Assembly (NCBI RefSeq): GCF_001428505.1
Contig: NZ_LMHU01000006.1
Span: forward strand, 62,712-126,711
Length of the DNA stretch: 64,000 nucleotides
DNA from: Terrabacter sp. Root181
GTDB taxonomy: Bacteria; Actinomycetota; Actinomycetes; Actinomycetales; Dermatophilaceae
Reading direction: 5' to 3'
The position numbers were made by a program, and so were the translations under genes. Below the pieces are notes generated by a model. It was not told the origin of the DNA. It made no database searches and saw only the letters and a program-made list of their open reading frames with translations. Shown one piece after another: positions 1-64,000 of this stretch. The stretch's first letter is position 1. Each line of letters opens with the position of its first letter.

Positions 1-2
1 CC

Positions 3-680
3 GGCACCCTGCCGCCGACCTACCCCCACCTCGTCGCCTTCCCGGTCCAGATGGTCGCCATGAGCGGCGACCGCTTCCCGCTCCCGCTGCTCGGTGCCGT
101 CCACGTCGAGAACCGCATCGACGTCGTCCGTTCCGTCGACGTCGACGAGCCGCTCGACGTCTCCGTGTGGGCTCAGGACCTCCGGCCGCACCGCCGCGGG
201 CGTCAGGTCGACCTCGTGTCCGAGGTGACGGTGCGTGGCGAGGCAGTGTGGCGCGGGGTGAGCACCTACCTCTCGCGCGGCGCCGAGCACCCCGAGGCCG
301 AGCCGTCCGAGCCGCCGTCCACGGACCCGCTCGCAGCCGTCACGGCGGGGCCGCTGTGGCGCCTCGGCGAAGGCACCGGACGCGCGTATGCCGCCGTGTC
401 GGGCGACTGGAACCCCATCCACGTCCACGCCCTCACGGCCAGGCCGTTCGGCTTCCCGAGCGCCATCGCCCACGGGATGTACTCCTACGCAAGGGTGCTC
501 GCCTCACTCGGGCCCAGACTGCCGGAGGCCGGGCTCACCAGCCACGTGTGGTTCCGCAAGCCGGTGCGCCTCCCGTCGTCCGTCCGCCTGCGCACGGCGT
601 TCGAGGCGTCACGCACGCTCTCGGTCCTCGAGGACGCGAAGGGCGAGATCGGGCACGCCGTCGTCGAGAACACCTGGTGA
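3..680 (+). CDS. MaoC-like hot-dog dehydratase, 5' partial
   Basis: The reading frame is already open at the window edge, so the N-terminus is missing. The visible part starts in a segment (YPHLVAFPVQMVAMS) typical of the first hot-dog half of MaoC/FAS-type acyl-CoA dehydratases. The second half carries the family signature GDWNPIHVH followed by AIAHGMYSYARVL, where the Asp and His of the hydratase pocket lie. Proteins of this kind hydrate or dehydrate enoyl-thioesters in the cytoplasm. The substrate cannot be told from sequence. An internal ATG at 51 is not the true start, because homologous sequence continues upstream of it. It ends before a bidirectional terminator shared with the convergent GNAT genes. 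Confidence 0.75.
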   Translation, partial: GTLPPTYPHLVAFPVQMVAMSGDRFPLPLLGAVHVENRIDVVRSVDVDEPLDVSVWAQDLRPHRRGRQVDLVSEVTVRGEAVWRGVSTYLSRGAEHPEAEPSEPPSTDPLAAVTAGPLWRLGEGTGRAYAAVSGDWNPIHVHALTARPFGFPSAIAHGMYSYARVLASLGPRLPEAGLTSHVWFRKPVRLPSSVRLRTAFEASRTLSVLEDAKGEIGHAVVENTW

Positions 681-723
681 CCCTCCCACCCGTCGACAGG
701 ACGTGAACGGCCGTCGGTCCGCG

Positions 724-763
724 GTCGAGAGGCCACTCCTCGTGACGAGGGGTGGCCCTCGAC
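724..763. terminator. Bidirectional terminator between convergent genes
   Basis: A stem of about 19 bp (left arm 724-743, right arm 745-763) with one bulged A, one wobble pair and an almost closed loop. It lies between a plus-strand and a minus-strand stop codon, so it can serve both. Confidence 0.65.
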
Positions 764-775
764 GGTCCGAGCAGG

Positions 776-1741
776 TCAGCGCTCCGGCAGGTCGAGCGGG
801 CGCGCCAGCCGGTGGACGCCGCTCCGCACGACGTAGCCGAGCTCCCGGTTGATCCGGCGGATCCCGTGGTTGTGCTCCTCGTTGCTCGTGCGGCTGGAGG
901 TGGCCCCGGCTGCGCGGGCGGCGAGGTGGGCCCGCTGCTTGACCAGGACCATCAGGCCGCGACCCCGGAAGGTCGGGTCCACACCGCTGTAGGCGATCGA
1001 AAGCGTCGCGTCGTCGACCCCGCCGAAGGTGATGGCGGCCGGCGTCCCGTCGACCCGGGCGACGACGCCGATCGGGGTCTCGCCCGTGGCGATGAGGCTG
1101 CGCAGCTTGGCCAGGTCGAACACCCACCCCTGCGCGGCCTCGGGGTTCGTCTGGCTCGCCAGCAGCATCCGCTCCACCGCGTCCGCGTCGTCGAAGACGA
1201 GGTCGGGCACCTCGTGCAACGTCACGCCTGGCGGCGGCTCCGGCTCGGGCAGGGCGGCGAGGTCGAGGACCGACTCGATCGAGTGCTCCGCGACCTCGAA
1301 CCCCCAGTGGTGCGCGACCGCGAGCGAGCGGGGGTCGTCGTCGAAGGTGCCGCCGACGAGGTGGGTCGTCCCCTCGGGGAGCTGCTCCAGCAGGCTCGCC
1401 CTCAACGCTCGCCCCACACCCCGCCCCTCGTGCTCCCGGGCGACGATGACCCGCAGGAACGACCGACCTGACGGTGCGAAGCGCGGGTGCGCCGTGAACC
1501 CCACTCCCAGCATGACCCCGTGCCGGTCGACCGCCTCGACGGCGACGAGCCCGTCGAAGAGCTCCGGCGAGGTGAACATCCATCCGACGTCGGTCCGGGT
1601 GACGTGCACCTGACGGGCACAGACGAGATCCAGGGCCTCCTCCTGTCGTCGGGCCGGAAGGGGAGCGGTGCGCAGCTCCGAGGGGTCGGGTGGCACCGCC
1701 GACCACCGGCCCTCGAACCCGACGACCTCTACGGGTTCCAT
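776..1741 (-). CDS. Tandem-domain GNAT acetyltransferase
   Basis: This 321-aa protein has two GNAT folds in series. The first acetyl-CoA loop reads [16 protein letters not shown] around residue 120 and the second [18 protein letters not shown] around residue 260. This two-domain layout is like mycothiol synthase MshD, but I see no specific reason to assign that activity. The substrate is unknown. The ATG at 1741 overlaps the stop of the upstream GNAT gene by one base (TGATG), so the two are probably translationally coupled. Function is inferred from motifs only. Confidence 0.72.
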
Positions 1742-2637
1742 CACGACGGCTCCTTCCGCCAGACCCAGTTGCGCCTGTCGTAGACCTCGACGAAGCCCGA
1801 CCGCAGCATGTTGTGCAGCGACGGGTTGTGCGCCCCCTCGAGCTCCTGCCACGTCTCCGCGCTCATCCACGAGCACCCCGCGGCCCGTGCCGCGTCGATC
1901 CGCATCCGCATGAAGGCCGACTGGGCGCCGCGGCCGCGGGCCTCGGGCAGCGTCGCCGCCCCGCAGAACGCGGCCGCCGGCCCCGCGACGTGCAGGCTGG
2001 CCGAGGCGACGAGCTCGTCGCCGTCCCAGGCGCCGTACGCGGTGAACCCGGGACCATCCGCCCCCGCAGCGGCGAACATCGAGAGCAGGTGCGGCTCCGG
2101 CGGCATGCCGAAGCCGGCAGCGAAGACGCGGGCGTAGGCGTCGGCGTCCTCGGCCCCGACCGCGTCCACCCGGAGGTCGGTGCTCGACGTCGTCGACGGC
2201 GCGTCGGCCGGGCGCAGCAGCTTGGCCCAGACGGAACCCCCGACGATCCCGTGGTGGGCGCACACGTCGTCCCAGTCGTCCGGCAGCGCGGATGGAGCGA
2301 CCTGCAGGCACAGGGCCGGCGCCCCCGCCGAGGCGTAGAGGTCCACGAGGTGGGCGACGAGGTCCTCGCTGACGGGCTCGGTCACACCGAAACCGAGGGC
2401 CTTGTTCCAGTAGCCACCGGTCGGGTCGCCGGCCATGACGACGGCAACGCCGCCGGCGACGCGCTCCGACCGCATGCCCAGTGCGGCCTTCGCCTCGGTC
2501 GGCGCGCTGTCGTGGAGGGCGATCATGAACTCCGCCTCGGCCGTCTCCGCCAGGGCGACCGCTGCCGCGGGATCGAGCCCGAGCCTCTCCCACCCGGGGA
2601 CGGGCTGCAGGGACGGGCTGTCGGTCATCTGCTCCAC
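1741..2637 (-). CDS. GNAT-family acetyltransferase
   Basis: The protein is 298 aa if read from the GTG at 2637, which sits about 7 nt after a strong AGGGAGG ribosome site. An ATG three codons later (2628) is the alternative. The C-terminal half holds a GNAT acetyl-CoA loop ([18 protein letters not shown], about residue 235). The N-terminal half looks like a degenerate second GNAT domain. It is the first gene of a two-gene unit with the tandem-domain GNAT downstream and is divergent from thrS. Substrate unknown. Confidence 0.7.
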
Positions 2638-2865
2638 GGGCGTGCCTCCCTCTGTCGGGGCGCGCTCCGAGCGGGCCGCCCGGGTCACCAGTATCCGCCC
2701 GGCGGGGCTTCTGCGGGGCACTTCGCACCGGCTCGGAGGACCCATGACCAAACCGTGTCGCCCGCCTCGCCGGCGCCTCGATACCCTTGCACGAGCCGCC
2801 CGCAGCGGCGCCACCCACGACCCGTCGCCCGCCGGCGGGTCCCTGTCGAACGAGGAGCACCAACC

Positions 2866-4851
2866 GTGTCTGCACAGATCACCGTCACCGTCGCCGGAAG
2901 CGAGCGATCGGTTGCGGAGCAGACGACGGCGGGTGAGCTCTTCGAGGGTGACCGCGCCGTCGTCGTCGCGCGCGTCAACGGTCAGCTGCGCGACCTCTTC
3001 CACGTCCTCGCCGAGGGCGACGTCGTCGAGCCCGTGACCGTCGACAGCGAGGACGGGCTCGCCGTCCTGCGTCACTCGACGGCCCACGTGCTCGCCCAGG
3101 CCGTGCAGCAGCTGCACGCCGACGCCAAGCTCGGCATCGGCCCGCCGATCCGCGACGGCTTCTACTACGACTTCGACGTCGAGACGCCCTTCCACCCCGA
3201 TGACCTCAAGGCCCTCGAGAAGGCCATGCAGAAGATCATCAACGAGGGCCAGACCTTCTCACGCCGCGTCGTCACCGACGCCGAGGCCCTCGAGGAGCTC
3301 GCCCACGAGCCCTACAAGTGCGAGCTCGTCGGGCTCAAGGGCGGCAGCGCCGAGGAGGCGGCCGAGGGCGCAGGCGTCGAGGTCGGGGCCGGTGAGCTGA
3401 CGATCTACGACAACATCCGCCGCGACGGCACCCGCGCCTGGGGAGACCTGTGCCGCGGTCCGCACATCCCGAGCACCAAGCTCATCGGCAACGCGTTCAA
3501 GCTGATGCGCTCGGCCGCGGCCTACTGGCGCGGGTCGGAGAAGAACCCGCAGCTGCAGCGCGTCTACGGCACCGCGTGGCCGACCAAGGACGACCTCAAG
3601 GCGTACCTCGACCGGCTGGCCGAGGCGGAGCGCCGCGACCACCGCCGCATCGGGGCGGAGATGGACCTCTTCAGCTTCCCCGACGAGCTCGGTTCGGGTC
3701 TCGTCGTCTTCCATCCCAAAGGCGGCGTCATCAAGCGGGAGATGGAGGACTACGTCCGCCGTCGGCACATCGAGGAGGGCTTCTCCTACGTCGGCACGCC
3801 GCACATCAGCAAGGAGGGCCTCTTCCACACCTCTGGCCACCTGCCGTACTACGCCGACACGATGTTCCCGCCCATGGAGCTCGAGGGCGTCAAGTACCAG
3901 CTCAAGGCGATGAGCTGCCCCATGCACAACCTCATCTACCAGTCGCGTGGCCGCTCCTACCGCGAGCTGCCCCTGCGCCTCTTCGAGTTCGGCGGCGTCT
4001 ACCGCTACGAGAAGTCCGGCGTCGTGCACGGCCTGACCCGTGTGCGTGGCATGACGCAGGACGACTCGCACAGCTACGTCACCAAGGAGCAGGCCCCGGG
4101 CGAGATCAAGCACCTGCTCGACTTCTGCCTCGGGCTCTTCCGCGACTTCGGCCTCGACGACTTCTACCTCGAGCTGTCGACCCGCGAGACCGAGGGCGAG
4201 AAGGCGGACAAGTTCATCGGTACGAACGCCCAGTGGGAGGAGGCCACCGCGGTCCTCGAGCAGGTGGCCACGGAGTCGGGTCTCGACCTCGTGCCCGACC
4301 CGGGTGGTGCCGCGTTCTACGGGCCGAAGATCTCGGTCCAGGCCCGAGACGCCATCGGCCGCACCTGGCAGATGTCGACGATCCAGTACGACTTCAGCCA
4401 GCCCGAGCGCTTCGGCCTCGAGTACCAGGCGGCCGACGGCTCGCGCCAGCAGCCGGTCATGATCCACTCGGCGAAGTTCGGGTCGATCGAGCGCTTCCTG
4501 GGCGTCCTCGTCGAGCACTACGCCGGCGCGTTCCCGGTGTGGCTCGCCCCCATCCAGGCGCTCGGCGTGCCCGTCGCGGAGGACTACGCCGACTATCTCG
4601 GTGAGGTGCTGGACCGCCTCAAGCGCAAGGGAGTCCGCGTCGAGCTCGACGCGAGCGACGACCGCTTCCCGAAGAAGATCCGCAACGCGAGCAAGTCGAA
4701 GGTGCCGTTCACGCTCATCGCGGGCGAGGAGGACCGGGCCGCCGGCGCCGTCTCCTTCCGCTACCGCGACGGGTCGCAGAAGAACGGCGTGCCCGTCGAC
4801 GACGCCATCGCCGAGATCCTCGCCGCGATCGAGAGCCGCGCGCAGGTCTGA
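2866..4851 (+). CDS. thrS: Threonyl-tRNA synthetase
   Basis: Class II synthetase that charges tRNA-Thr in the cytoplasm. It has 661 aa, normal for the family. Order: TGS domain (1-62), second additional (editing-type) domain with HSTAHVLAQ near residue 75, catalytic core, then anticodon-binding domain from about residue 555. The expected zinc ligands are visible: Cys in MSCPMHN (about 350), His in MTQDDSH (about 400) and His in [13 protein letters not shown] (about 532). Motif 2 is [13 protein letters not shown]. The GTG start at 2866 follows GAGGAG with good spacing. I looked for a T-box leader in the 228 nt upstream and saw no recognisable element. Two hairpins follow the stop. Confidence 0.97.
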
Positions 4852-4870
4852 GCCCGCCACCGTGCGGCGT

Positions 4871-4918
4871 ATGCCGCCGGGCCGGGTCACCCTCCCCGGT
4901 GATCCCGCTCGGCGGCAT
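4871..4918 (+). terminator. thrS terminator hairpin 1
   Basis: Arms 4871-4891 and 4898-4918 form about 20 pairs, with two G-U wobbles and one C-C mismatch, closing a 6-nt loop. The GTATGCCG octamer at 4869-4876 begins the left arm. There is no U-tract, as is common in high-GC actinobacteria. Confidence 0.7.
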
Positions 4919-4926
4919 TCGTCCGT

Positions 4927-4959
4927 TCCTGTCCGATGTCGCACGTCCATCGGACAGGA
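4927..4959 (+). terminator. Second hairpin downstream of thrS
   Basis: Perfect 12-bp inverted repeat (TCCTGTCCGATG, 4927-4938; CATCGGACAGGA, 4948-4959) with a 9-nt loop. It lies only 8 nt beyond the first hairpin and 79 nt before the mannosidase start. It could be a backup terminator, or an operator for the next gene. Confidence 0.55.
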
Positions 4960-5037
4960 CACCGGTCACCGGTTGACCGTCGCGCCGGTCGTCACGAGTC
5001 TCGGGCAGGACATCGTCGTCGCCCGTGAAGGAACCCC

Positions 5038-8000
5038 ATGCGCACCGTGCTCCGCTCGCTCGGCACCGCCGTCCTCGCCGCCGCCGTCCTCGGCCCCCTC
5101 CTGCCCTCCGGGGCACCACCCGCCCAGGCGGCCGCTCCGCCCGAGAGACTCGTCGACGCGGTCAACCCGTTCATCGGCACCCAGGACAACGGCAACACCT
5201 TCCCGGGTGCCAGCGCCCCGTTCGGCATGGTCCAGGTGAGTCCGGACACCGGGGGAGAGGGCGGCTACGACCACTCCCAGACCGCCATCTACGGCTTCAG
5301 CCAGACCCACCTCTCGGGCGTGGGGTGCCCCGTCGTCGGCGAGCTGCCGGTGATGCCGACGACGGGCGCCGTGACGACCGTCGACCCGAGCCGCTACCGG
5401 TCCACCTACAGCCACTCCGACGAGGAGGCCGAACCCGGCTACTACCGCGTCGGGCTGCCGACGCACGGCGTGCAGGCCGAGGTGACGGCCACCGACCGCA
5501 CTGGCTGGCAGCGCTACACCTTCCCGGCGGACAAGCAGGCCAACGTCCTGCTCAACACGGGCAAGGCCAACATGCGGGTCTTCGACTCCGAGGTGCACGT
5601 CGTCGGCGACCGGGTCGTGGAGGGCCGCATCCACGACGGCAACTTCTGCGCCGGCAAGGACGAGCACACGGTCTGGTTCCGGGCCGAGTTCGACCGGCCC
5701 TTCAGCTCGTTCGGCACGTGGAGCGGGTCGACGCTGACGTCGGGAGCCCGGGACGCCTCGACGAAAGACGGCGGCAACGGCGCCGCGGTCACCTTCCCGA
5801 CCGGCACGACGTCCGTGACGATGAAGGTCGCGCTCAGCTACACCGGCCCGGACGGTGCCCGCGCCAACCTGACGAGCGAGTCCGGTGACTCGTTCGACTT
5901 CGACGCCACCCGCGCCGGTCTCGCGCAGCGATGGGAGTCCGAGCTCGGCAAGGCGCGGATCACCGGTGGCGCGCCGGAGCGGCGGACGGCGTACTACACC
6001 GCGCTCTACCACTCGCTCATGCACCCGAACCTCGCGTCGGACGTCGACGGTCGCTACCACGGCTGGGACGGGGCCGACCACGTCGCGCAGGGCTACACGC
6101 CCCGCCAGAACTTCTCGCTGTGGGACACCTACCGTCCGCAGAACCAGCTCCTCGAGATCCTCGCCCCCGACGTCGCGCGCGACTCGTACCTCTCCGTGCT
6201 CGCGATCGGGCGCGAGGGCGGGTGGCTGCCGCGCTGGGCCCTCGTCAACAGCGAGACCAACATCATGACCGGTGACCCCGTGACTCCCTTCCTCGTCGAG
6301 GGCTGGAGCAAGGGCTTCCTCGCAGGACACGAGGCGGAGGCGTACGCCCTGCTCAAGCAGAACGCGACCGAGCGGCCGCCGGCCGACAGCCAGTACAACG
6401 GCCGCTCCGGTCAGCACTGGTACGAGAAGCTCGGCTACATCCCGTTCGGCCTCGACGTCGGCACCGACTGCGTCTCCCACGGCGGCGACAACGACTGCGC
6501 CCACCCGGCCTCCGCGACGATGGAGTACGCCGCCGCGGACGCGTCCCTCGCCCTCATGGCCAAGGGGCTGGGCCACACGTCCGACGCGGCCATGCTGACC
6601 GAGCGCAGCGGCTGGTACCGCAACCTTTGGGACGCCGGCACCCAGACGTTCCGTCCGCGCCTGGCCGACGGCACCTGGCTCGACCCGTACGACCCGGTCG
6701 AGGCGTCGCACGCCTTCCACGAGGGCGGGTCCTACCAGTACCAGTGGCTCGTCCCGCAGGATCCGGCCGGCCTCACGCACCTCATGGGTGGCCGGGCGGC
6801 GACCGAGAAGCGCCTCGACGACTTCTTCGCCTACCCGAAGCTGCTCGCCGACCCGGCCGGCACCGCGCGGACCGACTGGATCGAGGCGACGTACGCCTAC
6901 TACAGCAAGCCCACCTACAACCCGAACAACGAGCCCGACCTCCTCGCGCCGTACGTCTACGCGTGGGTCCAGCAGCCGGCGAAGATCGCGACCGTGGCCC
7001 GCGCCGCCTTCACCCTCTTCACCGCCGGACCGGACGGTATGACCGGCAACGACGACCTCGGCACGATGTCGGCGTGGTACGTCTTCTCGTCGTGGGGGCT
7101 CTACCCGACCATGAGCGGCTCGAACGTCTTCGTCGTCAACTCACCGCAGTTCGAGCGCGTCGACATCGACGTGGCGACGCCGACGTCGGTGCAGACCGGC
7201 CAGGGCGGGTCGCTGACGATCACCGCCCCCGGCGTCACCGACGAGCGGCGCTACGTCCAGACGCTGACCGTCGACGGAACCCGCACCACGAAGAGCTGGG
7301 TCGGTTGGGACGCCCTGCGCCGGGGCGGGTCGGTCGCCCACACGGTGGGGACGACGCCGAGCCGGTGGGGCACGACGCCCGCCGACGTGCCGCCGTCCGC
7401 CGTGCAGGCCGGCCGGGACCCGAGGCTGTCGCTCTCGATGGCCGCGCGACCGAGCCCCGTGGTCGTCCCGACCGGCGCGCGTGAGGCACGCCTGGCCGTC
7501 GACCTCGTGGGTCAGGCGCCGATGAGCCTGCCGGTCGACGTGTCCGTCACGACTCCCTCCGGGTGGTCGGCCGTCGTGGGCTCGGGTGACGACGGTGCCG
7601 CGGTGCTCCACAGCAACGGGGTCCCCGCGAGCACCACGGTGCCCGTGACCCTCCGGCTTCCCGCCGGCCTCGGGGTCGGCGACCACGAGGTGGTCGTGAC
7701 CGCCACGGCGCCCGGTCTCGAGCCCGTGACGCGGACCGTGCCCGTCCAGGTGCGCGAGGCCCTCGACTGCGTCGGCGACGCACCCGGCTGCGCGCTCGAC
7801 CTGGGGCCTGCCCGCAACCACGACGGCACCGCGACCGTCGCCGCGCCCAGCGAGGGCAACTTCGACGGCAGCGGCTGGAGCTACGACGCCGCACTGCTCC
7901 CGGTGCCGGGCCCGTGGGTGCATGACGGCATCACGTATGCCGCGCCGGTCACCTCGGGCACGACGCCCAACTTCGTCGAGGGGCGGGGCCAGACATTGCT

Positions 8001-8325
8001 CGTGCAGTCCGGGAGCCGGACCGCGATCCACCTCGTCGGCTCGACGCACAACGGGGACGTCACGACGGCCGTGCGCCTGACCTACACGGACGGCAGCGTC
8101 CAGTCCGTCCCGGTCGCCCTGACCGACTGGGCCGCCGGCAGCGGGCACAACGGCAACACCGTGGCGATCGCCATGGACCACCGGATCAAGGGTGGCTCCG
8201 GCGTCGACGGACCTCCTGTCCAGATCTTCGGCACCACCGTCGCCGTCGACCCGGCACGGCAGCTCCAGGCGGTCACTCTGCCCGCCGACGACCGCTTCGA
8301 GGTGTACGCCCTCACCCTCCGCTGA
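5038..8325 (+). CDS. Secreted GH92 alpha-mannosidase
   Basis: 1095 aa with a classic signal peptide (MRTVLRSLGTAVLAAAVLG, cleavage near AQAAAP), so it acts outside the membrane. GH92 enzymes are Ca2+-dependent exo-alpha-mannosidases, mostly alpha-1,2. Family motifs: NPFIGT with GASAPFGMVQVSPD (residues 43-65), IYGFSQTHLSGVG (about 84-96), WDTYRPQNQLLEIL (about 361) and GNDDLGTMSAWYVFSSWG (about 670), the last holding catalytic-region acidic residues. After about residue 800 a beta-rich C-terminal part resembles the NEW3/carbohydrate-binding extensions of actinobacterial glycosidases. The start has a GAAGGA site. It interrupts the thrS-HIT adjacency I recall from mycobacteria, suggesting insertion. 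Target could be yeast mannan, N-glycans or the cell's own PIM/LAM. Confidence 0.9.
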   Translation: MRTVLRSLGTAVLAAAVLGPLLPSGAPPAQAAAPPERLVDAVNPFIGTQDNGNTFPGASAPFGMVQVSPDTGGEGGYDHSQTAIYGFSQTHLSGVGCPVVGELPVMPTTGAVTTVDPSRYRSTYSHSDEEAEPGYYRVGLPTHGVQAEVTATDRTGWQRYTFPADKQANVLLNTGKANMRVFDSEVHVVGDRVVEGRIHDGNFCAGKDEHTVWFRAEFDRPFSSFGTWSGSTLTSGARDASTKDGGNGAAVTFPTGTTSVTMKVALSYTGPDGARANLTSESGDSFDFDATRAGLAQRWESELGKARITGGAPERRTAYYTALYHSLMHPNLASDVDGRYHGWDGADHVAQGYTPRQNFSLWDTYRPQNQLLEILAPDVARDSYLSVLAIGREGGWLPRWALVNSETNIMTGDPVTPFLVEGWSKGFLAGHEAEAYALLKQNATERPPADSQYNGRSGQHWYEKLGYIPFGLDVGTDCVSHGGDNDCAHPASATMEYAAADASLALMAKGLGHTSDAAMLTERSGWYRNLWDAGTQTFRPRLADGTWLDPYDPVEASHAFHEGGSYQYQWLVPQDPAGLTHLMGGRAATEKRLDDFFAYPKLLADPAGTARTDWIEATYAYYSKPTYNPNNEPDLLAPYVYAWVQQPAKIATVARAAFTLFTAGPDGMTGNDDLGTMSAWYVFSSWGLYPTMSGSNVFVVNSPQFERVDIDVATPTSVQTGQGGSLTITAPGVTDERRYVQTLTVDGTRTTKSWVGWDALRRGGSVAHTVGTTPSRWGTTPADVPPSAVQAGRDPRLSLSMAARPSPVVVPTGAREARLAVDLVGQAPMSLPVDVSVTTPSGWSAVVGSGDDGAAVLHSNGVPASTTVPVTLRLPAGLGVGDHEVVVTATAPGLEPVTRTVPVQVREALDCVGDAPGCALDLGPARNHDGTATVAAPSEGNFDGSGWSYDAALLPVPGPWVHDGITYAAPVTSGTTPNFVEGRGQTLLVQSGSRTAIHLVGSTHNGDVTTAVRLTYTDGSVQSVPVALTDWAAGSGHNGNTVAIAMDHRIKGGSGVDGPPVQIFGTTVAVDPARQLQAVTLPADDRFEVYALTLR

Positions 8326-8375
8326 GGGGCCCCGCCGGCCCCGGCAGTGGCTGACGGGGGGTCGACGAGCCCGAT

Positions 8376-8406
8376 GGTGCGGCGTGTCCGGGCGACACGC
8401 CGCACC
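8376..8406 (+). terminator. Terminator of the GH92 gene
   Basis: Perfect 13-bp stem (GGTGCGGCGTGTC / GACACGCCGCACC) with a 5-nt loop, 50 nt after the stop codon. Confidence 0.75.
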
Positions 8407-8441
8407 GCCCGGGACACCGTGAAGAAAGTGCCGACAAGGGC

Positions 8442-8470
8442 TTGCGCGCCGGCGTCGGCGGAGTTACAAA
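8442..8470 (+). promoter_or_regulatory. Sigma70-type promoter in a gene-free stretch
   Basis: TTGCGC at 8442-8447 and TACAAA at 8465-8470, separated by 17 nt. No start codon with a ribosome site follows. The downstream 90 nt are strongly structured and end at a terminator, so it probably drives a small RNA. Confidence 0.55.
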
Positions 8471-8476
8471 TGAGGG

Positions 8477-8561
8477 ACCGAACCGCTTCGGCGGATCGGT
8501 TTCCGAATCGCTTCGGCGAGGACGAACCGAAGGCCCGGGAACTCATACTTCCCGGGCCTTC
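8477..8561 (+). ncRNA. Candidate small structured RNA
   Basis: Predicted transcript of about 85 nt between the promoter at 8442-8470 and a 13-bp perfect terminator (8529-8541 / 8549-8561, GAAGGCCCGGGAA stem, 7-nt loop). The body holds two hairpins with UUCG tetraloops closed by C-G: CCGC-TTCG-GCGG at 8483-8494 and TCGC-TTCG-GCGA at 8508-8519. I see no match to SRP RNA, 6C RNA, tmRNA, RNase P or a tRNA. No ORF of note runs through it. Exact ends, expression and function are inferred. Confidence 0.4.
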
Positions 8562-8623
8562 ACCCTCCTTCGCGCCCGTGCGCCAGACGATCCCGTCGAC
8601 GCCGCGCGCGTCCGAGGATCCCG

Positions 8624-8724
8624 GCCCTGCGGCTCTCACACCCGCAGGGCTGTTCCACGTCCGGGACCCGGCCCGGGGGGTCCGGGGACGACGAAGGCCC
8701 TGCGGTCTCACACACCGCAGGGCC
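8624..8724. repeat. Two near-identical hairpins, tandem
   Basis: Hairpin A at 8624-8650 (GCCCTGCGG / CCGCAGGGC, loop 9 nt) and hairpin B at 8696-8724 (GGCCCTGCGG / CCGCAGGGCC, loop 9 nt) share stem and nearly the same loop (CTCTCACAC versus TCTCACACA). They are 72 nt apart. Either could terminate transcription from either side. Apart from the features listed separately, I see nothing else in 8326-8819. Confidence 0.6.
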
Positions 8725-8805
8725 GACTCCATTGAACCCAAGGTCGGGTGCCGGAGGGAAATCGACACGCGGTCGGGCCGCCCTCGCTCGTGGCTGACGG
8801 CGTCC

Positions 8806-8811
8806 TAGGAT
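8806..8811 (+). promoter_or_regulatory. -10 box for a leaderless HIT mRNA
   Basis: TAGGAT ends 8 nt before the ATG at 8820 and no ribosome site lies between, so transcription probably begins at or next to the start codon. Confidence 0.5.
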
Positions 8812-8819
8812 CAGTCACC

Positions 8820-9401
8820 ATGACGACGCAGGGGAGTGGCCCCACGCCGGCGGGTGGCAGCCCCGCCCCCGAGCCGGCGACCGACTTCGCCCGCGTCGAG
8901 GACGGCTTCGAGCGGCTCTGGACCCCGCACCGGATGGCCTACATCCTCGGCGACAAGGCCACCGAGGAGGCCGGGCACGGCTGCCCCTTCTGCAGCGCCC
9001 CGGGCAAGAGCGACGAGGAGGGCCTCATGGTCCACCGCGGCGAGCACTGCTATGTCGTGATGAACCTGTTCCCCTACAACCCGGGACACGTCCTCGTCTG
9101 TCCCTACCGCCACGTCTCCCTCTACATCGACCTCACAGACGAGGAGACGGCCGAGTTCACGGCCCTGACGAAGCAGGCCGTGACGGCGCTGCAGTCGGCG
9201 TCCGAGCCGCACGGCTTCAACCTCGGGATGAACCAGGGTGCCGTCGCCGGGGCCGGTGTCGCGGCCCACCTGCACCAGCACGTCGTGCCGCGCTGGAGCG
9301 GCGACTCGAACTTCCTGCCGATCATCGGGCAGACGAAGGCGCTGCCGGTCCTCCTCGAGGACACGCGCACGCGGCTCGTGGCCGCGTGGTCGGCCGACTG
9401 A
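8820..9401 (+). CDS. HIT-family nucleotide hydrolase/phosphorylase
   Basis: 193 aa with the histidine triad HLHQHV near residue 150 (AAHLHQHVVPRW), the catalytic signature of HIT nucleotide hydrolases and transferases. An early CPFC pair (about residue 58) may bind a metal. The gene position matches, from memory, the mycobacterial HIT protein (Rv2613c) with Ap4A phosphorylase activity, so breakdown of dinucleoside polyphosphates is the likely role. That assignment rests on position and family, not on a diagnostic residue. It heads the PIM gene run, 94 nt ahead of the phosphatidyltransferase. Start chosen at ATG 8820 because a -10 box lies just upstream. Confidence 0.85.
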   Translation: MTTQGSGPTPAGGSPAPEPATDFARVEDGFERLWTPHRMAYILGDKATEEAGHGCPFCSAPGKSDEEGLMVHRGEHCYVVMNLFPYNPGHVLVCPYRHVSLYIDLTDEETAEFTALTKQAVTALQSASEPHGFNLGMNQGAVAGAGVAAHLHQHVVPRWSGDSNFLPIIGQTKALPVLLEDTRTRLVAAWSAD

Positions 9402-9480
9402 CGGGCCACCCCACCTCCTCGTGCAGGTCACGGACGCGCCACGGTGCGTGCGCCGGCGCCGAGCACGCCCGACCGGTCAG

Positions 9481-9486
9481 TACGCT
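9481..9486 (+). promoter_or_regulatory. -10 box for the PIM operon
   Basis: TACGCT is followed by 9 nt and then ATG 9496, with no ribosome site. A leaderless transcript for the phosphatidyltransferase is likely. Confidence 0.5.
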
Positions 9487-9495
9487 GTCACCACC

Positions 9496-10119
9496 ATGCT
9501 CAACAGACTCCTGCGCGCGTCGCTGACCAAGATCCTCGGTCCGATCGCCCACCTGTTCCTCCGCCTCGGGATCAGTCCCGACGTCGTGACGGTCGTCGGC
9601 ACCCTCGGGGTCTGCGCCGGAGCGCTGGCCTTCTTCCCGCGGGGCGAGATCTGGGTCGGCGTGCTCGTCATCACGGCGTTCGTCTTCTCCGACAACGTCG
9701 ACGGCATCATGGCCCGCGAGTCCGGCCGCTCCAGCAAGTGGGGCGCCTACCTCGACTCGACGCTCGATCGGATCGGTGACGCCGCGATCTTCGGCGGCCT
9801 CGTCCTCTACTACGCGGGCAAGGGCAACAACCAGCTCATGGCCGGTCTCGCCCTCAGCTGCCTCATCCTCGGCAGCGTCGTGTCCTACGCCAAGGCCCGT
9901 GCCGAGGGGCTCGGCTACACGGCGAACGTCGGCATCGCCGAGCGCGCCGACCGGCTCGTCGCGGTCCTCGCCGCGGCCTTCTTCGCCGACCTGTTCAACT
10001 CGACGGTCCTGCTCGGCGTCGTCCTGGGCCTGCTCGCGGTCGCGAGCCTCGTCACCGTGCTCCAGCGGATGCTGACGGTGCGCCGACAGGCCCTCGCCTC
10101 CGGCGAGGTGGGCGCGTGA
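9496..10119 (+). CDS. pgsA: CDP-alcohol phosphatidyltransferase (PI-phosphate synthase type)
   Basis: 207-aa integral membrane enzyme. The CDP-alcohol phosphotransferase motif D-x2-DG-x2-AR-x8-G-x3-D-x3-D is complete (DNVDGIMARE, then GAYLDSTLDR, residues about 70-96), so both metal-binding aspartates and the catalytic Asp are present. About five or six hydrophobic helices follow. Together with the acyltransferase and mannosyltransferase next to it, the likely reaction is CDP-diacylglycerol plus inositol-1-phosphate to phosphatidylinositol phosphate, the first step to PIM lipids. Its stop overlaps the next start by 4 nt (GTGA). Confidence 0.9.
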   Translation: MLNRLLRASLTKILGPIAHLFLRLGISPDVVTVVGTLGVCAGALAFFPRGEIWVGVLVITAFVFSDNVDGIMARESGRSSKWGAYLDSTLDRIGDAAIFGGLVLYYAGKGNNQLMAGLALSCLILGSVVSYAKARAEGLGYTANVGIAERADRLVAVLAAAFFADLFNSTVLLGVVLGLLAVASLVTVLQRMLTVRRQALASGEVGA

Positions 10120-11114
10120 CCGACCTCGCGCGCCGGGCCACCGACACCGTCAGCGTGCTCGGCTTCAAGCTCGGCTGGTCCGTCGTACGCGCCCTCCCGG
10201 AGCGGGCGGCATACGCCCTCTTCGACCGGGTGGCCGACATCGTGGTCCGACGGGGCGGCAAGGGCATCGAGCGGCTGCGCTCGAACTACCGCCGCGTCCG
10301 CCCCGAGCTGTCCGAGGGCGACCTCGACGTCCTCGTGCGCCAGGGGATGCGCTCCTACATGCGCTACTACTGCGAGGCCTTCCGGCTCCCGTCGCTCACG
10401 CGCGCGCAGATCGACGGCGCGGTCGTCGTGCGCGGCGACGCCGAGATCCGTGAGCTGTGCGCCAGCGGCGAGGCGGGCGTCGTGTTCGTCGGCCACCTGG
10501 GCAACTTCGACCTCGCCGCCGCCTGGTCCGCCGGCAGCCTCATGCCGGTGACGACCGTCGCCGAGCGGCTCAAGCCCGAGGAGGTCTTCCAGGAGTTCGT
10601 GGCCTTCCGGCGCAGCATCGACATGGACATCATCCCGCTCACGGGCGGCGACGACCCGTTCCACGGCCTGCTCGACGCGGCCCGCGACGGCGGGCGGCTC
10701 ATCGCCCTCGCCGCCGACCGCGACCTCACCAACGGCGGTGTCGAGGTCGACCTGCTCGGCCACCGCGCCCGGATGGCCAAGGGGCCGGCCGTGCTGTCGC
10801 TCATGACCGGGGCACCGCTCTACGCCGCCCGGATCTGGTACGAACCCGCCCCGCCCGGCACGGGACTCGGCGGTCACCGCACGGTCATCGAGTTCAGCGG
10901 CCGGCTCGTGCCACGGGTCGAGGGCACGACAGCCGTGCGGGCCGCCGACCTCATCCAGCAGTGCGCCGACCACGTCGCCGTCGCCATCCGCGAGCACACG
11001 TCGAGCTGGCACATGCTGCAGCGGGTCTTCGTCGACGACCTCGACGCTCCCGCGGCTCCCTCGGCCGTCGCCGCCGCGCAGCCGTCGACCCCGACGACGG
11101 GGCGCACGCCGTGA
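10116..11114 (+). CDS. patA: PIM acyltransferase (PatA/HtrB-type)
   Basis: 332 aa. The lysophospholipid/HtrB-type acyltransferase signature H-x4-D is seen in VGHLGNFDLAA (about residue 128). A second conserved region, ALAADRDLTNGGVEVDL, follows near residue 200. In actinobacteria this enzyme acylates the 6-position of the first mannose of PIM1/PIM2 on the cytoplasmic membrane face. Assignment rests on the family and on the strict pgsA-patA-pimA gene order. The GTG at 10116 and the stop at 11112-11114 overlap their neighbours by 4 nt, so the three genes are one translationally coupled unit. Confidence 0.88.
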   Translation: MTDLARRATDTVSVLGFKLGWSVVRALPERAAYALFDRVADIVVRRGGKGIERLRSNYRRVRPELSEGDLDVLVRQGMRSYMRYYCEAFRLPSLTRAQIDGAVVVRGDAEIRELCASGEAGVVFVGHLGNFDLAAAWSAGSLMPVTTVAERLKPEEVFQEFVAFRRSIDMDIIPLTGGDDPFHGLLDAARDGGRLIALAADRDLTNGGVEVDLLGHRARMAKGPAVLSLMTGAPLYAARIWYEPAPPGTGLGGHRTVIEFSGRLVPRVEGTTAVRAADLIQQCADHVAVAIREHTSSWHMLQRVFVDDLDAPAAPSAVAAAQPSTPTTGRTP

Positions 11115-12283
11115 GGATCGGGATCGTCTGCCCGTACTCGTTCGACGTCCCGGGCGGGGTGCAGTTCCACGTGCGTGACCTCGCCGAGTACCTCATCGGG
11201 CAGGGCCACGACGTGTCCGTGCTCGCCCCGGCCGACAGCGAGACCGAGCTGCCCGACTACGTCACGTCTGCGGGACGGGCCACCGCCGTGCGCTACAACG
11301 GCTCCGTCGCCCGCCTCAACTTCGGCCCCGTCACGGCCTCGAAGGTCGGCAAGTGGCTCGATGCCGGCGAGTTCGACGTCCTGCACCTGCACGAGCCCGT
11401 CACGCCCAGTGTCAGCGTGCTCGCCCTCATGGCGGCCGAAGGACCGATCGTGGCCACCTTCCACACCTCGATGCTGCGGTCGCGGACGATGCAGACGGCA
11501 TACCCCATCATCCGGCCGAGCCTCGAGAAGATCGCCGGGCGCATCGCCGTGAGCGAGGACGCCAGGCGCACCGTCACGACCCACGTCGGCGGCGACGCGG
11601 TCGTCATCCCCAACGGTGTCTACGTCGACCGGTTCGCGAGCGCTCCACGACGGTCCGCCTGGATCGGCACACCGGCCTCGCCGACCATCGCCTTCCTTGG
11701 GCGGATGGGCGAGCCGCGCAAGGGACTCCCCGTGCTCGCCACCGCGCTGCCCGAGATCCTTCGCTCGGTCCCGGGACTGCGGGTCCTCGTGGCCGGACCC
11801 GGTGATCCCCACGAGGTCACCGAGGGCTGGCCGCCCGAGGTCGTGGCCGCCTGCGAGTTCCTCGGCTCGGTCTCCGACGACGACAAGGCGTCCCTGCTCG
11901 CGTCCGTCGACGTCTACGTCGCGCCCAACACCGGTGGCGAGAGCTTCGGCATCATCCTCATCGAGGCCATGAGCGCCGGCGCCTGCGTGCTCGCCAGCGA
12001 CCTCTCGGCCTTCTCGCGGGTGCTCGACGGCGGCAAGGCGGGTGCGATGTTCGCCAACGAGCAGCCCGACGACCTCGCCCGCACGCTCGTCGACCTGCTG
12101 CGACGCCCCGAGCGCCGCGCCGAGCTCGCCGCCGCCGGGCAGCGCCGCGCCCGGCTCTTCGACTGGTCGGTCGTCGCCGACGAGATCCTCGCCGTCTACG
12201 AGACGGTCATCGAAGGTCGTGCGGCCGCGCACCGGGAGCCGCACGGACGCTGGAACCGCTTCCTGCGTGGGGGTGCCCGGTGA
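11111..12283 (+). CDS. pimA: Phosphatidylinositol mannosyltransferase PimA
   Basis: 390-aa GT4/GT-B glycosyltransferase. The N-terminal glycine loop PGGVQFHVRDLAEYL (about 14-28), the hinge segment and the C-terminal nucleotide-sugar site (APNTGGESFGIILIEAMSAG, about 275-294) with the E-x7-E pair are present. It transfers the first mannose from GDP-mannose to phosphatidylinositol at the inner membrane face. The gene order supports PimA over the related PimB/C proteins. GTG 11111 overlaps the patA stop (GTGA), and its own stop overlaps the next gene the same way. Confidence 0.92.
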   Translation: MRIGIVCPYSFDVPGGVQFHVRDLAEYLIGQGHDVSVLAPADSETELPDYVTSAGRATAVRYNGSVARLNFGPVTASKVGKWLDAGEFDVLHLHEPVTPSVSVLALMAAEGPIVATFHTSMLRSRTMQTAYPIIRPSLEKIAGRIAVSEDARRTVTTHVGGDAVVIPNGVYVDRFASAPRRSAWIGTPASPTIAFLGRMGEPRKGLPVLATALPEILRSVPGLRVLVAGPGDPHEVTEGWPPEVVAACEFLGSVSDDDKASLLASVDVYVAPNTGGESFGIILIEAMSAGACVLASDLSAFSRVLDGGKAGAMFANEQPDDLARTLVDLLRRPERRAELAAAGQRRARLFDWSVVADEILAVYETVIEGRAAAHREPHGRWNRFLRGGAR

Positions 12284-12831
12284 GCGAGATCCTCTCGTGG
12301 GTCTTCGCGGTCCTCTTCGTCCTCGTCGTCATCGCCTGGTACCTCTCCTACACCGCGGCCCGCCTCGACCGGCTGCACGTGCGGCTGAGCGGCACGCTGG
12401 CAGCCCTCGACGCCCGGCTCGTGCGCCGGGCCGAGGCTGCCGTCGAGCTGGCCAACAGCGGTCTGCTCGACGGCGCGACGTCCCTGATCCTGGCCAACGC
12501 CGCGGCGGAGTCGCTCGAGGCGCCGTCCGAGCACGGCAACGCCCGTGAGCTGGCCGAGAACGACCTCACCGAGGCGCTCGACCTGGCCCTGACCCCTGAC
12601 GCGGTCAGCTCGCTTCGCTCGACGGCGCTGGGGCAGGACGTGCTCGCGAGGCTCGCCTCGGCCTGCACCCGAGTCCAGCTCGCGCGACGGTTCCACAACG
12701 ACGCCGTCACCGACGTCCGCCGGGTGCGGCGCAAGTGGACCATCCGCATGTTCCACCTCGCGGGCTACACCCCGATGCCGCACACCGTCGAGTTCAACGA
12801 CGACTCGCCGGAGCACCTCGCGCTCGTGTGA
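12280..12831 (+). CDS. Membrane-anchored helical protein, LemA-like
   Basis: 183 aa with one N-terminal transmembrane helix (residues 4-24, ILSWVFAVLFVLVVIAWYLS). The remainder is alpha-helical and soluble, with ELAN and RRFHNDAV segments reminiscent of LemA-family proteins. It is the last gene of the PIM unit and overlaps pimA by 4 nt. Function is not known. Conserved position suggests an accessory role at the membrane, but that is inference. Confidence 0.65.
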   Translation: MSEILSWVFAVLFVLVVIAWYLSYTAARLDRLHVRLSGTLAALDARLVRRAEAAVELANSGLLDGATSLILANAAAESLEAPSEHGNARELAENDLTEALDLALTPDAVSSLRSTALGQDVLARLASACTRVQLARRFHNDAVTDVRRVRRKWTIRMFHLAGYTPMPHTVEFNDDSPEHLALV

Positions 12832-12885
12832 CCGGGCCCACGTCGGGGACGGCGGACCACGTCGTGCGCACCCCTCGCGGGGGCC

Positions 12886-12891
12886 TACGCT
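12886..12891 (+). promoter_or_regulatory. -10 box of pdxS
   Basis: TACGCT, 42 nt ahead of the GTG at 12934, implying a short leader. A GGGAAAGCAGGA ribosome site precedes the start. Confidence 0.45.
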
Positions 12892-12933
12892 TTGAGGCGA
12901 CACCGAACCCAGATCACGGGAAAGCAGGACATC

Positions 12934-13872
12934 GTGAGCACCACCCCGACCTCGGGCAGCACGCCCGCGGCTGACCAGCAGAGCGGCACGAGCCACACGG
13001 GCACGACGCGCGTGAAGCGCGGCATGGCCGAGATGCTCAAGGGCGGCGTCATCATGGACGTCGTCACGGCCGAGCAGGCCAGGATCGCCGAGGACGCCGG
13101 CGCCGTCGCCGTCATGGCCCTCGAGCGGGTCCCCGCCGACATCCGCGCCCAGGGCGGCGTGTCGCGCATGAGCGACCCCGACATGATCGACAGCATCATC
13201 GACGCCGTCTCGATCCCCGTCATGGCCAAGGCCCGCATCGGCCACTTCGTCGAGGCGCAGGTGCTCCAGAGCCTCGGCGTCGACTACATCGACGAGTCCG
13301 AGGTGCTGACCCCGGCCGACTACGCCAACCACATCGACAAGTGGCAGTTCACCGTGCCGTTCGTCTGCGGCGCGACCAACCTCGGCGAGGCCCTGCGCCG
13401 CATCACCGAGGGCGCGGCGATGATCCGCTCCAAGGGCGAGGCCGGCACGGGCGACGTCTCCAACGCGACGACGCACATGCGCACCCTGCGCGCCGAGATC
13501 AACCGCCTGCACTCGATGAGCCCCGACGAGCTCTACGTCGCGGCCAAGGAGCTCCAGGCGCCCTACGAGCTCGTCAAGGAGGTCGCCGAGGCCGGCAAGC
13601 TCCCCGTCGTGCTCTTCACGGCCGGTGGCATCGCGACCCCCGCCGACGCGGCGATGATGATGCAGCTGGGTGCCGAGGGTGTCTTCGTCGGCTCGGGCAT
13701 CTTCAAGTCCGGCAACCCGGCCCAGCGCGCCGAGGCCATCGTCAAGGCGACGACCTTCCACGACGACCCCGACGTCATCGCCAAGGTCTCCCGCGGCCTC
13801 GGCGAGGCGATGGTCGGCATCAATGTCGACGAGATCGCCCAGCCGCACCGCCTCTCCGAGCGCGGTTGGTGA
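12934..13872 (+). CDS. pdxS: Pyridoxal 5'-phosphate synthase subunit PdxS
   Basis: 312 aa. This is the synthase subunit that joins ribose-5-phosphate, glyceraldehyde-3-phosphate and ammonia into PLP. Signature: [20 protein letters not shown], then [20 protein letters not shown] (about 55-75) with the active-site lysines in MAKARIGHF and further on. The phosphate-binding [16 protein letters not shown] and [12 protein letters not shown] segments are intact. About 22 low-complexity residues precede the conserved start. It works with PdxT, whose gene lies 2.7 kb downstream, beyond a DUF4037 gene and kynU. Confidence 0.97.
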
Positions 13873-13896
13873 CCTCCGCACCCCCAGCGACACGCT

Positions 13897-13937
13897 GACG
13901 TATGCCGCCGTGCCCTCCGGGCGCGGCGGCACACGTC
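13897..13937 (+). terminator. pdxS terminator
   Basis: Stem of about 17 pairs (13897-13915 / 13919-13937) with a 3-nt loop, one A-C mismatch and one wobble. The octamer GTATGCCG (13900-13907) lies in the left arm. Confidence 0.7.
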
Positions 13938-13994
13938 GTCCTGGGCCCGGTCGGCCCGGCACCGCGGGCCACCCTGACCCGCGTCGCGCAGACC

Positions 13995-14061
13995 CGAACA
14001 CACCGAGAAGGTCACAACCCACCGGCGTCGGATCCCGGTGGGTTGTGACCTGCACGGTGTG
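13995..14061. terminator. Very long two-storey hairpin
   Basis: Inner stem of 17 perfect pairs (14007-14023 / 14033-14049, AGGTCACAACCCACCGG), loop 9 nt. A symmetric 3x3 internal loop separates it from an outer stem of 9 perfect pairs (13995-14003 / 14053-14061, AACACACCG). It follows the pdxS terminator and ends 33 nt before the DUF4037 start, so it may be a second terminator or an operator or attenuator. Confidence 0.6.
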
Positions 14062-14094
14062 TTGCGTGGGCTCGGGGCTGGCACGATCGGGTCC

Positions 14095-15108
14095 GTGAGC
14101 GCTTCCGGAGCCGAGCTGTCGCGGTCCTACTTCGAGCAGGTCGTCGAACCGATCGTGCGCGGGCGCTGGCCCGGGATGCCCTGTGCCGCGGCGCGCCTCG
14201 GGAGCGGGTCCGACGTCCTCGGGCTCGACGACGCGATATCGCGCGACCACGACTGGGGGCTCCGGCTCAACCTCCTCGTCCCGGCGGAGGCGACGACCGC
14301 GGTCGACGAGCACCTGGACGCCCACCTCCCCGTGGCGTTCGCGGGACACCCGACGCGCTTCGCGACGACCTGGGACCCCGTCGCCCGACACCGGGTGCAG
14401 GTCGAGACGGCGCGCGACCTCGCCGTGTCGCGACTCGGCGTCGACCCCACCCGCGACCTCGACGTCGACGACTGGCTGTCGCTCACGGGCCAGGCCGTCC
14501 TCGAGGTCACCGGCGGCGACGTCTTCGCCGACGACGCGGGCGAGCTGGACGGCATACGGCAGCGGCTCGAGTGGTATCCCGACGACGTGTGGCGGCACGT
14601 CGTCGCGACGGACTGGGCCCGGCTGTCGCAGGAGCTGCCCTTCGTCGGCCGGACGGCGGAGCGCGGCGACGAGCTCGGCTCGCGGGTCGTGGCCGCACGG
14701 CTCACCGGCATCGTCCTGCACCTCGGCCACCTGCTGGAGCGCCGGTGGCCGCCCTACGCCAAGTGGCTGGGCACGAGCTTCGCCGGGCTGCCCCGGGCAG
14801 GGGTTGCGCTCGCGCCGCTCGTCCGGGCGCTGGCGGCTGCCGGCTGGCGGCAGCGGCAGGATGGTCTCGTCGAGGCACTGCGCCTGCTCGCCGGGGTCCA
14901 GGGCGAGGCCGGACTGCCGACCGTCCACGACCCGGTCGAGCCCTTCTGGGACCGGCCCTACCGCGGGGTGCGCGGCGCCGTGGTCGAGGTCCTCGAGGCG
15001 AGCGTCAGCGACCCGGTCGTGCGGGCGCTGCCGCGCGGTGTCGGGTCGGCCGAGCAGCGGAGCGACAACGTCGATGTGCTGACCCACCGAGGTCGACCGA
15101 TCGAGTGA
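14095..15108 (+). CDS. DUF4037 nucleotidyltransferase-like protein
   Basis: 337 aa from the GTG at 14095. An ATG at 14038 is possible but lies inside the long hairpin. The N-terminal part reads ARLGSGSDVLGLDDAISRDHDWG (split motif: GSGSDVLG and DHDWG, residues about 30-55), the minimal-nucleotidyltransferase pattern with two acidic residues seen in DUF4037 proteins. The C-terminal half is helical. Its substrate is unknown. It converges on kynU and both interrupt the pdxS-pdxT pair. It contains a rare ATA isoleucine codon (14554) inside a CGGCATAC octamer. Confidence 0.7.
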   Translation: MSASGAELSRSYFEQVVEPIVRGRWPGMPCAAARLGSGSDVLGLDDAISRDHDWGLRLNLLVPAEATTAVDEHLDAHLPVAFAGHPTRFATTWDPVARHRVQVETARDLAVSRLGVDPTRDLDVDDWLSLTGQAVLEVTGGDVFADDAGELDGIRQRLEWYPDDVWRHVVATDWARLSQELPFVGRTAERGDELGSRVVAARLTGIVLHLGHLLERRWPPYAKWLGTSFAGLPRAGVALAPLVRALAAAGWRQRQDGLVEALRLLAGVQGEAGLPTVHDPVEPFWDRPYRGVRGAVVEVLEASVSDPVVRALPRGVGSAEQRSDNVDVLTHRGRPIE

Positions 15109-15109
15109 C

Positions 15110-15161
15110 GGATGGTCCTGCGTCCGGTGGGGTGATCACCACACCAGAGGCAGGACCATCC
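15110..15161. terminator. Bidirectional terminator, DUF4037/kynU
   Basis: Perfect 12-bp arms GGATGGTCCTGC (15110-15121) and GCAGGACCATCC (15150-15161) enclose a GC-rich inner palindrome centred on GGTGATCACC. It lies between two convergent stop codons. Confidence 0.7.
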
Positions 15162-15174
15162 GCGGCACGATGCG

Positions 15175-16428
15175 TCAGGTGACGGCGCCGCGCTCGGCGA
15201 ACTCGGGGCGCTCGAACTCGCGCCCGTCGAGGACCTCCTTGACGTGGACCGCGGCCCGCACCGCGTCCACGTGGGTGACGTAGAGCGGTGCGAAGCCGAG
15301 CCGGATGATGTCCGGCTCGCGGAAGTCCCCGATGACACCCCGGGCGATGAGGGCCTGCACGACGGCGAACGCCTGGGGGTGGCGCAGCGACACCTGGGAC
15401 CCGCGGCGCTCCGGCTCGCGGGGCGTCGCCAGCGGGAGGTCGACCCCGAGCGCGTCGAGGGCGTCGATGAACGTGCCGGTCACGGAGAGCGAAGCCGCCC
15501 GCACGTCGGCGGGGGAGAGGCCGTCGTATGCCGTGAGCGCAGCCTCGAGGGCGAGCACCGAGAGCAGCGGCGGCGTGCCGACGCGGGCCCGGGTGATGCC
15601 GGGCGCGGGCTCGTAGTCCGGACGCATCTCGAACGGTCGGGCGTGGCCCTGCCAGCCGGTCAGCGGCTGCTCGAAGTCGTCCTGGTGCCGGGTCGCGACG
15701 TAGAGGAAGGCGGGGGCGCCGGGGCCGCCGTTGAGGTACTTGTAGCCGCACCCGACCGCGAGGTCGGCGCCCCCCTCGTCGAGCTCTACCGCGATCACGC
15801 CGGCGGAGTGGCAGAGGTCCCAGCAGGCGAGGGCGCCTACCGCGTGCGCTGCCTCGGTGATGGCGACGAGGTCCCACAGCTCGCCCGTGCGGTAGTCGAC
15901 GCTGGAGTAGGAGGCGAGGGCCAGGGCGTCGCCGACCTCGGCGATGGCGGCCGCGGCGTCACGGGGGTGCACCCGGCGGACCTCGAGTCCCGCCAGGGCT
16001 GCCGCCGACTCGGTCATGTAGAGGTCGGTCGGGAAGGAGTCGGGGTCGGTGAGCACCACCGTGCGGCCGGGACGCAGGCGTCCGGCCCCGACGACGGCCT
16101 TGAAGAGGTTCACCGACGTCGAGTCGGTCACGACCACCTGACCCGGGGCGGCCCCGACGAGACGGCCGACGAGGTCACCCACGCGGGTCTGCGCGCCCCA
16201 CCAGTCGGCCTCGTTCCACGAACGGATGAGCCGCTCGCCCCACTGCCGGTGCATCACGTCGTCGACGACGGCCGGCACGGCGCTCGGCAGGGCGCCGAGG
16301 GAGTTGCCGTCGAGATAGATCACGCCATCGGGGAGGGTGAAGAGGTCTCGGGTGCCGTGGAGCGGCGAGGCGGCATCGGCCTGCTCGGCGCGGGCGGTCA
16401 GGGCGTCGTGGATGTGCACCGTCGTCAT
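15175..16428 (-). CDS. kynU: Kynureninase
   Basis: 417-aa PLP enzyme of fold type I. It splits kynurenine (or 3-hydroxykynurenine) into anthranilate (or 3-hydroxyanthranilate) and alanine. Landmarks: [11 protein letters not shown] (about 38-48), [12 protein letters not shown], substrate/PLP segment [10 protein letters not shown], the aspartate in [13 protein letters not shown] (about 205), and the lysine that binds PLP in [19 protein letters not shown] (about 230). No other kynurenine-pathway gene is nearby, so it is a lone gene. It sits between the two PLP-synthase genes, reading the opposite way, and is divergent from pdxT. Confidence 0.93.
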
Positions 16429-16434
16429 GGCCGC

Positions 16435-16440
16435 AACGTA
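16435..16440 (-). promoter_or_regulatory. -10 box of kynU
   Basis: On the minus strand TACGTT precedes the ATG by 6 nt, indicating a leaderless transcript. It is about 105 nt from the pdxT -10 box on the other strand. Confidence 0.5.
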
Positions 16441-16543
16441 TCCGGTGGCCCAGCGCCGATGTCAGGGCCGTCTCCGCCGACGTCTCGCATCCGAGACGGT
16501 TCTCGGTGCCCGACCCGTGGCGCGACCGCCCTGGACGGCGCTC

Positions 16544-16549
16544 TACGCT
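16544..16549 (+). promoter_or_regulatory. -10 box of pdxT
   Basis: TACGCT, then 6 nt, then the ATG at 16556, with no ribosome site. A leaderless start is likely. Confidence 0.55.
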
Positions 16550-16555
16550 GACCCG

Positions 16556-17290
16556 ATGAGCACCACCAGCACCAGCACGGTCGCCGGCACGACCGCCGAC
16601 CGCCTCCCCGACGGGGCCGTGGACGGCCTCACCGCGCCGCGCGTCGGCGTCCTCGCCGTCCAGGGCGACGTCCGCGAGCACCTCGCCGCCCTCGACGCGC
16701 TCGGCGCCGAGGGCGTGACCGTCCGCAGGCCGGCAGAGGTCGAGGCGATCGACGGGCTCGTCATCCCCGGCGGGGAGTCGACGGTCATGGACAAGCTCGT
16801 GCGCGCGTTCGACCTGCGCGAGCCGCTGCTGCGGCGCATCGCCGAGGGCATGCCGGTCTACGGCTCGTGCGCCGGGATGATCATGCTCGCCGACCGGATC
16901 GCCGACGGGCGCCCCGACCAGCAGACCCTCGGCGGGCTCGACATCACGGTGCGCCGCAACGCCTTCGGGCGACAGGTCGACTCCTTCGAGCAGGACCTCG
17001 ACTACGCCTGGGGCGACCCGTCGACGACGGGCACCGTGCACGCCGTCTTCATCCGCGCGCCGTGGGTCGAGCAGGCCGGCCCGGGTGTCCATGTGCTCGC
17101 CCGCGTGAGCGAGGGCCCGGCCGCCGGTAGGATCGTCGCGGTCCGGCAGGGCAACCTCATGGCCACGTCCTTCCACCCCGAGGTGGGGGCCGACCGCCGG
17201 ATCCACGCCGAGTTCGTCTCGATCGTCAGAGAGCACCGACTCCAGCAGTCGGGCGCACGCCAGTCACCGGAACGCGAGGACACTGCATGA
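16556..17290 (+). CDS. pdxT: PLP synthase glutaminase subunit PdxT
   Basis: 244 aa. Class I glutaminase that feeds ammonia to PdxS. The triad is visible: Cys in [11 protein letters not shown] (about residue 104), and His-Glu in [11 protein letters not shown] (about 207). [13 protein letters not shown] (about 72) is the family loop. About 25 residues of Ser/Thr-rich extension precede the usual start ([13 protein letters not shown]). The ATG at 16556 is favoured because a -10 box lies 6 nt upstream. Its stop overlaps yebC (ATGA). Confidence 0.95.
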
Positions 17291-18048
17291 GCGGCCACTC
17301 CAAATGGGCCACCACGAAGCACCAGAAGGCGGCCAAGGACGCCAAGCGCGGCAAGCTCTTCGCCAAGCTCATCAAGAACATCGAGGTCGCGGCCCGTCAG
17401 GGCGGCGCCGACCCCACGGGCAACCCGACGCTCTACGACGCCATCCAGAAGGCGAAGAAGACGTCGGTGCCCAACGACAACATCGACCGCGCGGTCAAGC
17501 GCGCATCCGGTGCCGAGGCGGGCGCCGCCGACTGGCAGACGATCATGTACGAGGGCTACGCCCCCAACGGTGTCGCGGTGCTCATCGAGTGCCTCACCGA
17601 CAACCGGAACCGGGCCGCGGCCGAGGTGCGGACGGCGCTGACCCGCAACGGCGGCCAGCTCGCCGACCCGGGCTCCGTGTCCTACGTCTTCAACCGCAAG
17701 GGCGTCGTGACCGTCCTCAAGGACGCCGGCTCCGAGGACGACATCCTCGAGGTCGTGCTCGAGGCGGGCGCTGAGGAGGTCAACGACAACGGTGACACCT
17801 GGGAGATCATCTCCGAGGCCACCGACTTCGTCGCCGTCCGCAAGGCGATCCAGGACGCCGGCATCGACTACGAGTCGGCCGAGGCGTCGTTCGTCCCGAA
17901 CCTCCAGGTCCCGCTCGACCTCGACGGCGCGAAGAAGATGATCCGCGTCATCGAGGCCCTCGAGGACAGCGACGACGTGCAGAACGTCTTCGCCAACGGC
18001 GACATCCCCGACGACGTGCTCGCCCAGCTCGACGACGACGAGGACTGA
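17287..18048 (+). CDS. YebC/TACO1-family protein
   Basis: 253 aa, normal length. N-terminal signature [20 protein letters not shown] (2-21) and the central [19 protein letters not shown] segment identify the family, known as DNA-binding regulators or translation factors that help ribosomes at difficult sequences. It overlaps pdxT by 4 nt and precedes ruvC, the order recalled from other actinobacteria. A strong terminator follows. The exact role here cannot be read from sequence. Confidence 0.93.
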
Positions 18049-18080
18049 CGGACCGGGCCCCGTGGGCCGGGTGTCGACGA

Positions 18081-18108
18081 GGAGGCACGCCGTGACCGGC
18101 GTGCCTCC
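18081..18108 (+). terminator. yebC terminator
   Basis: Perfect 12-bp stem GGAGGCACGCCG / CGGCGTGCCTCC with a TGAC loop, followed by CGTCCTTTC. Confidence 0.8.
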
Positions 18109-18130
18109 CGTCCTTTCGGGGGAGGCCCGT

Positions 18131-18156
18131 TAGCGTTGTCCCGAACACCTGTTCGG
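18131..18156 (+). promoter_or_regulatory. ruvCAB promoter with SOS (LexA) box
   Basis: TAGCGT at 18131-18136 is the likely -10. It is followed at 18141-18156 by CCGAACACCTGTTCGG, a perfect palindrome around CGAAC-N4-GTTCG, the actinobacterial LexA consensus. The operator covers the expected transcription start, so LexA would repress ruvCAB until DNA damage. Confidence 0.75.
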
Positions 18157-18191
18157 ATCGACCAGAGCCCCACGCCCCAGGGAGGTATGCC

Positions 18192-18848
18192 GTGCGCGTC
18201 CTCGCGGTCGACCCCGGGCTCACGCGGTGCGGCGTCGGCGTCGTCGACGGCGTCCCGGGACGCAAGCTCTCCCTCGTCGAGGTGGGCGTCATCCGCACCC
18301 CGTCCGGAGACCCGACTCCCAAGCGCCTCGTCGCCGTCGAGGACGAGATGCGGCAGTGGTTCGCTCGGCACCGCCCCGAGGCCGTGGCCATCGAGCGCGT
18401 CTTCGCCGACACCAACGTGTCGACCGTCATGGGCACCGCGCAGGTGACGGGGATCGTCATGATCATCGCCGAGCGACTCGGGCTGCCCGTCACGCTCCAC
18501 ACGCCCACCGAGGTCAAGGCGGCGGTGAGCGGGAGCGGGCGCGCCGACAAGGCACAGGTGACGACGATGGTGACCCGTCTGCTCGGGCTCGACACCCCGC
18601 CGAAGCCGGCCGACGCCGCCGACGCCCTCGCCCTCGCGATCTGCCACGTCTGGCGCGGTGGCACCCAGAGCCGGCTCGAGGAGGCACGCCTCGAGGTGCT
18701 CGCCCGCACCGGGAACCGGGGGAGCGGCATACCCCGTCGGGTCCCGCCCGGCGCCGCCCCACCCGTTCGGCGCCTGCGCGCCGCGTCCACCCAGCCGACC
18801 CGCACCGGTCAGCCCACCCGACCCCACCCTGGAGCCCAGCCCCGATGA
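18192..18848 (+). CDS. ruvC: Holliday junction resolvase RuvC
   Basis: 218 aa. Endonuclease that cuts Holliday junctions made mobile by RuvAB. The catalytic acidic residues can be placed: Asp in [11 protein letters not shown] (7), Glu in VAIERVFAD (about 68), and the Asp pair in [12 protein letters not shown] (about 140). The C-terminal 45 residues are a Pro/Arg-rich tail not needed for catalysis, making it longer than the 173-aa E. coli protein. The GTG at 18192 follows GGAGG with 7 nt spacing. The GTATGCCG octamer fills this spacing exactly and includes the G of the start. It overlaps ruvA by 4 nt. Confidence 0.95.
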
Positions 18849-19447
18849 TCGCCTCGCTCTCCGGCACCGTCCTCAAGGTCGGCCTCGACTCGGTCGTGGT
18901 CGGCGTCGGGGGTGTCGGCATGCTCGTCCACACCACGCCGGCCACGGCGACGTCCGTGCGCCTCGGCCAGCCCACCGAGCTCGCCACGAGCCTCGTCGTG
19001 CGCGAGGACTCGCTGACGCTCTACGGCTTCGCCACCGACGACGAGAAGCACGTCTTCGAGACGGTCCAGACCGTCTCCGGCGTCGGACCCCGACTCGCCC
19101 TGGCCGTGCTCGCCGTCCACTCGCCCGACGCCGTCCGCGTCGCGCTGGGCACCGGCGACCTCGTCGCCCTCACCAAGGTCCCCGGCATCGGCAAGAAGGG
19201 CGCCGAGCGGATGGTCCTCGAGCTCAAGGACAAGCTCGGCGCGCTGCCCGGCTCGGCCGGGCACTCCGACCCGGTCCACCTCGACACCGGTGAGGCGTGG
19301 CGCGAGCAGGTCCGTGAGGCCCTCGTCGGCCTCGGCTGGACCGCGAGACAGGCTGACGACGCGCTCGACAAGGTCGCGCCCCTCGCCGCCGACGGCGCCG
19401 GCGTCTCGGCGCTGCTGCGCGCGGCCCTGCAGGAGCTCGGCCGATGA
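18845..19447 (+). CDS. ruvA: Holliday junction DNA helicase subunit RuvA
   Basis: 200 aa. Tetrameric junction-binding protein that loads RuvB. Domain I is the OB-fold ([13 protein letters not shown]), domain II has the helix-hairpin-helix motifs [13 protein letters not shown] and [16 protein letters not shown] (about 78-132), and domain III ([19 protein letters not shown], split at 150-170) contacts RuvB. Start ATG overlaps the ruvC stop and its stop overlaps ruvB. Confidence 0.96.
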
Positions 19448-20580
19448 GCGTGGACCGCTCCTGGGAGCTCGACACCGGCCCCGAGCCGGACGTCTGGGAC
19501 GACGGGTCGTTCGACGCGACCGCCCGCATCGTCGACGCTGTCGGCGACACCGACGAGCGGCAGGTCGAGGCCGCCCTGCGACCCAAGCGACTCGACGACT
19601 TCCCCGGACAGACCCGCGTCCGGGACCAGCTCGGGCTCGTGCTCAAGGCGGCCAAGCGTCGCGGCACGCCGCCCGACCACGTGCTGCTCTCGGGTCCTCC
19701 CGGGCTCGGCAAGACCACGCTCGCGATGATCGTCGCCGGGGAGCTGGAGCAGCCCATCCGCATCACCTCGGGGCCGGCCATCCAGCACGCCGGCGACCTC
19801 GCGTCGGTGCTCTCCTCGCTCGCCGAGGGAGAGGTGCTCTTCCTCGACGAGATCCACCGGATGTCGCGCTCGGCCGAGGAGATGCTCTACCTCGCCATGG
19901 AGGACTTCCGGGTCGACGTCATCATCGGCAAGGGGCCCGGCGCGACCGCGATCCCGCTCGAGCTGCCGCCGTTCACCGTGGTCGGCGCCACCACCCGTGC
20001 CGGGCTGCTGCCGGCGCCGCTGCGCGACCGCTTCGGCTTCACCGGCCACCTCGACTACTACGCCGCCGCCGACCTCGTCACGATCCTGCACCGCTCGGCC
20101 CGGCTGCTCGGCCTGGACGCCGACGAGGACGGCATCCGCGAGATCGCGTTGCGGTCCCGCGGCACCCCCCGCATCGCCAACCGGCTGCTGCGCCGGGTCC
20201 GCGACTGGGCCCAGGTGCACGGCGAGGACCGGGTCACCCACTCCGCCGCCCGGCAGGCGCTCGAGCTCTTCGACGTCGACGAGCGTGGGCTCGACCGTCT
20301 CGACCGGGCCGTGCTGGAGGCCCTCTGCCGACGCTTCAACGGGGGCCCGGTGGGGCTCTCGACCCTGGCCGTGGCCGTCGGCGAGGAGCCCGACACCGTC
20401 GAGACGGTCGCCGAGCCCTACCTCGTGCGGGAGGGCTTCATGGTGCGCACCCCGCGCGGCCGGGCCGCCTCCAGCCTCGCCTGGGAGCACCTCGGTCTGA
20501 CTCCTCCGCACGACTCGCAGGCCCTGTGGACCGCGACGCTGCCGATCGACGAGGCAGGGGGCGCTCGGTTCGACGCCTGA
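19444..20580 (+). CDS. ruvB: Holliday junction helicase motor RuvB
   Basis: 378-aa AAA+ ATPase that drives branch migration. Walker [12 protein letters not shown] (about 82), Walker [10 protein letters not shown] (about 135), sensor 1 in [10 protein letters not shown] (about 180) and the arginine-finger region in [19 protein letters not shown] (about 236) are all intact. The C-terminal winged helix contains [16 protein letters not shown]. About 30 acidic residues precede the usual conserved start. Last gene of the ruvCAB unit. Confidence 0.97.
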
Positions 20581-20665
20581 GGGCCGTTCCCCCGACCGCC
20601 GTCGGGAGGACTCGAACTGCGGCCGAAACGTGACCGGCGCACGCGGCGGGACCATTCCATCTGGT

Positions 20666-20694
20666 CTGACAAACTGCATCGGCGCACGTAGACT
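20666..20694 (+). promoter_or_regulatory. Promoter of yajC-secDF
   Basis: CTGACA at 20666-20671 and TAGACT at 20689-20694, spaced 17 nt, are good sigma70-class hexamers. A leader of about 125 nt follows before yajC. Nothing else is seen in this 245-nt gap. Confidence 0.65.
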
Positions 20695-20825
20695 CCTGCG
20701 GGCACCATCGCCGCTGCCGCGGCACCATCCGGTGCTCCCGGTCGTTGACGCGACAGCCGACCCGATCGACGGGTCGTGGCGCGCGTGCGCGCTGACCGGA
20801 CGAAGACACGAAGGACTGAGCTGAC

Positions 20826-21188
20826 ATGAACAACAACGGGGCCCTCTCGTTGCTGATTTTCGCCCTGCCCCTGCTGCTGCTGGGCTGGCTGTTCTTTTCC
20901 CAGAACAAGCGGATGAAGCAGATGCGTGAATTCAGCTCGTCACTCGACGTCGGCGACGAGGTCGTCACCTCCTCTGGCATGTTCGGCACGGTCAAGCACC
21001 TCGACGACAGCAGCGCCTGGCTCGAGATCGCCGAGGGCACGACCGTGCGGTTCGACCGGCGCGCCGTCGCGATGAAGCAGACCGACACGGCAGCCGCCGA
21101 CGCGGCAGCCCCCGGTTCGCCCGCGCACGACGCCCCCGTCGACGACGCCCCGGGTGCGACCCCGGGCTCCCAGCAGAACGGTCAGTGA
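20826..21188 (+). CDS. yajC: Sec translocon accessory protein YajC
   Basis: 120 aa with one N-terminal membrane helix (LSLLIFALPLLLLGWLFF, residues 7-24), then the conserved segment LDVGDEVVTSSGMFGTV (about 41-57). The C-terminal 35 residues are an Ala/Asp/Pro-rich tail. YajC associates with SecDF in the membrane. It is the first gene of yajC-secD-secF, with secD beginning 8 nt after its stop. Confidence 0.93.
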   Translation: MNNNGALSLLIFALPLLLLGWLFFSQNKRMKQMREFSSSLDVGDEVVTSSGMFGTVKHLDDSSAWLEIAEGTTVRFDRRAVAMKQTDTAAADAAAPGSPAHDAPVDDAPGATPGSQQNGQ

Positions 21189-21195
21189 GGCTTTC

Positions 21196-23088
21196 GTGGC
21201 ACGCAGCTCCACCAAGAAGTCGGCGAGACGGAGCCTCCTGGCGCTCTTCGTCGTCATCCTCGCGCTCGGCGGTCTCGCCGCCGGCCTGACGAAGTGGGCC
21301 GACGGGGCCATGACCCCCCGCCTCGGCCTCGACCTCGAGGGCGGCACGGAGCTCGTGCTCCAGCCCCAGCTCACCGGCACCGAGACCATCAGCGAGGGTC
21401 AGGTCAACCGCGCGGTCGACATCATCCGCCAGCGCATCGACGCCAACGGCGTCTCCGAGGCCGAGATCACCACGCAGGGCGGCCGCAGCATCGTCGTGTC
21501 GATCCCCGGCCAGCCGACGGCCGAGCAGCTCGACGCGCTGAAGAAGCCTTCGCAGCTGCGCTTCCGCGCCGTCTACGTGCAGGCGCTCGACCCCAACGCC
21601 AGCCAGGCCAACCCGAGCGGCACGCCGACGGGGACGGTCACCCCGTCGGGCACCGCCACCGGGACCGGCACGCCGAAGGCGACGAGCACCGCGACGCCCT
21701 CGACCTCTGCCACCGCCCAGAACGGCGTCGTCCCCGACGCGCTCCGTGCGGCCACGACGCCGGCCACTCCCACCGGGACGGCGACCACGCCGTCCGGCAC
21801 CGCGACGACACCGGCGCCGGCGGCCACCGAGACTCCCGCGCCGACGGCCGCACAGACCGAGGCCGCCATCAAGACGCAGGTCAGCACGGGCCTCGTCGGG
21901 CTCGGTTGGGACAAGGCCAAGGCCGACACGGCCGCCGCCAAGGTCGCCAAGGAGTACACCGCGCTCAACTGCTCCACGCCCGGCGCGGTCGACAAGGTCC
22001 AGGACGACCCGACCCAGCCCATCGCCACCTGTGGCGAGGACCGCGTCACGAAGTACGTCCTCGGCCCGAGCGAGATCGACGGCAGCGAGATCGCCGACGC
22101 GACGAGCGGCTACCAGCCCGGACCGAACGGCCAGCCGACCTCCATCGTCGAGGTCGCCCTGTCCTTCAAGGACGCCGGCAAGGCCAAGTTCGCGGCCGTG
22201 ACGAAGCGCCTCTACGGCCTGCAGTCGCAGCCTCCGCTCGACCAGTTCGCCGTCGTGCTCGACAAGGCCGTCATCACGGCGCCGCAGGCACGCGCCGTCA
22301 TCACCGACGGTCGGGCCTCGATCACCGGGTCCTTCACCATCGACTCGGCCAAGCAGCTCGCCGAGCAGCTGAAGTTCGGTGCGCTGCCGATCTCGTTCGC
22401 TCTGCAGACGCAGGACAACATCACGCCCCAGCTCGGTGAGGAGCAGCTGCGCATCGGTCTGCTCGCCGGCTTCATCGGCCTGCTGCTCGTCGTCATCTAC
22501 TCGCTCCTGCAGTACCGAGCCCTCGGCCTCGTGACTGTCGCGTCGCTTCTCGTGGCCTCGATCCTGACCTATCTCGCGGTGACGGTGCTGGGCACGACCC
22601 ACGGCTTCCGACTGACGATGGCCGGTGTCACGGGTCTCATCGTCGCCATCGGTGTCACCGCAGACAGCTTCATCGTCTACTTCGAGCGCATCCGCGACGA
22701 GGTCCGCGACGGGCGTCCGCTCGTCGCAGCGGTCGAGACGGGCTGGAAGCGGGCCCGGCGCACGATCATCGCGGCCGACGGCGTCAACTTCATCGCCGCC
22801 GCCGTCCTCTACTTCCTTGCCTCGAGCAACGTCCGTGGGTTCGCCTTCACGCTCGGCCTGACGACCCTCATCGACCTGGTCGTCGTCATCCTCTTCACGC
22901 ACCCGACCGTGCAGCTGCTGGCCCGCACGGAGTTCTTCGGTGGAGGGCACAAGTGGTCCGGCCTCGACCCGCAGCGCCTCGGCGCCAAGGACGTGGCGCG
23001 CTACCGGGGACGCGGCCAGTTCGGTGCCCCCCGCCCGCCCGCCACCGTGGGCTCGGCACGTCTCGCCGAGGGGAAGGCCCAGGCATGA
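21196..23088 (+). CDS. secD: Protein translocase subunit SecD
   Basis: 630 aa. Uses the proton gradient to pull exported proteins through SecYEG. TM1 at about 13-33, the DLEGGTELVLQP P1 head (about 46), the conserved GLDLEGG motif, and the C-terminal five-helix RND core with GVTADSFIVYFERIRDE (about 490) and FTLGLTTLIDLVVVILF. A low-complexity insert of about 80 residues (roughly 135-218; Thr, Pro, Ala, Gly) splits the P1 domain. The GTG at 21196 is the first start after the yajC stop, with GTGAGG ahead. It overlaps secF by 4 nt. Confidence 0.95.
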   Translation: MARSSTKKSARRSLLALFVVILALGGLAAGLTKWADGAMTPRLGLDLEGGTELVLQPQLTGTETISEGQVNRAVDIIRQRIDANGVSEAEITTQGGRSIVVSIPGQPTAEQLDALKKPSQLRFRAVYVQALDPNASQANPSGTPTGTVTPSGTATGTGTPKATSTATPSTSATAQNGVVPDALRAATTPATPTGTATTPSGTATTPAPAATETPAPTAAQTEAAIKTQVSTGLVGLGWDKAKADTAAAKVAKEYTALNCSTPGAVDKVQDDPTQPIATCGEDRVTKYVLGPSEIDGSEIADATSGYQPGPNGQPTSIVEVALSFKDAGKAKFAAVTKRLYGLQSQPPLDQFAVVLDKAVITAPQARAVITDGRASITGSFTIDSAKQLAEQLKFGALPISFALQTQDNITPQLGEEQLRIGLLAGFIGLLLVVIYSLLQYRALGLVTVASLLVASILTYLAVTVLGTTHGFRLTMAGVTGLIVAIGVTADSFIVYFERIRDEVRDGRPLVAAVETGWKRARRTIIAADGVNFIAAAVLYFLASSNVRGFAFTLGLTTLIDLVVVILFTHPTVQLLARTEFFGGGHKWSGLDPQRLGAKDVARYRGRGQFGAPRPPATVGSARLAEGKAQA

Positions 23089-24242
23089 TCAACTTCGCTC
23101 AGTTCGGCAACGACCTCTACACGGGCAAGCGCTCGATCGAGTTCATCAAGCGCCAGAAGACGTGGTACGCCCTGTCGGCCGTGCTCATCGCCCTCGCCCT
23201 GGTCGGCATCTTCGTCAAGGGCCTCAACTTCGGCATCGAGTTCAGCGGTGGCTCGGAGTTCCGCGTCCAGGGCGTCTCGAACAGCCAGGGCTACGAGGAG
23301 AAGGCCCAGAACGCCATCTCGGAGGCCGGCATCGGCGGCAACGTCATCTCGACGATCGTCGGCCAGGACACCGTGCGTGTGCAGTCCGAGGCTGCCTCGG
23401 AGCTCACCGACGAGGCGCGGACCGCCCTGGCCCAGCAGTTCGGTGTCGACGAGGGGGCCGTCAGCGCCTCGCTCATCGGCCCGAGCTGGGGACAGTCGGT
23501 CAGCCAGCAGGCGATCCGGGGCCTCGTCGTCTTCCTCATCCTCGTGACGATCGTCATGGCGCTCTACTTCCGCACGTGGAAGATGGCCGTCGCAGGTCTC
23601 GTGGCCCTGGTGCACGACCTCGTCATCACGGTCGGCATCTACGCCCTCTTCGGGTTCGAGATCACGCCGTCGTCGATGATCGGCTTCCTGACGATCCTCG
23701 GATACTCCCTCTACGACACGGTCGTCGTCTTCGACAAGGTCCGGGAGAACACCGCCGACGCGTTCCGCACGAAGCGCATGACCTACTCGGCGGCGGCCAA
23801 CCTCGCCGTCAACCAGACGCTCGTCCGCTCGATCAACACGACCGTCGTCGCGCTGCTGCCCATCGCTGCCGTCCTCTTCGTCGGCTTCACGCTGCTCGGC
23901 CCGGGCACGCTGCTCGACCTGTCACTCGCCCTGTTCATCGGCATCTCGGTCGGCGCCTACTCGTCGATCTTCATCGCGACGCCGCTCCTCGTCGACCTGC
24001 GCCGCAACGAGCCCGCCGTCCATGACCTCGACAAGTACGTCGCCCGCCACGCGGCCAAGCACGGTGTCCCCGCCACGCAGGGCGGCGCCGAGCCGGCCTA
24101 CGTCGGCGCCGACGCCACGGGCGCGGCGGCCGACGCGACCGACTCCGCAGTGGGCGTCGACGGCGCGCCTCGTCCGGTGCACAAGTACGCCCAGGCCGGC
24201 CCGCGCAACCAGCCCAAGCGCGCACCGAAGTCGCGGCGCTGA
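23085..24242 (+). CDS. secF: Protein translocase subunit SecF
   Basis: 385 aa with six predicted membrane helices. TM1 at about 26-44, then the P1 motif GLNFGIEFSGGSEFRVQ (about 46-62). The C-terminal core includes LVHDLVITVGIYALFGFEIT and LTILGYSLYDTVVVFDKVREN (split; about 180-225), both SecF hallmarks. A 70-residue Ala/Pro-rich cytoplasmic tail closes the protein. Coupled to secD through an ATGA overlap. A 2-nt-loop terminator hairpin follows directly. Confidence 0.96.
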   Translation: MINFAQFGNDLYTGKRSIEFIKRQKTWYALSAVLIALALVGIFVKGLNFGIEFSGGSEFRVQGVSNSQGYEEKAQNAISEAGIGGNVISTIVGQDTVRVQSEAASELTDEARTALAQQFGVDEGAVSASLIGPSWGQSVSQQAIRGLVVFLILVTIVMALYFRTWKMAVAGLVALVHDLVITVGIYALFGFEITPSSMIGFLTILGYSLYDTVVVFDKVRENTADAFRTKRMTYSAAANLAVNQTLVRSINTTVVALLPIAAVLFVGFTLLGPGTLLDLSLALFIGISVGAYSSIFIATPLLVDLRRNEPAVHDLDKYVARHAAKHGVPATQGGAEPAYVGADATGAAADATDSAVGVDGAPRPVHKYAQAGPRNQPKRAPKSRR

Positions 24243-24244
24243 GC

Positions 24245-24268
24245 GCGGGGCCGCGTGCGCGGCCCCGC
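24245..24268 (+). terminator. secF terminator
   Basis: Perfect stem GCGGGGCCGCG / CGCGGCCCCGC immediately after the secF stop. Confidence 0.7.
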
Positions 24269-24315
24269 ACCGTCGCGATCCACCCACCGCACGATCGAGC
24301 ACCCCAGGAGACGGC

Positions 24316-24840
24316 GTGAGCCAGATCAGTGACCTCGTCGCGAGCAAGCTGCGCGACATCCCGGACTTCCCCAAGCCCGGGGTCGTCTTCAAGGACTTCA
24401 CCCCGCTCATCGCCGACGGCGCCGCCCTGGGTGAGCTCGTCCGGGACATCGCCCAGCGGTATGCCGGTCAGGTCGACGTCGTCGTCGGCATCGAGGCCCG
24501 CGGCTTCATCCTCGGCGCGGCCGTCGCCTACGAGCTCGGCCTCGGCATGGTCCCGGTGCGCAAGGCCGGCAAGCTGCCGGGGGAGACCCTCAAGGAGTCC
24601 TACGCGCTCGAGTACGGCACGGCCGAGATCGAGGTGCACACCGACGCCTTCGAGCCCGGCCAGCGCGTGCTCGTCCTCGACGACGTGCTCGCCACGGGCG
24701 GCACCGCCGAGGCGTGCGCGCAGCTCGTCGAGCGGGCCGGGGCCACGGTCGCCGCGATCGAGGTCGTCCTCGAGCTGGCCTTCCTCGAGGGACGCAGCCG
24801 GCTCGCGGACCGGCCGGTCAACGCCATCCTCACCGTGTGA
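24316..24840 (+). CDS. apt: Adenine phosphoribosyltransferase
   Basis: 174 aa. Salvages adenine with PRPP to AMP. Family landmarks: IPDFPKPGVVFKDFTPL (about 15-31), GIEARGFILGAAVAYELG, and the PRPP-binding loop VLVLDDVLATGGTAEA (about 117-132) with two acidic residues. Start GTG 24316 follows CAGGAG. It lies directly before relA, an order seen in many bacteria that links purine salvage to the (p)ppGpp system. Confidence 0.95.
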   Translation: MSQISDLVASKLRDIPDFPKPGVVFKDFTPLIADGAALGELVRDIAQRYAGQVDVVVGIEARGFILGAAVAYELGLGMVPVRKAGKLPGETLKESYALEYGTAEIEVHTDAFEPGQRVLVLDDVLATGGTAEACAQLVERAGATVAAIEVVLELAFLEGRSRLADRPVNAILTV

Positions 24841-24856
24841 ACACAGAGGGACCGCC

Positions 24857-24862
24857 TAGACT
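24857..24862 (+). promoter_or_regulatory. -10 box of relA
   Basis: TAGACT, then 6 nt, then ATG 24869. No ribosome site. Leaderless start predicted. Confidence 0.55.
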
Positions 24863-24868
24863 CTCTTC

Positions 24869-27154
24869 ATGAGCGAGGACGTCCGCAACGAGCTGTCCAC
24901 CCCGTCGCGGGTGCGCGCCCGTTTCGCACGGTTCGGGGCCACCCGGCCGGCGGGCAACCCCGTGCTCGAGCCGCTCATGACGGCCGTGCGCCAGAACCAC
25001 CCGAAGGCCGACCTCTCGGTCATCGAGCGGGCGTACGCCGTGGCCGAGAGCGCGCACGAGGGCCAGATGCGCAAGAGCGGTGACGCGTACATCACGCACC
25101 CGCTCGCGGTGACGACGATCCTCGCCGAGCTCGGCATGACGCCGCCCACGCTCGCGGCCGCGCTGCTGCACGACACCGTCGAGGACACGGCATACGGCCT
25201 CGACGAGCTGCGCCACGACTTCGGTGACGAGATCGCGATGCTCGTCGACGGCGTCACCAAGCTCGACAAGGTGACCTACGGCGAGGCCGCCCAGGCCGAG
25301 ACGGTCCGCAAGATGGTCATCGCGATGGCGCGCGACATCCGCGTCCTCGTCATCAAGCTCGCCGACCGCCTGCACAACGCGCGCACGTGGCGCTACGTCA
25401 GCCCCGAGTCGGCCAAGCGCAAGGCCAACGAGACGCTCGAGATCTACGCCCCGCTCGCGCACCGGCTCGGCATGAACACCATCAAGTGGGAGCTCGAGGA
25501 CCTCTCGTTCGCGACGCTCTACCCCAAGGTCTACGACGAGATCGTGCGCCTCGTCGCCGAGCGCGCCCCGGCTCGCGAGGAGTACCTCGCCGGCGTGCGC
25601 ACCCAGGTCACCGAGGACCTCACGGCCGCCAAGATCAAGGCGGTCGTCACGGGTCGGCCCAAGCACTATTACTCCGTGTACCAGAAGATGATCGTCCGGG
25701 GCCGCGACTTCGAGGAGATCTACGACCTCGTCGCCGTCCGGGTGCTCGTCGACACGGTGCGTGACTGCTACGCGGCGCTGGGTGCCCTCCACTCGCGCTG
25801 GAACCCGGTCCCCGGCCGGTTCAAGGACTACATCGCGATGCCGAAGTTCAACATGTACCAGTCGCTGCACACCACGGTCATCGGCCCGCAGGGCAAGCCG
25901 GTCGAGATCCAGATCCGCACGCACACGATGCACCGGCGTGCCGAGTACGGCGTCGCAGCGCACTGGAAGTACAAGGACCAGAGCAACGGCGGCGGCCCCG
26001 CGCGTCCCGGCGAGATCACCCCCCAGAACGACATGGCCTGGCTGCGGCAGCTGCTCGACTGGCAGCGCGAGACCGAGGACCCCGGCGAGTTCCTCGACTC
26101 CCTGCGCTTCGAGATGGGCAGCAGCGAGGTCTACGTCTTCACCCCGAAGGGCTCGGTCGTCGCGCTGCCGATGGGCGGCACCCCGGTCGACTTCGCGTAC
26201 GCCGTGCACACCGAGGTCGGGCACCACTGCATCGGCGCGCGCGTCAACGGCCGCCTCGTGCCGCTCGAGTCGACCCTCGAGAACGGCGACGTCGTCGAGG
26301 TGCTCACGAGCAAGGCCGACGGCGCCGGACCCTCGCGGGACTGGCTCCAGTTCGTCAAGAGCCCTCGCGCGCGCAACAAGATCAAGCAGTGGTTCTCCAA
26401 GGAGCGACGCGAGGAGGCCATCGAGGCCGGCAAGGACTCGATCGCCAAGGCCCTGCGCAAGCAGAACCTCCCGCTCCAGCGGCTCATGAGCCACGAGTCG
26501 ATGACCGCCGTCGCGACCGACCTGCGCTACCAGGACATCGAGGCGCTCTATGCCGCGGTGGGTGAGGGGCACGTCTCCGCGCAGCACGTGGTGGGCAAGG
26601 TCGTCGCCTCGATGGGCGGGGTCGATGGCGCCACCGAGGACCTCGCCGAGGCCACGGTCCCGACCCGGTCCGCCAGTCGGCGCAAGCCCGGCGACCCGGG
26701 CGTCGTCGTCGTCGGCACGGCCGACGTGTGGGTCAAGCTCGCCAAGTGCTGCACCCCGGTCCCCGGCGACCCGATCATCGGCTTCGTGACGCGCGGCAAC
26801 GGCGTGTCGGTGCACCGCGTCGACTGCACCAACGCCGACCAGCTGACGGCCAACCCCGAGCGGCTCATCGACGTCGAGTGGGCGCCGAGCTCGGCCAGCG
26901 TCTTCCTCGTGCAGCTGCAGGTCGAGGCGCTCGACCGCAACCGCCTCCTCAGCGACGTGACCCGCGTCCTGTCGGACCAGCACGTCAACATCCTGTCCGC
27001 TTCGGTGCAGACCTCCCGCGACCGGGTGGCCATCTCCCGCTTCACCTTCGAGATGGGTGACCCCGCGCACCTCGACCACGTCATCAAGGCCGTCCGCAAG
27101 ATCGACGGCGTCTTCGACGTCTACCGCGTCAACGGCGGCAAGTCGACGATGTAG
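24869..27154 (+). CDS. relA: Bifunctional (p)ppGpp synthetase/hydrolase (RSH)
   Basis: 761 aa, typical of the long actinobacterial RSH. The N-terminal HD hydrolase is intact: [12 protein letters not shown] (about 105) and [14 protein letters not shown] (about 165) keep the metal-binding His and Asp residues. The synthetase domain shows [20 protein letters not shown] (about 316-335). TGS follows ([14 protein letters not shown], about 420), then a zinc-finger-like segment with [14 protein letters not shown] (about 626) and a C-terminal ACT domain (from about 685). It makes and degrades the stringent alarmone in the cytoplasm and on the ribosome. Confidence 0.96.
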
Positions 27155-27166
27155 CCGTCGAGCACC

Positions 27167-27186
27167 TGCTCCTGTCGACAGGAGCA
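27167..27186. other. 20-bp perfect palindrome
   Basis: TGCTCCTGTCGACAGGAGCA reads the same on both strands with no central loop. It starts 12 nt after the relA stop and immediately precedes the large convergent terminator. A cruciform, protein site or part of the termination zone are all possible. Confidence 0.6.
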
Positions 27187-27188
27187 CG

Positions 27189-27234
27189 CGAAAGGGCCCA
27201 CCCGACGAGCGCGCTTGTCGGGTGGGCCCTTTCG
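27189..27234. terminator. Bidirectional terminator, relA/DUF349
   Basis: Perfect 18-bp stem CGAAAGGGCCCACCCGAC / GTCGGGTGGGCCCTTTCG with a 10-nt loop. AAA on the left and TTT on the right give each strand a short U-run. Confidence 0.9.
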
Positions 27235-27250
27235 TGGGTGGCTGCCGCGA

Positions 27251-29356
27251 TCAGCCGCCGAACTCGGCGACGCCGGCGCGCGCCTGGTCGAGCCAGACCT
27301 GACGGGCGTCGAGCGCCTCGCGGGCCTTCTTGATCCTGCTCGCGCTACCGGACGCCTCTGCCTTGGCCAGGTCGTCCTCGAGATCGGCGACGGCCCGCTC
27401 GAGCTGGTCGACCATGGCCCGGGCTCGGGCTGCGACCTCCGGGTTGCTCGACTTCCACCTGCGGTCCTCGGCGTCGCGCACCGTCTGCTCGACGCGGCGC
27501 ATGGCCTTCTCGACACGCTCCATGTCGGACCGCGGGACCTTGCCGGCGGCATCCCACTTGTCCTGGACGACGCGCAGCTGGGCCTTGGCCTTCTCGAGGT
27601 CGGTGACGGGCAGGATCGCCTCGGCCTCGACGAGGAGGGCCTCCTTGACGGTCAGGTTGCCGCGGTACTGCTCCTCCTCGGCGGCGACGACCTCGTCCTT
27701 GGCCGCGAAGAAGCTGTCCTGGGCCGCCTTGAAGCGCGCCCACAGCTTGTCGTCGTCGGACCGGCTGGCCCGGCCCGCACGACGCCACTCGTCCATGAGC
27801 CGCTTGAACGCACCGGCGGTGGCGGCCCAGTCGGTGCTCGTCGCCAGGCTCTCGGCGTCGGCCACGAGCCGCTCCTTGGCGCTCTTGGCGTCGGCGTGCT
27901 GGGCGTCGAGCCCCGCGAAGTGGCTGCGGCGCGCCTTGTCGAAGCCGTTGCGCGCGCTGCTGAAGCGCTGCCACAGGCTCGACTCCGTCTCGCGGTCGAG
28001 ACGCGTGGCCGAGCGCTGGTGCGCCTTCCACTCGTCGAGCAGCTCGCGCATGCGAGCGCCGCTGCTCTTCCACTGGATCCGGTTCTCGGGCTGGCCCGCG
28101 ATCGACTCGGCCTCGGCCACGATCTTCTCGCGCTCGGCGGTGGCGGCCGCGCGCGCCTCCGCGCGGTGCTGCTGCTCGACGTTGCGCTTGGCGGCGAGCC
28201 CGGACTGGATCTCGTCGAGCTTGGCGGCGAGGGCGTCGAGGTCGCCCACGACGGTCGCGTCCTTGACCTGCGCCGCGAGGGTCTTGAGGCCCTCGGCGAC
28301 GTCCTTGGACGGGACCTCCGGCTGGGAGAGGCGCTGCTCGAGGAGCACGGCCGAGGCGAAGAGCTCGTCGTACTTGCGTGCGAAGTAGGTCAGCGCCTCC
28401 TGGTCGCTGGCGCCGGGGTAGGAGCCGACCTCCTGCTCGCCGCCGTCCTTGGTGCGGACGAAGACCGTTCCGTTCTCGTCGACGCGTCCGAAGGCCGCCG
28501 AGGCGGAGTGGTCGGTCGTGATCGGCGCCGGGGCCGCGGGTGTCACCGTGGGATGGGGCACGGCCTTGGCGAGTGCCGCCGGCGTGGGGATCGCCGAGGG
28601 CTTGGGGACGTTGGCCGGCGACGGCGTGGCCGGCGCGGCGGGCGCGGCGGGCGCGGTGTCGGTCGTCTCGCCGGACTCGACGCTGCTGACCGACGCCACG
28701 GCGTCGGCGGTGTCGGCTGCCGCTGCCTCCGGCTCGACGCCCTCCACGGCGACGGGCTCGGTCGCGGCCGGCTCGGCGGCCTCGGGCTCGGAGACCGGGG
28801 CCGGGGCCTCTGCCTCGGCGGGCGCGACTGCGGGAACGGCGGACTCGGGCTCGGTCGTGTCGGCGGCGGTCTCGGCGACTGGCTCGGCAACTGGCTCGGA
28901 AACGGGCTCGGTCGCGTCGGCGACTGGCTCAGCGAGTGGCTCGGCGACTGGCTCGGCGACTGGCTCGGCGACTGGCTCGGCGACTGGCTCGGCGACTGGC
29001 TCTGCAACGGGCTCGTCGGCGCTCTCCACCGTGTCAGCGGACTCCGTGGCCTGCACCGAGGCGACCACGTCAGCCGTCTCGGCCGCCGCGGGCTCCTCCG
29101 GGGTCTCGGTGGTCTCCGACGCCTCTGCTGGCGCGGGCTCCTCCGGGGTCTCAGTGGTCTCCGACGCCTCTGCTGGCGCGGGCTCCTCGACGGCCTCGAC
29201 GGCCTCGACGGCCTCGACGGCCTCGACGGCCTCGACGGCCTCGACGGCCTCGACGGCCTCGGCGTTCTCGACGGCCGGTACGACCGCGGCCTCGTCCTGG
29301 GTGTCCGTCGCGGGGGCGGTGGTGTCGTCCGGCTCGGGCTGCTTGATGTCGGTCAT
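27251..29356 (-). CDS. DUF349 protein with long repetitive acidic N-terminus
   Basis: 701 aa in two parts. Residues 1-270 are almost only Ala, Glu, Pro, Val, Thr: eight EAV triplets near residue 35, two 15-residue copies of EEPAPAEASETTETP, and an AEPV array. The C-terminal part (about 300-700) is helical and charged with repeated DUF349 units, recognisable by W-x-R-F-x-x-A patterns (SLWQRFSSARNGFDKARR, KLWARFKAAQDSFFAAKD). The molecular role of DUF349 is not settled. The ATG at 29356 overlaps the stop of the upstream isomerase gene by 4 nt, so both form one unit. N-terminal length is likely variable between strains. Confidence 0.82.
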   Translation of the reverse strand: MTDIKQPEPDDTTAPATDTQDEAAVVPAVENAEAVEAVEAVEAVEAVEAVEAVEAVEEPAPAEASETTETPEEPAPAEASETTETPEEPAAAETADVVASVQATESADTVESADEPVAEPVAEPVAEPVAEPVAEPVAEPLAEPVADATEPVSEPVAEPVAETAADTTEPESAVPAVAPAEAEAPAPVSEPEAAEPAATEPVAVEGVEPEAAAADTADAVASVSSVESGETTDTAPAAPAAPATPSPANVPKPSAIPTPAALAKAVPHPTVTPAAPAPITTDHSASAAFGRVDENGTVFVRTKDGGEQEVGSYPGASDQEALTYFARKYDELFASAVLLEQRLSQPEVPSKDVAEGLKTLAAQVKDATVVGDLDALAAKLDEIQSGLAAKRNVEQQHRAEARAAATAEREKIVAEAESIAGQPENRIQWKSSGARMRELLDEWKAHQRSATRLDRETESSLWQRFSSARNGFDKARRSHFAGLDAQHADAKSAKERLVADAESLATSTDWAATAGAFKRLMDEWRRAGRASRSDDDKLWARFKAAQDSFFAAKDEVVAAEEEQYRGNLTVKEALLVEAEAILPVTDLEKAKAQLRVVQDKWDAAGKVPRSDMERVEKAMRRVEQTVRDAEDRRWKSSNPEVAARARAMVDQLERAVADLEDDLAKAEASGSASRIKKAREALDARQVWLDQARAGVAEFGG
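28941..29000 (-). repeat. 12-bp tandem repeat, 5 perfect copies
   Basis: Unit TCGGCGACTGGC, five perfect copies, flanked by decayed copies. It encodes the AEPV array of the DUF349 protein. Confidence 0.9.
29091..29180 (-). repeat. 45-bp direct repeat, 2 copies
   Basis: Units 29091-29135 and 29136-29180 differ at one base. Each encodes the 15-residue block EEPAPAEASETTETP. Confidence 0.85.
29185..29256 (-). repeat. 9-bp tandem repeat, 8 perfect copies
   Basis: Unit CCTCGACGG, eight identical copies without a mismatch (72 bp), encoding the EAV run of the DUF349 protein. Perfect copies suggest recent expansion. Confidence 0.92.
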
Positions 29357-30195
29357 GCCTTCTTCTCCGTCACGCTGACGCTGAGGATGCTGATCGGGGA
29401 GACGGGGGTTCCGTCCGTCGGGCTGGGGGGCAGGGCCTTGTTCGCGGCAATCTTCTCGACGATGTCGAGGCCCTTGGTCACCTTCCCGAAGATCGTGTAG
29501 CCACCGCCGTCGGTGGGCAACTGGGTTTCCTTGTAGGTGATGAAGAACTGGCCGCCGTTGCTGTTCGGGTCCGAGGTGCGGGCCATGGCGAGCACGCCGG
29601 TGGCGTACTTCCCGTCCTTCGGCGCGTTCTCGATGCCGAAGGTGTAGCCCGGGCCGCCCTGGCCGGTGCCCGTGGGGTCGCCGCACTGGAGCACGTAGAT
29701 GCCCTCCGTGGTGACGCGGTGGCAGGGGCTCGGGGCCCAGAATCCGGTCTTGGCCAGGTTGATGAACGACGCGACCGTCTGCGGGGCCTTGGTCCCGTCG
29801 AGCTCGAAGGTGAGGTCGCCGCACGTCGTCTTGACGGTGGCGACGAAGGTCTTGCCGGCAGCGGTGGCCTTGGCCGGGACCTCCTTCTGCTGCTTCGGGG
29901 TGGTCTGGTTGGCCGGGGGAGCGGTGCAGCCTGCCGCGAGCTTCTGACCTGCGGCGAGCCCGCCCGAGCTCGTCGGGGTGCTCGCGGGCGTCGTCGACCC
30001 GGCCGCGGGCGTAGCCGCGTCGGAGCTGCCGACGAACTTCGGCACGACGATGACGGCCGCGATGACGAGGATGACCGCGAGGATCACACCGAAGACCTGC
30101 TTGTCGCGCGTCGAGTCGCTCACCGGCGGCTTGGCGCTCTTCTGCTGCTCCTCGTGGCGGCGGCGCGCACGTGCGCGTTCCTGCTCTTTGGTCAC
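29353..30195 (-). CDS. Membrane-anchored cyclophilin-type peptidyl-prolyl isomerase
   Basis: 280 aa. A basic cytoplasmic N-terminus (about 1-33) is followed by one membrane helix (VFGVILAVILVIAAVIVV, about 34-51) and a Thr/Ser/Pro linker, so the enzyme faces the outside. The cyclophilin domain (about 115-280) shows FINLAKTGFWAPSPCHRV, QCGDPTGTGQGGPGY and MARTSDPNSNGGQFFIT, the family's catalytic and substrate residues. It probably helps proline isomerisation in exported proteins. Start is GTG 30195 with GAGGAGAGG ahead. Confidence 0.9.
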   Translation of the reverse strand: MTKEQERARARRRHEEQQKSAKPPVSDSTRDKQVFGVILAVILVIAAVIVVPKFVGSSDAATPAAGSTTPASTPTSSGGLAAGQKLAAGCTAPPANQTTPKQQKEVPAKATAAGKTFVATVKTTCGDLTFELDGTKAPQTVASFINLAKTGFWAPSPCHRVTTEGIYVLQCGDPTGTGQGGPGYTFGIENAPKDGKYATGVLAMARTSDPNSNGGQFFITYKETQLPTDGGGYTIFGKVTKGLDIVEKIAANKALPPSPTDGTPVSPISILSVSVTEKKA

Positions 30196-30342
30196 GAACC
30201 TCTCCTCGTACGGGCCGCATGGGCTGTCCCCGGGCGTTCGGTCATTTTATGGAACGACTGCGGTGCGCACGCAGCGGGACGGGTCACGAGTCCGTGACAT
30301 CTCCCCTTCGACGCGCGGATTTGCGTTCGGAAGCCCCCCGAA

Positions 30343-30386
30343 CGGCATACCGGAGGAGTCCCGCCCACCTCGGAGAGCGTATGCCG
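30343..30386. repeat. Inverted pair of GTATGCCG octamers
   Basis: CGGCATAC at 30343-30350 and GTATGCCG at 30379-30386 face each other across 28 nt in the gap between two divergent genes. They could form a hairpin or be a paired protein site. The rest of this 226-nt gap holds the promoter at 30410 and nothing else I recognise. Confidence 0.6.
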
Positions 30387-30409
30387 CCTGCCCCGGCCAC
30401 CGGCGTCGC

Positions 30410-30415
30410 TAGGCT
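30410..30415 (+). promoter_or_regulatory. -10 box of the MBL gene
   Basis: TAGGCT followed by 6 nt and GTG 30422. Leaderless start predicted. Confidence 0.55.
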
Positions 30416-30421
30416 CCCAGC

Positions 30422-31123
30422 GTGCTGACCATTGCCTTCCCGGCCCGGGCGTTCGACACCAACTGCTACGTCCTCGCCATCGGCGCGGGGGAGGAGTGCG
30501 TCATCGTCGACCCCGGCATCGGGGTCGAGGAGAGGCTGCGCGAGGTGCTGACGGAGCACCGGCTGCGACCGGCGGCGGTGCTGCTGACGCACGGCCACGT
30601 CGACCACGTCTACTCCGTCACGCCGGTCTGCGGGTCCGACACGGCGGCCTACATCCACGCCGACGACCGCTACCGGCTCCACGACCTGCTCGGGCGCACC
30701 AACCCGGGACTCATCGCGATGCTCGAGCAGCAGTTCGGCACGGCGGCGAGCTGGACCGAGCCGACGAACGTCGTCGAGATCACCGACGGCACCCGTCTGA
30801 CGCTCGCCGGCATGGACGTCGACGTGCTCCACGCACCCGGGCACACCGAGGGATCGGTCATGTTCGGCATCGACCGGGTGCCCGACGGCATCCGTGACCA
30901 GGTGGACGTCGACCGCACGATGGTGACGGGCGACGTCCTGTTCGCCGGGTCGGTCGGCCGCACCGACCTGCCCGGCGGTGACCCGGCCGCGATGCAGCGC
31001 AGCCTGCGCGACGTCGTGCTGCCGCTCCCCGACACGACGCTCGTGCTCCCGGGCCACTACCAGGCCACGACGATGGCCCACGAGCGCGCCACCAACCCCT
31101 ACCTGAAAGACTTGCCCGCGTGA
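30422..31123 (+). CDS. MBL-fold (glyoxalase II-like) hydrolase
   Basis: 233 aa. The zinc motif H-x-H-x-DH is present as LTHGHVDHVYS (about 56-66), with further ligands in HAPGHTEGS (about 139) and MVTGDVLFAG, and a final His in VLPGHY. Glyoxalase II-type enzymes hydrolyse thioesters such as S-lactoylglutathione or its mycothiol equivalent. The substrate is not clear. It overlaps hisS by 4 nt (GTGA), the arrangement recalled from mycobacteria (Rv2581c-hisS). Confidence 0.88.
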   Translation: MLTIAFPARAFDTNCYVLAIGAGEECVIVDPGIGVEERLREVLTEHRLRPAAVLLTHGHVDHVYSVTPVCGSDTAAYIHADDRYRLHDLLGRTNPGLIAMLEQQFGTAASWTEPTNVVEITDGTRLTLAGMDVDVLHAPGHTEGSVMFGIDRVPDGIRDQVDVDRTMVTGDVLFAGSVGRTDLPGGDPAAMQRSLRDVVLPLPDTTLVLPGHYQATTMAHERATNPYLKDLPA

Positions 31124-32472
31124 GCACCCCGCAGCCCAAGGCCGGCAAGGTCCTGCCGATCAGCGGCTTCCCCGAGTACCTCCCGTCCGAGCGCATCGTC
31201 GAGCAGCGCTTCCTCGACGTCATCCGCGAGACGTTCGAGCTGCACGGCTTCGCGTCCGTCGAGACGCGCTCGATCGAGCCGATCGAGCGGCTCAGCGCGC
31301 AGGGCGAGGACGCCGACAAGGAGATCTACGCCGTGTCGCGCCTCGCCGGCGGCAGCGACGAGGACGCCCGGTGGGGACTGCACTTCGACATGACCGTGCC
31401 GTTCGCGCGGTACGTGCTCGAGAACGCCGGCAAGCTCTCCTTCCCGTTCCGCCGCTACCAGATCCAGAAGGCGTGGCGCGGTGAGCGGCCTCAGGAGGGG
31501 CGCTACCGGGAGTTCACCCAGGCCGACATCGACGTCGTCGACGTGGGGCAGCTCTCTCCGCACTTCGAGGCCGAGATGCCGCTCGTCATCGCCGACGTCT
31601 TCAGCAGGTTCCCGGTGGGCGAGTTCGTCATCCAGGTCAACGACCGGAAGATCCCGAACGGCTTCTACCAGGGCATCGGCATCACCGACGTCATCGGGAC
31701 GCTGCGCATCGTCGACAAGCTCGACAAGATCGGCCCCGAGAAGGTCGCGGCGCTGCTCGTCGAGTCGGGCACGACGCCCGAGCAGGCCGACCAGTGCCTC
31801 GCGCTCGCCGCGATCCGCTCGACGGACCTCGGTTTCGTCGGGCAGGTCCGCGCGCTCGGTGTCGAGCACCCGCTCCTCGACGAGGGCCTCGAGTCGCTCG
31901 CGGCCGTCATCCGCACGGGCATGGCGCACGCCCCCGGCAGGGTCGTCGCCGACCTGCGCATCGCCCGCGGTCTCGACTACTACACGGGCACCGTCTACGA
32001 GACCCAGTTCGTCGGCCACGAGTCCTGGGGCTCCTTCTGCTCCGGCGGCCGCTACGACGCCCTCGCCAGCGACGGGAAGAACACCTACCCCGGGGTCGGC
32101 ATCTCCATCGGCGTGACGCGGATCCTGGGCCTGCTCATCGGCCGCGGGCTCGTCACCGCCTCGCGCTCCACGCCCGCCGCGGTGCTCGTGGCCCTGACCG
32201 ACGACGAGTCGCGCGAGGGTGCGGTCGGCGTCGCGACGGCCCTGCGCCGGCGCGGGATCGCGTGCGAGGTGGCTCCCTCGGCGGCGCGCTTCGGCAAGCA
32301 GATCCGCTACGCCGAGCGTCGGGGGATCCCCTATGTCTGGTTCCCCGGCGCCGGGGAGTCGGGCGACGAGGTCAAGGACATCCGCTCGGGTGAGCAGGTC
32401 GCGGCCTCGGCCGACTCCTGGAACCCGCCGGCCGACGACCTCGACCCGCGGGTGACGCGCACCGACGCCTGA
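31120..32472 (+). CDS. hisS: Histidyl-tRNA synthetase
   Basis: 450 aa, class II. Motif 2 FRRYQIQKAWRGERPQEGRYREF is split around residues 110-132, the HisA/HisB motifs are RGLDYYTGTVYE (about 284-295) and SGGRYDALAS, motif 3 is GVGISIGVTRIL. The C-terminal anticodon-binding domain starts near residue 345. It charges tRNA-His in the cytoplasm. Translationally coupled to the MBL gene. I saw no T-box leader. Confidence 0.96.
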   Translation: MSTPQPKAGKVLPISGFPEYLPSERIVEQRFLDVIRETFELHGFASVETRSIEPIERLSAQGEDADKEIYAVSRLAGGSDEDARWGLHFDMTVPFARYVLENAGKLSFPFRRYQIQKAWRGERPQEGRYREFTQADIDVVDVGQLSPHFEAEMPLVIADVFSRFPVGEFVIQVNDRKIPNGFYQGIGITDVIGTLRIVDKLDKIGPEKVAALLVESGTTPEQADQCLALAAIRSTDLGFVGQVRALGVEHPLLDEGLESLAAVIRTGMAHAPGRVVADLRIARGLDYYTGTVYETQFVGHESWGSFCSGGRYDALASDGKNTYPGVGISIGVTRILGLLIGRGLVTASRSTPAAVLVALTDDESREGAVGVATALRRRGIACEVAPSAARFGKQIRYAERRGIPYVWFPGAGESGDEVKDIRSGEQVAASADSWNPPADDLDPRVTRTDA

Positions 32473-32483
32473 CACCGCACCAG

Positions 32484-32519
32484 GCCCGGCCACGCGCTCA
32501 CGCGAGTCACGTGCCGGGC
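32484..32519. terminator. hisS terminator, convergent
   Basis: GCCCGGC-C-ACG / CGTGCCGGGC arms with one bulge enclose a smaller CGCG-CTCA-CGCG hairpin. It overlaps the stop of the convergent minus-strand gene. Confidence 0.5.
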
Positions 32520-33118
32520 GGCGGGCGCAGGCCCTGGTCCCGGAGCTCGAGCAGGGCGAGGCTGCGGATGACGTCACGGTCCTGGCGTCGCCATGCACCG
32601 GCAGGGTCGTCGGACACGCGAGCCAGAGCGCGCATCGGCTGCGTGGCCATCGCTCGCAGGGCGAACAGGTCGAGGTCCTCGCCGGCGTCGATGAAGCGCT
32701 GCGACTGGATCGCGTTGCGCACGAAGCGGATCCGGACGTAGAGCCACACGACGAGCACGACCACGATGGGCACCAGTGCCGCCGCGAGGCCGAGGCCGAG
32801 CGCGAGCTGGTCGACGGTGTCCGCCATCGAGGTCCCCGCTGCCTGCAGCGTGGTGCCCGACCCGGCCGCCTGGGTCAGCCACGTCTTCAGCTGGTCGCCG
32901 ACGAGCGGGATCTGGCCGGCCTGGTCACCCGCGCCGGTGAGCGCGCCGTTGACCGACTGGCCCGCGGAGGTGATCGAGTCTGCCGGTGCGCGCAGCCGGT
33001 CCACGATGTCGTGGACCTGGCGGCCGGCATACACCCAGAGCCCGATCCACAGGAGCATGAGCACGTCGGAGAGGATCTGTCGGGTGCGGCGGGCCGGGGT
33101 GTCTGCGTAGAGCTTCAC
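32507..33118 (-). CDS. Two-helix membrane protein of unknown function
   Basis: 203 aa with membrane helices near residues 15-32 (LSDVLMLLWIGLWVYAG) and 112-133 (GLGLAAALVPIVVVLVVWLYV). The loop between them is probably external and the C-terminal 70 residues cytoplasmic. I recognise no catalytic motif. GTG 33118 is the chosen start but has no ribosome site of its own. A 12-codon hydrophobic reading frame ends on it with a GTGA overlap, which could couple translation. Confidence 0.65.
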   Translation of the reverse strand: MKLYADTPARRTRQILSDVLMLLWIGLWVYAGRQVHDIVDRLRAPADSITSAGQSVNGALTGAGDQAGQIPLVGDQLKTWLTQAAGSGTTLQAAGTSMADTVDQLALGLGLAAALVPIVVVLVVWLYVRIRFVRNAIQSQRFIDAGEDLDLFALRAMATQPMRALARVSDDPAGAWRRQDRDVIRSLALLELRDQGLRPPPGT

Positions 33119-33380
33119 GGGCCCATGGTGGCGAAGATGAAGAGAAAGAACACGTGGAGGCCACCACCGAGGCGATCCAGGCGACCACGGAGCCCGCGAG
33201 GAAGGCGCCTCGAGGCGTGCGCGAGCCCGTGGCAGGGCGCGAGTCCGGCCGAGGGCAGTTGTGCGAGGTCGTGACCGGGCCGTGACGCCCACGGATACAG
33301 TGGCCTCGCGGCCCCTGCGGGCCCGTCTCAGCACGGCAACGTCGCCGCGGCCGAGTCAGCCCGGAAGGAAGTGCAGCACC

Positions 33381-34496
33381 ATGAAGGTCGGCATCCCCCG
33401 CGAGGTCAAGAACCACGAGTACCGCGTGGCCATCACGCCCTCAGGCGTCCACGAGCTCACCGAGAACGGGCACGACGTGGTCGTGGAGAAGGACGCCGGG
33501 GTCGGTTCGCAGATCAGCGACGACGACTACATCGCGGCCGGCGCGCGGATCCTCGACTCCGCCGACGACGTCTGGGGCGAGGCGGACATGGTGCTCAAGG
33601 TCAAGGAGCCGGTCGCCGAGGAGTACCACCGGATGCGCGAGGGCCTGACCCTCTTCACCTACCTGCACCTGGCAGCCGACAAGCCCCTCACCGAGGAGCT
33701 CGTCAAGCGCAAGGTGACCGGCATCGCCTACGAGACGGTGCAGCTGCCCTCCGGGGCCCTGCCGCTGCTCTACCCGATGTCCGAGGTGGCCGGCTGCCTG
33801 GCACCCCAGGTCGGCGCCCACGCGCTGATGCGCGCCCAGGGCGGACGCGGCGTGCTCATGGGCGGCGTCGGCGGCGTCGCCAACGCCAAGGTCGTCATCC
33901 TCGGTGCCGGGGTCTCGGGCCAGAACGCCGCCAACATCGCGCTTGGCATGGGCGCGGACGTCACGCTGCTCGACACCGACCTCGACAAGCTGCGGATGTC
34001 CTTCTGGCGCTACGAGAACCAGGTGCACGGCCTCGCCTCGAACCGGCTCACGGTCCAGCAGCAGGTGCAGGAGGCCGACATGGTCATCGGTGCCGTGCTC
34101 ATCCCCGGTGCAGCCGCTCCCAAGCTCGTCTCCAACGAGCTCGTATCGCAGATGAAGCCCGGCTCCGTGCTCGTCGACATCGCGATCGACCAGGGCGGCT
34201 GCTTCGAGGACAGCCACGCCACGACGCACGCGGACCCGACGTACCGCGTGCACGAGTCGGTCTTCTACTGCGTGGCCAACATGCCGGGCGCGGTGCCCAA
34301 CACCTCGACGTACGCGCTGACGAACTCGACCCTGCCGTATGCCGTGAAGCTCGCCAACCAGGGCTGGCGCGACGCCCTGCGCACCGACCACACGCTCGGC
34401 CTGGGGCTCAACACGCACGACGGGCACGTCACGTACGCCGGCGTCGCCGAGGCGCACGGCATGGCGTCGGTCGGTCTCGACGAGGCGCTGTCCTGA
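33381..34496 (+). CDS. ald: Alanine dehydrogenase
   Basis: 371 aa. Interconverts L-alanine and pyruvate with NAD+ and ammonia. Signature [17 protein letters not shown], catalytic Lys in [11 protein letters not shown] (about 74) and His in [10 protein letters not shown] (about 95), and the Rossmann loop [19 protein letters not shown] (about 170-188). Start ATG 33381 has an AAGGAAG site. A possible -10 (TACAGT, 33296-33301) lies 80 nt upstream in the 262-nt gap, with only a weak -35. The gap otherwise shows nothing clear apart from the small minus-strand frame at 33115-33153. The stop overlaps xerD (CTGA). Confidence 0.95.
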
Positions 34497-35479
34497 CCGA
34501 GCAGGTCGTCACCGGGCCACCCGCGGCACGACTCTCGCGCCTCGAGCGCGACGTCCGCGGGTGGCTCGACCACGTCCGCGTCGAGAAGGGCGCGTCCGAC
34601 AACACCCTCAAGTCCTACGCCCGCGACCTGCGTGCCTACACCGCGTTCCTTGCCGCGCGGGGGATCGACGACGCCGGCAGGGTCACCGAGGCGGACGTCA
34701 CCGACTTCCTCGCGTCCCTGCGCGAGCGCGGGCTCGCTGCCTCGTCCGCGGCGCGGACCCTCGTCGCGGTCCGGGGCTTCCACCGCTTCCTCGCGCTCGA
34801 GGGCGAGGTGGCCGGTGACCCGGCCGCCAACGTCGCCCCGCCCAAGCCCCCCGCACGCCTGCCCAAGGCGATCCCGATCGAGGCCGTGGAGCGGCTCCTC
34901 GCGGCGGCGTCGGTCGGCGACACGCCCGAGTCGCTGCGCGACCGAGCACTCCTCGAGGTCCTCTACGGCGTCGGCGCCCGCATCAGTGAGGCCGTCGACC
35001 TCGACGTCGACGACATCGAGACCGCCGCCCTCCCCGATCCCGCCGGCAGCACTCCGACGGGCGGGGGAGCGGCGTCCGTGCGACTGCGCGGAAAGGGCGG
35101 AAAGGAGCGCATCGTCCCCGTCGGCCGCTACGCGGTGGAGGCCGTGACGGCATACCTCGTCCGGGGCCGACCGGCTCTCGCCACGCACGGACACGGGGGT
35201 CCGGCGCTCTTCCTCAACCAGCGCGGGGCGCGGCTCTCACGCCAGTCTGCGTGGGCGATCATCCGGCGCGCCGCCGAGCGGGCCGACCTCACCGAGCACG
35301 TCTCGCCCCACACGCTGCGCCACTCCTTCGCCACCCACCTGCTCGACGGCGGGGCCGACGTGCGCGTCGTCCAGGAGCTGCTCGGGCACGCTTCCGTCAC
35401 GACGACGCAGATCTACACGATGGTCTCGGTCCACCGACTCCGCGAGGTCTATGCGGGCGCCCACCCCCGTGCCCGCTGA
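34493..35479 (+). CDS. xerD: Tyrosine recombinase XerD
   Basis: 328 aa. Resolves chromosome dimers at dif together with XerC. SAM-like N-terminal domain ([20 protein letters not shown]), then a catalytic domain with the Arg in [13 protein letters not shown] (about 163), Lys in [28 protein letters not shown] (about 275) holding His-x-x-Arg, His in [13 protein letters not shown] and the nucleophile Tyr at its end. No ATG, GTG or TTG is available before the conserved N-terminus. CTG at 34493, 7 nt after GAGG and overlapping the ald stop, is the best start. ald-xerD adjacency suggests coupled translation. Confidence 0.92.
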
Positions 35480-35539
35480 TAAGGTCACACGTGATCAGCG
35501 CGAGGCTGACCGCAGCATCCCAGGGCAAGGCCGAGCGGA

Positions 35540-36520
35540 GTGGAACACCCGGTGAACGAGGAGTCACACGACACCATGCAGTCCGTGCCGTCCGAGGACC
35601 TCGACCAGTCTCGACAGAGTGCGGTCACCGCCGCCCCCCGCGTCGCGCACCTGCCCGGCACCGAGTCCGCGGGCTCGGGCGCCATGGGCCCGACCGGCCG
35701 ACCTCTTCCTGACTTCCCGGACCCCGCGCCGCTCTCGAGCCACGGGCCGGCTCGCATCATCGCCATGTGCAACCAGAAGGGCGGCGTCGGCAAGACGACG
35801 ACGACGATCAACCTCGGCGCAGCGCTGGCCGAGCTCGGCCGCAAGGTCCTCGTCATCGACTTCGACCCGCAGGGCGCGCTGTCCGTCGGCCTCGGCGTCA
35901 ACGCCCAGGAGCTCGACACGACGATCTACAACCTCCTCGTCGAGCGCGGCCACGAGATCCACGACGTCATCCAGCAGACGCGCACGCCCAACCTCGACCT
36001 CGTGCCCGCCAACATCGACCTGTCGGCGGCCGAGGTCCAGCTCGTCGGCGAGGTCGCCCGCGAGCAGATCCTGGCCCGCGTGCTGCGGCCCGTCGTCGAC
36101 GAGTACGACCTCGTCCTCATCGACTGCCAGCCGTCGCTCGGCCTGCTCACCGTCAACGCGCTGACCGCCGCGCACGGCGTCATCATCCCGCTCGAGTGCG
36201 AGTTCTTCGCGATGCGTGGTGTCGCGCTGCTCATCGACACGATCGACAAGATCACCGACCGCCTCAACCCGCGCCTGCAGGTCGACGGCATCCTCGCCAC
36301 GATGTACGACAGCCGCACCCTGCACAGCCGCGAGGTCGTGCGCTCGGTCGTCGACCACTTCGGCGAGCAGGTCTTCCACACGGTCATCAGCCGCACGGTC
36401 AAGTTCCCCGACGCGACCCTCGCCGCCGAGCCGATCACGTCCTACTCGTCCGAGCACTCCGGTGCCAACGCCTACCGCCAGCTCGCCCGCGAGCTCATCG
36501 CGCGCGGCGGCGCGGCCTGA
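35540..36520 (+). CDS. parA: ParA-family ATPase (scpAB-linked)
   Basis: 326 aa from GTG 35540 (GTG 35552 is an alternative with a closer GGAG). After about 65 variable residues comes the deviant Walker A CNQKGGVGKTTTTINLGAAL (about 75-94), Walker A' DFDPQGALSVGLG, and Walker B LVLIDCQPSLGLL. It is the chromosome-partition type ATPase usually found just before scpA in actinobacteria, without a parB partner. A -10-like TAAGGT at 35479-35484 lies upstream. Probably acts with the SMC loader genes in chromosome organisation, but its specific role is unproven. Confidence 0.88.
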   Translation: MEHPVNEESHDTMQSVPSEDLDQSRQSAVTAAPRVAHLPGTESAGSGAMGPTGRPLPDFPDPAPLSSHGPARIIAMCNQKGGVGKTTTTINLGAALAELGRKVLVIDFDPQGALSVGLGVNAQELDTTIYNLLVERGHEIHDVIQQTRTPNLDLVPANIDLSAAEVQLVGEVAREQILARVLRPVVDEYDLVLIDCQPSLGLLTVNALTAAHGVIIPLECEFFAMRGVALLIDTIDKITDRLNPRLQVDGILATMYDSRTLHSREVVRSVVDHFGEQVFHTVISRTVKFPDATLAAEPITSYSSEHSGANAYRQLARELIARGGAA

Positions 36521-36534
36521 TCCGCAGTGATCTG

Positions 36535-37614
36535 ATGACCGAGCAGGACACCGTCGACCGCACCGCGGTCGACACCGACGACGCAGGCGTGCCCGCGCAG
36601 GCCCCGGAGGCGGAGTCACCGGACGCGCTCACGCCCGCCGCGGTCGCCCCTGCGGCGCCCGGCGCGCCCGCGGAGGAGCTGACACCCGGCGGTGTCATCA
36701 CGCGCCGCTCCGCCGCGCCCTTCGAGGTGCACCTCGACGTCTTCTCGGGGCCCTTCGACCTGCTGCTCGGCCTCATCAGCAAGCACAAGCTCGACATCAC
36801 CGAGGTGGCCCTCGCCAAGGTCACCGACGAGTTCGTCGCCCACATCAAGACCGCGCAGGCGGCCGACAGCGACTGGGACCTCGGGCAGGCCTCCGAGTTC
36901 CTGCTCATCGCCGCCACCCTGCTCGACCTCAAGGCATCGCGCCTGCTCCCGCAGTCCGGCCCGCAGGACGACGAGGACCTCGCGCTCATCGAGGCGCGCG
37001 ACCTGCTCTTCGCGCGACTGCTCCAGTACCGCGCCTACAAGGACATCGCCGCCACGTTCCGCGAGCGGATGGCGACGGCCGGGCGCATCACCCCACGTCA
37101 GGCGGGTCTCGAGCCGGAGTTCGCGAGCCTGCTGCCCGAGCTCGTCATCGCCATCACGCCCGAGCAGTTCGCGATGATCGCAGCGCGGACGATGACGCCG
37201 AAGATCGCGCCGACCGTCGGCCTCGAGCACCTGCACGCGCCCCAGGTCAGCGTCCGGGAGCAGGCCGCGATCATCGTGGACCGGCTGCGCCACCGCGGCC
37301 AGGTCTCGTTCCGGAGCCTCGTGGCCGACGCCGACAGCACGCTCGTCATCGTCGCGCGGTTCCTGGCCCTGCTCGAGCTGTTCAAGGAGGCGGCGATCGC
37401 CTTCGAGCAGGCCGAGGCCCTCGGCGAGCTCGACATCCGCTGGACGGGCACCGAAGCCGGCGACATCGCGATCGACGACGAGTTCGACGAGGACGACGAG
37501 ACGGACGAGACGGACGAGTTCGACGAAGACGACGAGGCCGACGGCGAGCCCGCAGAGGGCACCGAGGAGACGGGTGGCGACGCCACCCCACGAACAGGAG
37601 CACACGATGAGTGA
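36535..37614 (+). CDS. scpA: Segregation and condensation protein A
   Basis: 359 aa. Kleisin that bridges the SMC heads. The conserved start is FEVHLDVFSGPFDLLLGLIS (about 62-81), followed by KHKLDITEVALAKVTDEF, and the C-terminal winged helix with VSFRSLVADADSTLVIVARFLALLEL. A 55-residue N-terminal Ala/Pro extension and a 45-residue Asp/Glu-rich tail are added. It overlaps scpB by 8 nt and lies 14 nt after parA. Confidence 0.93.
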   Translation: MTEQDTVDRTAVDTDDAGVPAQAPEAESPDALTPAAVAPAAPGAPAEELTPGGVITRRSAAPFEVHLDVFSGPFDLLLGLISKHKLDITEVALAKVTDEFVAHIKTAQAADSDWDLGQASEFLLIAATLLDLKASRLLPQSGPQDDEDLALIEARDLLFARLLQYRAYKDIAATFRERMATAGRITPRQAGLEPEFASLLPELVIAITPEQFAMIAARTMTPKIAPTVGLEHLHAPQVSVREQAAIIVDRLRHRGQVSFRSLVADADSTLVIVARFLALLELFKEAAIAFEQAEALGELDIRWTGTEAGDIAIDDEFDEDDETDETDEFDEDDEADGEPAEGTEETGGDATPRTGAHDE

Positions 37615-38263
37615 CCAGTCGGCGCAGGGGCCCGACGCGACCACCGAGCCCGAGGTGCTCGTGGAGCGCGAGGGTGCCGACGAGCAGATCGCCTTCGACA
37701 TCAACGACTTCCCGGGCGGTGCCCGCTCGGCCCTCGAGGCCGTGCTCATGGTCGTCGACGAGCCGGTCACCGAGGTGGCCCTCGCGTCGGCGCTCGAGCT
37801 GCCCGTCGACGACGTGCGCGGTCACCTGCACGCCCTCGAGGAGGAGTATGCCGCCGCGCAGCGCGGCTTCACCCTGCGCAGCGTCGCGGGTGGATGGCGC
37901 GTCTACAGCCGGTCCGACTTCGCGCCCGTGGTGGAGAAGTTCGTGCTCGACGGGCAGCAGGCCAAGCTGACCCAGGCCTCGCTCGAGACGCTCGCCGTCA
38001 TCGCCTACCGCCAGCCGGTCTCCCGGGCGCGGGTCAGCGCCGTGCGCGGCGTCAACGTCGACGGCGTCGTGCGAACGCTGACGTCGCGCGGCCTCATCGA
38101 GGAGGTCGAGGACGTGGGCGAGAGCGGCGCCATGCTCTTCCGCACGACCCCCTACTTCCTCCAGCGGATGGGGTTGTCGTCCCTCGACGACCTCCCGGCG
38201 CTGGCGCCCTACCTACCGGACGCCGACGTCATCGACGAGCTCATCGAGGAAGGACACGCATGA
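37607..38263 (+). CDS. scpB: Segregation and condensation protein B
   Basis: 218 aa. Partner of ScpA, two winged helices. Typical segments: ALEAVLMVVDEPVTEVALA (about 42-60), FTLRSVAGGWRVYSR, LETLAVIAYRQPVSRARVSA (about 127-146) and GRI-type TLTSRGLIEEVED. Start ATG 37607 has ACAGGAG ahead and overlaps scpA. It overlaps the next gene by 4 nt, forming one unit parA-scpA-scpB-pseudouridine synthase. Confidence 0.94.
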   Translation: MSDQSAQGPDATTEPEVLVEREGADEQIAFDINDFPGGARSALEAVLMVVDEPVTEVALASALELPVDDVRGHLHALEEEYAAAQRGFTLRSVAGGWRVYSRSDFAPVVEKFVLDGQQAKLTQASLETLAVIAYRQPVSRARVSAVRGVNVDGVVRTLTSRGLIEEVEDVGESGAMLFRTTPYFLQRMGLSSLDDLPALAPYLPDADVIDELIEEGHA

Positions 38264-39216
38264 GCGAGTACTCCAGGTCACCCCGCCAGCCGCGCAAGAA
38301 GGACTCCGGGCCCACCGGAGGCCCTGGCGGCGCACGCCGTGGCGGGCGACCCGTCGCAGGCGGCAAGAGCGGCGGAAGCAAGGGCGGAAGCGGCAAGGCG
38401 TCGGGTCCCCGCTTCGCGGGCTCGACCAAGGCCAGCCAGCCCACCAAGCTGCCCGAGCGCAAGGCCACGCCCGAGATCGACGTGCACGACCCCGACGGCG
38501 TGCGGCTGCAGAAGCTCATGGCCGCCGGCGGTGTCGGCTCGCGCCGCGTCTGCGAGAACCTCATCGAGCAGGGACGCGTCGAGGTCGACGGCCAGGTCGT
38601 CACCGAGCTCGGCGTGCGCATCAACCCGCGCAGCCAGGTCGTCCACGTCGACGGCGTGCGCGTCAACCTCGACGAGGACCGCGTCTACCTCGCCTTCAAC
38701 AAGCCCAAGGGCGTCGTCACGACGATGCACGACGAGCTGGGTCGCATCTCGCTGGCCGACTACGTCGGCAACCGCGAGGAGCGGCTCTTCCACGTCGGTC
38801 GTCTCGACGCCGACACCGAGGGCCTGCTCCTGCTCACGAACGACGGCGACCTCGCCCACCGGCTGCAGCACCCGGCATACGGCGTGCTCAAGACCTATGT
38901 CGCGACGATCCGTGGACCGGTGCAGCGTGACGTCGGCAAGCGCCTGCGTGAGGGTGTCGAGCTCGAGGACGGACCCGTGAGCGTCGACTCGTTCAGGATC
39001 GTCGACCACCAGCCGGGCAAGGCCATGGTCGAGGTGGTGCTGCACGAGGGCCGGAAGCACGTCGTGCGCCGCATGCTCGAGGCCGTGGGGCACCCGGTCC
39101 TCGAGCTCGTCCGCACGGAGGTCGGTCCGATCCGTCTCGCCGACCTCAAGTCCGGGCGCACCCGCCGTCTCAACAAGGCCGAGATCGGGGCGCTCTACAA
39201 GGCCGCCGGTCTGTGA
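38260..39216 (+). CDS. rluB: 23S rRNA pseudouridine synthase (RluB type)
   Basis: 318 aa. S4 RNA-binding domain (VRLQKLMAAGGVGSRRVCEN, about 86-105), then the pseudouridine synthase domain with the catalytic Asp in HVGRLDADTEGLLLLTNDG (about 184-202) and VLHEGRKHVVRRML (about 264). The first 75 residues are a Gly/Lys/Arg-rich disordered tail. RluB-like enzymes modify helix 89/90 region uridines of 23S rRNA. The precise target is by analogy. Confidence 0.92.
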   Translation: MSEYSRSPRQPRKKDSGPTGGPGGARRGGRPVAGGKSGGSKGGSGKASGPRFAGSTKASQPTKLPERKATPEIDVHDPDGVRLQKLMAAGGVGSRRVCENLIEQGRVEVDGQVVTELGVRINPRSQVVHVDGVRVNLDEDRVYLAFNKPKGVVTTMHDELGRISLADYVGNREERLFHVGRLDADTEGLLLLTNDGDLAHRLQHPAYGVLKTYVATIRGPVQRDVGKRLREGVELEDGPVSVDSFRIVDHQPGKAMVEVVLHEGRKHVVRRMLEAVGHPVLELVRTEVGPIRLADLKSGRTRRLNKAEIGALYKAAGL

Positions 39217-39250
39217 TCCGGACGTCCGGGCCGTGGGACGACCCGCTCGC

Positions 39251-39256
39251 TACGCT
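39251..39256 (+). promoter_or_regulatory. -10 box of tyrA
   Basis: TACGCT, 6 nt before GTG 39263. Leaderless start predicted. Confidence 0.55.
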
Positions 39257-39262
39257 GACGGG

Positions 39263-40345
39263 GTGAGCACGCACGTCCGCATCGTCGGGGCAGGGCTGAT
39301 CGGGACAAGCCTGGGGATCGCCTTGTCCAACAGCGGATTTCGCGTGTCGCTCGAGGACCCGTCCCCGACGGCCGTCCGACTCGCACGCGACCTGCGTGCA
39401 GGTGAGATGGCCGAGGACGTGTCGGACCCGCCGGACGTCGTCGTCGTCGCGGCGCCCCCCGACGTGGCGGCTCGGGTCGTCGTCGACGCGCTGGGCCGGT
39501 GGCCTGACGCCGTCGTCACCGACGTCGCCTCCGTCAAGGAATCGCTGCTCCGTGTCGTGCTCGACTCGGGGGCCGACGCGAGCCGCTACGTCGGGTCGCA
39601 CCCGATGGCCGGCCGTGAGCGCTCCGGTGCCGCCGCCGCCCGCGCTGACCTCTTCGACGGTCGGGCGTGGGTCGTCGTGCCCCACGAGGCCTCGACCGAC
39701 GCCGCGGTGCGTCGCGTGCGTGAGCTCGCCCTCGCCGTGGGTTCCGCCGTACGGGTCATGCCGGCCCACGAGCACGACGAGGCGGTGGCGGCCGTGTCGC
39801 ACGTGCCCCAGCTGGCCGCGAGCATCGTCGCGGCGTGCCTGCGCGAGCTGCCCGAGTCCGCCGTCGGACTCGCCGGCCAGGGTCTGCGCGACGTGACGCG
39901 CATCGCCGCGAGCGACCCCCGCCTCTGGACACAGATCCTCGCCGGCAACGCCCCCGCCGTGCGCCATGTCCTGCGCCACGTCCGTGACCAGGTCGACGAC
40001 GTGGTCGCCGCCCTCGACGCCCTCGTCGACGCCGACGGCGCCGGGGCCCTCGGCACGCTGAGCCACGTCCTCGAGGCCGGCAACCTCGGGCACGCACGCA
40101 TCCCCGGCAAGCACGGCGCCGCCCCAGCGGCCTACGAGGTCGTCTCCGTCGTGGTCCCCGACGAGCCCGGGTCGCTCGCGCGGCTGCTCACCGACGTCGG
40201 TGACGCGGGCATCAACCTCGAGGACCTCCACCTCGAGCACGGGCTCGGCCAGGCCGTCGGCGTCGCGGAGATCTCGGTGGTGCCCGCCTCCGTCGAGCCG
40301 TTGCGCACCGCGCTCGCCCGCCTCGGCTGGCGCGTCCACGACTGA
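39263..40345 (+). CDS. tyrA: Prephenate dehydrogenase with ACT domain
   Basis: 360 aa. Makes 4-hydroxyphenylpyruvate (or arogenate product) for tyrosine. NAD-binding loop VRIVGAGLIGTSLGIALS (5-22), substrate segment YVGSHPMAGRERSG (about 113-126), GQGLRDVTRIAASDP (about 207). The C-terminal 75 residues form an ACT domain (VVPDEPGSLARLLTDVGDAG), which typically gives feedback control by tyrosine. Position between the pseudouridine synthase and cmk is common in actinobacteria. Confidence 0.94.
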   Translation: MSTHVRIVGAGLIGTSLGIALSNSGFRVSLEDPSPTAVRLARDLRAGEMAEDVSDPPDVVVVAAPPDVAARVVVDALGRWPDAVVTDVASVKESLLRVVLDSGADASRYVGSHPMAGRERSGAAAARADLFDGRAWVVVPHEASTDAAVRRVRELALAVGSAVRVMPAHEHDEAVAAVSHVPQLAASIVAACLRELPESAVGLAGQGLRDVTRIAASDPRLWTQILAGNAPAVRHVLRHVRDQVDDVVAALDALVDADGAGALGTLSHVLEAGNLGHARIPGKHGAAPAAYEVVSVVVPDEPGSLARLLTDVGDAGINLEDLHLEHGLGQAVGVAEISVVPASVEPLRTALARLGWRVHD

Positions 40346-40392
40346 CGGTCCCGGCCCCCCGGGCGGGTCCGGAGGCGGTCCGGTCGAGGCAC

Positions 40393-40398
40393 TATCGT
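40393..40398 (+). promoter_or_regulatory. -10 box of cmk
   Basis: TATCGT, 7 nt before ATG 40406. Leaderless start predicted. Confidence 0.5.
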
Positions 40399-40405
40399 CG
40401 TCCGC

Positions 40406-41113
40406 ATGCCGCAGACCCCCGAGGACCACCTGTCCGGTTTCGTCGTCGCCGTGGACGGGCCCTCCGGGTCCGGCAAGTCCAGTGTCAGCAAGCAGGTCGC
40501 GCGGTCCCTCGGCTACGGCTACCTCGACACCGGCGCGATGTACCGCGCGCTCACCTGGTGGTGCCTGCACGAAGGCGTCGACCTCACCGACGCCGAGGCC
40601 ATCACCGCTGCGGCACAGCGCTTTCCGCTGCACATCGGGACCGATCCCGATGCGCCCACGGTCGAGGTCGACGGCACCGACGTCGCCGCGGCGATCCGCG
40701 AGACCGGCATCTCGACCAACGTCTCCGCCGTCGCCACCGTCATCCCCGTGCGCGAGATCCTCCGGGTCCTGCAGCGCCGTCTCATCTCGGAGGCGGCCGG
40801 TTCCACGGGCGGCGTCGTCGCCGAAGGGCGAGACATCACCACCGTCGTCGCGCCCGACGCGCCCGTGCGCATCCTGTTGACCGCATCCGAGGAGGCGCGG
40901 CTCGCGCGGCGCTCCACCGAGCTGCACGGAGCCGCCGACGCGGACGCCGTGGCCGCCACCCGCTCGCAGATCGTCGACCGCGACAAGGCCGACTCCGCGG
41001 TGTCGGAGTTCACCGTGGCCGCCGACGGCGTCACGACGATCGACACGTCGCACCTCGACTTCGAGGGCTCGGTCGAGGCGGTGCTCCAGGTGGTCGAGGC
41101 GGCCCGGGCATGA
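40406..41113 (+). CDS. cmk: Cytidylate kinase
   Basis: 235 aa. Phosphorylates CMP/dCMP with ATP. P-loop VAVDGPSGSGKSSVSKQVA (about 14-32), GYLDTGAMYRALTW (about 39-52), and the conserved GGVVAEGRDITTVV (about 137) and RSQIVDRDKADSA (about 192) segments. The stop overlaps the next gene (ATGA), so cmk, the acyltransferase and possibly der belong together. Confidence 0.95.
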   Translation: MPQTPEDHLSGFVVAVDGPSGSGKSSVSKQVARSLGYGYLDTGAMYRALTWWCLHEGVDLTDAEAITAAAQRFPLHIGTDPDAPTVEVDGTDVAAAIRETGISTNVSAVATVIPVREILRVLQRRLISEAAGSTGGVVAEGRDITTVVAPDAPVRILLTASEEARLARRSTELHGAADADAVAATRSQIVDRDKADSAVSEFTVAADGVTTIDTSHLDFEGSVEAVLQVVEAARA

Positions 41114-41775
41114 GCCAGGCGGTCGCTCCCCACCCGAACCGGGCCCGGATCGGCCGCCCGATCGGCAAGGCCATCTTCAGCACGCTCTACCGCGGCACCG
41201 CCCTGCACCCCGAGCGCGTCCCGCCCACCGGGCCGGTGATCCTCGTGGCCAACCACGCGGCCTTCCTCGACGGGCCCCTCGTCTTCGGCCTGGCGCCGCG
41301 ACCCGTGAGCTTCCTCGTCAAGCAGGAGGCCTTCTCGGGCTTCTGGGGCTGGACGATCCGCAACGTCGGCCAGATCCCCATCGACCGGTCCGTCGGCGAC
41401 CGCGCCGCCCTCGCCTCGGCCAGCGCGGTCCTCGAGTGCGGGGGAGCGGTCGGGATCTTCCCCGAGGGCAACCGGGGCGACGGGGAGGTCCAGCAGGTCA
41501 ACCACGGAGCCGCCTGGATCGCGCTGCGCACCGATGCCCAGATCGTGCCGGTCGCCGTCAGCGGCACCCGCGTACTCGGTGCCACCAAGGACGACTGGCC
41601 GGCCTTCCGCTCGCGCCTGCTCGTCGACTTCGGTGACCCGTTCCGGCTCGCTGTCGACCCCGCTGTGCCGGGCCGCGACCGCCTCCGACTGGCCAGCGAC
41701 CGGCTGCGCGACGCCCTCGCGTCACATGTAGGCCGCTCGCGGGTGGAGAATGGTCCCTCAACAGACGTTCACTGA
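41110..41775 (+). CDS. PlsC-like 1-acylglycerol-phosphate acyltransferase
   Basis: 221 aa. H-x4-D box is VANHAAFLDGPLVF (about 47-60), the second box is IFPEGNRGDGEVQQV (about 115-129). Such enzymes acylate lysophosphatidic acid at the inner membrane. The substrate is not specified by sequence. It sits between cmk and der, where a lysophospholipid acyltransferase gene is common in actinobacteria. Its start overlaps cmk by 4 nt. Confidence 0.88.
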   Translation: MSQAVAPHPNRARIGRPIGKAIFSTLYRGTALHPERVPPTGPVILVANHAAFLDGPLVFGLAPRPVSFLVKQEAFSGFWGWTIRNVGQIPIDRSVGDRAALASASAVLECGGAVGIFPEGNRGDGEVQQVNHGAAWIALRTDAQIVPVAVSGTRVLGATKDDWPAFRSRLLVDFGDPFRLAVDPAVPGRDRLRLASDRLRDALASHVGRSRVENGPSTDVH

Positions 41776-41787
41776 TTCGAGGACACC

Positions 41788-43287
41788 GTGACTGACGAGA
41801 CCGCCCGCCCCACCGACGAGGGCGCTCCGATCTCGACCGCCGACCCCGCCGTCGACGACGCTGCCGTGGAACGCGCGCTGCGCGCCGGGCTCGACGACTT
41901 CGAGCTCAGCCCCGAGGACCAGGCGCTGCTGGATGCCCAGGGGCCGCTCTCCGACGACGGTGCGGCCCAGGGCCCGCTCCCCGTCGTGGCCGTGATCGGC
42001 CGACCCAACGTCGGCAAGTCGAGCCTCGTCAACCGCATCCTGCGACGCCGGGAGGCCGTCGTCGAGGACGTGCCCGGCGTGACCCGCGACCGCGTCTCCT
42101 ACGAGGCCGAGTGGGGTGGACGTCGCTTCACCATCGTCGACACCGGCGGCTGGGAGGCCGACGCCACGGGGATCCACCTCCGCGTCGCCGAGCAGGCCGA
42201 GATCGCGATCGACCTCGCCGACGTCGTCATGTTCGTGGTGGACGCCACGGTCGGCGCCACCGACGACGACGAGGCGGTCGTCAAGCTGCTCCGCCGCTCG
42301 GGCAAGCCCGTCGTGCTGGTCGCCAACAAGGTCGACGACCAGCGCGGCGAGGCCGACGCCGCGATGCTGTGGAGCCTCGGGCTGGGGCAGCCTTTCCCCG
42401 TCTCGGCCGTGCACGGCCGCGGTAGCGGCGACGCGCTCGACGCCGTGCTCGAAGTGCTGCCCGACGTGTCGGCGCACGGCGCGTACGCCCAGGGCGGCCC
42501 CCGCCGGGTCGCCCTCGTCGGCCGACCCAACGTCGGCAAGTCCAGCCTGCTCAACCGTCTGGCGGGCTCGGAGCGCGTCGTCGTCGACAACGTCGCCGGC
42601 ACCACCCGCGACCCCGTGGACGAGCTGATCGAGCTCGGCGGCAAGACGTGGCGCTTCGTCGACACGGCCGGCATCCGCCGCCGCGTGCACCAGAGCCGCG
42701 GCGCGGACTTCTACGCGTCACTGCGCACCCAGACCGCCCTGGAGAAGGCCGAGGTGGCCGTGGTGCTCATCGACGCCGAGGAGCCGATCGCTGAGCAGGA
42801 CATCCGAGTCGTGCAGCAGGTCATCGACTCCGGCCGTGCCCTCGTCATCGCCTACAACAAGTGGGACAACCTCGACGAGGAGCGCCGCTACTACCTCGAG
42901 CGCGAGATCGAGAAGGAGCTGGTCCAGGTGCCGTGGGCCCCCCGGGCCAACATCTCGGCGCGCACGGGCCGCCACATGGACCGCCTCGTGCCCGCCATCG
43001 AGACCGCACTCGAGTCGTGGGACACCCGCGTCCCGACCGGGCGGCTCAACGCCTTCCTCGGCGAGATCGTGGCATCCCACCCGCACCCGCTGCGTGGTGG
43101 CAAGCAGCCCCGCATCCTCTTCGCGACCCAGGCCTCGACCCGTCCGCCGCGTTTCGTGATCTTCGCGTCGGGCTTCATCGAGGCCGGCTACCGCCGCTTC
43201 ATCGAGCGCCGGCTGCGCGAGCAGTTCGGCTTCGAGGGCACGCCGATCGAGGTCTCGGTGCGCGTCCGCGAGAAGCGCCGCCGCTGA
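41788..43287 (+). CDS. der: Ribosome-assembly GTPase Der (EngA)
   Basis: 499 aa with two G domains in tandem. G1 loops are [17 protein letters not shown] (about 70) and [17 protein letters not shown] (about 244), with DTGG and DTAG G3 motifs and VANKVDD / YNKWDN G4 motifs. The C-terminal KH-like domain ends in [11 protein letters not shown]. It is needed for 50S subunit maturation. An acidic N-terminal extension of about 65 residues precedes the first G domain. Start GTG 41788 follows GAGGAC. Confidence 0.96.
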
Positions 43288-43320
43288 CGGAGCGGGCACG
43301 GGGCCGCCCACGGGGGCCGA

Positions 43321-43351
43321 TTGGGACCAGCGGCATCGGGTGCGCTAATGT
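43321..43351 (+). promoter_or_regulatory. Probable tRNA-Pro promoter
   Basis: TAATGT at 43346-43351, with TTGGGA at 43321-43326 as a possible -35 (19-nt spacing, longer than ideal). The tRNA begins 22 nt further on. Confidence 0.4.
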
Positions 43352-43373
43352 TCCTTTCGCCCCGAGGGGCATT

Positions 43374-43447
<74 letters not shown>

Positions 43448-43452
43448 CCGAT

Positions 43453-43496
43453 CGACGAAGGGCCGCACTCTCCACCGAGAGTGCGGCCCTTCGTCG
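43453..43496 (+). terminator. tRNA-Pro terminator
   Basis: Perfect 20-bp stem (43453-43472 / 43477-43496) with a CACC loop, 5 nt after the tRNA. Confidence 0.85.
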
Positions 43497-43592
43497 TCGG
43501 TGCGGGTGCCCGTGCGAGGAGCCGAGGGCACCCGGCTCCGAGTGGCCCGAATCCGATTGTGGTGCAAGGTGTCCCGGCTGCCACTGCAAGGA

Positions 43593-44427
43593 CTGCCTGC
43601 GGGCGGCAGCCGGACCCTCGGGGGCGGCTCGGCCACCTGCGCGGTCAGCCACCCCTCCGCAGGCACGCGCAGCATCACCGCGGTCTATGACGGGTCGCCC
43701 GACCACCTCACCTCCACCTCGGCGGCCGTCAGCCAGGTCGTGGGGGGCCGCCACGAGGGCGGGCCTGACGACCTCGGCGACGACGGTCCGGACGGGCCAG
43801 GGTGTCACCTACACCGCCACGGTGGCCGCCGCCGCGCCCGGCGGGGGAGTGCCGACCGGCACTGTCACGTTCAGGGACGGCACGACGGTGATCGGCTGCT
43901 CGGCGGGCTCCCAGACCCTGAACGCCTCGGGGATCGCCACCTGCACGACGACCTTCCCGACTCCCGGCTCAGGATCGGTCACGGCGACGTATGCCGGCAC
44001 CGCCAGCCACACGGCGTCGACGTCCACGACGGTGACCCAGGGCGTCGTCAACGCACAGGCAGTCGGGCTCGTCTTCTCCGGGGCCACACTCAACGGCACC
44101 TCGGTCACGCCCAGCTGCAGGGGCGCCGTCGGGTCGTCGTACGGCTGCACCGTCTCGGGCGGCGGCAACAACGCCGTCGTGGTGGCGAACGTCGGGTTCG
44201 GCAACAGTGCGGGCGGGGCGGTGTCCTACAGCGGCGCGACGGAGACGCTCTCCTGGTCCGCCACCGGCAAGAACACGGGGAGCGGGACCGTCACCGTGGC
44301 CCCGAACGCCACCGCCTCGACCGGCACCGTCTCGGCGACGAAGAACGGCGTGAACGCGGCGGCCGTCACGGTGAGGTTCACCGAGTCCGGTGGCGCGACG
44401 TGGACGGCCGTCCTGACCGTCTCCTGA
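43593..44427 (+). pseudogene. Ig-like repeat protein remnant, frameshifted
   Basis: Two Ig-like repeats of the bacterial surface-protein type are visible in different frames. The first (SATCAVSHPSAGTRSITAVY with DGSPDHLTSTSAAVSQVV) runs to a six-G run at 43742-43747. The sequence then continues sensibly only in the next frame (TGQGVTYTATV, GTVTFRDGTTVIGCSAGSQ, then SITATYAG-like SVTATYAGTASHTAS) to the stop at 44425. Removing one G would join them. No start codon, signal peptide or ribosome site is found upstream, where the tRNA-Pro terminator lies, so the 5' end is missing as well. The C-terminal 115 residues are Gly/Thr/Ser-rich and unrecognised. The 96 nt between 43497 and 43592 hold nothing recognisable. 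Confidence 0.7.
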
Positions 44428-44466
44428 CCGTCCTCGGGGCCGGCCACAGTCCCGGTGGACGGGGCG

Positions 44467-45270
44467 TCAGACGCGGCTGCTCAGCGTGCGGGCGCGGGCG
44501 CGGACGGCCTTGAGGCCCTTGCGCGTGCGTCGCCGCGCACCGGCGTAGATCTCCCGGCTGCGTGAGGGCCTGCTGTCCGGGTCGACCGTCAGGGTCCAGT
44601 AGTCCGTGGACTTCTTGACCGAGGCCGCGGTCGGCTTGCGGTAGGGCGGGTCCAGGGTGAGGTGAGGACGCTCCCAGGCCACGTTGCGCTTGACGACCTT
44701 GGCCGGCGCGCCCGCACCGACGACGTTGTTGGGCAGCGAGCGCGTCACGACCGAGCGCATACCGACGACGGTGCCGTCGCCGATGGTCACACCCCCGAGC
44801 ACGCAGGCACCGAGGCCGAGCCACACGTGGTTGCCGATGACGATCGACCGGGCCGCGTTGACCCTCTTGCCCGTGCGGACGTCGAAGATCGGGTGGCCGT
44901 CGTCGGCGCGGATCTGGATGTCGGAGGCGATCATCACGTCGTCGCCGATGGTGATCGACGTGCCCTCCGCGGTCGACATGGCCACGGTGGTCGTCGACGA
45001 CACGTTCTTGCCGATGCGCACCTGGCAGCCGTCACCGACGCGGATCGCCGCTCGCAGCCCAGGCACGCCTCGGCTGCTGCCGATCTCCACGAGGCCGTCG
45101 TCGCAGTCGAAGTCGACGAAGAGCTGGGCGATGTTCTGCTGGGTCGCCACGCGCAGGACGTTGTTGCGCCCGCGGAACTTGATGCGGATGTTCTTGTCGA
45201 CGGTGCCGCCGAACTCGATGCGGTTTCCCCGGTCGTCGTCGTACGCCTCGAGGGTCGTCACGTGGTTCAT
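44467..45270 (-). CDS. Hexapeptide-repeat acyltransferase
   Basis: 267 aa. A left-handed beta-helix acetyltransferase. The hexapeptide stretch runs from about residue 75 to 190 with ITIGDDVMIASDIQI, RSIVIGNHVWLGLGACVLGG and VTIGDGTVVGMRSVVTR (the last two split), ending in the typical VVGAGAPAKVVKRNVAW. Such enzymes O-acetylate sugars in capsules or exopolysaccharide. Its acceptor is unknown. The Arg/Lys-rich C-terminal tail may bind the membrane or nucleic acid. It has its own promoter and no operon partner. Confidence 0.85.
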   Translation of the reverse strand: MNHVTTLEAYDDDRGNRIEFGGTVDKNIRIKFRGRNNVLRVATQQNIAQLFVDFDCDDGLVEIGSSRGVPGLRAAIRVGDGCQVRIGKNVSSTTTVAMSTAEGTSITIGDDVMIASDIQIRADDGHPIFDVRTGKRVNAARSIVIGNHVWLGLGACVLGGVTIGDGTVVGMRSVVTRSLPNNVVGAGAPAKVVKRNVAWERPHLTLDPPYRKPTAASVKKSTDYWTLTVDPDSRPSRSREIYAGARRRTRKGLKAVRARARTLSSRV

Positions 45271-45277
45271 GGCGGCG

Positions 45278-45306
45278 AGCCTAGTGGTTCCTGAGAACTG
45301 GTTGAA
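45278..45306 (-). promoter_or_regulatory. Promoter of the hexapeptide acyltransferase
   Basis: On the minus strand TTCAAC (45306-45301) and TAGGCT (45283-45278), 17 nt apart, lie 7 nt before the ATG. Leaderless start predicted. Confidence 0.55.
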
Positions 45307-45356
45307 AGCCTCACGAGTCCCAGCCGACGTGACCTGCGGTGACGTCGTGACCGGGT

Positions 45357-45396
45357 GCGGATGTCCGCCACCTCGGCTCAGGAGGCGGACATCCGC
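45357..45396 (-). terminator. Terminator of the YibE/F gene
   Basis: Perfect 13-bp arms GCGGATGTCCGCC / GGCGGACATCCGC with a 14-nt loop. The right arm overlaps the last codons of the gene. Confidence 0.65.
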
Positions 45397-46820
45397 GCCC
45401 TGGCCTCGGCCCGTGTGGACGGCTCGGGAGGGCCGCTCGCGGCCCGGACCAGGTCGGCCGCGGTCGGGCCCTGCTGCTCCGCGTCGACGCGACCTGCGGG
45501 GCGCCCCCTGCCACCGGGCGAGCCGGCCCCGCGGTCGTTCGGCGCCGGGGTCGCCGGGATCCTCGCGGCTCCGACGGTGAGGGCCGCGATGGCCGTCGTC
45601 ACGGGCACCGCGAGCACCAGACCGATGGCGCTGGCGAGCGTGCGCACGATCTCCTCGGACAGTGACTCCGTCTGGAGCATCTCCAGCACCGGTCGTTCGT
45701 AGAGGAAGAGGAGCAGCAGCACGGGGAGCGCAGCACCCGCATACGCGAAGACGATCGTGTAGATCGTCGAGGCGATGTGGTCGCGCCCGATGCGCATGCC
45801 GGACTGGAAGAGCTCGCGACGCCCCATCGAGGGAGCGGCGGCGCGCAGCTCCCACACGGCCGACGACTGCGTGATCGTCACGTCGTTGAGCACGCCGAGA
45901 CCGGCCACGATGATCGCGCAGGTGAGCAGCTCGCGCGGGTTCATCGTCGTGACGAACGACGCCAGCGTGGCGCCCTCGTCGTTGGCGACGCCGCTGAGGC
46001 GTGCCAGGTCGACGGCGAGCAGGCCGAGACCGGCCGTGATCGCGACGCCGAAGAGCGTGCCGGCGAGGGCCGTGCTGGTGCGCACCGACAGTCCGTGGGC
46101 GAGGTAGAGGACGACGAACATGATGGCGGAGGACCCGATGAGGGCGACGAGCAGGCCCGACTGTCCCTCGAGCAGCGCCGGCAGCATGAACTTCACGACG
46201 ACGAGGCCGCCGAAGACGAGTCCGACGAGAGCGAGGATCCCGCGCCACCGCGCGACGACGGCCACGACGACGAGGAAGAGCGCGAGCATCAGCGACAACG
46301 GCGCCCCGCGCTGCACCTGCAGGAAGGAGTACGTCTCGGGCTGGGAGTCCTGGGGCGGGGTCCGGAGCAGCATGACGGTGTCGCCCTCGCGCAGTCCTGA
46401 CGTGGAGACCGCGGGCGGCACCGAGACCGAGACGATCGGACGCACGTCACCCGAGGTGGCGGTGGGCTGCTCGAGCTGGACCGTGATGGCGCCGCACGTC
46501 GCGTCCGCGTCGACGACGTCGCCACCCTGGCCGTCCGCCGGCTTGGCACCGGTGCCGGCATCGGGGCCCTCGCAGACCGGGAGGACCGCCTGGACCTCCG
46601 CCACGGGAAACGTCACTCCGGGCGCCGCGAAGTCGGACGTGCCCACCCGCGCCGGCGTCTGCGCGTCGGTGGGCCAGTAGCGCACGAGACCGAACACGGT
46701 GGCCGCCGCGGCGAGCACGAGCAGCAGGGTGAGCCCGACCCGGGCCAGGGTGCTGACGGCGACGGTGCCGGACGCACCGGGCGCGTCGTGGGCATGGCTG
46801 TGCGAGTGTCCGCCGGGCAT
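45378..46820 (-). CDS. YibE/F-like multipass membrane protein
   Basis: 480 aa. A His-rich start (GGHSHSHAHD) precedes TM1 (about 25-45), then an extracellular domain of about 110 residues, then seven or so membrane helices from about residue 178. Conserved family features are AGLGVLNDVTITQSSAVWEL (about 306-325) and HIASTIYTIVFAYAGAALP (about 346). The family has no established function. The His cluster hints at metal binding, which is only inference. Start ATG 46820 is divergent from the phosphatidyltransferase gene. Confidence 0.82.
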   Translation of the reverse strand: MPGGHSHSHAHDAPGASGTVAVSTLARVGLTLLLVLAAAATVFGLVRYWPTDAQTPARVGTSDFAAPGVTFPVAEVQAVLPVCEGPDAGTGAKPADGQGGDVVDADATCGAITVQLEQPTATSGDVRPIVSVSVPPAVSTSGLREGDTVMLLRTPPQDSQPETYSFLQVQRGAPLSLMLALFLVVVAVVARWRGILALVGLVFGGLVVVKFMLPALLEGQSGLLVALIGSSAIMFVVLYLAHGLSVRTSTALAGTLFGVAITAGLGLLAVDLARLSGVANDEGATLASFVTTMNPRELLTCAIIVAGLGVLNDVTITQSSAVWELRAAAPSMGRRELFQSGMRIGRDHIASTIYTIVFAYAGAALPVLLLLFLYERPVLEMLQTESLSEEIVRTLASAIGLVLAVPVTTAIAALTVGAARIPATPAPNDRGAGSPGGRGRPAGRVDAEQQGPTAADLVRAASGPPEPSTRAEARARMSAS

Positions 46821-46967
46821 GGTGCAGAGTGTGCCAGAGCAGGTCCGGGCCGTAGGGCCTGCGGTCCCCGCCTTCGGGGCCGGCCGTCACGCCGGCCCGC
46901 CCGTCGCCGAGGGTGGTCGTGTCCGGATCGATGCCGGGGACGGATCTCGGCTGCTCCGGGTGCCCGT

Positions 46968-46973
46968 TAGGCT
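46968..46973 (+). promoter_or_regulatory. -10 box of the phosphatidyltransferase operon
   Basis: TAGGCT, 7 nt before GTG 46981. Leaderless start predicted. Confidence 0.55.
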
Positions 46974-46980
46974 TGCCGCC

Positions 46981-47589
46981 GTGGAGGTCGAGAGAGCGGG
47001 GGAGCGCGAGCACGTCGTGACGGAGCGCCTGCTGACGATCCCCAACGTCCTGTCGGTGCTGCGCCTGCTCGGCGTGCCCGTCTTCCTCTGGGCCATCGTC
47101 TCGGAGCGCGACGGGCTGGCCTTCCTGCTCCTGCTGTTCTCCGGGGTCACCGACTACCTCGACGGCAAGATCGCCCGGCGGTTCAACATGGAGAGCCGCC
47201 TGGGTCAGTTCCTCGACCCCATCGCCGACCGGCTCTACATCCTCACGACCCTCGTCGGGCTCATGTGGCGCGACATCATCCCGGTCTGGCTCGTCGCCGT
47301 GCTCCTCGCACGCGAGGTCGTCATGGCACTGATGCTGCTCTACCTGCGCACCAAGGGGCAGGTGGGCCTGCCGGTGCACTTCGTCGGCAAGGCCGCGACG
47401 TTCAACCTCCTCTACGCCTTCCCGCTCCTGCTGCTCGCGCAGCGCGACGACTGGCTCGGCGACCTCGCCCGCCCCATCGGCTGGGGCTTCGCGTGGTGGG
47501 GCGTCGTCCTCTACTGGCTCGCCGCCGTGCTGTATGCCGTCCACGCCCGTCTCGTGCTGGCGCAGCGTCCCCGGGTGGTGACCCCGTGA
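46981..47589 (+). CDS. CDP-alcohol phosphatidyltransferase
   Basis: 202 aa, several membrane helices. The full D-x2-DG-x2-AR-x8-G-x3-D-x3-D motif is present (DYLDGKIARRFNMESRLG, then QFLDPIADR, about 59-85). It transfers a phosphatidyl group from CDP-diacylglycerol to glycerol-3-phosphate or phosphatidylglycerol. The PgsA2/cardiolipin-synthase position before the DUF881-sbp-DUF881 genes is conserved in actinobacteria, but the acceptor alcohol cannot be fixed from sequence. It is coupled to the DUF881 gene by a 4-nt overlap. Confidence 0.88.
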   Translation: MEVERAGEREHVVTERLLTIPNVLSVLRLLGVPVFLWAIVSERDGLAFLLLLFSGVTDYLDGKIARRFNMESRLGQFLDPIADRLYILTTLVGLMWRDIIPVWLVAVLLAREVVMALMLLYLRTKGQVGLPVHFVGKAATFNLLYAFPLLLLAQRDDWLGDLARPIGWGFAWWGVVLYWLAAVLYAVHARLVLAQRPRVVTP

Positions 47590-48626
47590 GCACCGAGCGC
47601 CGACCCGACGAGTCGATGACCCTGCTCACCACGATGATGGAGCGGCCGCTCGATGCCGGCTACCAGGAGGCGGCCGACCGGCGGATCGCTGCCGGACTCC
47701 CCGGCGCCACGTCCACGCGCACGGTCCTCGTCGTCGTGCTGGCGATCCTCACCGGGTTCCTCTTCGCGGTGGCGGCGCAGTCGCTGCGACCCAAGCCCAC
47801 GGCGGCCGCCGCCGTGAAGAAGGAGCTCGTCACCCGCATCGAGGCCCTCCAGAAGCACGGCACCGACCAGGAGGCCAAGGTGGCCGCGCTCGGCAAGCAG
47901 GTGCGCGACTACGAGGCCCTGGCGCTGCAGCAGTCGGGTGGCACCGACCTCACGAGCACCATCAAGGACCTCGAGGTCCAGGCCGGCGCCGTGCCCCTCA
48001 CCGGCCCGGGACTGACGCTGACGCTCGACGACGCCGCCTCGACCGACACCGGCGCCGACGCGGGCAGCCGGCCCAGCAGCGGTTTCCAGGAGGGGCGGGT
48101 CACCTCCGGCGACCTCCAGATCATCGTCAACGGTCTCTGGGGCGCCGGGGCCGAGGCCATCTCGATCAACGGCCACCGGCTCAGCTCGACCGCTGCCATC
48201 CGGTTCGCGGGGCAGGCGATCATCGTCGACTTCCGCCCCCTGTCACGGCCCTACGTCATCACGGCGCTCGGCGACACCCAGGGTATGCAGCAGCTCTTCG
48301 ATCCGTCGTTCGCCGGGCTCTACCTCTCGCAGCTGACCGACGAGTACAAGATCCGCTCGATCCTGGCCGGGAGTGACTCGCTCACGGTGCCGGGGGACTC
48401 GGCCGCACGGCTGGAGGTCGCGGAACCCGTCGGTCCGCCCGTAGGCTCGACCGGGCCGGGCGCGACGCTCCAACAGGGCACGTCCGCCCCGAAGCGGAGC
48501 GCTGGCGCCGCGCCGACCGGCACGAGCACGTCGACCACGCGCTCGCCCTCGGACACCTCGAGTGGCGCCACCGACTCCGGCACCGGAAGCCCGGCGTCAC
48601 CGACCAGTGAGGAGAACCCTTCGTGA
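47586..48626 (+). CDS. DUF881 membrane protein (first copy)
   Basis: 346 aa with one membrane helix (about 45-63, RTVLVVVLAILTGFLFAVAA), a short coiled coil (about 75-110) and an extracytoplasmic DUF881 domain (about 140-265) with ITSNGH-like AISINGHRLSSTAAIRFAG. The last 60 residues are Ser/Thr/Pro/Gly-rich. Function of DUF881 is unknown. Its place beside sbp and a second DUF881 gene, near cell-division genes in many actinobacteria, suggests an envelope or division role. This is inference. Confidence 0.85.
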   Translation: MSTERRPDESMTLLTTMMERPLDAGYQEAADRRIAAGLPGATSTRTVLVVVLAILTGFLFAVAAQSLRPKPTAAAAVKKELVTRIEALQKHGTDQEAKVAALGKQVRDYEALALQQSGGTDLTSTIKDLEVQAGAVPLTGPGLTLTLDDAASTDTGADAGSRPSSGFQEGRVTSGDLQIIVNGLWGAGAEAISINGHRLSSTAAIRFAGQAIIVDFRPLSRPYVITALGDTQGMQQLFDPSFAGLYLSQLTDEYKIRSILAGSDSLTVPGDSAARLEVAEPVGPPVGSTGPGATLQQGTSAPKRSAGAAPTGTSTSTTRSPSDTSSGATDSGTGSPASPTSEENPS

Positions 48627-48955
48627 TCCCAGTTCTCGGCCTCGTGGCCGGACTCGCGGTGGGGCTCTTCCTCGATCCATCCGTGCCGGTGTGGCTCCAG
48701 CCGTACCTGCCGATCGCGGTCATCGCGGCTCTCGACGCCGTCTTCGGTGCCCTCCGCGCGATCCTCGACGGCATCTTCAACGACAAGGTCTTCGTCGTCT
48801 CGTTCCTGTCCAACGTCGTCGTGGCCGCCTTCATCGTCTTCCTCGGCGACCAGCTCGGTGTCGGTTCGCAGCTCTCGACCGGTGTGGTCGTCGTCCTCGG
48901 CGTGCGGATCTTCTCCAACGTCGCCTCGATCCGCCGGCACCTGTTCAAGGCCTGA
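48623..48955 (+). CDS. sbp: Small basic protein (DUF1290)
   Basis: 110 aa with three membrane segments: IPVLGLVAGLAVGLFL (2-17), YLPIAVIAALDAVFGALRA (about 28-46) and FLSNVVVAAFIVFLGDQL (about 60-77). The AALDAVFGALRA motif is diagnostic of DUF1290/Sbp. Overlaps the upstream DUF881 gene by 4 nt. Known as a conserved partner of DUF881 proteins in Gram-positives, with no defined activity. Confidence 0.9.
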   Translation: MIPVLGLVAGLAVGLFLDPSVPVWLQPYLPIAVIAALDAVFGALRAILDGIFNDKVFVVSFLSNVVVAAFIVFLGDQLGVGSQLSTGVVVVLGVRIFSNVASIRRHLFKA

Positions 48956-48957
48956 GC

Positions 48958-50130
48958 ATGGGCAAGCGCAAGAAGGGTCGCCCCGCACCCACTCCCGCCC
49001 ACGGCCAGGAGCCGGTCGTCGACGCCACGGCAGAGTCGCCGGCCGACGCGGCTCCCGACACGGCGCCGGAGAGCACGCCCGCCGCCTCGGTCGAGCCGAC
49101 GGTCGAGCCGACGGCGGAGCCGACCCCAGCGCCCGAGCCCACGCCCGAGCCCACGCCCGAGCCCACGCCCGAGCCCACCGCAGAGCCTGCCGCCGAGCCC
49201 ACCGCAGAGCCTGCCGCCGAGCCCACCGCAGAGCCCACCGCAGAGCCCACCGCAGAGCCCACCGCAGAGCCTGCCGCCGAGCCCACCCCAGAGCCTGCCG
49301 CCGGGCAGGCGGAGGTGGCTCCTGCGTCGTCGCTCGCGGCCGCTGCTGACGACGACCCGGCCGAGAGCGCCGGACCCGCAGCTCCCGAGACGGGGACGAG
49401 CCGGGTGCCGGTCGAGGGCCGCGCGGCCTGGACGCGCCTGGTCAGGATGAGCCGTCCCCGCGCCACGCGGGCCAACGTCCTCGGGGCCCTGCTCGCCGTG
49501 CTCCTGGGCGCCGGCATCGCCGCCCAGGTGCAGCTGACCAACCAGCGTGGCCTCGACGAGCTGAGCCAGACCGACCTCGTCCGCGTGCTCGACGACATCT
49601 CGCTGCGCTCGTCCCGCCTCGACCAGCAGGTCCGTGAGCTCGAGGCCACCCGCGACCGCCTCAAGAACGGCACCGGCACGGCAGCCGAGGCCCTCGAGCA
49701 GGCGCAGAAGCGCGTCGACACCCTCGGCATCCTGGCCGGGACCCTCGCAGCCAAGGGGCCGGGCATCACCTTGCGGATCAGCGACCCGACCAACGCCGTC
49801 ACCGGACCGATCGTCCTCGACATCATCCAGGAGCTGCGCGACGCCGGGGCCGAGTCCATCGACGTGGGCGGCGTCCGGGTCGTGGCCTCGTCGTTCGTGG
49901 GTGACCGCGACGGAGAGATCCTCGTCGACGGCGTGCAGGTGCCGCGTCCCCTCGTGATCAAGGTGATCGGTGACTCGAAGACGCTGTCGTCGGCCATGAC
50001 GATCCCCGGTGGGATCGTCGAGTCGGTGCGGCAGAAGGGGGCCGAGGCCACCGTCACGGAGTCGAGCCTCGTCGAGATCACCTCGATGCACCGGCCCACC
50101 GAGATGACCCACGCGAAGCCCGTCGAATGA
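48958..50130 (+). CDS. DUF881 protein with Pro/Glu-rich N-terminal repeats (second copy)
   Basis: 390 aa. Residues 1-150 are low complexity, dominated by AEPT, PEPT and AEPA tetrads. A membrane helix (NVLGALLAVLLGAGIAAQVQ, about 176-195) and a coiled coil (about 205-250, RSSRLDQQVRELEATRDRL) follow, then the DUF881 domain (about 258-380). The helix-coil-DUF881 layout equals the first copy, so the two may pair. The long charged cytoplasmic tail is unusual and its length may vary. Confidence 0.85.
   Translation: MGKRKKGRPAPTPAHGQEPVVDATAESPADAAPDTAPESTPAASVEPTVEPTAEPTPAPEPTPEPTPEPTPEPTAEPAAEPTAEPAAEPTAEPTAEPTAEPTAEPAAEPTPEPAAGQAEVAPASSLAAAADDDPAESAGPAAPETGTSRVPVEGRAAWTRLVRMSRPRATRANVLGALLAVLLGAGIAAQVQLTNQRGLDELSQTDLVRVLDDISLRSSRLDQQVRELEATRDRLKNGTGTAAEALEQAQKRVDTLGILAGTLAAKGPGITLRISDPTNAVTGPIVLDIIQELRDAGAESIDVGGVRVVASSFVGDRDGEILVDGVQVPRPLVIKVIGDSKTLSSAMTIPGGIVESVRQKGAEATVTESSLVEITSMHRPTEMTHAKPVE
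49129..49300 (+). repeat. Degenerate 12-bp tandem repeats
   Basis: Units close to GAGCCCACCGCA and GAGCCCACGCCC repeat about 14 times with variants such as GAGCCTGCCGCC. They encode the (A/P)EP(T/A) tetrads of the second DUF881 protein. Confidence 0.8.
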
Positions 50131-50279
50131 CCTCACGAGGGTGCCGGAGCAGCGGCGCACTGACCCGGAACAGCACTGCGTGCCGCCCACTCCCTGCGCA
50201 CGTCGCGCGGGCATGGCATCCTCTCAGGTGCCACCGCATCGCCGGCGACACCAGCGCCCAGCAGCACGCGCATCCACCA

Positions 50280-50297
50280 CGGCCCCGATCGGGGCCG
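50280..50297. promoter_or_regulatory. 18-bp perfect palindrome before gcvH
   Basis: CGGCCCCGATCGGGGCCG, perfect with no loop, ending 20 nt before the gcvH start and just upstream of its ribosome site. It could be an operator, or form a stem that affects translation. I see no glycine-riboswitch core in this 187-nt gap. Confidence 0.45.
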
Positions 50298-50317
50298 ACC
50301 ACAGACGAAGGAGCGAC

Positions 50318-50707
50318 ATGAGCGACCTGGACTACCCCTCCGACCTGCGCTACACCAGCGACCACGAGTGGGTTCGTGTCGGCGACGACGGAGTGGTTCG
50401 CATCGGCATCACGTCCTTCGCCCAGGACGCGCTGGGCGACGTCGTCTACGTGTCCCTGCCCGCCGTCGGCGACACGGTCACGCCCGGTGACTCGTGCGGA
50501 GAGGTCGAGTCGACGAAGTCGGTGAGCGATGTGTACGCGCCCCTCGAGGGTGAGGTCACGGCGACCAACGCCGCCCTCGACGCCTCGCCCGAGCTGATCA
50601 ACTCCGACCCCTACGGGGAGGGCTGGATGTTCGAGCTGCGCCCGGCCGACGCCTCCGCCGTCGAGGGCCTGATGGACGCGTCGACCTACACCGCCTCGCT
50701 GACCTGA
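50318..50707 (+). CDS. gcvH: Glycine cleavage system H protein
   Basis: 129 aa. Carries the aminomethyl group on lipoyl-lysine between GcvP and GcvT/L. The lipoyl Lys lies in GEVESTKSVSDVYAP (about residue 66), with the C-terminal EGWMFELRP. Start ATG 50318 follows GAAGGAG. It is 3 kb upstream of gcvP, with regulators between. gcvT is not in this window. Confidence 0.95.
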   Translation: MSDLDYPSDLRYTSDHEWVRVGDDGVVRIGITSFAQDALGDVVYVSLPAVGDTVTPGDSCGEVESTKSVSDVYAPLEGEVTATNAALDASPELINSDPYGEGWMFELRPADASAVEGLMDASTYTASLT

Positions 50708-50766
50708 CCCCGACGGGTCCCCGTTCCGCCACGATGCCGGGCAGGCTCCGACCTGCCCGGGTCAAC

Positions 50767-50772
50767 TAGAGT
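50767..50772 (+). promoter_or_regulatory. Possible -10 box of garA
   Basis: TAGAGT, about 40 nt ahead of the ATG at 50813, giving a short leader with a GAGGAGG ribosome site. Confidence 0.4.
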
Positions 50773-50812
50773 GGATGGACCCGAATCCGCCCGCACCACA
50801 GAGGAGGACCGC

Positions 50813-51283
50813 ATGTCGAGCGACCTGCCCGACCCCGACGACATGAACGTCGAACCCCGCACCATGCGGTTCCAAGGCGTGCCGTCGCTGGACAGCGACC
50901 ACGTCGACACCGTCGACGGGCGGGGCCTCACGGCCGAGGACCAGGCGACCATCGAGGCCCTGCGGCCCGGGACCGCCCTGCTCGTCGTGCTCCGCGGCCC
51001 CAACACGGGGGCCCGCTTCCTGCTGGACGACCAGGAGGTGGCCGCTGGTCGCCACCCCGACTCGGACATCTTCCTCGACGACGTCACCGTCTCGCGCAAG
51101 CACGCGGCCTTCGTCGCGCAGGGTGGCGGCTACGTCGTGCGCGATGCCGGTTCACTCAACGGCACCTACGTCAACCGGGAGCGGATCGACGAGGCCCCCC
51201 TGCACCAGGGCGACGAGGTCCAGATCGGCAAGTTCCGCCTCGTCTACTACTCGTCCGGAGCACCCCAGCCCGCACCGGCATGA
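50813..51283 (+). CDS. garA: FHA-domain signalling protein GarA
   Basis: 156 aa. FHA fold with GRHPDSDIFLDDVTVSRKHA (about 79-98), the phosphothreonine-binding Arg, Ser and His in place, then DAGSLNGTYVNRERID. In mycobacteria GarA is phosphorylated by Ser/Thr kinases near its N-terminus and controls glutamate/2-oxoglutarate metabolism. Here a Thr lies in VEPRTMRFQG (about residue 17), whose fit to the kinase motif I cannot confirm. The gene position after gcvH supports the assignment. It overlaps the MerR gene by 4 nt. Confidence 0.88.
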   Translation: MSSDLPDPDDMNVEPRTMRFQGVPSLDSDHVDTVDGRGLTAEDQATIEALRPGTALLVVLRGPNTGARFLLDDQEVAAGRHPDSDIFLDDVTVSRKHAAFVAQGGGYVVRDAGSLNGTYVNRERIDEAPLHQGDEVQIGKFRLVYYSSGAPQPAPA

Positions 51284-52005
51284 CCGCAGGCACGGTGGCG
51301 GGCGACGCGGGAGAGGCTGCCCCTCGGCGCCTGACGATCGGCAAGGTCCTCGCAGCGCTCTCCGACGACTTTCCCGATGTCACCGCGTCGAAGATCCGCT
51401 TCCTCGAGGCCGAGGGACTGGTGCTTCCGCACCGCACACCGTCGGGCTACCGCACGTACACCGAGGACGACGTCCGCCGTCTGCGCTACGTGCTGTCGGC
51501 GCAACGGGACCGCTACTGGCCGCTCAAGGTCATCCGGGACGCCCTCGACGCCCTCGACCGCGGTCTGTCCGACCCAGGCGAGGAGTCGGGAGGCCGGCCC
51601 CGGCCGCCAGCACCGTCGGCGGACCCCGAGGTCCCGGGCCCGCAGGACCTCGCGGCACGCAGCGACGTCTCGCTCACCGGGCCGGAGCTGCGGGAGGCCA
51701 CGGGGATCGACCGCGACACCATGATCGCGCTCGAGACGTACGGCCTGCTCCAGCCCGACGAGAAGGGCCACTTCGGCCACGACGCGCTGGCGATCGCGGC
51801 GGCCGCCCGGACCCTCGCCGGCCACGGGCTCGAGGCACGCCACCTCCGGCCCTTTCGCACCGCCGCCGACCGTGAGATCGGCCTGGTCGACCAGGTCCTG
51901 GCGACCCGTCGGGGGAGTGGCACACGCGAGGAGCGGACGGCCGAGATCGCCTCTGCCTGCATCGCGCTGCACGTCGCGCTGGTCCGCTCGGGCCTGGCCC
52001 GCTGA
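51280..52005 (+). CDS. ftsR: MerR-family regulator, FtsR-like
   Basis: 241 aa. N-terminal winged helix-turn-helix (LTIGKVLAALSDDFPDVTAS, about 18-37; IRFLEAEGLVLPHRTPSGYR), then a second helical domain (TGPELREATGIDRDTMIAL, about 128-146). It matches the MerR-like activator that follows garA in corynebacteria and mycobacteria and affects ftsZ expression. The FtsR name rests on position and similarity, not on a defined ligand site. No metal-binding cysteines are visible. Confidence 0.8.
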   Translation: MTAGTVAGDAGEAAPRRLTIGKVLAALSDDFPDVTASKIRFLEAEGLVLPHRTPSGYRTYTEDDVRRLRYVLSAQRDRYWPLKVIRDALDALDRGLSDPGEESGGRPRPPAPSADPEVPGPQDLAARSDVSLTGPELREATGIDRDTMIALETYGLLQPDEKGHFGHDALAIAAAARTLAGHGLEARHLRPFRTAADREIGLVDQVLATRRGSGTREERTAEIASACIALHVALVRSGLAR

Positions 52006-52034
52006 GCCCGTACCCCACCGTCGACGCGCCGGGG

Positions 52035-52040
52035 TACGGT
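52035..52040 (+). promoter_or_regulatory. -10 box of the DUF151 gene
   Basis: TACGGT, 6 nt before GTG 52047. Leaderless start predicted. Confidence 0.5.
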
Positions 52041-52046
52041 GGAGAA

Positions 52047-52565
52047 GTGAGAGAGGTCGATGTCCTGGGCGTCCGCGTCGAGATGCCCACGAACCAGCCG
52101 ATCGTCCTGCTGCGTGAGCGGGACGGCGGGCGTTACCTGCCGATCTGGATCGGCGCGGCCGAGGCCGCCGCGATCACCTACGCCCAGCAGGGTGTCGTGC
52201 CGCCGCGACCGCTGACCCACGACCTCATGCGCGACGTCCTGTCGGTGCTCGGCCACGAGCTGACCGAGGTGCGCATCGTGGCGCTCAAGGACTCCGTGTT
52301 CCACGCGGCCCTCATCATCGACGGCAAGGCGGAGGTGAGCTCGCGGGCGAGCGACGCCATCGCGCTCGCCCTGCGCACGGGTGCCAAGGTGCTCGTCGAG
52401 CCGGGCATCCTCGACGAGGCGGCGATCGTCGTGTCCTCGGAGGAGGACGACGAGGTCGAGCGCTTCAAGGAGTTCCTCGACCACGTCTCCGCCGAGGACT
52501 TCGAGGGCCCGGCGCCCGAGGCCGAGCCCGGTGACCGCCCCGACGTGCCCGACCGTCCGGACTGA
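52047..52565 (+). CDS. DUF151 bifunctional nuclease-family protein
   Basis: 172 aa. The family motif GGRYLPIWIGAAEAAAI (about 27-43), then RPLTHDLMRDVLSVLG and ASDAIALALRTGAKV (about 93-107) match DUF151 proteins, some of which show RNase/DNase activity. The C-terminal 35 residues are an acidic Pro/Glu tail. It lies between two MerR genes in the conserved gcvH-garA-merR-DUF151-merR-gcvP order. Activity here is not established. Confidence 0.85.
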   Translation: MREVDVLGVRVEMPTNQPIVLLRERDGGRYLPIWIGAAEAAAITYAQQGVVPPRPLTHDLMRDVLSVLGHELTEVRIVALKDSVFHAALIIDGKAEVSSRASDAIALALRTGAKVLVEPGILDEAAIVVSSEEDDEVERFKEFLDHVSAEDFEGPAPEAEPGDRPDVPDRPD

Positions 52566-52619
52566 CACCACCACGCTCACGGCGTCCCTGCAGGCCCGCC
52601 GACGGCAGCAGCGACCGAG

Positions 52620-52648
52620 ACCTTCACCTTCAGGTCGTACGTGAAGGT
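52620..52648. promoter_or_regulatory. Inverted repeat upstream of merR
   Basis: ACCTTCAC (52620-52627) and GTGAAGGT (52641-52648) around 13 nt, 45 nt upstream of the merR -35 box. A candidate site for one of the two MerR proteins. Confidence 0.4.
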
Positions 52649-52692
52649 TGCGGCCGCCGTCCCGACACGCCGCCCTGTGATGCCCCCGGTGA

Positions 52693-52721
52693 TTGACCCG
52701 AGGGTGGGCGCGGCCTACCGT
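52693..52721 (+). promoter_or_regulatory. Promoter of the second merR gene
   Basis: TTGACC (52693-52698) and TACCGT (52716-52721), 17 nt apart, with an 80-nt leader to the ATG at 52809. Confidence 0.6.
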
Positions 52722-52808
52722 CAGGAGAACGACGTGACTGTAGTTATCCGGATGTCGTCTGCGCGCACGCACCTTCGCGGCTCGCAGCCTGAGCAGGAGG
52801 AGGACGGC

Positions 52809-53393
52809 ATGGCCGCCATCGAGGACGCGCACGACGCTGGTCGGGTCATGCCGGTCGGGTCCCAGGGGCTGCTGTTCACCGACGACCTGCCCGCGCTGTC
52901 CGAGGACAGCGGCTACCGCGGTCCGACCGCCTGCAAGGCGGCCGGCATCACCTACCGTCAGCTCGACTACTGGGCGCGCACCGGGCTCGTCGAGCCGTCC
53001 GTCCGCAGCGCCACCGGCTCGGGCACCCAGCGGCTCTACGGCTTCCGCGACATCCTCGTGCTCAAGGTCGTCAAGCGACTGCTCGACACGGGTGTCTCCC
53101 TGCAGCAGATCCGCGTCGCCATCAGCCACCTGCGTGAGCGCGGCGTCGAGGACCTCGCACAGATCACGCTCATGAGCGACGGCGCCTCGGTCTACGAGTG
53201 CACGTCGGCCGACGAGGTCATCGACCTGGTCCAGGGCGGTCAGGGTGTCTTCGGCATCGCCGTCGGACGAGTGTGGCGCGAGGTCGAGGGCGAGCTGGCC
53301 CTGCTGCCGAGCGAGCGCGCCGACGACGACGCCCCGGCCGACCACCCCGACGACGAGCTGGGCGCGCGACGCCAGGCCCGCCGCATGGCCTGA
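52809..53393 (+). CDS. MerR-family transcriptional regulator
   Basis: 194 aa from ATG 52809, which has a strong GGAGGAGG site. Earlier in-frame starts exist but lack one. A DNA-binding domain ([20 protein letters not shown], about 38-57, and [20 protein letters not shown]) is followed by a helical dimer region ([17 protein letters not shown]) and a small C-terminal domain. It matches the second MerR gene of the actinobacterial gcv region. It may regulate gcvP or itself. The ligand is unknown. Confidence 0.85.
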
Positions 53394-53485
53394 CCGGCGC
53401 AGCACCTCCCGAGGCATCACCGACTCGGCCCGACCGGACTCTCCGGCCGGGACTGGTGCGTGCCGTGAGCACGGCTGCCTGCTGG

Positions 53486-53491
53486 TAGATT
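53486..53491 (+). promoter_or_regulatory. -10 box of the gcvP riboswitch transcript
   Basis: TAGATT, about 25 nt before the first riboswitch strand. Confidence 0.45.
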
Positions 53492-53510
53492 TGTGGTGCC
53501 GATCGACCCT

Positions 53511-53620
53511 GCGTGGGAGAGTCCTCGGGGTGCGACGCACCTGCGAGGCGCCGAAGGGGCAACATCCCCGGAACCTCTCAGGCGCCAGGACCATGCGGGC
53601 GAGGCAACTCTGGAGGCACG
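53511..53620 (+). promoter_or_regulatory. Glycine riboswitch
   Basis: The conserved core is clear: GGGAGAG (53515), GGCGCCGAAGGGGCAAC near 53548, and CTCTCAGGCGCCAGGACC (53575-53592). Only one full aptamer is present. The segment after it (GCGGGCGAGGCAACTCTGGAGG) looks like the partial ghost aptamer of singlet types. It ends about 60 nt before the gcvP start. Glycine binding would turn on the cleavage enzyme. In the rest of the 286-nt gap I see nothing else. Confidence 0.9.
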
Positions 53621-53679
53621 TCACGGTGCTCGACAGACGGGGAGCGTGTGTCGTCCGCTCGAACCCGTCAGGAGCCCGC

Positions 53680-56607
53680 ATGTCGATCGACCAGCTCGTG
53701 CCCGTCACCACCGGAACGTCCACCGAGACGGTGATGGCCGACTTCGTGAGCCGTCACGTCGGCCCCGCCGGCGACGACGTCCGCCACATGCTGGAGGTCG
53801 TGGGCCAGCCGAGCCTCGACGCGATGTGCGACCGCGCCATCCCCGGGGCCATCCGGTCCGAGTCGCCGCTGCGGATCGAGGCGGCCGCCAGTGAGAGTGC
53901 CGTCATCGAGGAGCTGCGCGGGTTCGCCTCGCGCAACACGGTGCTCACCTCGCTCATCGGGCTCGGCTACTACGGCACCGTGACCCCGCCGGTCGTGCGT
54001 CGCAACGTCCTCGAGAACCCCGCCTGGTACACCGCCTACACGCCGTACCAGCCCGAGATCTCCCAGGGCCGGCTCGAGGCCCTGCTCAACTTCCAGACGG
54101 TCGTCACCGACCTCACCGGGCTCGACGTGGCGGGCTCCTCGCTCCTCGACGAGTCGACGGCGGCCGCCGAGGCAGTGTCGCTCATGCGGCGCGCCAGCAA
54201 GGCCGCCTCCGACGCCGTCGTGCTCGTCGACGAGCGGCTCTTCCCGCAGACCATCGCCGTCATGCGCACGCGTGCCGAGGCGCTCGGGCTGCCCCTCGTC
54301 GTCGCCGATCTGCGCGGCGTGACCGATACCGACTCCCTCGCCGCGGCCGCCGGAGGCCAGGCCGTCGTCGGCGCGATGGTGCAGTACCCCGACGCCACCG
54401 GCGAGCTCGTCGACTGGACACCGCTGACCGCGGCGGTCCACGAGGCCAAGGGCCTCGTCACGGCGTGCGCCGACCTGCTCGCACTGACCCTGGCTGCCGC
54501 CCCCGGGGAGTGGGGCGCCGACATCGCCGTCGGCAGCGCCCAGCGGTTCGGCGTCCCGATGGGCTTCGGCGGCCCGCACGCCGGCTACATGGCCGTGCAC
54601 CGCGGCCTGGAGCGCCAGATCCCGGGTCGCCTCGTCGGGGTGTCCGTCGACGCCGAGGGTCACCAGGCGTACCGTCTCGCCCTCCAGACGCGTGAGCAGC
54701 ACATCCGCCGCGAGAAGGCGACGTCCAACATCTGCACCGCGCAGGTGCTCCTCGCCGTCATGGCGAGCATGTATGCCGTGTGGCACGGTCCCGCGGGCCT
54801 CGTGGCCATCGCGCGGCGCGTGGGTGGTCTGACGGCCACGCTGCGCGGTGCACTCGTCGACGGTGGCCTCGACGTCGAGACGACGTCGTTCTTCGACACG
54901 CTCACGGTCGTGGTGCCGGGTCGCGCCGACGAGGTCACGACCGCGTTCGCCGACCGAGGCATCAACGTGTGGCGCGTCGACGCCGACCGCGTGTCGCTCA
55001 GTCTCGACGAGACCTCTACTCCCGCAACGGTGCTCGCGGTTCTCGACGGCTTCGGGGTCGACCCGGCCGACGATGCCGAGGCCACGTTCGGCGCCCGCGT
55101 CGCGAACGGCATACCCGAGGCCCTGGCGCGCACGTCCGAGTTCCTCACCCACCCGGTCTTCCACGCGCACCACTCCGAGACGGCGATGCTGCGCTACCTG
55201 CGCCGCCTCTCCGACCGTGACTTCGCGCTCGACCGCGGCATGATCCCGCTCGGGTCGTGCACGATGAAGCTCAACGCCACCACGGAGATGGAGGCGGTCA
55301 CCTGGCCCGAGTTCGCCAACCTCCACCCGTTCGCGCCGGCGGAGCAGACCGTGGGCATCCGCGCCCTCATCGACGACCTCTCGGCTTGGCTCTGCGAGAT
55401 CACCGGCTACGACGCGGTGTCGCTCCAGCCCAACGCCGGATCCCAGGGTGAGTTCGCCGGCCTGCTCGCCATCCACGCCTACCACCAGGCCCGCGGAGAG
55501 GGACATCGGCGGGTCTGCCTGATCCCGGCGAGTGCCCACGGCACCAACGCCGCCTCGGCCGTCATGGCCGGCCTCAAGGTCGTCGTCGTCAAGACGGCCG
55601 CCGGCGGCACCGTCGACATGGACGACCTCCGGGCCAAGGTCGAGGCGCACCGCGACGACCTCGCCGCGATCATGGTCACCTACCCGTCGACCCACGGCGT
55701 CTACGAGGACACCATCTCCGAGCTGTGCGAGCTCGTCCACGAGGCAGGCGGCCAGGTCTACGTCGACGGAGCCAACCTCAACGCGCTCGTCGGGCTCGCG
55801 CAGCCGGGCACGTTCGGCGCCGACGTCAGCCACCTCAACCTGCACAAGACGTTCTGCATCCCGCACGGCGGCGGTGGCCCCGGCGTGGGGCCGGTCGCGG
55901 TCCGCGCACACCTCGCGCCGCACCTGCCCAACCACCCGCTCGCCGCGGAGGCCGGCCCCGAGACCGGTGTCGGTCCCGTGTCGGGCGCCCCCTACGGCTC
56001 GGCGAGCATCCTGCCGATCTCGTGGGCCTACGTCCGCCTCATGGGGGGCGAGGGCCTGCGGCACGCGACGCAGATGGCCGTCCTCGGCGCCAACTACATC
56101 GCGGCCCGGCTGCGCGAGCACTACCCGGTGCTCTACTCCGGACACGACGACCTCGTCGCCCACGAGTGCATCCTCGACGTCCGGCAGATCACGGCCGAGA
56201 CCGGCGTCACCGTCGACGACATCGCCAAGCGCCTCGTCGACTACGGCTTCCACGCCCCGACGATGAGCTTCCCGGTCGCCGGCACGCTCATGGTCGAGCC
56301 GACCGAGTCGGAGAACCTCTACGAGCTCGACCGCTTCTGCGACGCGATGATCGCGATCCGCGGCGAGATCGAGGCGATCCGTGCCGGCGAGGTCGCGGTG
56401 GGCGACAGCATGCTGCGGCACGCACCGCACACGGCCCTCAACATCGCGGGGGAGTGGGACCACCCCTACGAGCGCACCGAGGCCGCCTTCCCCGTGGGGA
56501 TCAACGCCGCCGACAAGTACTGGCCGCCGGTGAGCCGCATCGACGGCGCCTACGGCGACCGCAACCTCGTCTGCTCGTGCCCTCCGCCGGAGGCCTTCGA
56601 GGGCTGA
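53680..56607 (+). CDS. gcvP: Glycine dehydrogenase (decarboxylating), P protein
   Basis: 975 aa, the single-chain form. PLP-dependent decarboxylation of glycine and transfer of the aminomethyl group to GcvH. N-terminal motif [19 protein letters not shown] (about 88-106), C-terminal PLP-lysine loop [19 protein letters not shown] (about 722-740) and [18 protein letters not shown]. Start ATG 53680, with CAGGAG just upstream. Controlled by the glycine riboswitch. An in-gene ATA codon at 55111 occurs only because of a CGGCATAC octamer. Confidence 0.97.
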
Positions 56608-56624
56608 TCGGCCCGCACGACCCG

Positions 56625-56662
56625 TGGTCATCTCCTGACCGCACGCGCTCAGGAGATGACCA
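56625..56662 (+). terminator. gcvP terminator
   Basis: Perfect 14-bp stem TGGTCATCTCCTGA / TCAGGAGATGACCA with a 10-nt loop. Confidence 0.85.
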
Positions 56663-56712
56663 GTCCGTGCGTGCCCCTCGCGTCGCGACCCCGAGTGTGG
56701 TTGTCTCGGCAC

Positions 56713-58200
56713 GTGGGAGCCGATGTCGAGCAGGCCAGGTACACGCGTGAGCAGCGGCAGCAGTACCGGGAGAAGGTGCGCCGCGACCTCGACGTGTTCG
56801 AACGCATGCTCGGCAAGAGCGAGTTCGAGTTCGACCGTCCGATGACGGGTCTCGAGATCGAGCTCAACCTCGTCAACGAGGACCTCGGCCCCAAGCTCGA
56901 CAACAAGACGGTGCTCGAGCAGATCGCCGACGAGGACTACCAGACCGAGCTCGCGCGCTACAACATCGAGCTCAACGTCCACCCTCGACCACTGCCCGGC
57001 GACTCGGCCATCGAGCTCGAGAGGCTGCTCCGCGAGTCCCTCAACCGCGCCTCGGAGAAGGCCGCCGAGGCGCACGCCGGGATCGTCGCCATCGGCATCC
57101 TGCCGACGGTCATGCCCGAGCACTTCGAGGGCGACTGGATCAGCGAGAACATCCGCTATGCCGCGCTCAACAACGCCGTGCTCGACGCCCGGGGCGAGGA
57201 CGTCTGGCTCGAGCTCGAGGGGCCGACCGGCGAGCGCATCGCCCGCTACTCCGACAGCCTCGCGCCCGAGTCCGCCTGCACCTCGATCCAGCTGCACCTC
57301 CAGGTCCAGCCCGAGCGGTTCGCCGACCACTGGAACGCCGCCCAGGTGCTCGCCGGTCCGCAGCTCGCCCTCGGCGCCAACTCGCCGTTCTTCCTCGGCC
57401 AGCGGCTCTGGGCCGAGACCCGCATCCCGCTCTTCACCCAGGCCACCGACACGCGGTCGGTCGAGCTGAAGAACCAGGGCGTGCGTCCGCGCGTGTGGTT
57501 CGGCGAGCGCTGGATCACCTCGATCTTCGACCTCTTCGAGGAGAACGTCCGCTACTTCCCGGCCCTGCTGCCCGAGCTCTACGACGAGGAGCCCGAGGAG
57601 GTCTTCGAGCGGGGCGAGGTGCCCGAGCTCAAGGAGCTGCGCCTGCACAACGGGACGGTCTACCGCTGGAACCGCCCGATCTACGACATCGTCGGCGGCC
57701 GCCCGCACCTGCGCGTCGAGAACCGCGTCCTGCCGGCCGGGCCGAGCATCGCCGACGTCATGGCCAACGCCGCCTTCTACTACGGCACGATGCGGGTGCT
57801 CGCCGAGGAGGACCGCCCGGTCTGGACCCGGATGAGCTTCTCCGCGGCCGAGTCGAACTTCGAGGAGGGCGCACGCCTCGGCATCGACGCCCGCACCTAC
57901 TGGCCCGGGCTGGGCGACGTGCCGGCCACCGAGCTCGTCCTGCGCCGCCTGCTCCCGATGGCCCACGAGGGCCTCGAGCGCTGGGGCGTCTCGACGGCGG
58001 TGCGCGACCGCTTCCTGACGATGATCGAGCAGCGGTGCCTCACGGGCGTCAACGGTGCGTCGTGGCAGACGGAGTGCGTGGCCCGTCTCGAGGCGCGCGG
58101 GCTGACCCGCGACAAGGCCCTGCGCGAGATGCTGCGTCACTACATCGAGGGCATGATGGCCAACGAGCCCGTGCACACGTGGGAGCTCCCCAAGGAGTGA
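56713..58200 (+). CDS. GCS2-family glutamate-cysteine ligase-like protein
   Basis: 495 aa from GTG 56713. An ATG at 56656 lies inside the gcvP terminator and is unlikely. Motif TGLEIELNLVNEDLGPKL (about 40-57) and the following ELNVHPRPLPGDSAIELERL resemble the ATP-grasp-unrelated GCS2 fold of glutamate-cysteine and carboxylate-amine ligases. The C-terminal helical part is longer than in the 376-aa YbdK type. The substrate is uncertain: gamma-glutamylcysteine is one option, a different amide bond another. It ends before a convergent terminator. Confidence 0.72.
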   Translation: MGADVEQARYTREQRQQYREKVRRDLDVFERMLGKSEFEFDRPMTGLEIELNLVNEDLGPKLDNKTVLEQIADEDYQTELARYNIELNVHPRPLPGDSAIELERLLRESLNRASEKAAEAHAGIVAIGILPTVMPEHFEGDWISENIRYAALNNAVLDARGEDVWLELEGPTGERIARYSDSLAPESACTSIQLHLQVQPERFADHWNAAQVLAGPQLALGANSPFFLGQRLWAETRIPLFTQATDTRSVELKNQGVRPRVWFGERWITSIFDLFEENVRYFPALLPELYDEEPEEVFERGEVPELKELRLHNGTVYRWNRPIYDIVGGRPHLRVENRVLPAGPSIADVMANAAFYYGTMRVLAEEDRPVWTRMSFSAAESNFEEGARLGIDARTYWPGLGDVPATELVLRRLLPMAHEGLERWGVSTAVRDRFLTMIEQRCLTGVNGASWQTECVARLEARGLTRDKALREMLRHYIEGMMANEPVHTWELPKE

Positions 58201-58238
58201 CCGCGCGAGCGGACCACCCTGTGCCCCAGCACAACCGG

Positions 58239-58270
58239 CGTATGCCGTGTGTCCGGGGACACGGCATACG
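58239..58270. terminator. Bidirectional terminator built from GTATGCCG pair
   Basis: Perfect 12-bp arms CGTATGCCGTGT (58239-58250) and ACACGGCATACG (58259-58270). Each arm contains the octamer. It lies between two convergent genes. Confidence 0.75.
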
Positions 58271-58285
58271 ACCCCGTCGCGGGGC

Positions 58286-58912
58286 TCAGTCGGAGAGCAG
58301 GCGCCAGGGGGAGAGGTTGTACATCCCCAGGCACCGGGTGGACCGGTGGTGCGTCAGCACGCTCATCGACCCGGCGTCGAGGATGAGCTGCTGGCCGAAG
58401 CGCGGGTCGAGCCCGAGGTAGGTGGCTGTGAGGACCCGGAGGGCGTGTCCGTGACCGAACAGCGCGACGTCGCCGTGCTCGAGGTCGGGCCAGACCTTGT
58501 CGATGACCTGCTGGGCGCGCGCCGACACCTGCTCGACCGTCTCGCCGGGGGTGACGCCCGGCTTCACGCCGTCGACGAAGACCTCCCAGGGGTGGCCGAC
58601 CTCGGCGCTGATCTGCGTGGTCGTGATCCCCTCGTAGGCGCCGTAGTCCCACTCGCGCAGCAGCGGCTCCACCTCGAAGTCCCCGAGGCCCGCGAGCTCG
58701 GCGGTGCGCTTCGCCCGCTGCAGGGGCGAGACGAGGACGCGCTCGAAGGGGTGCTTGCGCAGCACGTCGGCCAGCTCGCGCGCGGCCGCCTCGCCCTCGG
58801 GGAGCAGCGGCAGGTCGGTCGTGCCCGTGTGCTGACCGCTCAGCGACCACTCGGTCTCGCCGTGCCGGAAGAGGTAGATGTTGCCGGGGACGACACCGTC
58901 GGGGGAGGCCAT
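58286..58912 (-). CDS. Histidine-phosphatase-superfamily protein
   Basis: 208 aa. RHG motif IYLFRHGETEWSLSGQHTG (about 13-31) with the phosphohistidine, the second His in ALFGHGHALRVL (about 150) and Arg/Glu residues in VSPLQRAKRTAELAG, LREWDYGAYEG. Members are phosphoglycerate mutase-like or small-molecule phosphatases. The specific substrate is not known. Its -10 box suggests a leaderless mRNA. Confidence 0.88.
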   Translation of the reverse strand: MASPDGVVPGNIYLFRHGETEWSLSGQHTGTTDLPLLPEGEAAARELADVLRKHPFERVLVSPLQRAKRTAELAGLGDFEVEPLLREWDYGAYEGITTTQISAEVGHPWEVFVDGVKPGVTPGETVEQVSARAQQVIDKVWPDLEHGDVALFGHGHALRVLTATYLGLDPRFGQQLILDAGSMSVLTHHRSTRCLGMYNLSPWRLLSD

Positions 58913-58919
58913 GCCCGTC

Positions 58920-58925
58920 ACAGTA
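58920..58925 (-). promoter_or_regulatory. -10 box of the histidine phosphatase
   Basis: Minus-strand TACTGT, 7 nt before the ATG. Leaderless start predicted. Confidence 0.5.
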
Positions 58926-58972
58926 TCGGCGTGGCGGGCCCTTCGGCCCTGCCGTCCGGGCCGCCGCTCCGG

Positions 58973-58978
58973 CAGACT
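58973..58978 (+). promoter_or_regulatory. -10 box of phzF
   Basis: CAGACT, 7 nt before ATG 58986. Weaker match than the other leaderless sites. Confidence 0.4.
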
Positions 58979-58985
58979 CGGGTGC

Positions 58986-59858
58986 ATGGACCTCCCCTTC
59001 CACCTGCTCAACGTCTTCTCCATCGAGGGGGAGCGCTTCTCGGGCAACCCGCTGTGCGTCTTCCCCGAGGCCGCCGGGCTGTCCGACGACGAGATGCTCG
59101 CGTGGGCGCGCCAGTTCAACCTCAGCGAGTCGACCTTCGTCACGTCCCTGGTCGACGGCGCCAGGCCGGGTGACGCGGCGGTGCGGATCTTCACGCCGGG
59201 GCACGAGATGCCGTTCGCCGGCCACCCGACCCTGGGCACCGCGGAGGTCGTCGCGATGCTGGGCGGGGGCCTCGACACCGTGCACCTCAGGATGCCCGCC
59301 GGGCGCATCCCCGTCGCCCGCGTCGACGGTGGCTGGCGCCTCGCGGCCCGGGCCGCGACCGTGCGCGAGGTGACGTCGAGCGGCGCCGAGCTGGCCGAGG
59401 CGCTCGGCCTCGACCGCAGGCTCGTGGTGCGCTCGGACGCGTCCTGGGTCGACGCCGGGGTCGAGCAGCTGCTCGTGCGCCTCGACTCCGTCGAGGCCGT
59501 GCGGGCCTGCGACCCCGACGCGCACCTCATGGCCCAGCACATGACGTCGCCGCCACGCGCGCCCCACGTGTACGCGTGGGCGTGGACCGGGCCCAAGACC
59601 GTCGAGGCCCGCCTCTTCTACACGCAGGGCCAGGCGGTGCTCGAGGACCCCGCGACCGGGTCGGCCTGTGCCAACCTCGGTGGCTGGCTCGTCGCGCAGG
59701 GGACCCGTGACGTGTCGGTCGTCGTCAGCCAGGGCGCGGCCGTCGGTCGCCCGTCCCGCCTGCTGCTCGACATCGACGCCGACGGGGCCGTCCACGTGGG
59801 CGGCCGCGTCGAGACCGTCGGCCGGGGCACCTGCTCGCTCGGCGCGGTCGGGGCCTGA
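58986..59858 (+). CDS. PhzF-family isomerase
   Basis: 290 aa. Typical start FHLLNVFSIEGERFSGNPLCVF with the GNPLCV motif (about 21-26), then the catalytic-Glu region FNLSESTFV (about 43-51, Glu at 47), TPGHEMPFAGHPTLGTA (about 75) and DPATGSACANLGGWL (about 225-239). PhzF folds catalyse double-bond shifts of small metabolites. No phenazine genes are near, so the substrate is unknown. Followed one nucleotide later by the DUF1697 gene, so they are co-transcribed. Confidence 0.88.
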   Translation: MDLPFHLLNVFSIEGERFSGNPLCVFPEAAGLSDDEMLAWARQFNLSESTFVTSLVDGARPGDAAVRIFTPGHEMPFAGHPTLGTAEVVAMLGGGLDTVHLRMPAGRIPVARVDGGWRLAARAATVREVTSSGAELAEALGLDRRLVVRSDASWVDAGVEQLLVRLDSVEAVRACDPDAHLMAQHMTSPPRAPHVYAWAWTGPKTVEARLFYTQGQAVLEDPATGSACANLGGWLVAQGTRDVSVVVSQGAAVGRPSRLLLDIDADGAVHVGGRVETVGRGTCSLGAVGA

Positions 59859-59859
59859 C

Positions 59860-60399
59860 GTGCCGGTGTGGATCGGGTTCCTGCGGGCCGTCAACGTGGG
59901 CAAGCGGCAGGTGCGCATGGCGTCCCTGCGCACGCTGCTCGAGGCCGAGGGGTACGAGGAGGTCGAGACGCACATCCAGAGCGGCAACCTCAAGGTCCGA
60001 TCGGGCGTGCGCAGTGCGGCCAAGGTCGAGGCAGACCTGCGCCGGGCCATCAGCGACGAGTTCGGCTTCGACGTGCCGGTCGTCGTGCGCACGCCGGCGC
60101 AGCTGAGGTCGCTCGTCGACGAGGCCGAGGCCCTCGACTCACCGATCGCCGCGGACGCGAAGCGCTACGTCACCTTCATGACGGGCGACCTCGACCCCGA
60201 CGGCGTCACCGCCCTGCACGAGTGGGACGTCGCCACGGAGGGAGCGCGGGTCGTCGGCAACGACATCGTGCTCTTCCTCTCCGACGGGGTGCAGGGCTCG
60301 AAGCTGACCAACGCCCGCATCGAGAAGCTGACCGGGGCCGTGGGCACGGCGCGCAACATCAGCGTCGTGCGGGCCCTCGCGGACAAGTGGGGCGACTGA
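59860..60399 (+). CDS. DUF1697 protein
   Basis: 179 aa. Start VPVWIGFLRAVNVGKRQVRM (1-20) matches DUF1697, with ETHIQSGNLKVRS (about 37) and a C-terminal KLTNARIEKLTGAVGTARN. The GTG at 59860 is one nucleotide after the PhzF stop. No biochemical activity is known for the family. Confidence 0.85.
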   Translation: MPVWIGFLRAVNVGKRQVRMASLRTLLEAEGYEEVETHIQSGNLKVRSGVRSAAKVEADLRRAISDEFGFDVPVVVRTPAQLRSLVDEAEALDSPIAADAKRYVTFMTGDLDPDGVTALHEWDVATEGARVVGNDIVLFLSDGVQGSKLTNARIEKLTGAVGTARNISVVRALADKWGD

Positions 60400-60409
60400 C
60401 GCGGTCGCG

Positions 60410-61165
60410 TCAGAGGCGCGCGCGGCGGACGAGCTCGAAGCAGACGACCGCGGCGGCGGCCGAGACGTTGAGCGACTCGACGCCGGCGGCCATCGGGATC
60501 GACACCCACGTGTCGACGAGCTCGGCCACCTCGGGCGTCAGCCCCGCTGTCTCGCTGCCGAGGACGAAGGCGACCGGCTCGGGCAGATGGGCTGCAAAGA
60601 GGTCGTCATCGCCGTGGGCATCGAGCCCGACGATGTGGAATCCGTGGTCCTTCAGCGAACCTGCCGCCTCGTCGGCCGTGAACGCCTTGATGATCGGCGC
60701 CTTGAAGGCGACGCCAGCCGATGCCTTGACCACGAGGGGGTCGAGTGACGCGACGCCGCGGCGCGGGACGACGATGCCGTCGACGCCGGCAGCCGTCGCG
60801 GTGCGCAGGATCATCCCGACGTTGGCGGGTGTCGTGATGCCGTCGAGGACGAGGACAGTGCGCAACGTGCCCTGGGCGAGCGCCGCCTCGAGCGGGAGCA
60901 TGCGTGGTGCGACGACATCGGCGAACACGCCTTGGTCCTGGCGGCCGTTGCCGGCGAGCTTCTTGACGCGCTCGGCCGACGTCCGCTGCACCTCGATACC
61001 GCGGCGACGCGCGGCCTGCTGGATCTCGCGGACGCCTGACCCGTGGGCGTTGTCCGCGAGGACGACCTTGTCGACGACGAGGTCGTCGTCCAGGAGGACC
61101 TCGTGCACCGGGTTGCGCCCGTACACGGTGATGAAGCGGTCCTTGGGGGAGATCTCAGCAGTCAC
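60410..61165 (-). CDS. SpoU-family RNA 2'-O-methyltransferase (RlmB/TrmH type)
   Basis: 251 aa from GTG 61165; GTG 61171 is possible. N-terminal substrate domain (VYGRNPVHEVLL), then the SPOUT knot with motif 1 LDGITTPANVGMILRTA (about 108), motif 2 AFVLGSETAGLTPEVAELVD (about 200) and motif 3 IPMAAGVESLNVSAAAAVV (about 224). It methylates a ribose of rRNA or tRNA with S-adenosylmethionine. Whether the target is 23S G2251-type or tRNA is not decided. It follows vanW closely. Confidence 0.85.
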   Translation of the reverse strand: MTAEISPKDRFITVYGRNPVHEVLLDDDLVVDKVVLADNAHGSGVREIQQAARRRGIEVQRTSAERVKKLAGNGRQDQGVFADVVAPRMLPLEAALAQGTLRTVLVLDGITTPANVGMILRTATAAGVDGIVVPRRGVASLDPLVVKASAGVAFKAPIIKAFTADEAAGSLKDHGFHIVGLDAHGDDDLFAAHLPEPVAFVLGSETAGLTPEVAELVDTWVSIPMAAGVESLNVSAAAAVVCFELVRRARL

Positions 61166-61177
61166 CCGCACAGGATG

Positions 61178-62083
61178 TCACGGGGCGCCGGCGGGGACCG
61201 CGGACCCGGGGGCCAGGCTCACATCGATGACCGGAACGTCCTCGGGGTGGTACCTGACCAGCGCACAGTTGCGTTTGAGCAGCTCCTCGGCCACGGCCTG
61301 GCCGGTGCGTCTGTCGATGACCGTCCGCCAGATCTCGTTGCGCCGGAAGACGTCGTCGCCCGACTTGATGAACTGCTCGTCTCGGGCGAACACCTTGTAG
61401 GAGTGCGCCATCGGCGCGTCGGCGCGCAGTTCGCCCTCGAGGTAGCGGTCCCCGACCGCCACGAGGATCTGGAAGGTCGTGTCGGTGTCGTTGCGGAAGG
61501 TGAAGTCCACGTAGTTGTAGACGATCGAGGTGCCGACGCCCCAGGGCAGGACGCGACCCTTGTCGGGAAACGGGTCGAAGGAGTGCTCGGAGCGTTCGAC
61601 GACGGTGAGCGGGCTGTGCAGGACCATCCAGTGCAGGAGGTTGGCCAGCTGGCAGATGCCGCCACCGAAGCCCGCACGGGCTTCGCCGTTGGACAGCCGC
61701 ATCCCCTCGACGTAGCCCTGGCGCCGCGTGCAGTTGCCGACGAGCTTGTTGAACGAGAAGGTCTCGCCGGGGCGGACGAGGATGCGGTCGACGCGTGCGG
61801 CGGCGAGCCGCAGGTTGGTGACCTTGTTGCGCTGGAGGTGCATCTCGGCCTCGGACAGCTCCCGCACGAGGAGGGAGTTGTGCGTCTTGACGCGGTGCGC
61901 CAACGACGAGCTCTCGCGCGCCCTGGCCCACGGGGTGGTCGACCGGAGCCACGCCAGGCGTCGCTTGGCACGGTTGGCCCGCACCGCGACCGGGAAGAGC
62001 GCCGGATGACGCTGCGACACACGTGGTGCCGCGGTCACGCGGGCCGGAGCGACGAAGCCGACCGGCGGTGCGATGAGCTGCAT
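61178..62083 (-). CDS. VanW-like protein
   Basis: 301 aa from ATG 62083, which has GAGGGG 9 nt upstream. ATG 62092 would place that site at zero spacing. Central VanW motif: VRPGETFSFNKLVGNCT, then RRQGYVEGMRLSNGEA, GFGGGICQLANLLHWMVLHS (about 110-165), with Cys and Gly residues typical of the domain. No signal peptide or glycopeptide-resistance genes are seen, so it is not evidence for vancomycin resistance. Function unknown. rlmB-like gene lies 12 nt downstream. Confidence 0.82.
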   Translation of the reverse strand: MQLIAPPVGFVAPARVTAAPRVSQRHPALFPVAVRANRAKRRLAWLRSTTPWARARESSSLAHRVKTHNSLLVRELSEAEMHLQRNKVTNLRLAAARVDRILVRPGETFSFNKLVGNCTRRQGYVEGMRLSNGEARAGFGGGICQLANLLHWMVLHSPLTVVERSEHSFDPFPDKGRVLPWGVGTSIVYNYVDFTFRNDTDTTFQILVAVGDRYLEGELRADAPMAHSYKVFARDEQFIKSGDDVFRRNEIWRTVIDRRTGQAVAEELLKRNCALVRYHPEDVPVIDVSLAPGSAVPAGAP

Positions 62084-62297
62084 TTCTTCCATCCCCTCGT
62101 GGTCCCGGGCCACCCTCCCATGGTGACCCGTCAGAGATCGTGATGCACGCACGATTGGAAAAGCTCGGGGACGACGAGATCTTTCTCGTGTGCCGCCGAC
62201 CCGGCTCGACGGCATACGACACCGTGGTGCCCGGTTGAGCCCGGGAGGAGCGGGAATGGGGGGGGCCGGGAATGGGGGAGCGGGGGCCGACGTTCGA

Positions 62298-62315
62298 TAT
62301 GATTGAACAGTCAAT
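62298..62315 (+). promoter_or_regulatory. AT-rich promoter with overlapping operator
   Basis: TATGAT (62298-62303) is a near-consensus -10. It runs into a short inverted repeat ATTGA-ACAG-TCAAT (62302-62315) that would cover the transcription start. A TetR- or MarR-type repressor site is plausible. No matching regulator gene is in the window. The 252-nt gap has no other recognisable feature except a lone CGGCATAC at 62210. Confidence 0.5.
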
Positions 62316-62335
62316 TACAGGAGGAGCTGGGACAC

Positions 62336-63451
62336 ATGCAGTTCGGGATCTTCACCGTCGGTGACGTCACGACGGACCCCACCACGGGGCACACGCCGAC
62401 CGAGCACGAGCGGATCAAGGCCACCGTCGCGATCGCCAGGAAGGCCGAGGAGGTCGGGCTCGACGTCTTCGCCACCGGCGAGCACCACAACCCGCCGTTC
62501 GCCGCGCCGGCCAACCCGCCGGTGCTGCTCGCCAACATCGCCGCGCAGACCGAGCGGATCATCCTCTCGACCTCGACGACCCTCATCACGACGAACGACC
62601 CCGTGCGCATCGCCCAGGACTACGCCTACCTCCAGCACCTCTCCGACGGCCGCATGGACGTCATGATGGGCCGCGGCAACACCGGCCCGGTCTATCCGTG
62701 GTTCGGCAAGGACATCCGCGACGGCATCCCGCTCGCCATCGAGAACTACGCCCTGCTCCACCGCCTGTGGCGCGAGGACGTCGTCGACTGGCAGGGGAAG
62801 TACCGCACCCCGCTCCAGGGCTTCACCTCGACGCCCCGCCCGCTCGACGGCATCCCGCCGTTCGTCTGGCACGGCTCGATCCGCAGCCCCGAGATCGCCG
62901 AGCAGGCGGCGTACTACGGCGACGGCTTCTTCTCCAACCACATCTTCTGGCCGGCCAGCCACACGAGGCAGATGGTCCAGCTCTACCGCCGCCGGTTCGA
63001 GCACTACGGCCACGGCAGCGCCGACCAGGCGGTCGTCGGCCTCGGCGGACAGGTCTTCATGCGCAAGAACAGCCAGGACGCCGTCCGCGAGTTCCGTCCG
63101 TACTTCGACAACGCCCCCGTCTACGGCCACGGCCCGTCGCTCGAGGAGTTCACGAGCCAGACGCCGCTCACCGTCGGCAGCCCGCAGGAGGTCATCGAGC
63201 GGACGCTCGGCTTCCGCGAGTACGCCGGCGACTACCAGCGCCAGCTCTGGCTGCTCGACCACGCCGGACTGCCGCTCAAGACCGTGCTCGAGCAGCTCGA
63301 CATCCTCGGCGAGGAGGTCGTACCCGTCCTGCGCCAGGAGTTCGCCGCCCTCAAGCCGGCCCACGTGCCCGACGCCCCGACCCACGCGAGCCGTCTCGCG
63401 GCGGACACCACCGAGCCCACCACCGAGCCCACCCTGGAGGTGACGAAGTGA
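62336..63451 (+). CDS. Luciferase-like flavin-dependent monooxygenase
   Basis: 371 aa. TIM-barrel LLM family: start MQFGIFTVGDVTTDP, then GLDVFATGEHHNPPFAAPAN (about 41-60) and LSTSTTLITTNDPVRIAQDY (about 80-99) with the LSDGRMDVMMGRG phosphate loop (about 102). These are typical of FMN-using subgroups. The ATG 62336 has GGAGGAG ahead. The paired reductase gene overlaps by 4 nt, so this is a two-component monooxygenase. Substrate unknown. Confidence 0.9.
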   Translation: MQFGIFTVGDVTTDPTTGHTPTEHERIKATVAIARKAEEVGLDVFATGEHHNPPFAAPANPPVLLANIAAQTERIILSTSTTLITTNDPVRIAQDYAYLQHLSDGRMDVMMGRGNTGPVYPWFGKDIRDGIPLAIENYALLHRLWREDVVDWQGKYRTPLQGFTSTPRPLDGIPPFVWHGSIRSPEIAEQAAYYGDGFFSNHIFWPASHTRQMVQLYRRRFEHYGHGSADQAVVGLGGQVFMRKNSQDAVREFRPYFDNAPVYGHGPSLEEFTSQTPLTVGSPQEVIERTLGFREYAGDYQRQLWLLDHAGLPLKTVLEQLDILGEEVVPVLRQEFAALKPAHVPDAPTHASRLAADTTEPTTEPTLEVTK

Positions 63452-64000
63452 CCGCGTTCCACCTCGCCGTCATCACGGCCGGCGTGACCCAGCCGTCCTC
63501 GACGCGACTGCTCGCCGACCGCCTCACCGAGGCCACGGTCCGCGCGCTCGCGCCCCGCGAGGTCGTCGTCGAGGTCGTCGACGTGCGCGACGTCGCGCAC
63601 GACCTGACGAACAACGTCCTCACCGGTTTCGCGTCGCCCGAGCTGCAGGTGCGGCTCGACGCGATCAGCGAGGCGGACGCCGTCGTCGTCGCGACCCCGG
63701 TGTATGCCGCGTCGTACAGCGGCCTGTTCAAGATGCTCGTCGACGTGCTCCCGATGGACGCCCTCCGCGACACCCCCGTGCTGCTCGGCGCGACCGGTGG
63801 CACGGCCCGCCACTCACTCGCGCTCGACCACGCGCTGCGCCCGCTCTTCGCGCACCTCGGTGCCCTCGTGGCCCCGGTGGCGGTCTTCGCCGCCAGCGAG
63901 GACTGGGGCAGCGTCGACGCCGGCCGGCTCGGCGATCGGATCGAGCGTGCCGGCGCGGCCTTCGCGGGCCTCGTGAGCGGCGCGCCGAGGGCCGCCCGGG
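63448..64000 (+). CDS. NAD(P)H-dependent FMN reductase, 3' partial
   Basis: 184 codons remain in the window. Flavodoxin-like FMN reductase: VITAGVTQPSSTRLLADRL (about 8-26) is the phosphate loop, VVVATPVYAASYSGLFKMLVD (split at 80-100) the conserved core, ATGGTARHSLALDHALRPLF the later family motif. It would supply reduced FMN to the monooxygenase upstream. Start GTG 63448 overlaps that gene's stop. The C-terminus is beyond the window edge. Confidence 0.9.
   Translation, partial: MTAFHLAVITAGVTQPSSTRLLADRLTEATVRALAPREVVVEVVDVRDVAHDLTNNVLTGFASPELQVRLDAISEADAVVVATPVYAASYSGLFKMLVDVLPMDALRDTPVLLGATGGTARHSLALDHALRPLFAHLGALVAPVAVFAASEDWGSVDAGRLGDRIERAGAAFAGLVSGAPRAAR

Follow-up and report, generated by a model that had tools for sequence, protein, structure and literature searches.

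Inverted copies of the DUS of Neisseriaceae are used as terminators, and HIP1 of cyanobacteria is an abundant, palindromic octamer whose presence is lineage-specific. Uptake sequences were described in two families, Pasteurellaceae and Neisseriaceae, in the relevant part of a 2016 review (PMC5031613). In Simonsiella muelleri, two DUS dialects occur in one genome in nearly equal numbers (PMC3630211, in part). The USS of Pasteurellaceae is short and dispersed and is created by point mutation; coding sequence and newly acquired segments are both poor in it, and its inverted pairs at gene ends act as terminators (PMC7811141, in part). In the actinobacterium Micrococcus luteus, which has ComEA and ComEC, transformation requires two tad clusters (PMC4322843, in part). 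The term "uptake sequence" does not appear in the text of PMC4322843 or PMC12849477.

In this study, we analyzed the octamer GTATGCCG in the window, the whole 64-kb stretch of Terrabacter DNA, and in related genomes. An earlier note had counted 27 exact copies in the window by eye, and all of its positions and strands were correct. A third-order Markov model predicted 1.25 copies, and 100 dinucleotide shuffles gave 0.80 (sd 0.85, maximum 3). Among the 24 one-base neighbors of GTATGCCG, none came near its frequency in the window, the highest being GGATGCCG (10 vs. 6.8 expected) and GTACGCCG (7 vs. 3.4 expected). Base 9, directly after the octamer, was T in 14 of the 27 copies and in half of 155 sites in a larger sample. 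Beyond this T and a weak 3-base codon periodicity, the flanks of the copies showed no similarity, and a dispersed repeat or mobile element was rejected on this ground.

Genes were called with a simple script that left about 19% of the sample uncalled; the figure of 8% non-coding DNA in the earlier note is unconfirmed for this reason. With these calls, seven of the 27 copies were intergenic and one (18185..18192, +) lay across a predicted gene start, which is close to the eight non-coding copies that had been proposed. Copies inside called genes were found on the plus strand at 386..393, 7935..7942, 15526..15533, 24459..24466, 34337..34344, 37846..37853, 43989..43996, and 47532..47539, and on the minus strand at 10207..10214, 11496..11503, 14550..14557, 18725..18732, 33025..33032, and 38873..38880. 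Further copies were located inside relA (25188..25195, -), xerD (35148..35155, -), and gcvP (54771..54778, +, and 55107..55114, -), and the copy at 63702..63709 (+) was inside a gene called in one of two gene-calling runs. The copies at 14550, 18725, and 55107 yield rare ATA codons, and arithmetic on the called genes placed these codons (14554, 18729, and 55111) in frame. The thrS (2866-4851) and pdxS (12934-13872) assignments were confirmed, with a copy beginning 18 bases beyond the end of thrS (4869..4876, +) and another 28 bases beyond the end of pdxS (13900..13907, +). Two intergenic copies, 30343..30350 (-) and 30379..30386 (+), are inverted relative to each other, and one more is intergenic at 62210..62217 (-). 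The facing pair at 58240..58247 (+, left arm) and 58262..58269 (-, right arm) lies between convergent genes and folds as a hairpin with a 12-bp stem (58239..58270), where the earlier note had placed a terminator; a 56-base stretch of this region gave -30 kcal/mol (z -2.5), and 4 of 200 shuffles were equally good.

A genome-wide count had been set beforehand as a test of the over-representation, and its outcome favored the earlier note. The source genome contained 2231 copies (1135 forward and 1096 reverse), compared with 250 of the backward word. When codons were shuffled synonymously, which retains both the protein and the codon usage, the called genes of a 386-kb sample of the source genome had 112 copies against 6.4 expected. 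The same shuffle gave 139 vs. 10.6 in G087, a complete genome, and 41 vs. 1.2 in three Knoellia-type loci. GTATGCCG accounted for 63 of the 151 TAT codons and for 10 of the 16 ATA codons in the source-genome sample. This concentration and the excess over the shuffle support selection on DNA rather than on protein. A non-coding bias, also proposed, held as density per kb (0.98 intergenic vs. 0.47 genic in G087; 0.55 vs. 0.36 in the source genome) but not relative to the Markov model, under which enrichment in the source genome was 14.5-fold intergenic and 19.5-fold genic. The density between convergent genes in the source genome was not special.

The copies were balanced between strands, with 48/48 in a 200-kb block of the source genome. 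Twenty stretches around G087 contained 115 plus and 127 minus copies, without strong polarity, and its most uneven arcs, picked afterwards, were 57 to 43. Close GTATGCCG pairs were inverted in 44 of 50 cases over four sets (G087 21/21, source genome 8/11, Knoellia-type loci 5/5, others 10/13). In GGATGCCG genomes, close pairs showed no preference for inversion (6/13). Spacing was random-like (CV 0.92; simulated 0.87 to 1.19), and even spacing was rejected accordingly. Three mobile stretches had one copy each: L138 (20 kb, bearing genes for conjugation and integrase), L092 (20 kb from a low-GC contig that carries IS110 genes), and a 9.9-kb serine-recombinase element; these 3 copies in about 50 kb should be read beside a stretch of ordinary genes that was equally poor (L091, 1 in 20 kb).

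Among 186 genomes of the family to which Terrabacter, Knoellia, and Intrasporangium belong, GTATGCCG density was bimodal. All 8 relatives in the same genus as the source were motif-rich, in agreement with the enrichment in sister species that the earlier note had called for. No comparable density was found in 362 genomes from 19 other families of the order. GTATGCCG is a trait of one family. Counts within a genus differed up to about 190-fold (3681 in G093 vs. 19 in G092), and in g42 one genome (G122) had 50 copies and the other 30 had 394 to 1901.

Genera poor in GTATGCCG often had one- or two-letter variants, for example GGATGCCG, GTATGCGG, and GTACG[ACG]CG. The synonymous shuffle showed an excess of GGATGCCG (32 vs. 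4.9 and 37 vs. 6.8), GTATGCGG (17 vs. 1.0), GTATGGCG (9 vs. 0.4), and GTACGGCG (92 vs. 26). Two genomes carried two dialects each, with 1217 GTATGCCG and 2195 GGATGCCG copies in G044 and 1189 and 2099 in G045. A switch of dialect was seen at orthologous sites: where G094 has GTATGCCG, G092 had GTACGVCG at 8 of 15 aligned sites, and where G153 has it, G152 had GTACGVCG at 6 and the unchanged word at 6 of 23. GTAT had changed to GTAC in 18 of 38 motif sites vs. 2 of 22 non-motif controls; the control set is small, and losses toward GTAC also match the favored Tyr codon. Many orthologous sites differed by 1-2 bases; 6 of 9 were kept at 88% identity and fewer at greater distance, and conservation between species was at or little above that of control words. 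These results indicate that GTATGCCG sites come from point mutation, not from an inserted element, and that they turn over. GTACGSCG was rejected as family-specific because it is raised in many actinomycetes, and the claims on this dialect therefore draw on the codon null and on how genomes of one genus differ. Its excess over the synonymous shuffle was weaker in loci of Streptomyces and Cellulomonas (1.3 to 1.7 fold), where it may be an artefact of codons or composition. Among octamers in 31 of 80 named loci, a related word was raised outside the family only in Kribbella. Unrelated octamers were raised in Occultella (CACCAGCC, 25 vs. 3.9) and in L052 (GAAGCCGA, 13 vs. 1.2), and g27 and g36 had words of the CCCCTTCG type that resemble terminator stems.

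ComEA was matched in 179 of the 186 family genomes (97 above the curated cut-off), and was rejected on this basis as a gene that discriminates motif bearers. In the source genome, open frames matched ComEA and ComEC, both scoring under NCBI equivalog or subfamily cut-offs, and tad loci were present, the tadA of one locus being split by an inserted element. Gene names at the tad locus, such as prfB, ftsE, and serine recombinase, were mostly assigned by eye. Genomes were classed as motif-bearing with cut-offs of 0.1 (GTATGCCG), 0.45 (GGATGCCG), and 0.45 (GTACGSCG) per kb, chosen post hoc from the tables; all four g13 genomes were so classed, with GTATGCGG sampled in one of the four. At least two T2SSE-type ATPases were found in 110/110 motif-bearing and 44/53 motif-less genomes of at least 90% completeness, where related genomes are counted individually and the cut-offs are post hoc. 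The 23 of 186 genomes below 90% completeness were left out of the motif-class tests; four of them are bearers in which a single ATPase was counted (G056, G059, G109, and G159, 73-84% complete). Each of the 15 g27 genomes that reach 90% completeness had 2 to 6 T2SSE ATPases and none of the tested motifs, and G016, G122, and G183 are without a detected motif, yet have a tad locus resembling that of bearers. Among the best 10 candidates per genome, the number also scored for T2SSE, a PilT-type ATPase turned up in just 4 of the 186 genomes; a scoring of all candidates gave equal counts in 13/13 genomes. Type IVa pili were thus rejected as the uptake machinery, and the role would have to fall to a Tad pilus. 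The PilT, ComEA, and T2SSE profiles singled out no candidate for the cognate receptor.

The earlier note had listed several possible roles, of which an uptake signal gained the most support, RecBCD-Chi and an oriented segregation signal did not stand, and a methylase site or other binding site is still in contention. A site for an abundant chromosomal protein (nucleoid organizer, segregation or replication factor), spread and non-oriented, would fit the presence of GTATGCCG on both strands and a density held while sites turn over. It is unlikely, since relatives such as G122 are without the motif for no obvious cause and the copies are spaced no more evenly than chance would give. Strand balance also misfits oriented segregation signals, and one of the KOPS/FtsK type, running from origin to terminus, was rejected on that account. 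We know of no Chi for which inverted hairpin pairs are a trait. A Chi-like hotspot that RecBCD, AddAB, or AdnAB would recognize as the helicase-nuclease of break repair, with dialects tracking the enzyme, is a little more doubtful still. It would agree with an exact, non-palindromic octamer that is plentiful in the chromosome and sparse in the three stretches of mobile DNA seen; Chi is an octamer too, with few one-base variants among Proteobacteria in the part of the literature consulted. However, RecC is missing in 8 of 9 genomes of the genus, including the source, all motif-bearing, and is present in 15 of 16 motif-less g27 genomes. By genus, RecC tracked absence of the motif (7/33 vs. 10/15), yet 47 of 110 motif-bearing genomes have it. 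GTATGCCG lacks strong polarity, whereas E. coli Chi, in the same partial sources, is almost only on the leading strand. The mostly missing RecC and the near-equal strands led us to reject RecBCD-Chi.

Methylation of a target could also drive the word mutationally, for example by deamination of GTACGCCG to GTATGCCG. This is improbable, even though GTATGCCG-rich genomes are short of GTACGCCG (7 vs. 31.9 expected in G087) and the densities of GTATGCCG and GTACGSCG had a rank correlation of -0.51 over 163 genomes. The two words jointly exceed expectation (146 vs. 42.5 in G087; 146 vs. 53.4 in the source genome), and converted GTACGCCG copies therefore cannot account for the surplus; C-to-T conversion alone was rejected as too small. 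Moreover, GGATGCCG and GTATGCGG are not products of GTACGCCG deamination, and the hairpin pairs would need a separate reason. An artefact of codon pairs, composition, or peptides in a high-GC genome is very improbable. The coding copies in the source-genome sample are mostly Tyr-Ala (63/113) or Ala-Tyr (36/113), and GTACGSCG, which is built of favored codons, is common in many actinomycetes. Against this stand the excess over the synonymous shuffle, which refutes codon usage as the cause for GTATGCCG, a Markov enrichment of similar size between genes, and the large count differences within one genus. A HIP1-type palindrome was rejected from the sequence of GTATGCCG itself.

GTATGCCG occurs in thousands of copies, is strand-balanced, keeps a steady density despite site turnover, and has dialects within the family. 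These observations suggest, with a probability of roughly 55%, that it serves as a DNA-uptake (self-recognition) sequence spread by biased natural transformation. A surface or pilus-borne competence protein may prefer DNA carrying GTATGCCG, which would be pulled in by the Tad (Flp) pilus and passed to ComEA and then to ComEC. Motif-bearing alleles would spread through the population by recombination, and the word would build up where it is cheap, presumably at wobble positions, in gaps between genes, and in hairpin stems. A shift in receptor preference would lead to slow rewriting of the genome to a new dialect. More tentatively, this could be a third, independently evolved uptake-sequence system, Tad-read in Gram-positive actinobacteria, whose four or more dialects would be mating barriers among the genera of the family, and its GTACGVCG form may reach other actinomycetes such as Kribbella. 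To our knowledge, such a system would be the first outside Proteobacteria. If true, a third origin, in soil Gram-positives, would mean that self-recognition in transformation evolves repeatedly, the family, in which dialects are gained, lost, and switched across many genera, would lend itself to the study of receptor-genome co-evolution, and natural transformability would be implied for many uncharacterized soil actinobacteria. If GTATGCCG has another role, it nonetheless remains a genome-wide signal that is abundant and evolves fast, with no reader assigned to it.

Among known systems, HIP1 shares abundance and lineage-specific presence with GTATGCCG, which is non-palindromic. Chi of E. coli and other Proteobacteria, in the portions of the sources consulted, is likewise an octamer that is over-represented in core DNA and has few variants, but is replication-polar and RecBCD-dependent. 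Like the USS of Pasteurellaceae, GTATGCCG is point-mutational, has a lower genic density, forms inverted pairs, and may also be sparser in newly acquired DNA; unlike the USS, it is without flanking AT-rich tracts, and its flanks show the T at base 9 and the weak 3-base periodicity. The DUS of Neisseriaceae, with its receptor ComP, is similar in its thousands of copies of a short word, its dialects by genus, the joint presence of two dialects in one genome, and the genera without it (PMC3630211, in part). It differs in sequence, and the host of GTATGCCG is Gram-positive and high-GC, with receptor and uptake putative here. The motif-bearing genomes resemble M. luteus in their matches to ComEA and, at 90% completeness or more, in their two or more T2SSE-type ATPases.

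GTATGCCG occurs in 27 exact copies in the window, 15 on the plus and 12 on the minus strand, and the count and coordinates of the earlier note were thus reproduced. The expected number was 0.80 on average (maximum 3) in dinucleotide shuffles and 1.25 under a third-order Markov model, and none of the one-base neighbours came near its frequency in the window. The genome-wide count gave the same picture. The 4.94-Mb genome (12 contigs) carries 1135 forward and 1096 reverse copies, and the octamer read backward, used as a control, gave 124 and 126. In a 386-kb sample, consisting of the window and 322 kb of further stretches, no octamer with 20 or more occurrences exceeded GTATGCCG and its shifted form TATGCCGT in over-representation. 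G preceded TATGCCG in 156 of 164 cases, and T was the next base in half of the motif copies.

Of the copies in this sample, 113 lie in called genes, 38 are intergenic and 5 span borders. The commonest coding frames were xxG TAT GCC G (63) and xCG GCA TAC (36), and ten coding copies create the rare ATA codon. Selection on DNA rather than protein, as proposed earlier from rare codons, was supported: 10 of the 16 ATA codons and 63 of the 151 TAT codons lie inside the motif. We also permuted synonymous codons among positions of the same amino acid, which preserves protein and codon usage. Under this null, 112 coding copies were observed vs 6.4 expected in the genome containing the window, 139 vs 10.6 in the complete genome G087, and 41 vs 1.2 in three Knoellia-type loci (L002, L011, L055). 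GTACGCCG, a one-step precursor of the motif, was depleted in G087 (7 vs 31.9 expected) and in the window's genome (34 vs 47).

The suggested non-coding bias held for density and not for enrichment. Density in the window's genome was 0.55 per kb intergenic vs 0.36 genic, whereas enrichment over the Markov model was 14.5 vs 19.5; in G087, density was 0.98 vs 0.47 per kb and enrichment was similar (25.9 vs 23.1). Strands were balanced, with 48 plus and 48 minus copies in a 200-kb block and 115 vs 127 over 20 stretches spread round G087, which has no strong arms (its most uneven arcs, picked post hoc, gave 57 to 43). Spacing was random-like. In G087, all 21 pairs of neighbouring copies within 100 bp were facing, and several of them form long hairpins in which the copies are 21 to 27 bp apart. 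The facing share of close pairs was 8/11 in the window's genome, 5/5 in Knoellia-type loci and 10/13 in seven other genomes, and 6/13 in genomes using the variant GGATGCCG. The facing pair noticed earlier in the window does fold, with a 12-bp stem.

To follow site conservation, window 14-38 kb was aligned with orthologous regions. At 88% identity, Terrabacter L003 kept 6 of 9 sites, and 758 of 1451 same-composition control words. Sites were kept in 1 of 5, 3 of 6 and 3 of 5 cases in the Knoellia-type loci L002, L011 and L055, in 1 of 3 in Ornithinibacter (L006), and in 0 of 3 in Flexivirga (L004), 0 of 2 in an Intrasporangium MAG (L001) and 0 of 7 in the non-bearer Phycicoccus (L005); at these distances 18 to 36% of control words were kept. 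What is kept is thus the density of the motif and not its place. Three stretches of mobile DNA, about 50 kb, held 3 copies, and L091, a stretch of ordinary-looking genes, was likewise poor (1 copy in 20 kb).

RelA encoded in the window shares 98% identity with RelA of Terrabacter sp. MAHUQ-38, which places the organism in or near Terrabacter. All eight same-genus relatives carry 1423 to 2358 copies, so the enrichment extends to sister species. Most of the 186 genomes (53 genera) of the family had either a background of 7 to 111 copies or 341 to 4724, with forward and reverse counts about equal; in-between counts (149 to 361) mostly belonged to genomes with variant words, or dialects. Absence was also seen within genera: G122 has 50 copies vs 394 to 1901 in the other 30 genomes of g42, and G016 has 37 vs 1251 to 1660 in four congeners. 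Among 362 genomes from 19 other families of the order, none exceeded 0.1 per kb in our reading of the counts (0.45 in the window's genome), and a few reached about three times their own control. At named loci, counts were 21 in 22 kb in Knoellia koreensis, 14 in Knoellia sp. Soil729, 18 in Janibacter sp. HTCC2649, 10 in Flexivirga, 0 each in Phycicoccus avicenniae, Mobilicoccus and Janibacter massiliensis, and 0 or 1 in Cellulomonas and Streptomyces.

Dialects were sought in stretches sampled from family genomes poor in GTATGCCG. G178 had 39 copies of GGATGCCG in 40 kb vs 3.6 expected, and this word was raised in g9 (both genomes: 3816, 3838), g15 (4/4) and g51 (3949), and weakly in 2 of 12 g47 genomes. 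Both words are plentiful in two g15 genomes (1217 GTATGCCG and 2195 GGATGCCG in G044; 1189 and 2099 in G045), and their congeners G042 and G043 use chiefly GGATGCCG. G033 (g13) had GTATGCGG (19 vs 1.1 expected), and Flexivirga carried GTATGCCG, GTATGGCG and GTATGACG alike. High counts of GTACG[CG]CG were seen in g3, g6, g7 and g35, in two of the four g5 genomes and, within g33, in G092; the g33 congeners G093 and G094 carry GTATGCCG. In g44, G152 and G155 are richer in GTACGSCG and poorer in GTATGCCG than their nine sisters. The synonymous-codon null backed the sampled variants, most weakly in G022. No word of similar strength appeared in the sampled stretches of G009, G016, G046, G061, G104, G122 and G183, except terminator-like words in G061. 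There (g27; L124, L125, L172, L173), CGAAGGGG/CCCCTTCG numbered 46 vs 7.5 in 80 kb, and in G100 (g36; L232, L233) 26 vs 3.9 in 40 kb; these are perhaps terminator stems.

Aligned orthologous sites had switched between words: 8 of 15 GTATGCCG sites of G094 were GTACGVCG in G092, and of 23 in G153, 6 were GTACGVCG and 6 unchanged in G152; controls were small, and the shift to GTAC also matches the favoured Tyr codon. In G092 stretches (L119-L121, L163-L165, L248-L252), copies of GTACGVCG frequently share GTAC with their own reverse complement 4 bases away, forming 12-base near-palindromes. GTACGSCG was widely raised among 275 genomes of the class, partly through codon use; loci of Streptomyces and Cellulomonas exceeded the codon null by no more than 1.3 to 1.7 fold, and one 22-kb Kribbella locus by about fourfold. 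This form may therefore predate the family and reach beyond it. Within a single genus (for example g184 of f45), genome counts of this form spanned about 1600 to 6300, and such spread suggests that a similar drive may act outside the family.

Transformation genes were searched by family models. The window's genome has an open frame matching ComEA (TIGR00426, 55.5 bits, cut-off 53.1) and one matching ComEC at 169.8 bits, under the cut-off of 190, which passed the N-terminal domain model. ComEA matched in 179 of the 186 family genomes, and PilT was nearly absent from them. At completeness of at least 90%, at least two T2SSE-type ATPases were found in 110/110 motif-bearing vs 44/53 motif-less genomes (33/33 vs 10/15 by genus), with motif-bearing cut-offs set after the tables were seen. 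Three of the nine genomes with fewer than two (G046, G009, G104), in which every candidate was scored, have one each, by score of the kind shared with other genomes, and so seem to lack a second tad locus. Since the g27 genomes, G122, G183 and G016 have at least two and no motif, two ATPases look necessary and not sufficient. RecC was not found in the window's genome and does not track the motif (47/110 bearers, 33/53 non-bearers). It is commoner where the motif is missing and patchy, occurring in 1 of 9 g1 genomes and in G016 and not its four congeners.

One tad locus of the window's genome has an element of about 10 kb inside tadA (G000:C8, about 349400-359470; L258 from 19401, L204 to about 9470). 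Judged by eye, one of its ends carries a recombinase-like gene, and a CcrB-like gene lies within it. Aligned to an intact relative's TadA, the N-part covers residues 8-303 and the C-part 301-412. This element may be likened to the prophages found in competence genes such as comK. A divergent gene for a protein of about 1400 aa lies beside tadA (L205:5734-9960, L206:10932-15308, L204:10632-14921, L211:4850-9166); the L205 member matches EssC/EccC and FHA families, and none was called there in G122 (L213).

Taken together, the high copy number, the balance between strands, the facing of close pairs, sites that come and go by point mutation, dialects between which some genomes are intermediate and the few copies in the three mobile stretches sampled favour, at a probability of roughly 0.55, a DNA-uptake (self-recognition) sequence. 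Among the candidates listed earlier, uptake-signal traits fit and those of Chi do not. By titles among the matches listed, the GTATGCCG string occurs in literature on other subjects. Searches whose scope excluded preprints and most subscription journals found nothing on DNA uptake sequences with natural transformation in Actinobacteria, nothing on topic by title for uptake signal sequences there, and nothing on natural transformation in Intrasporangiaceae; with this scope, an earlier description of the motif is possible.

Micrococcus luteus transforms via two tad clusters with ComEA/ComEC (PMC4322843), and the two or more ATPases of motif-bearing genomes recall this arrangement. The traits of GTATGCCG together match those described for the uptake sequences of Neisseriaceae and Pasteurellaceae.
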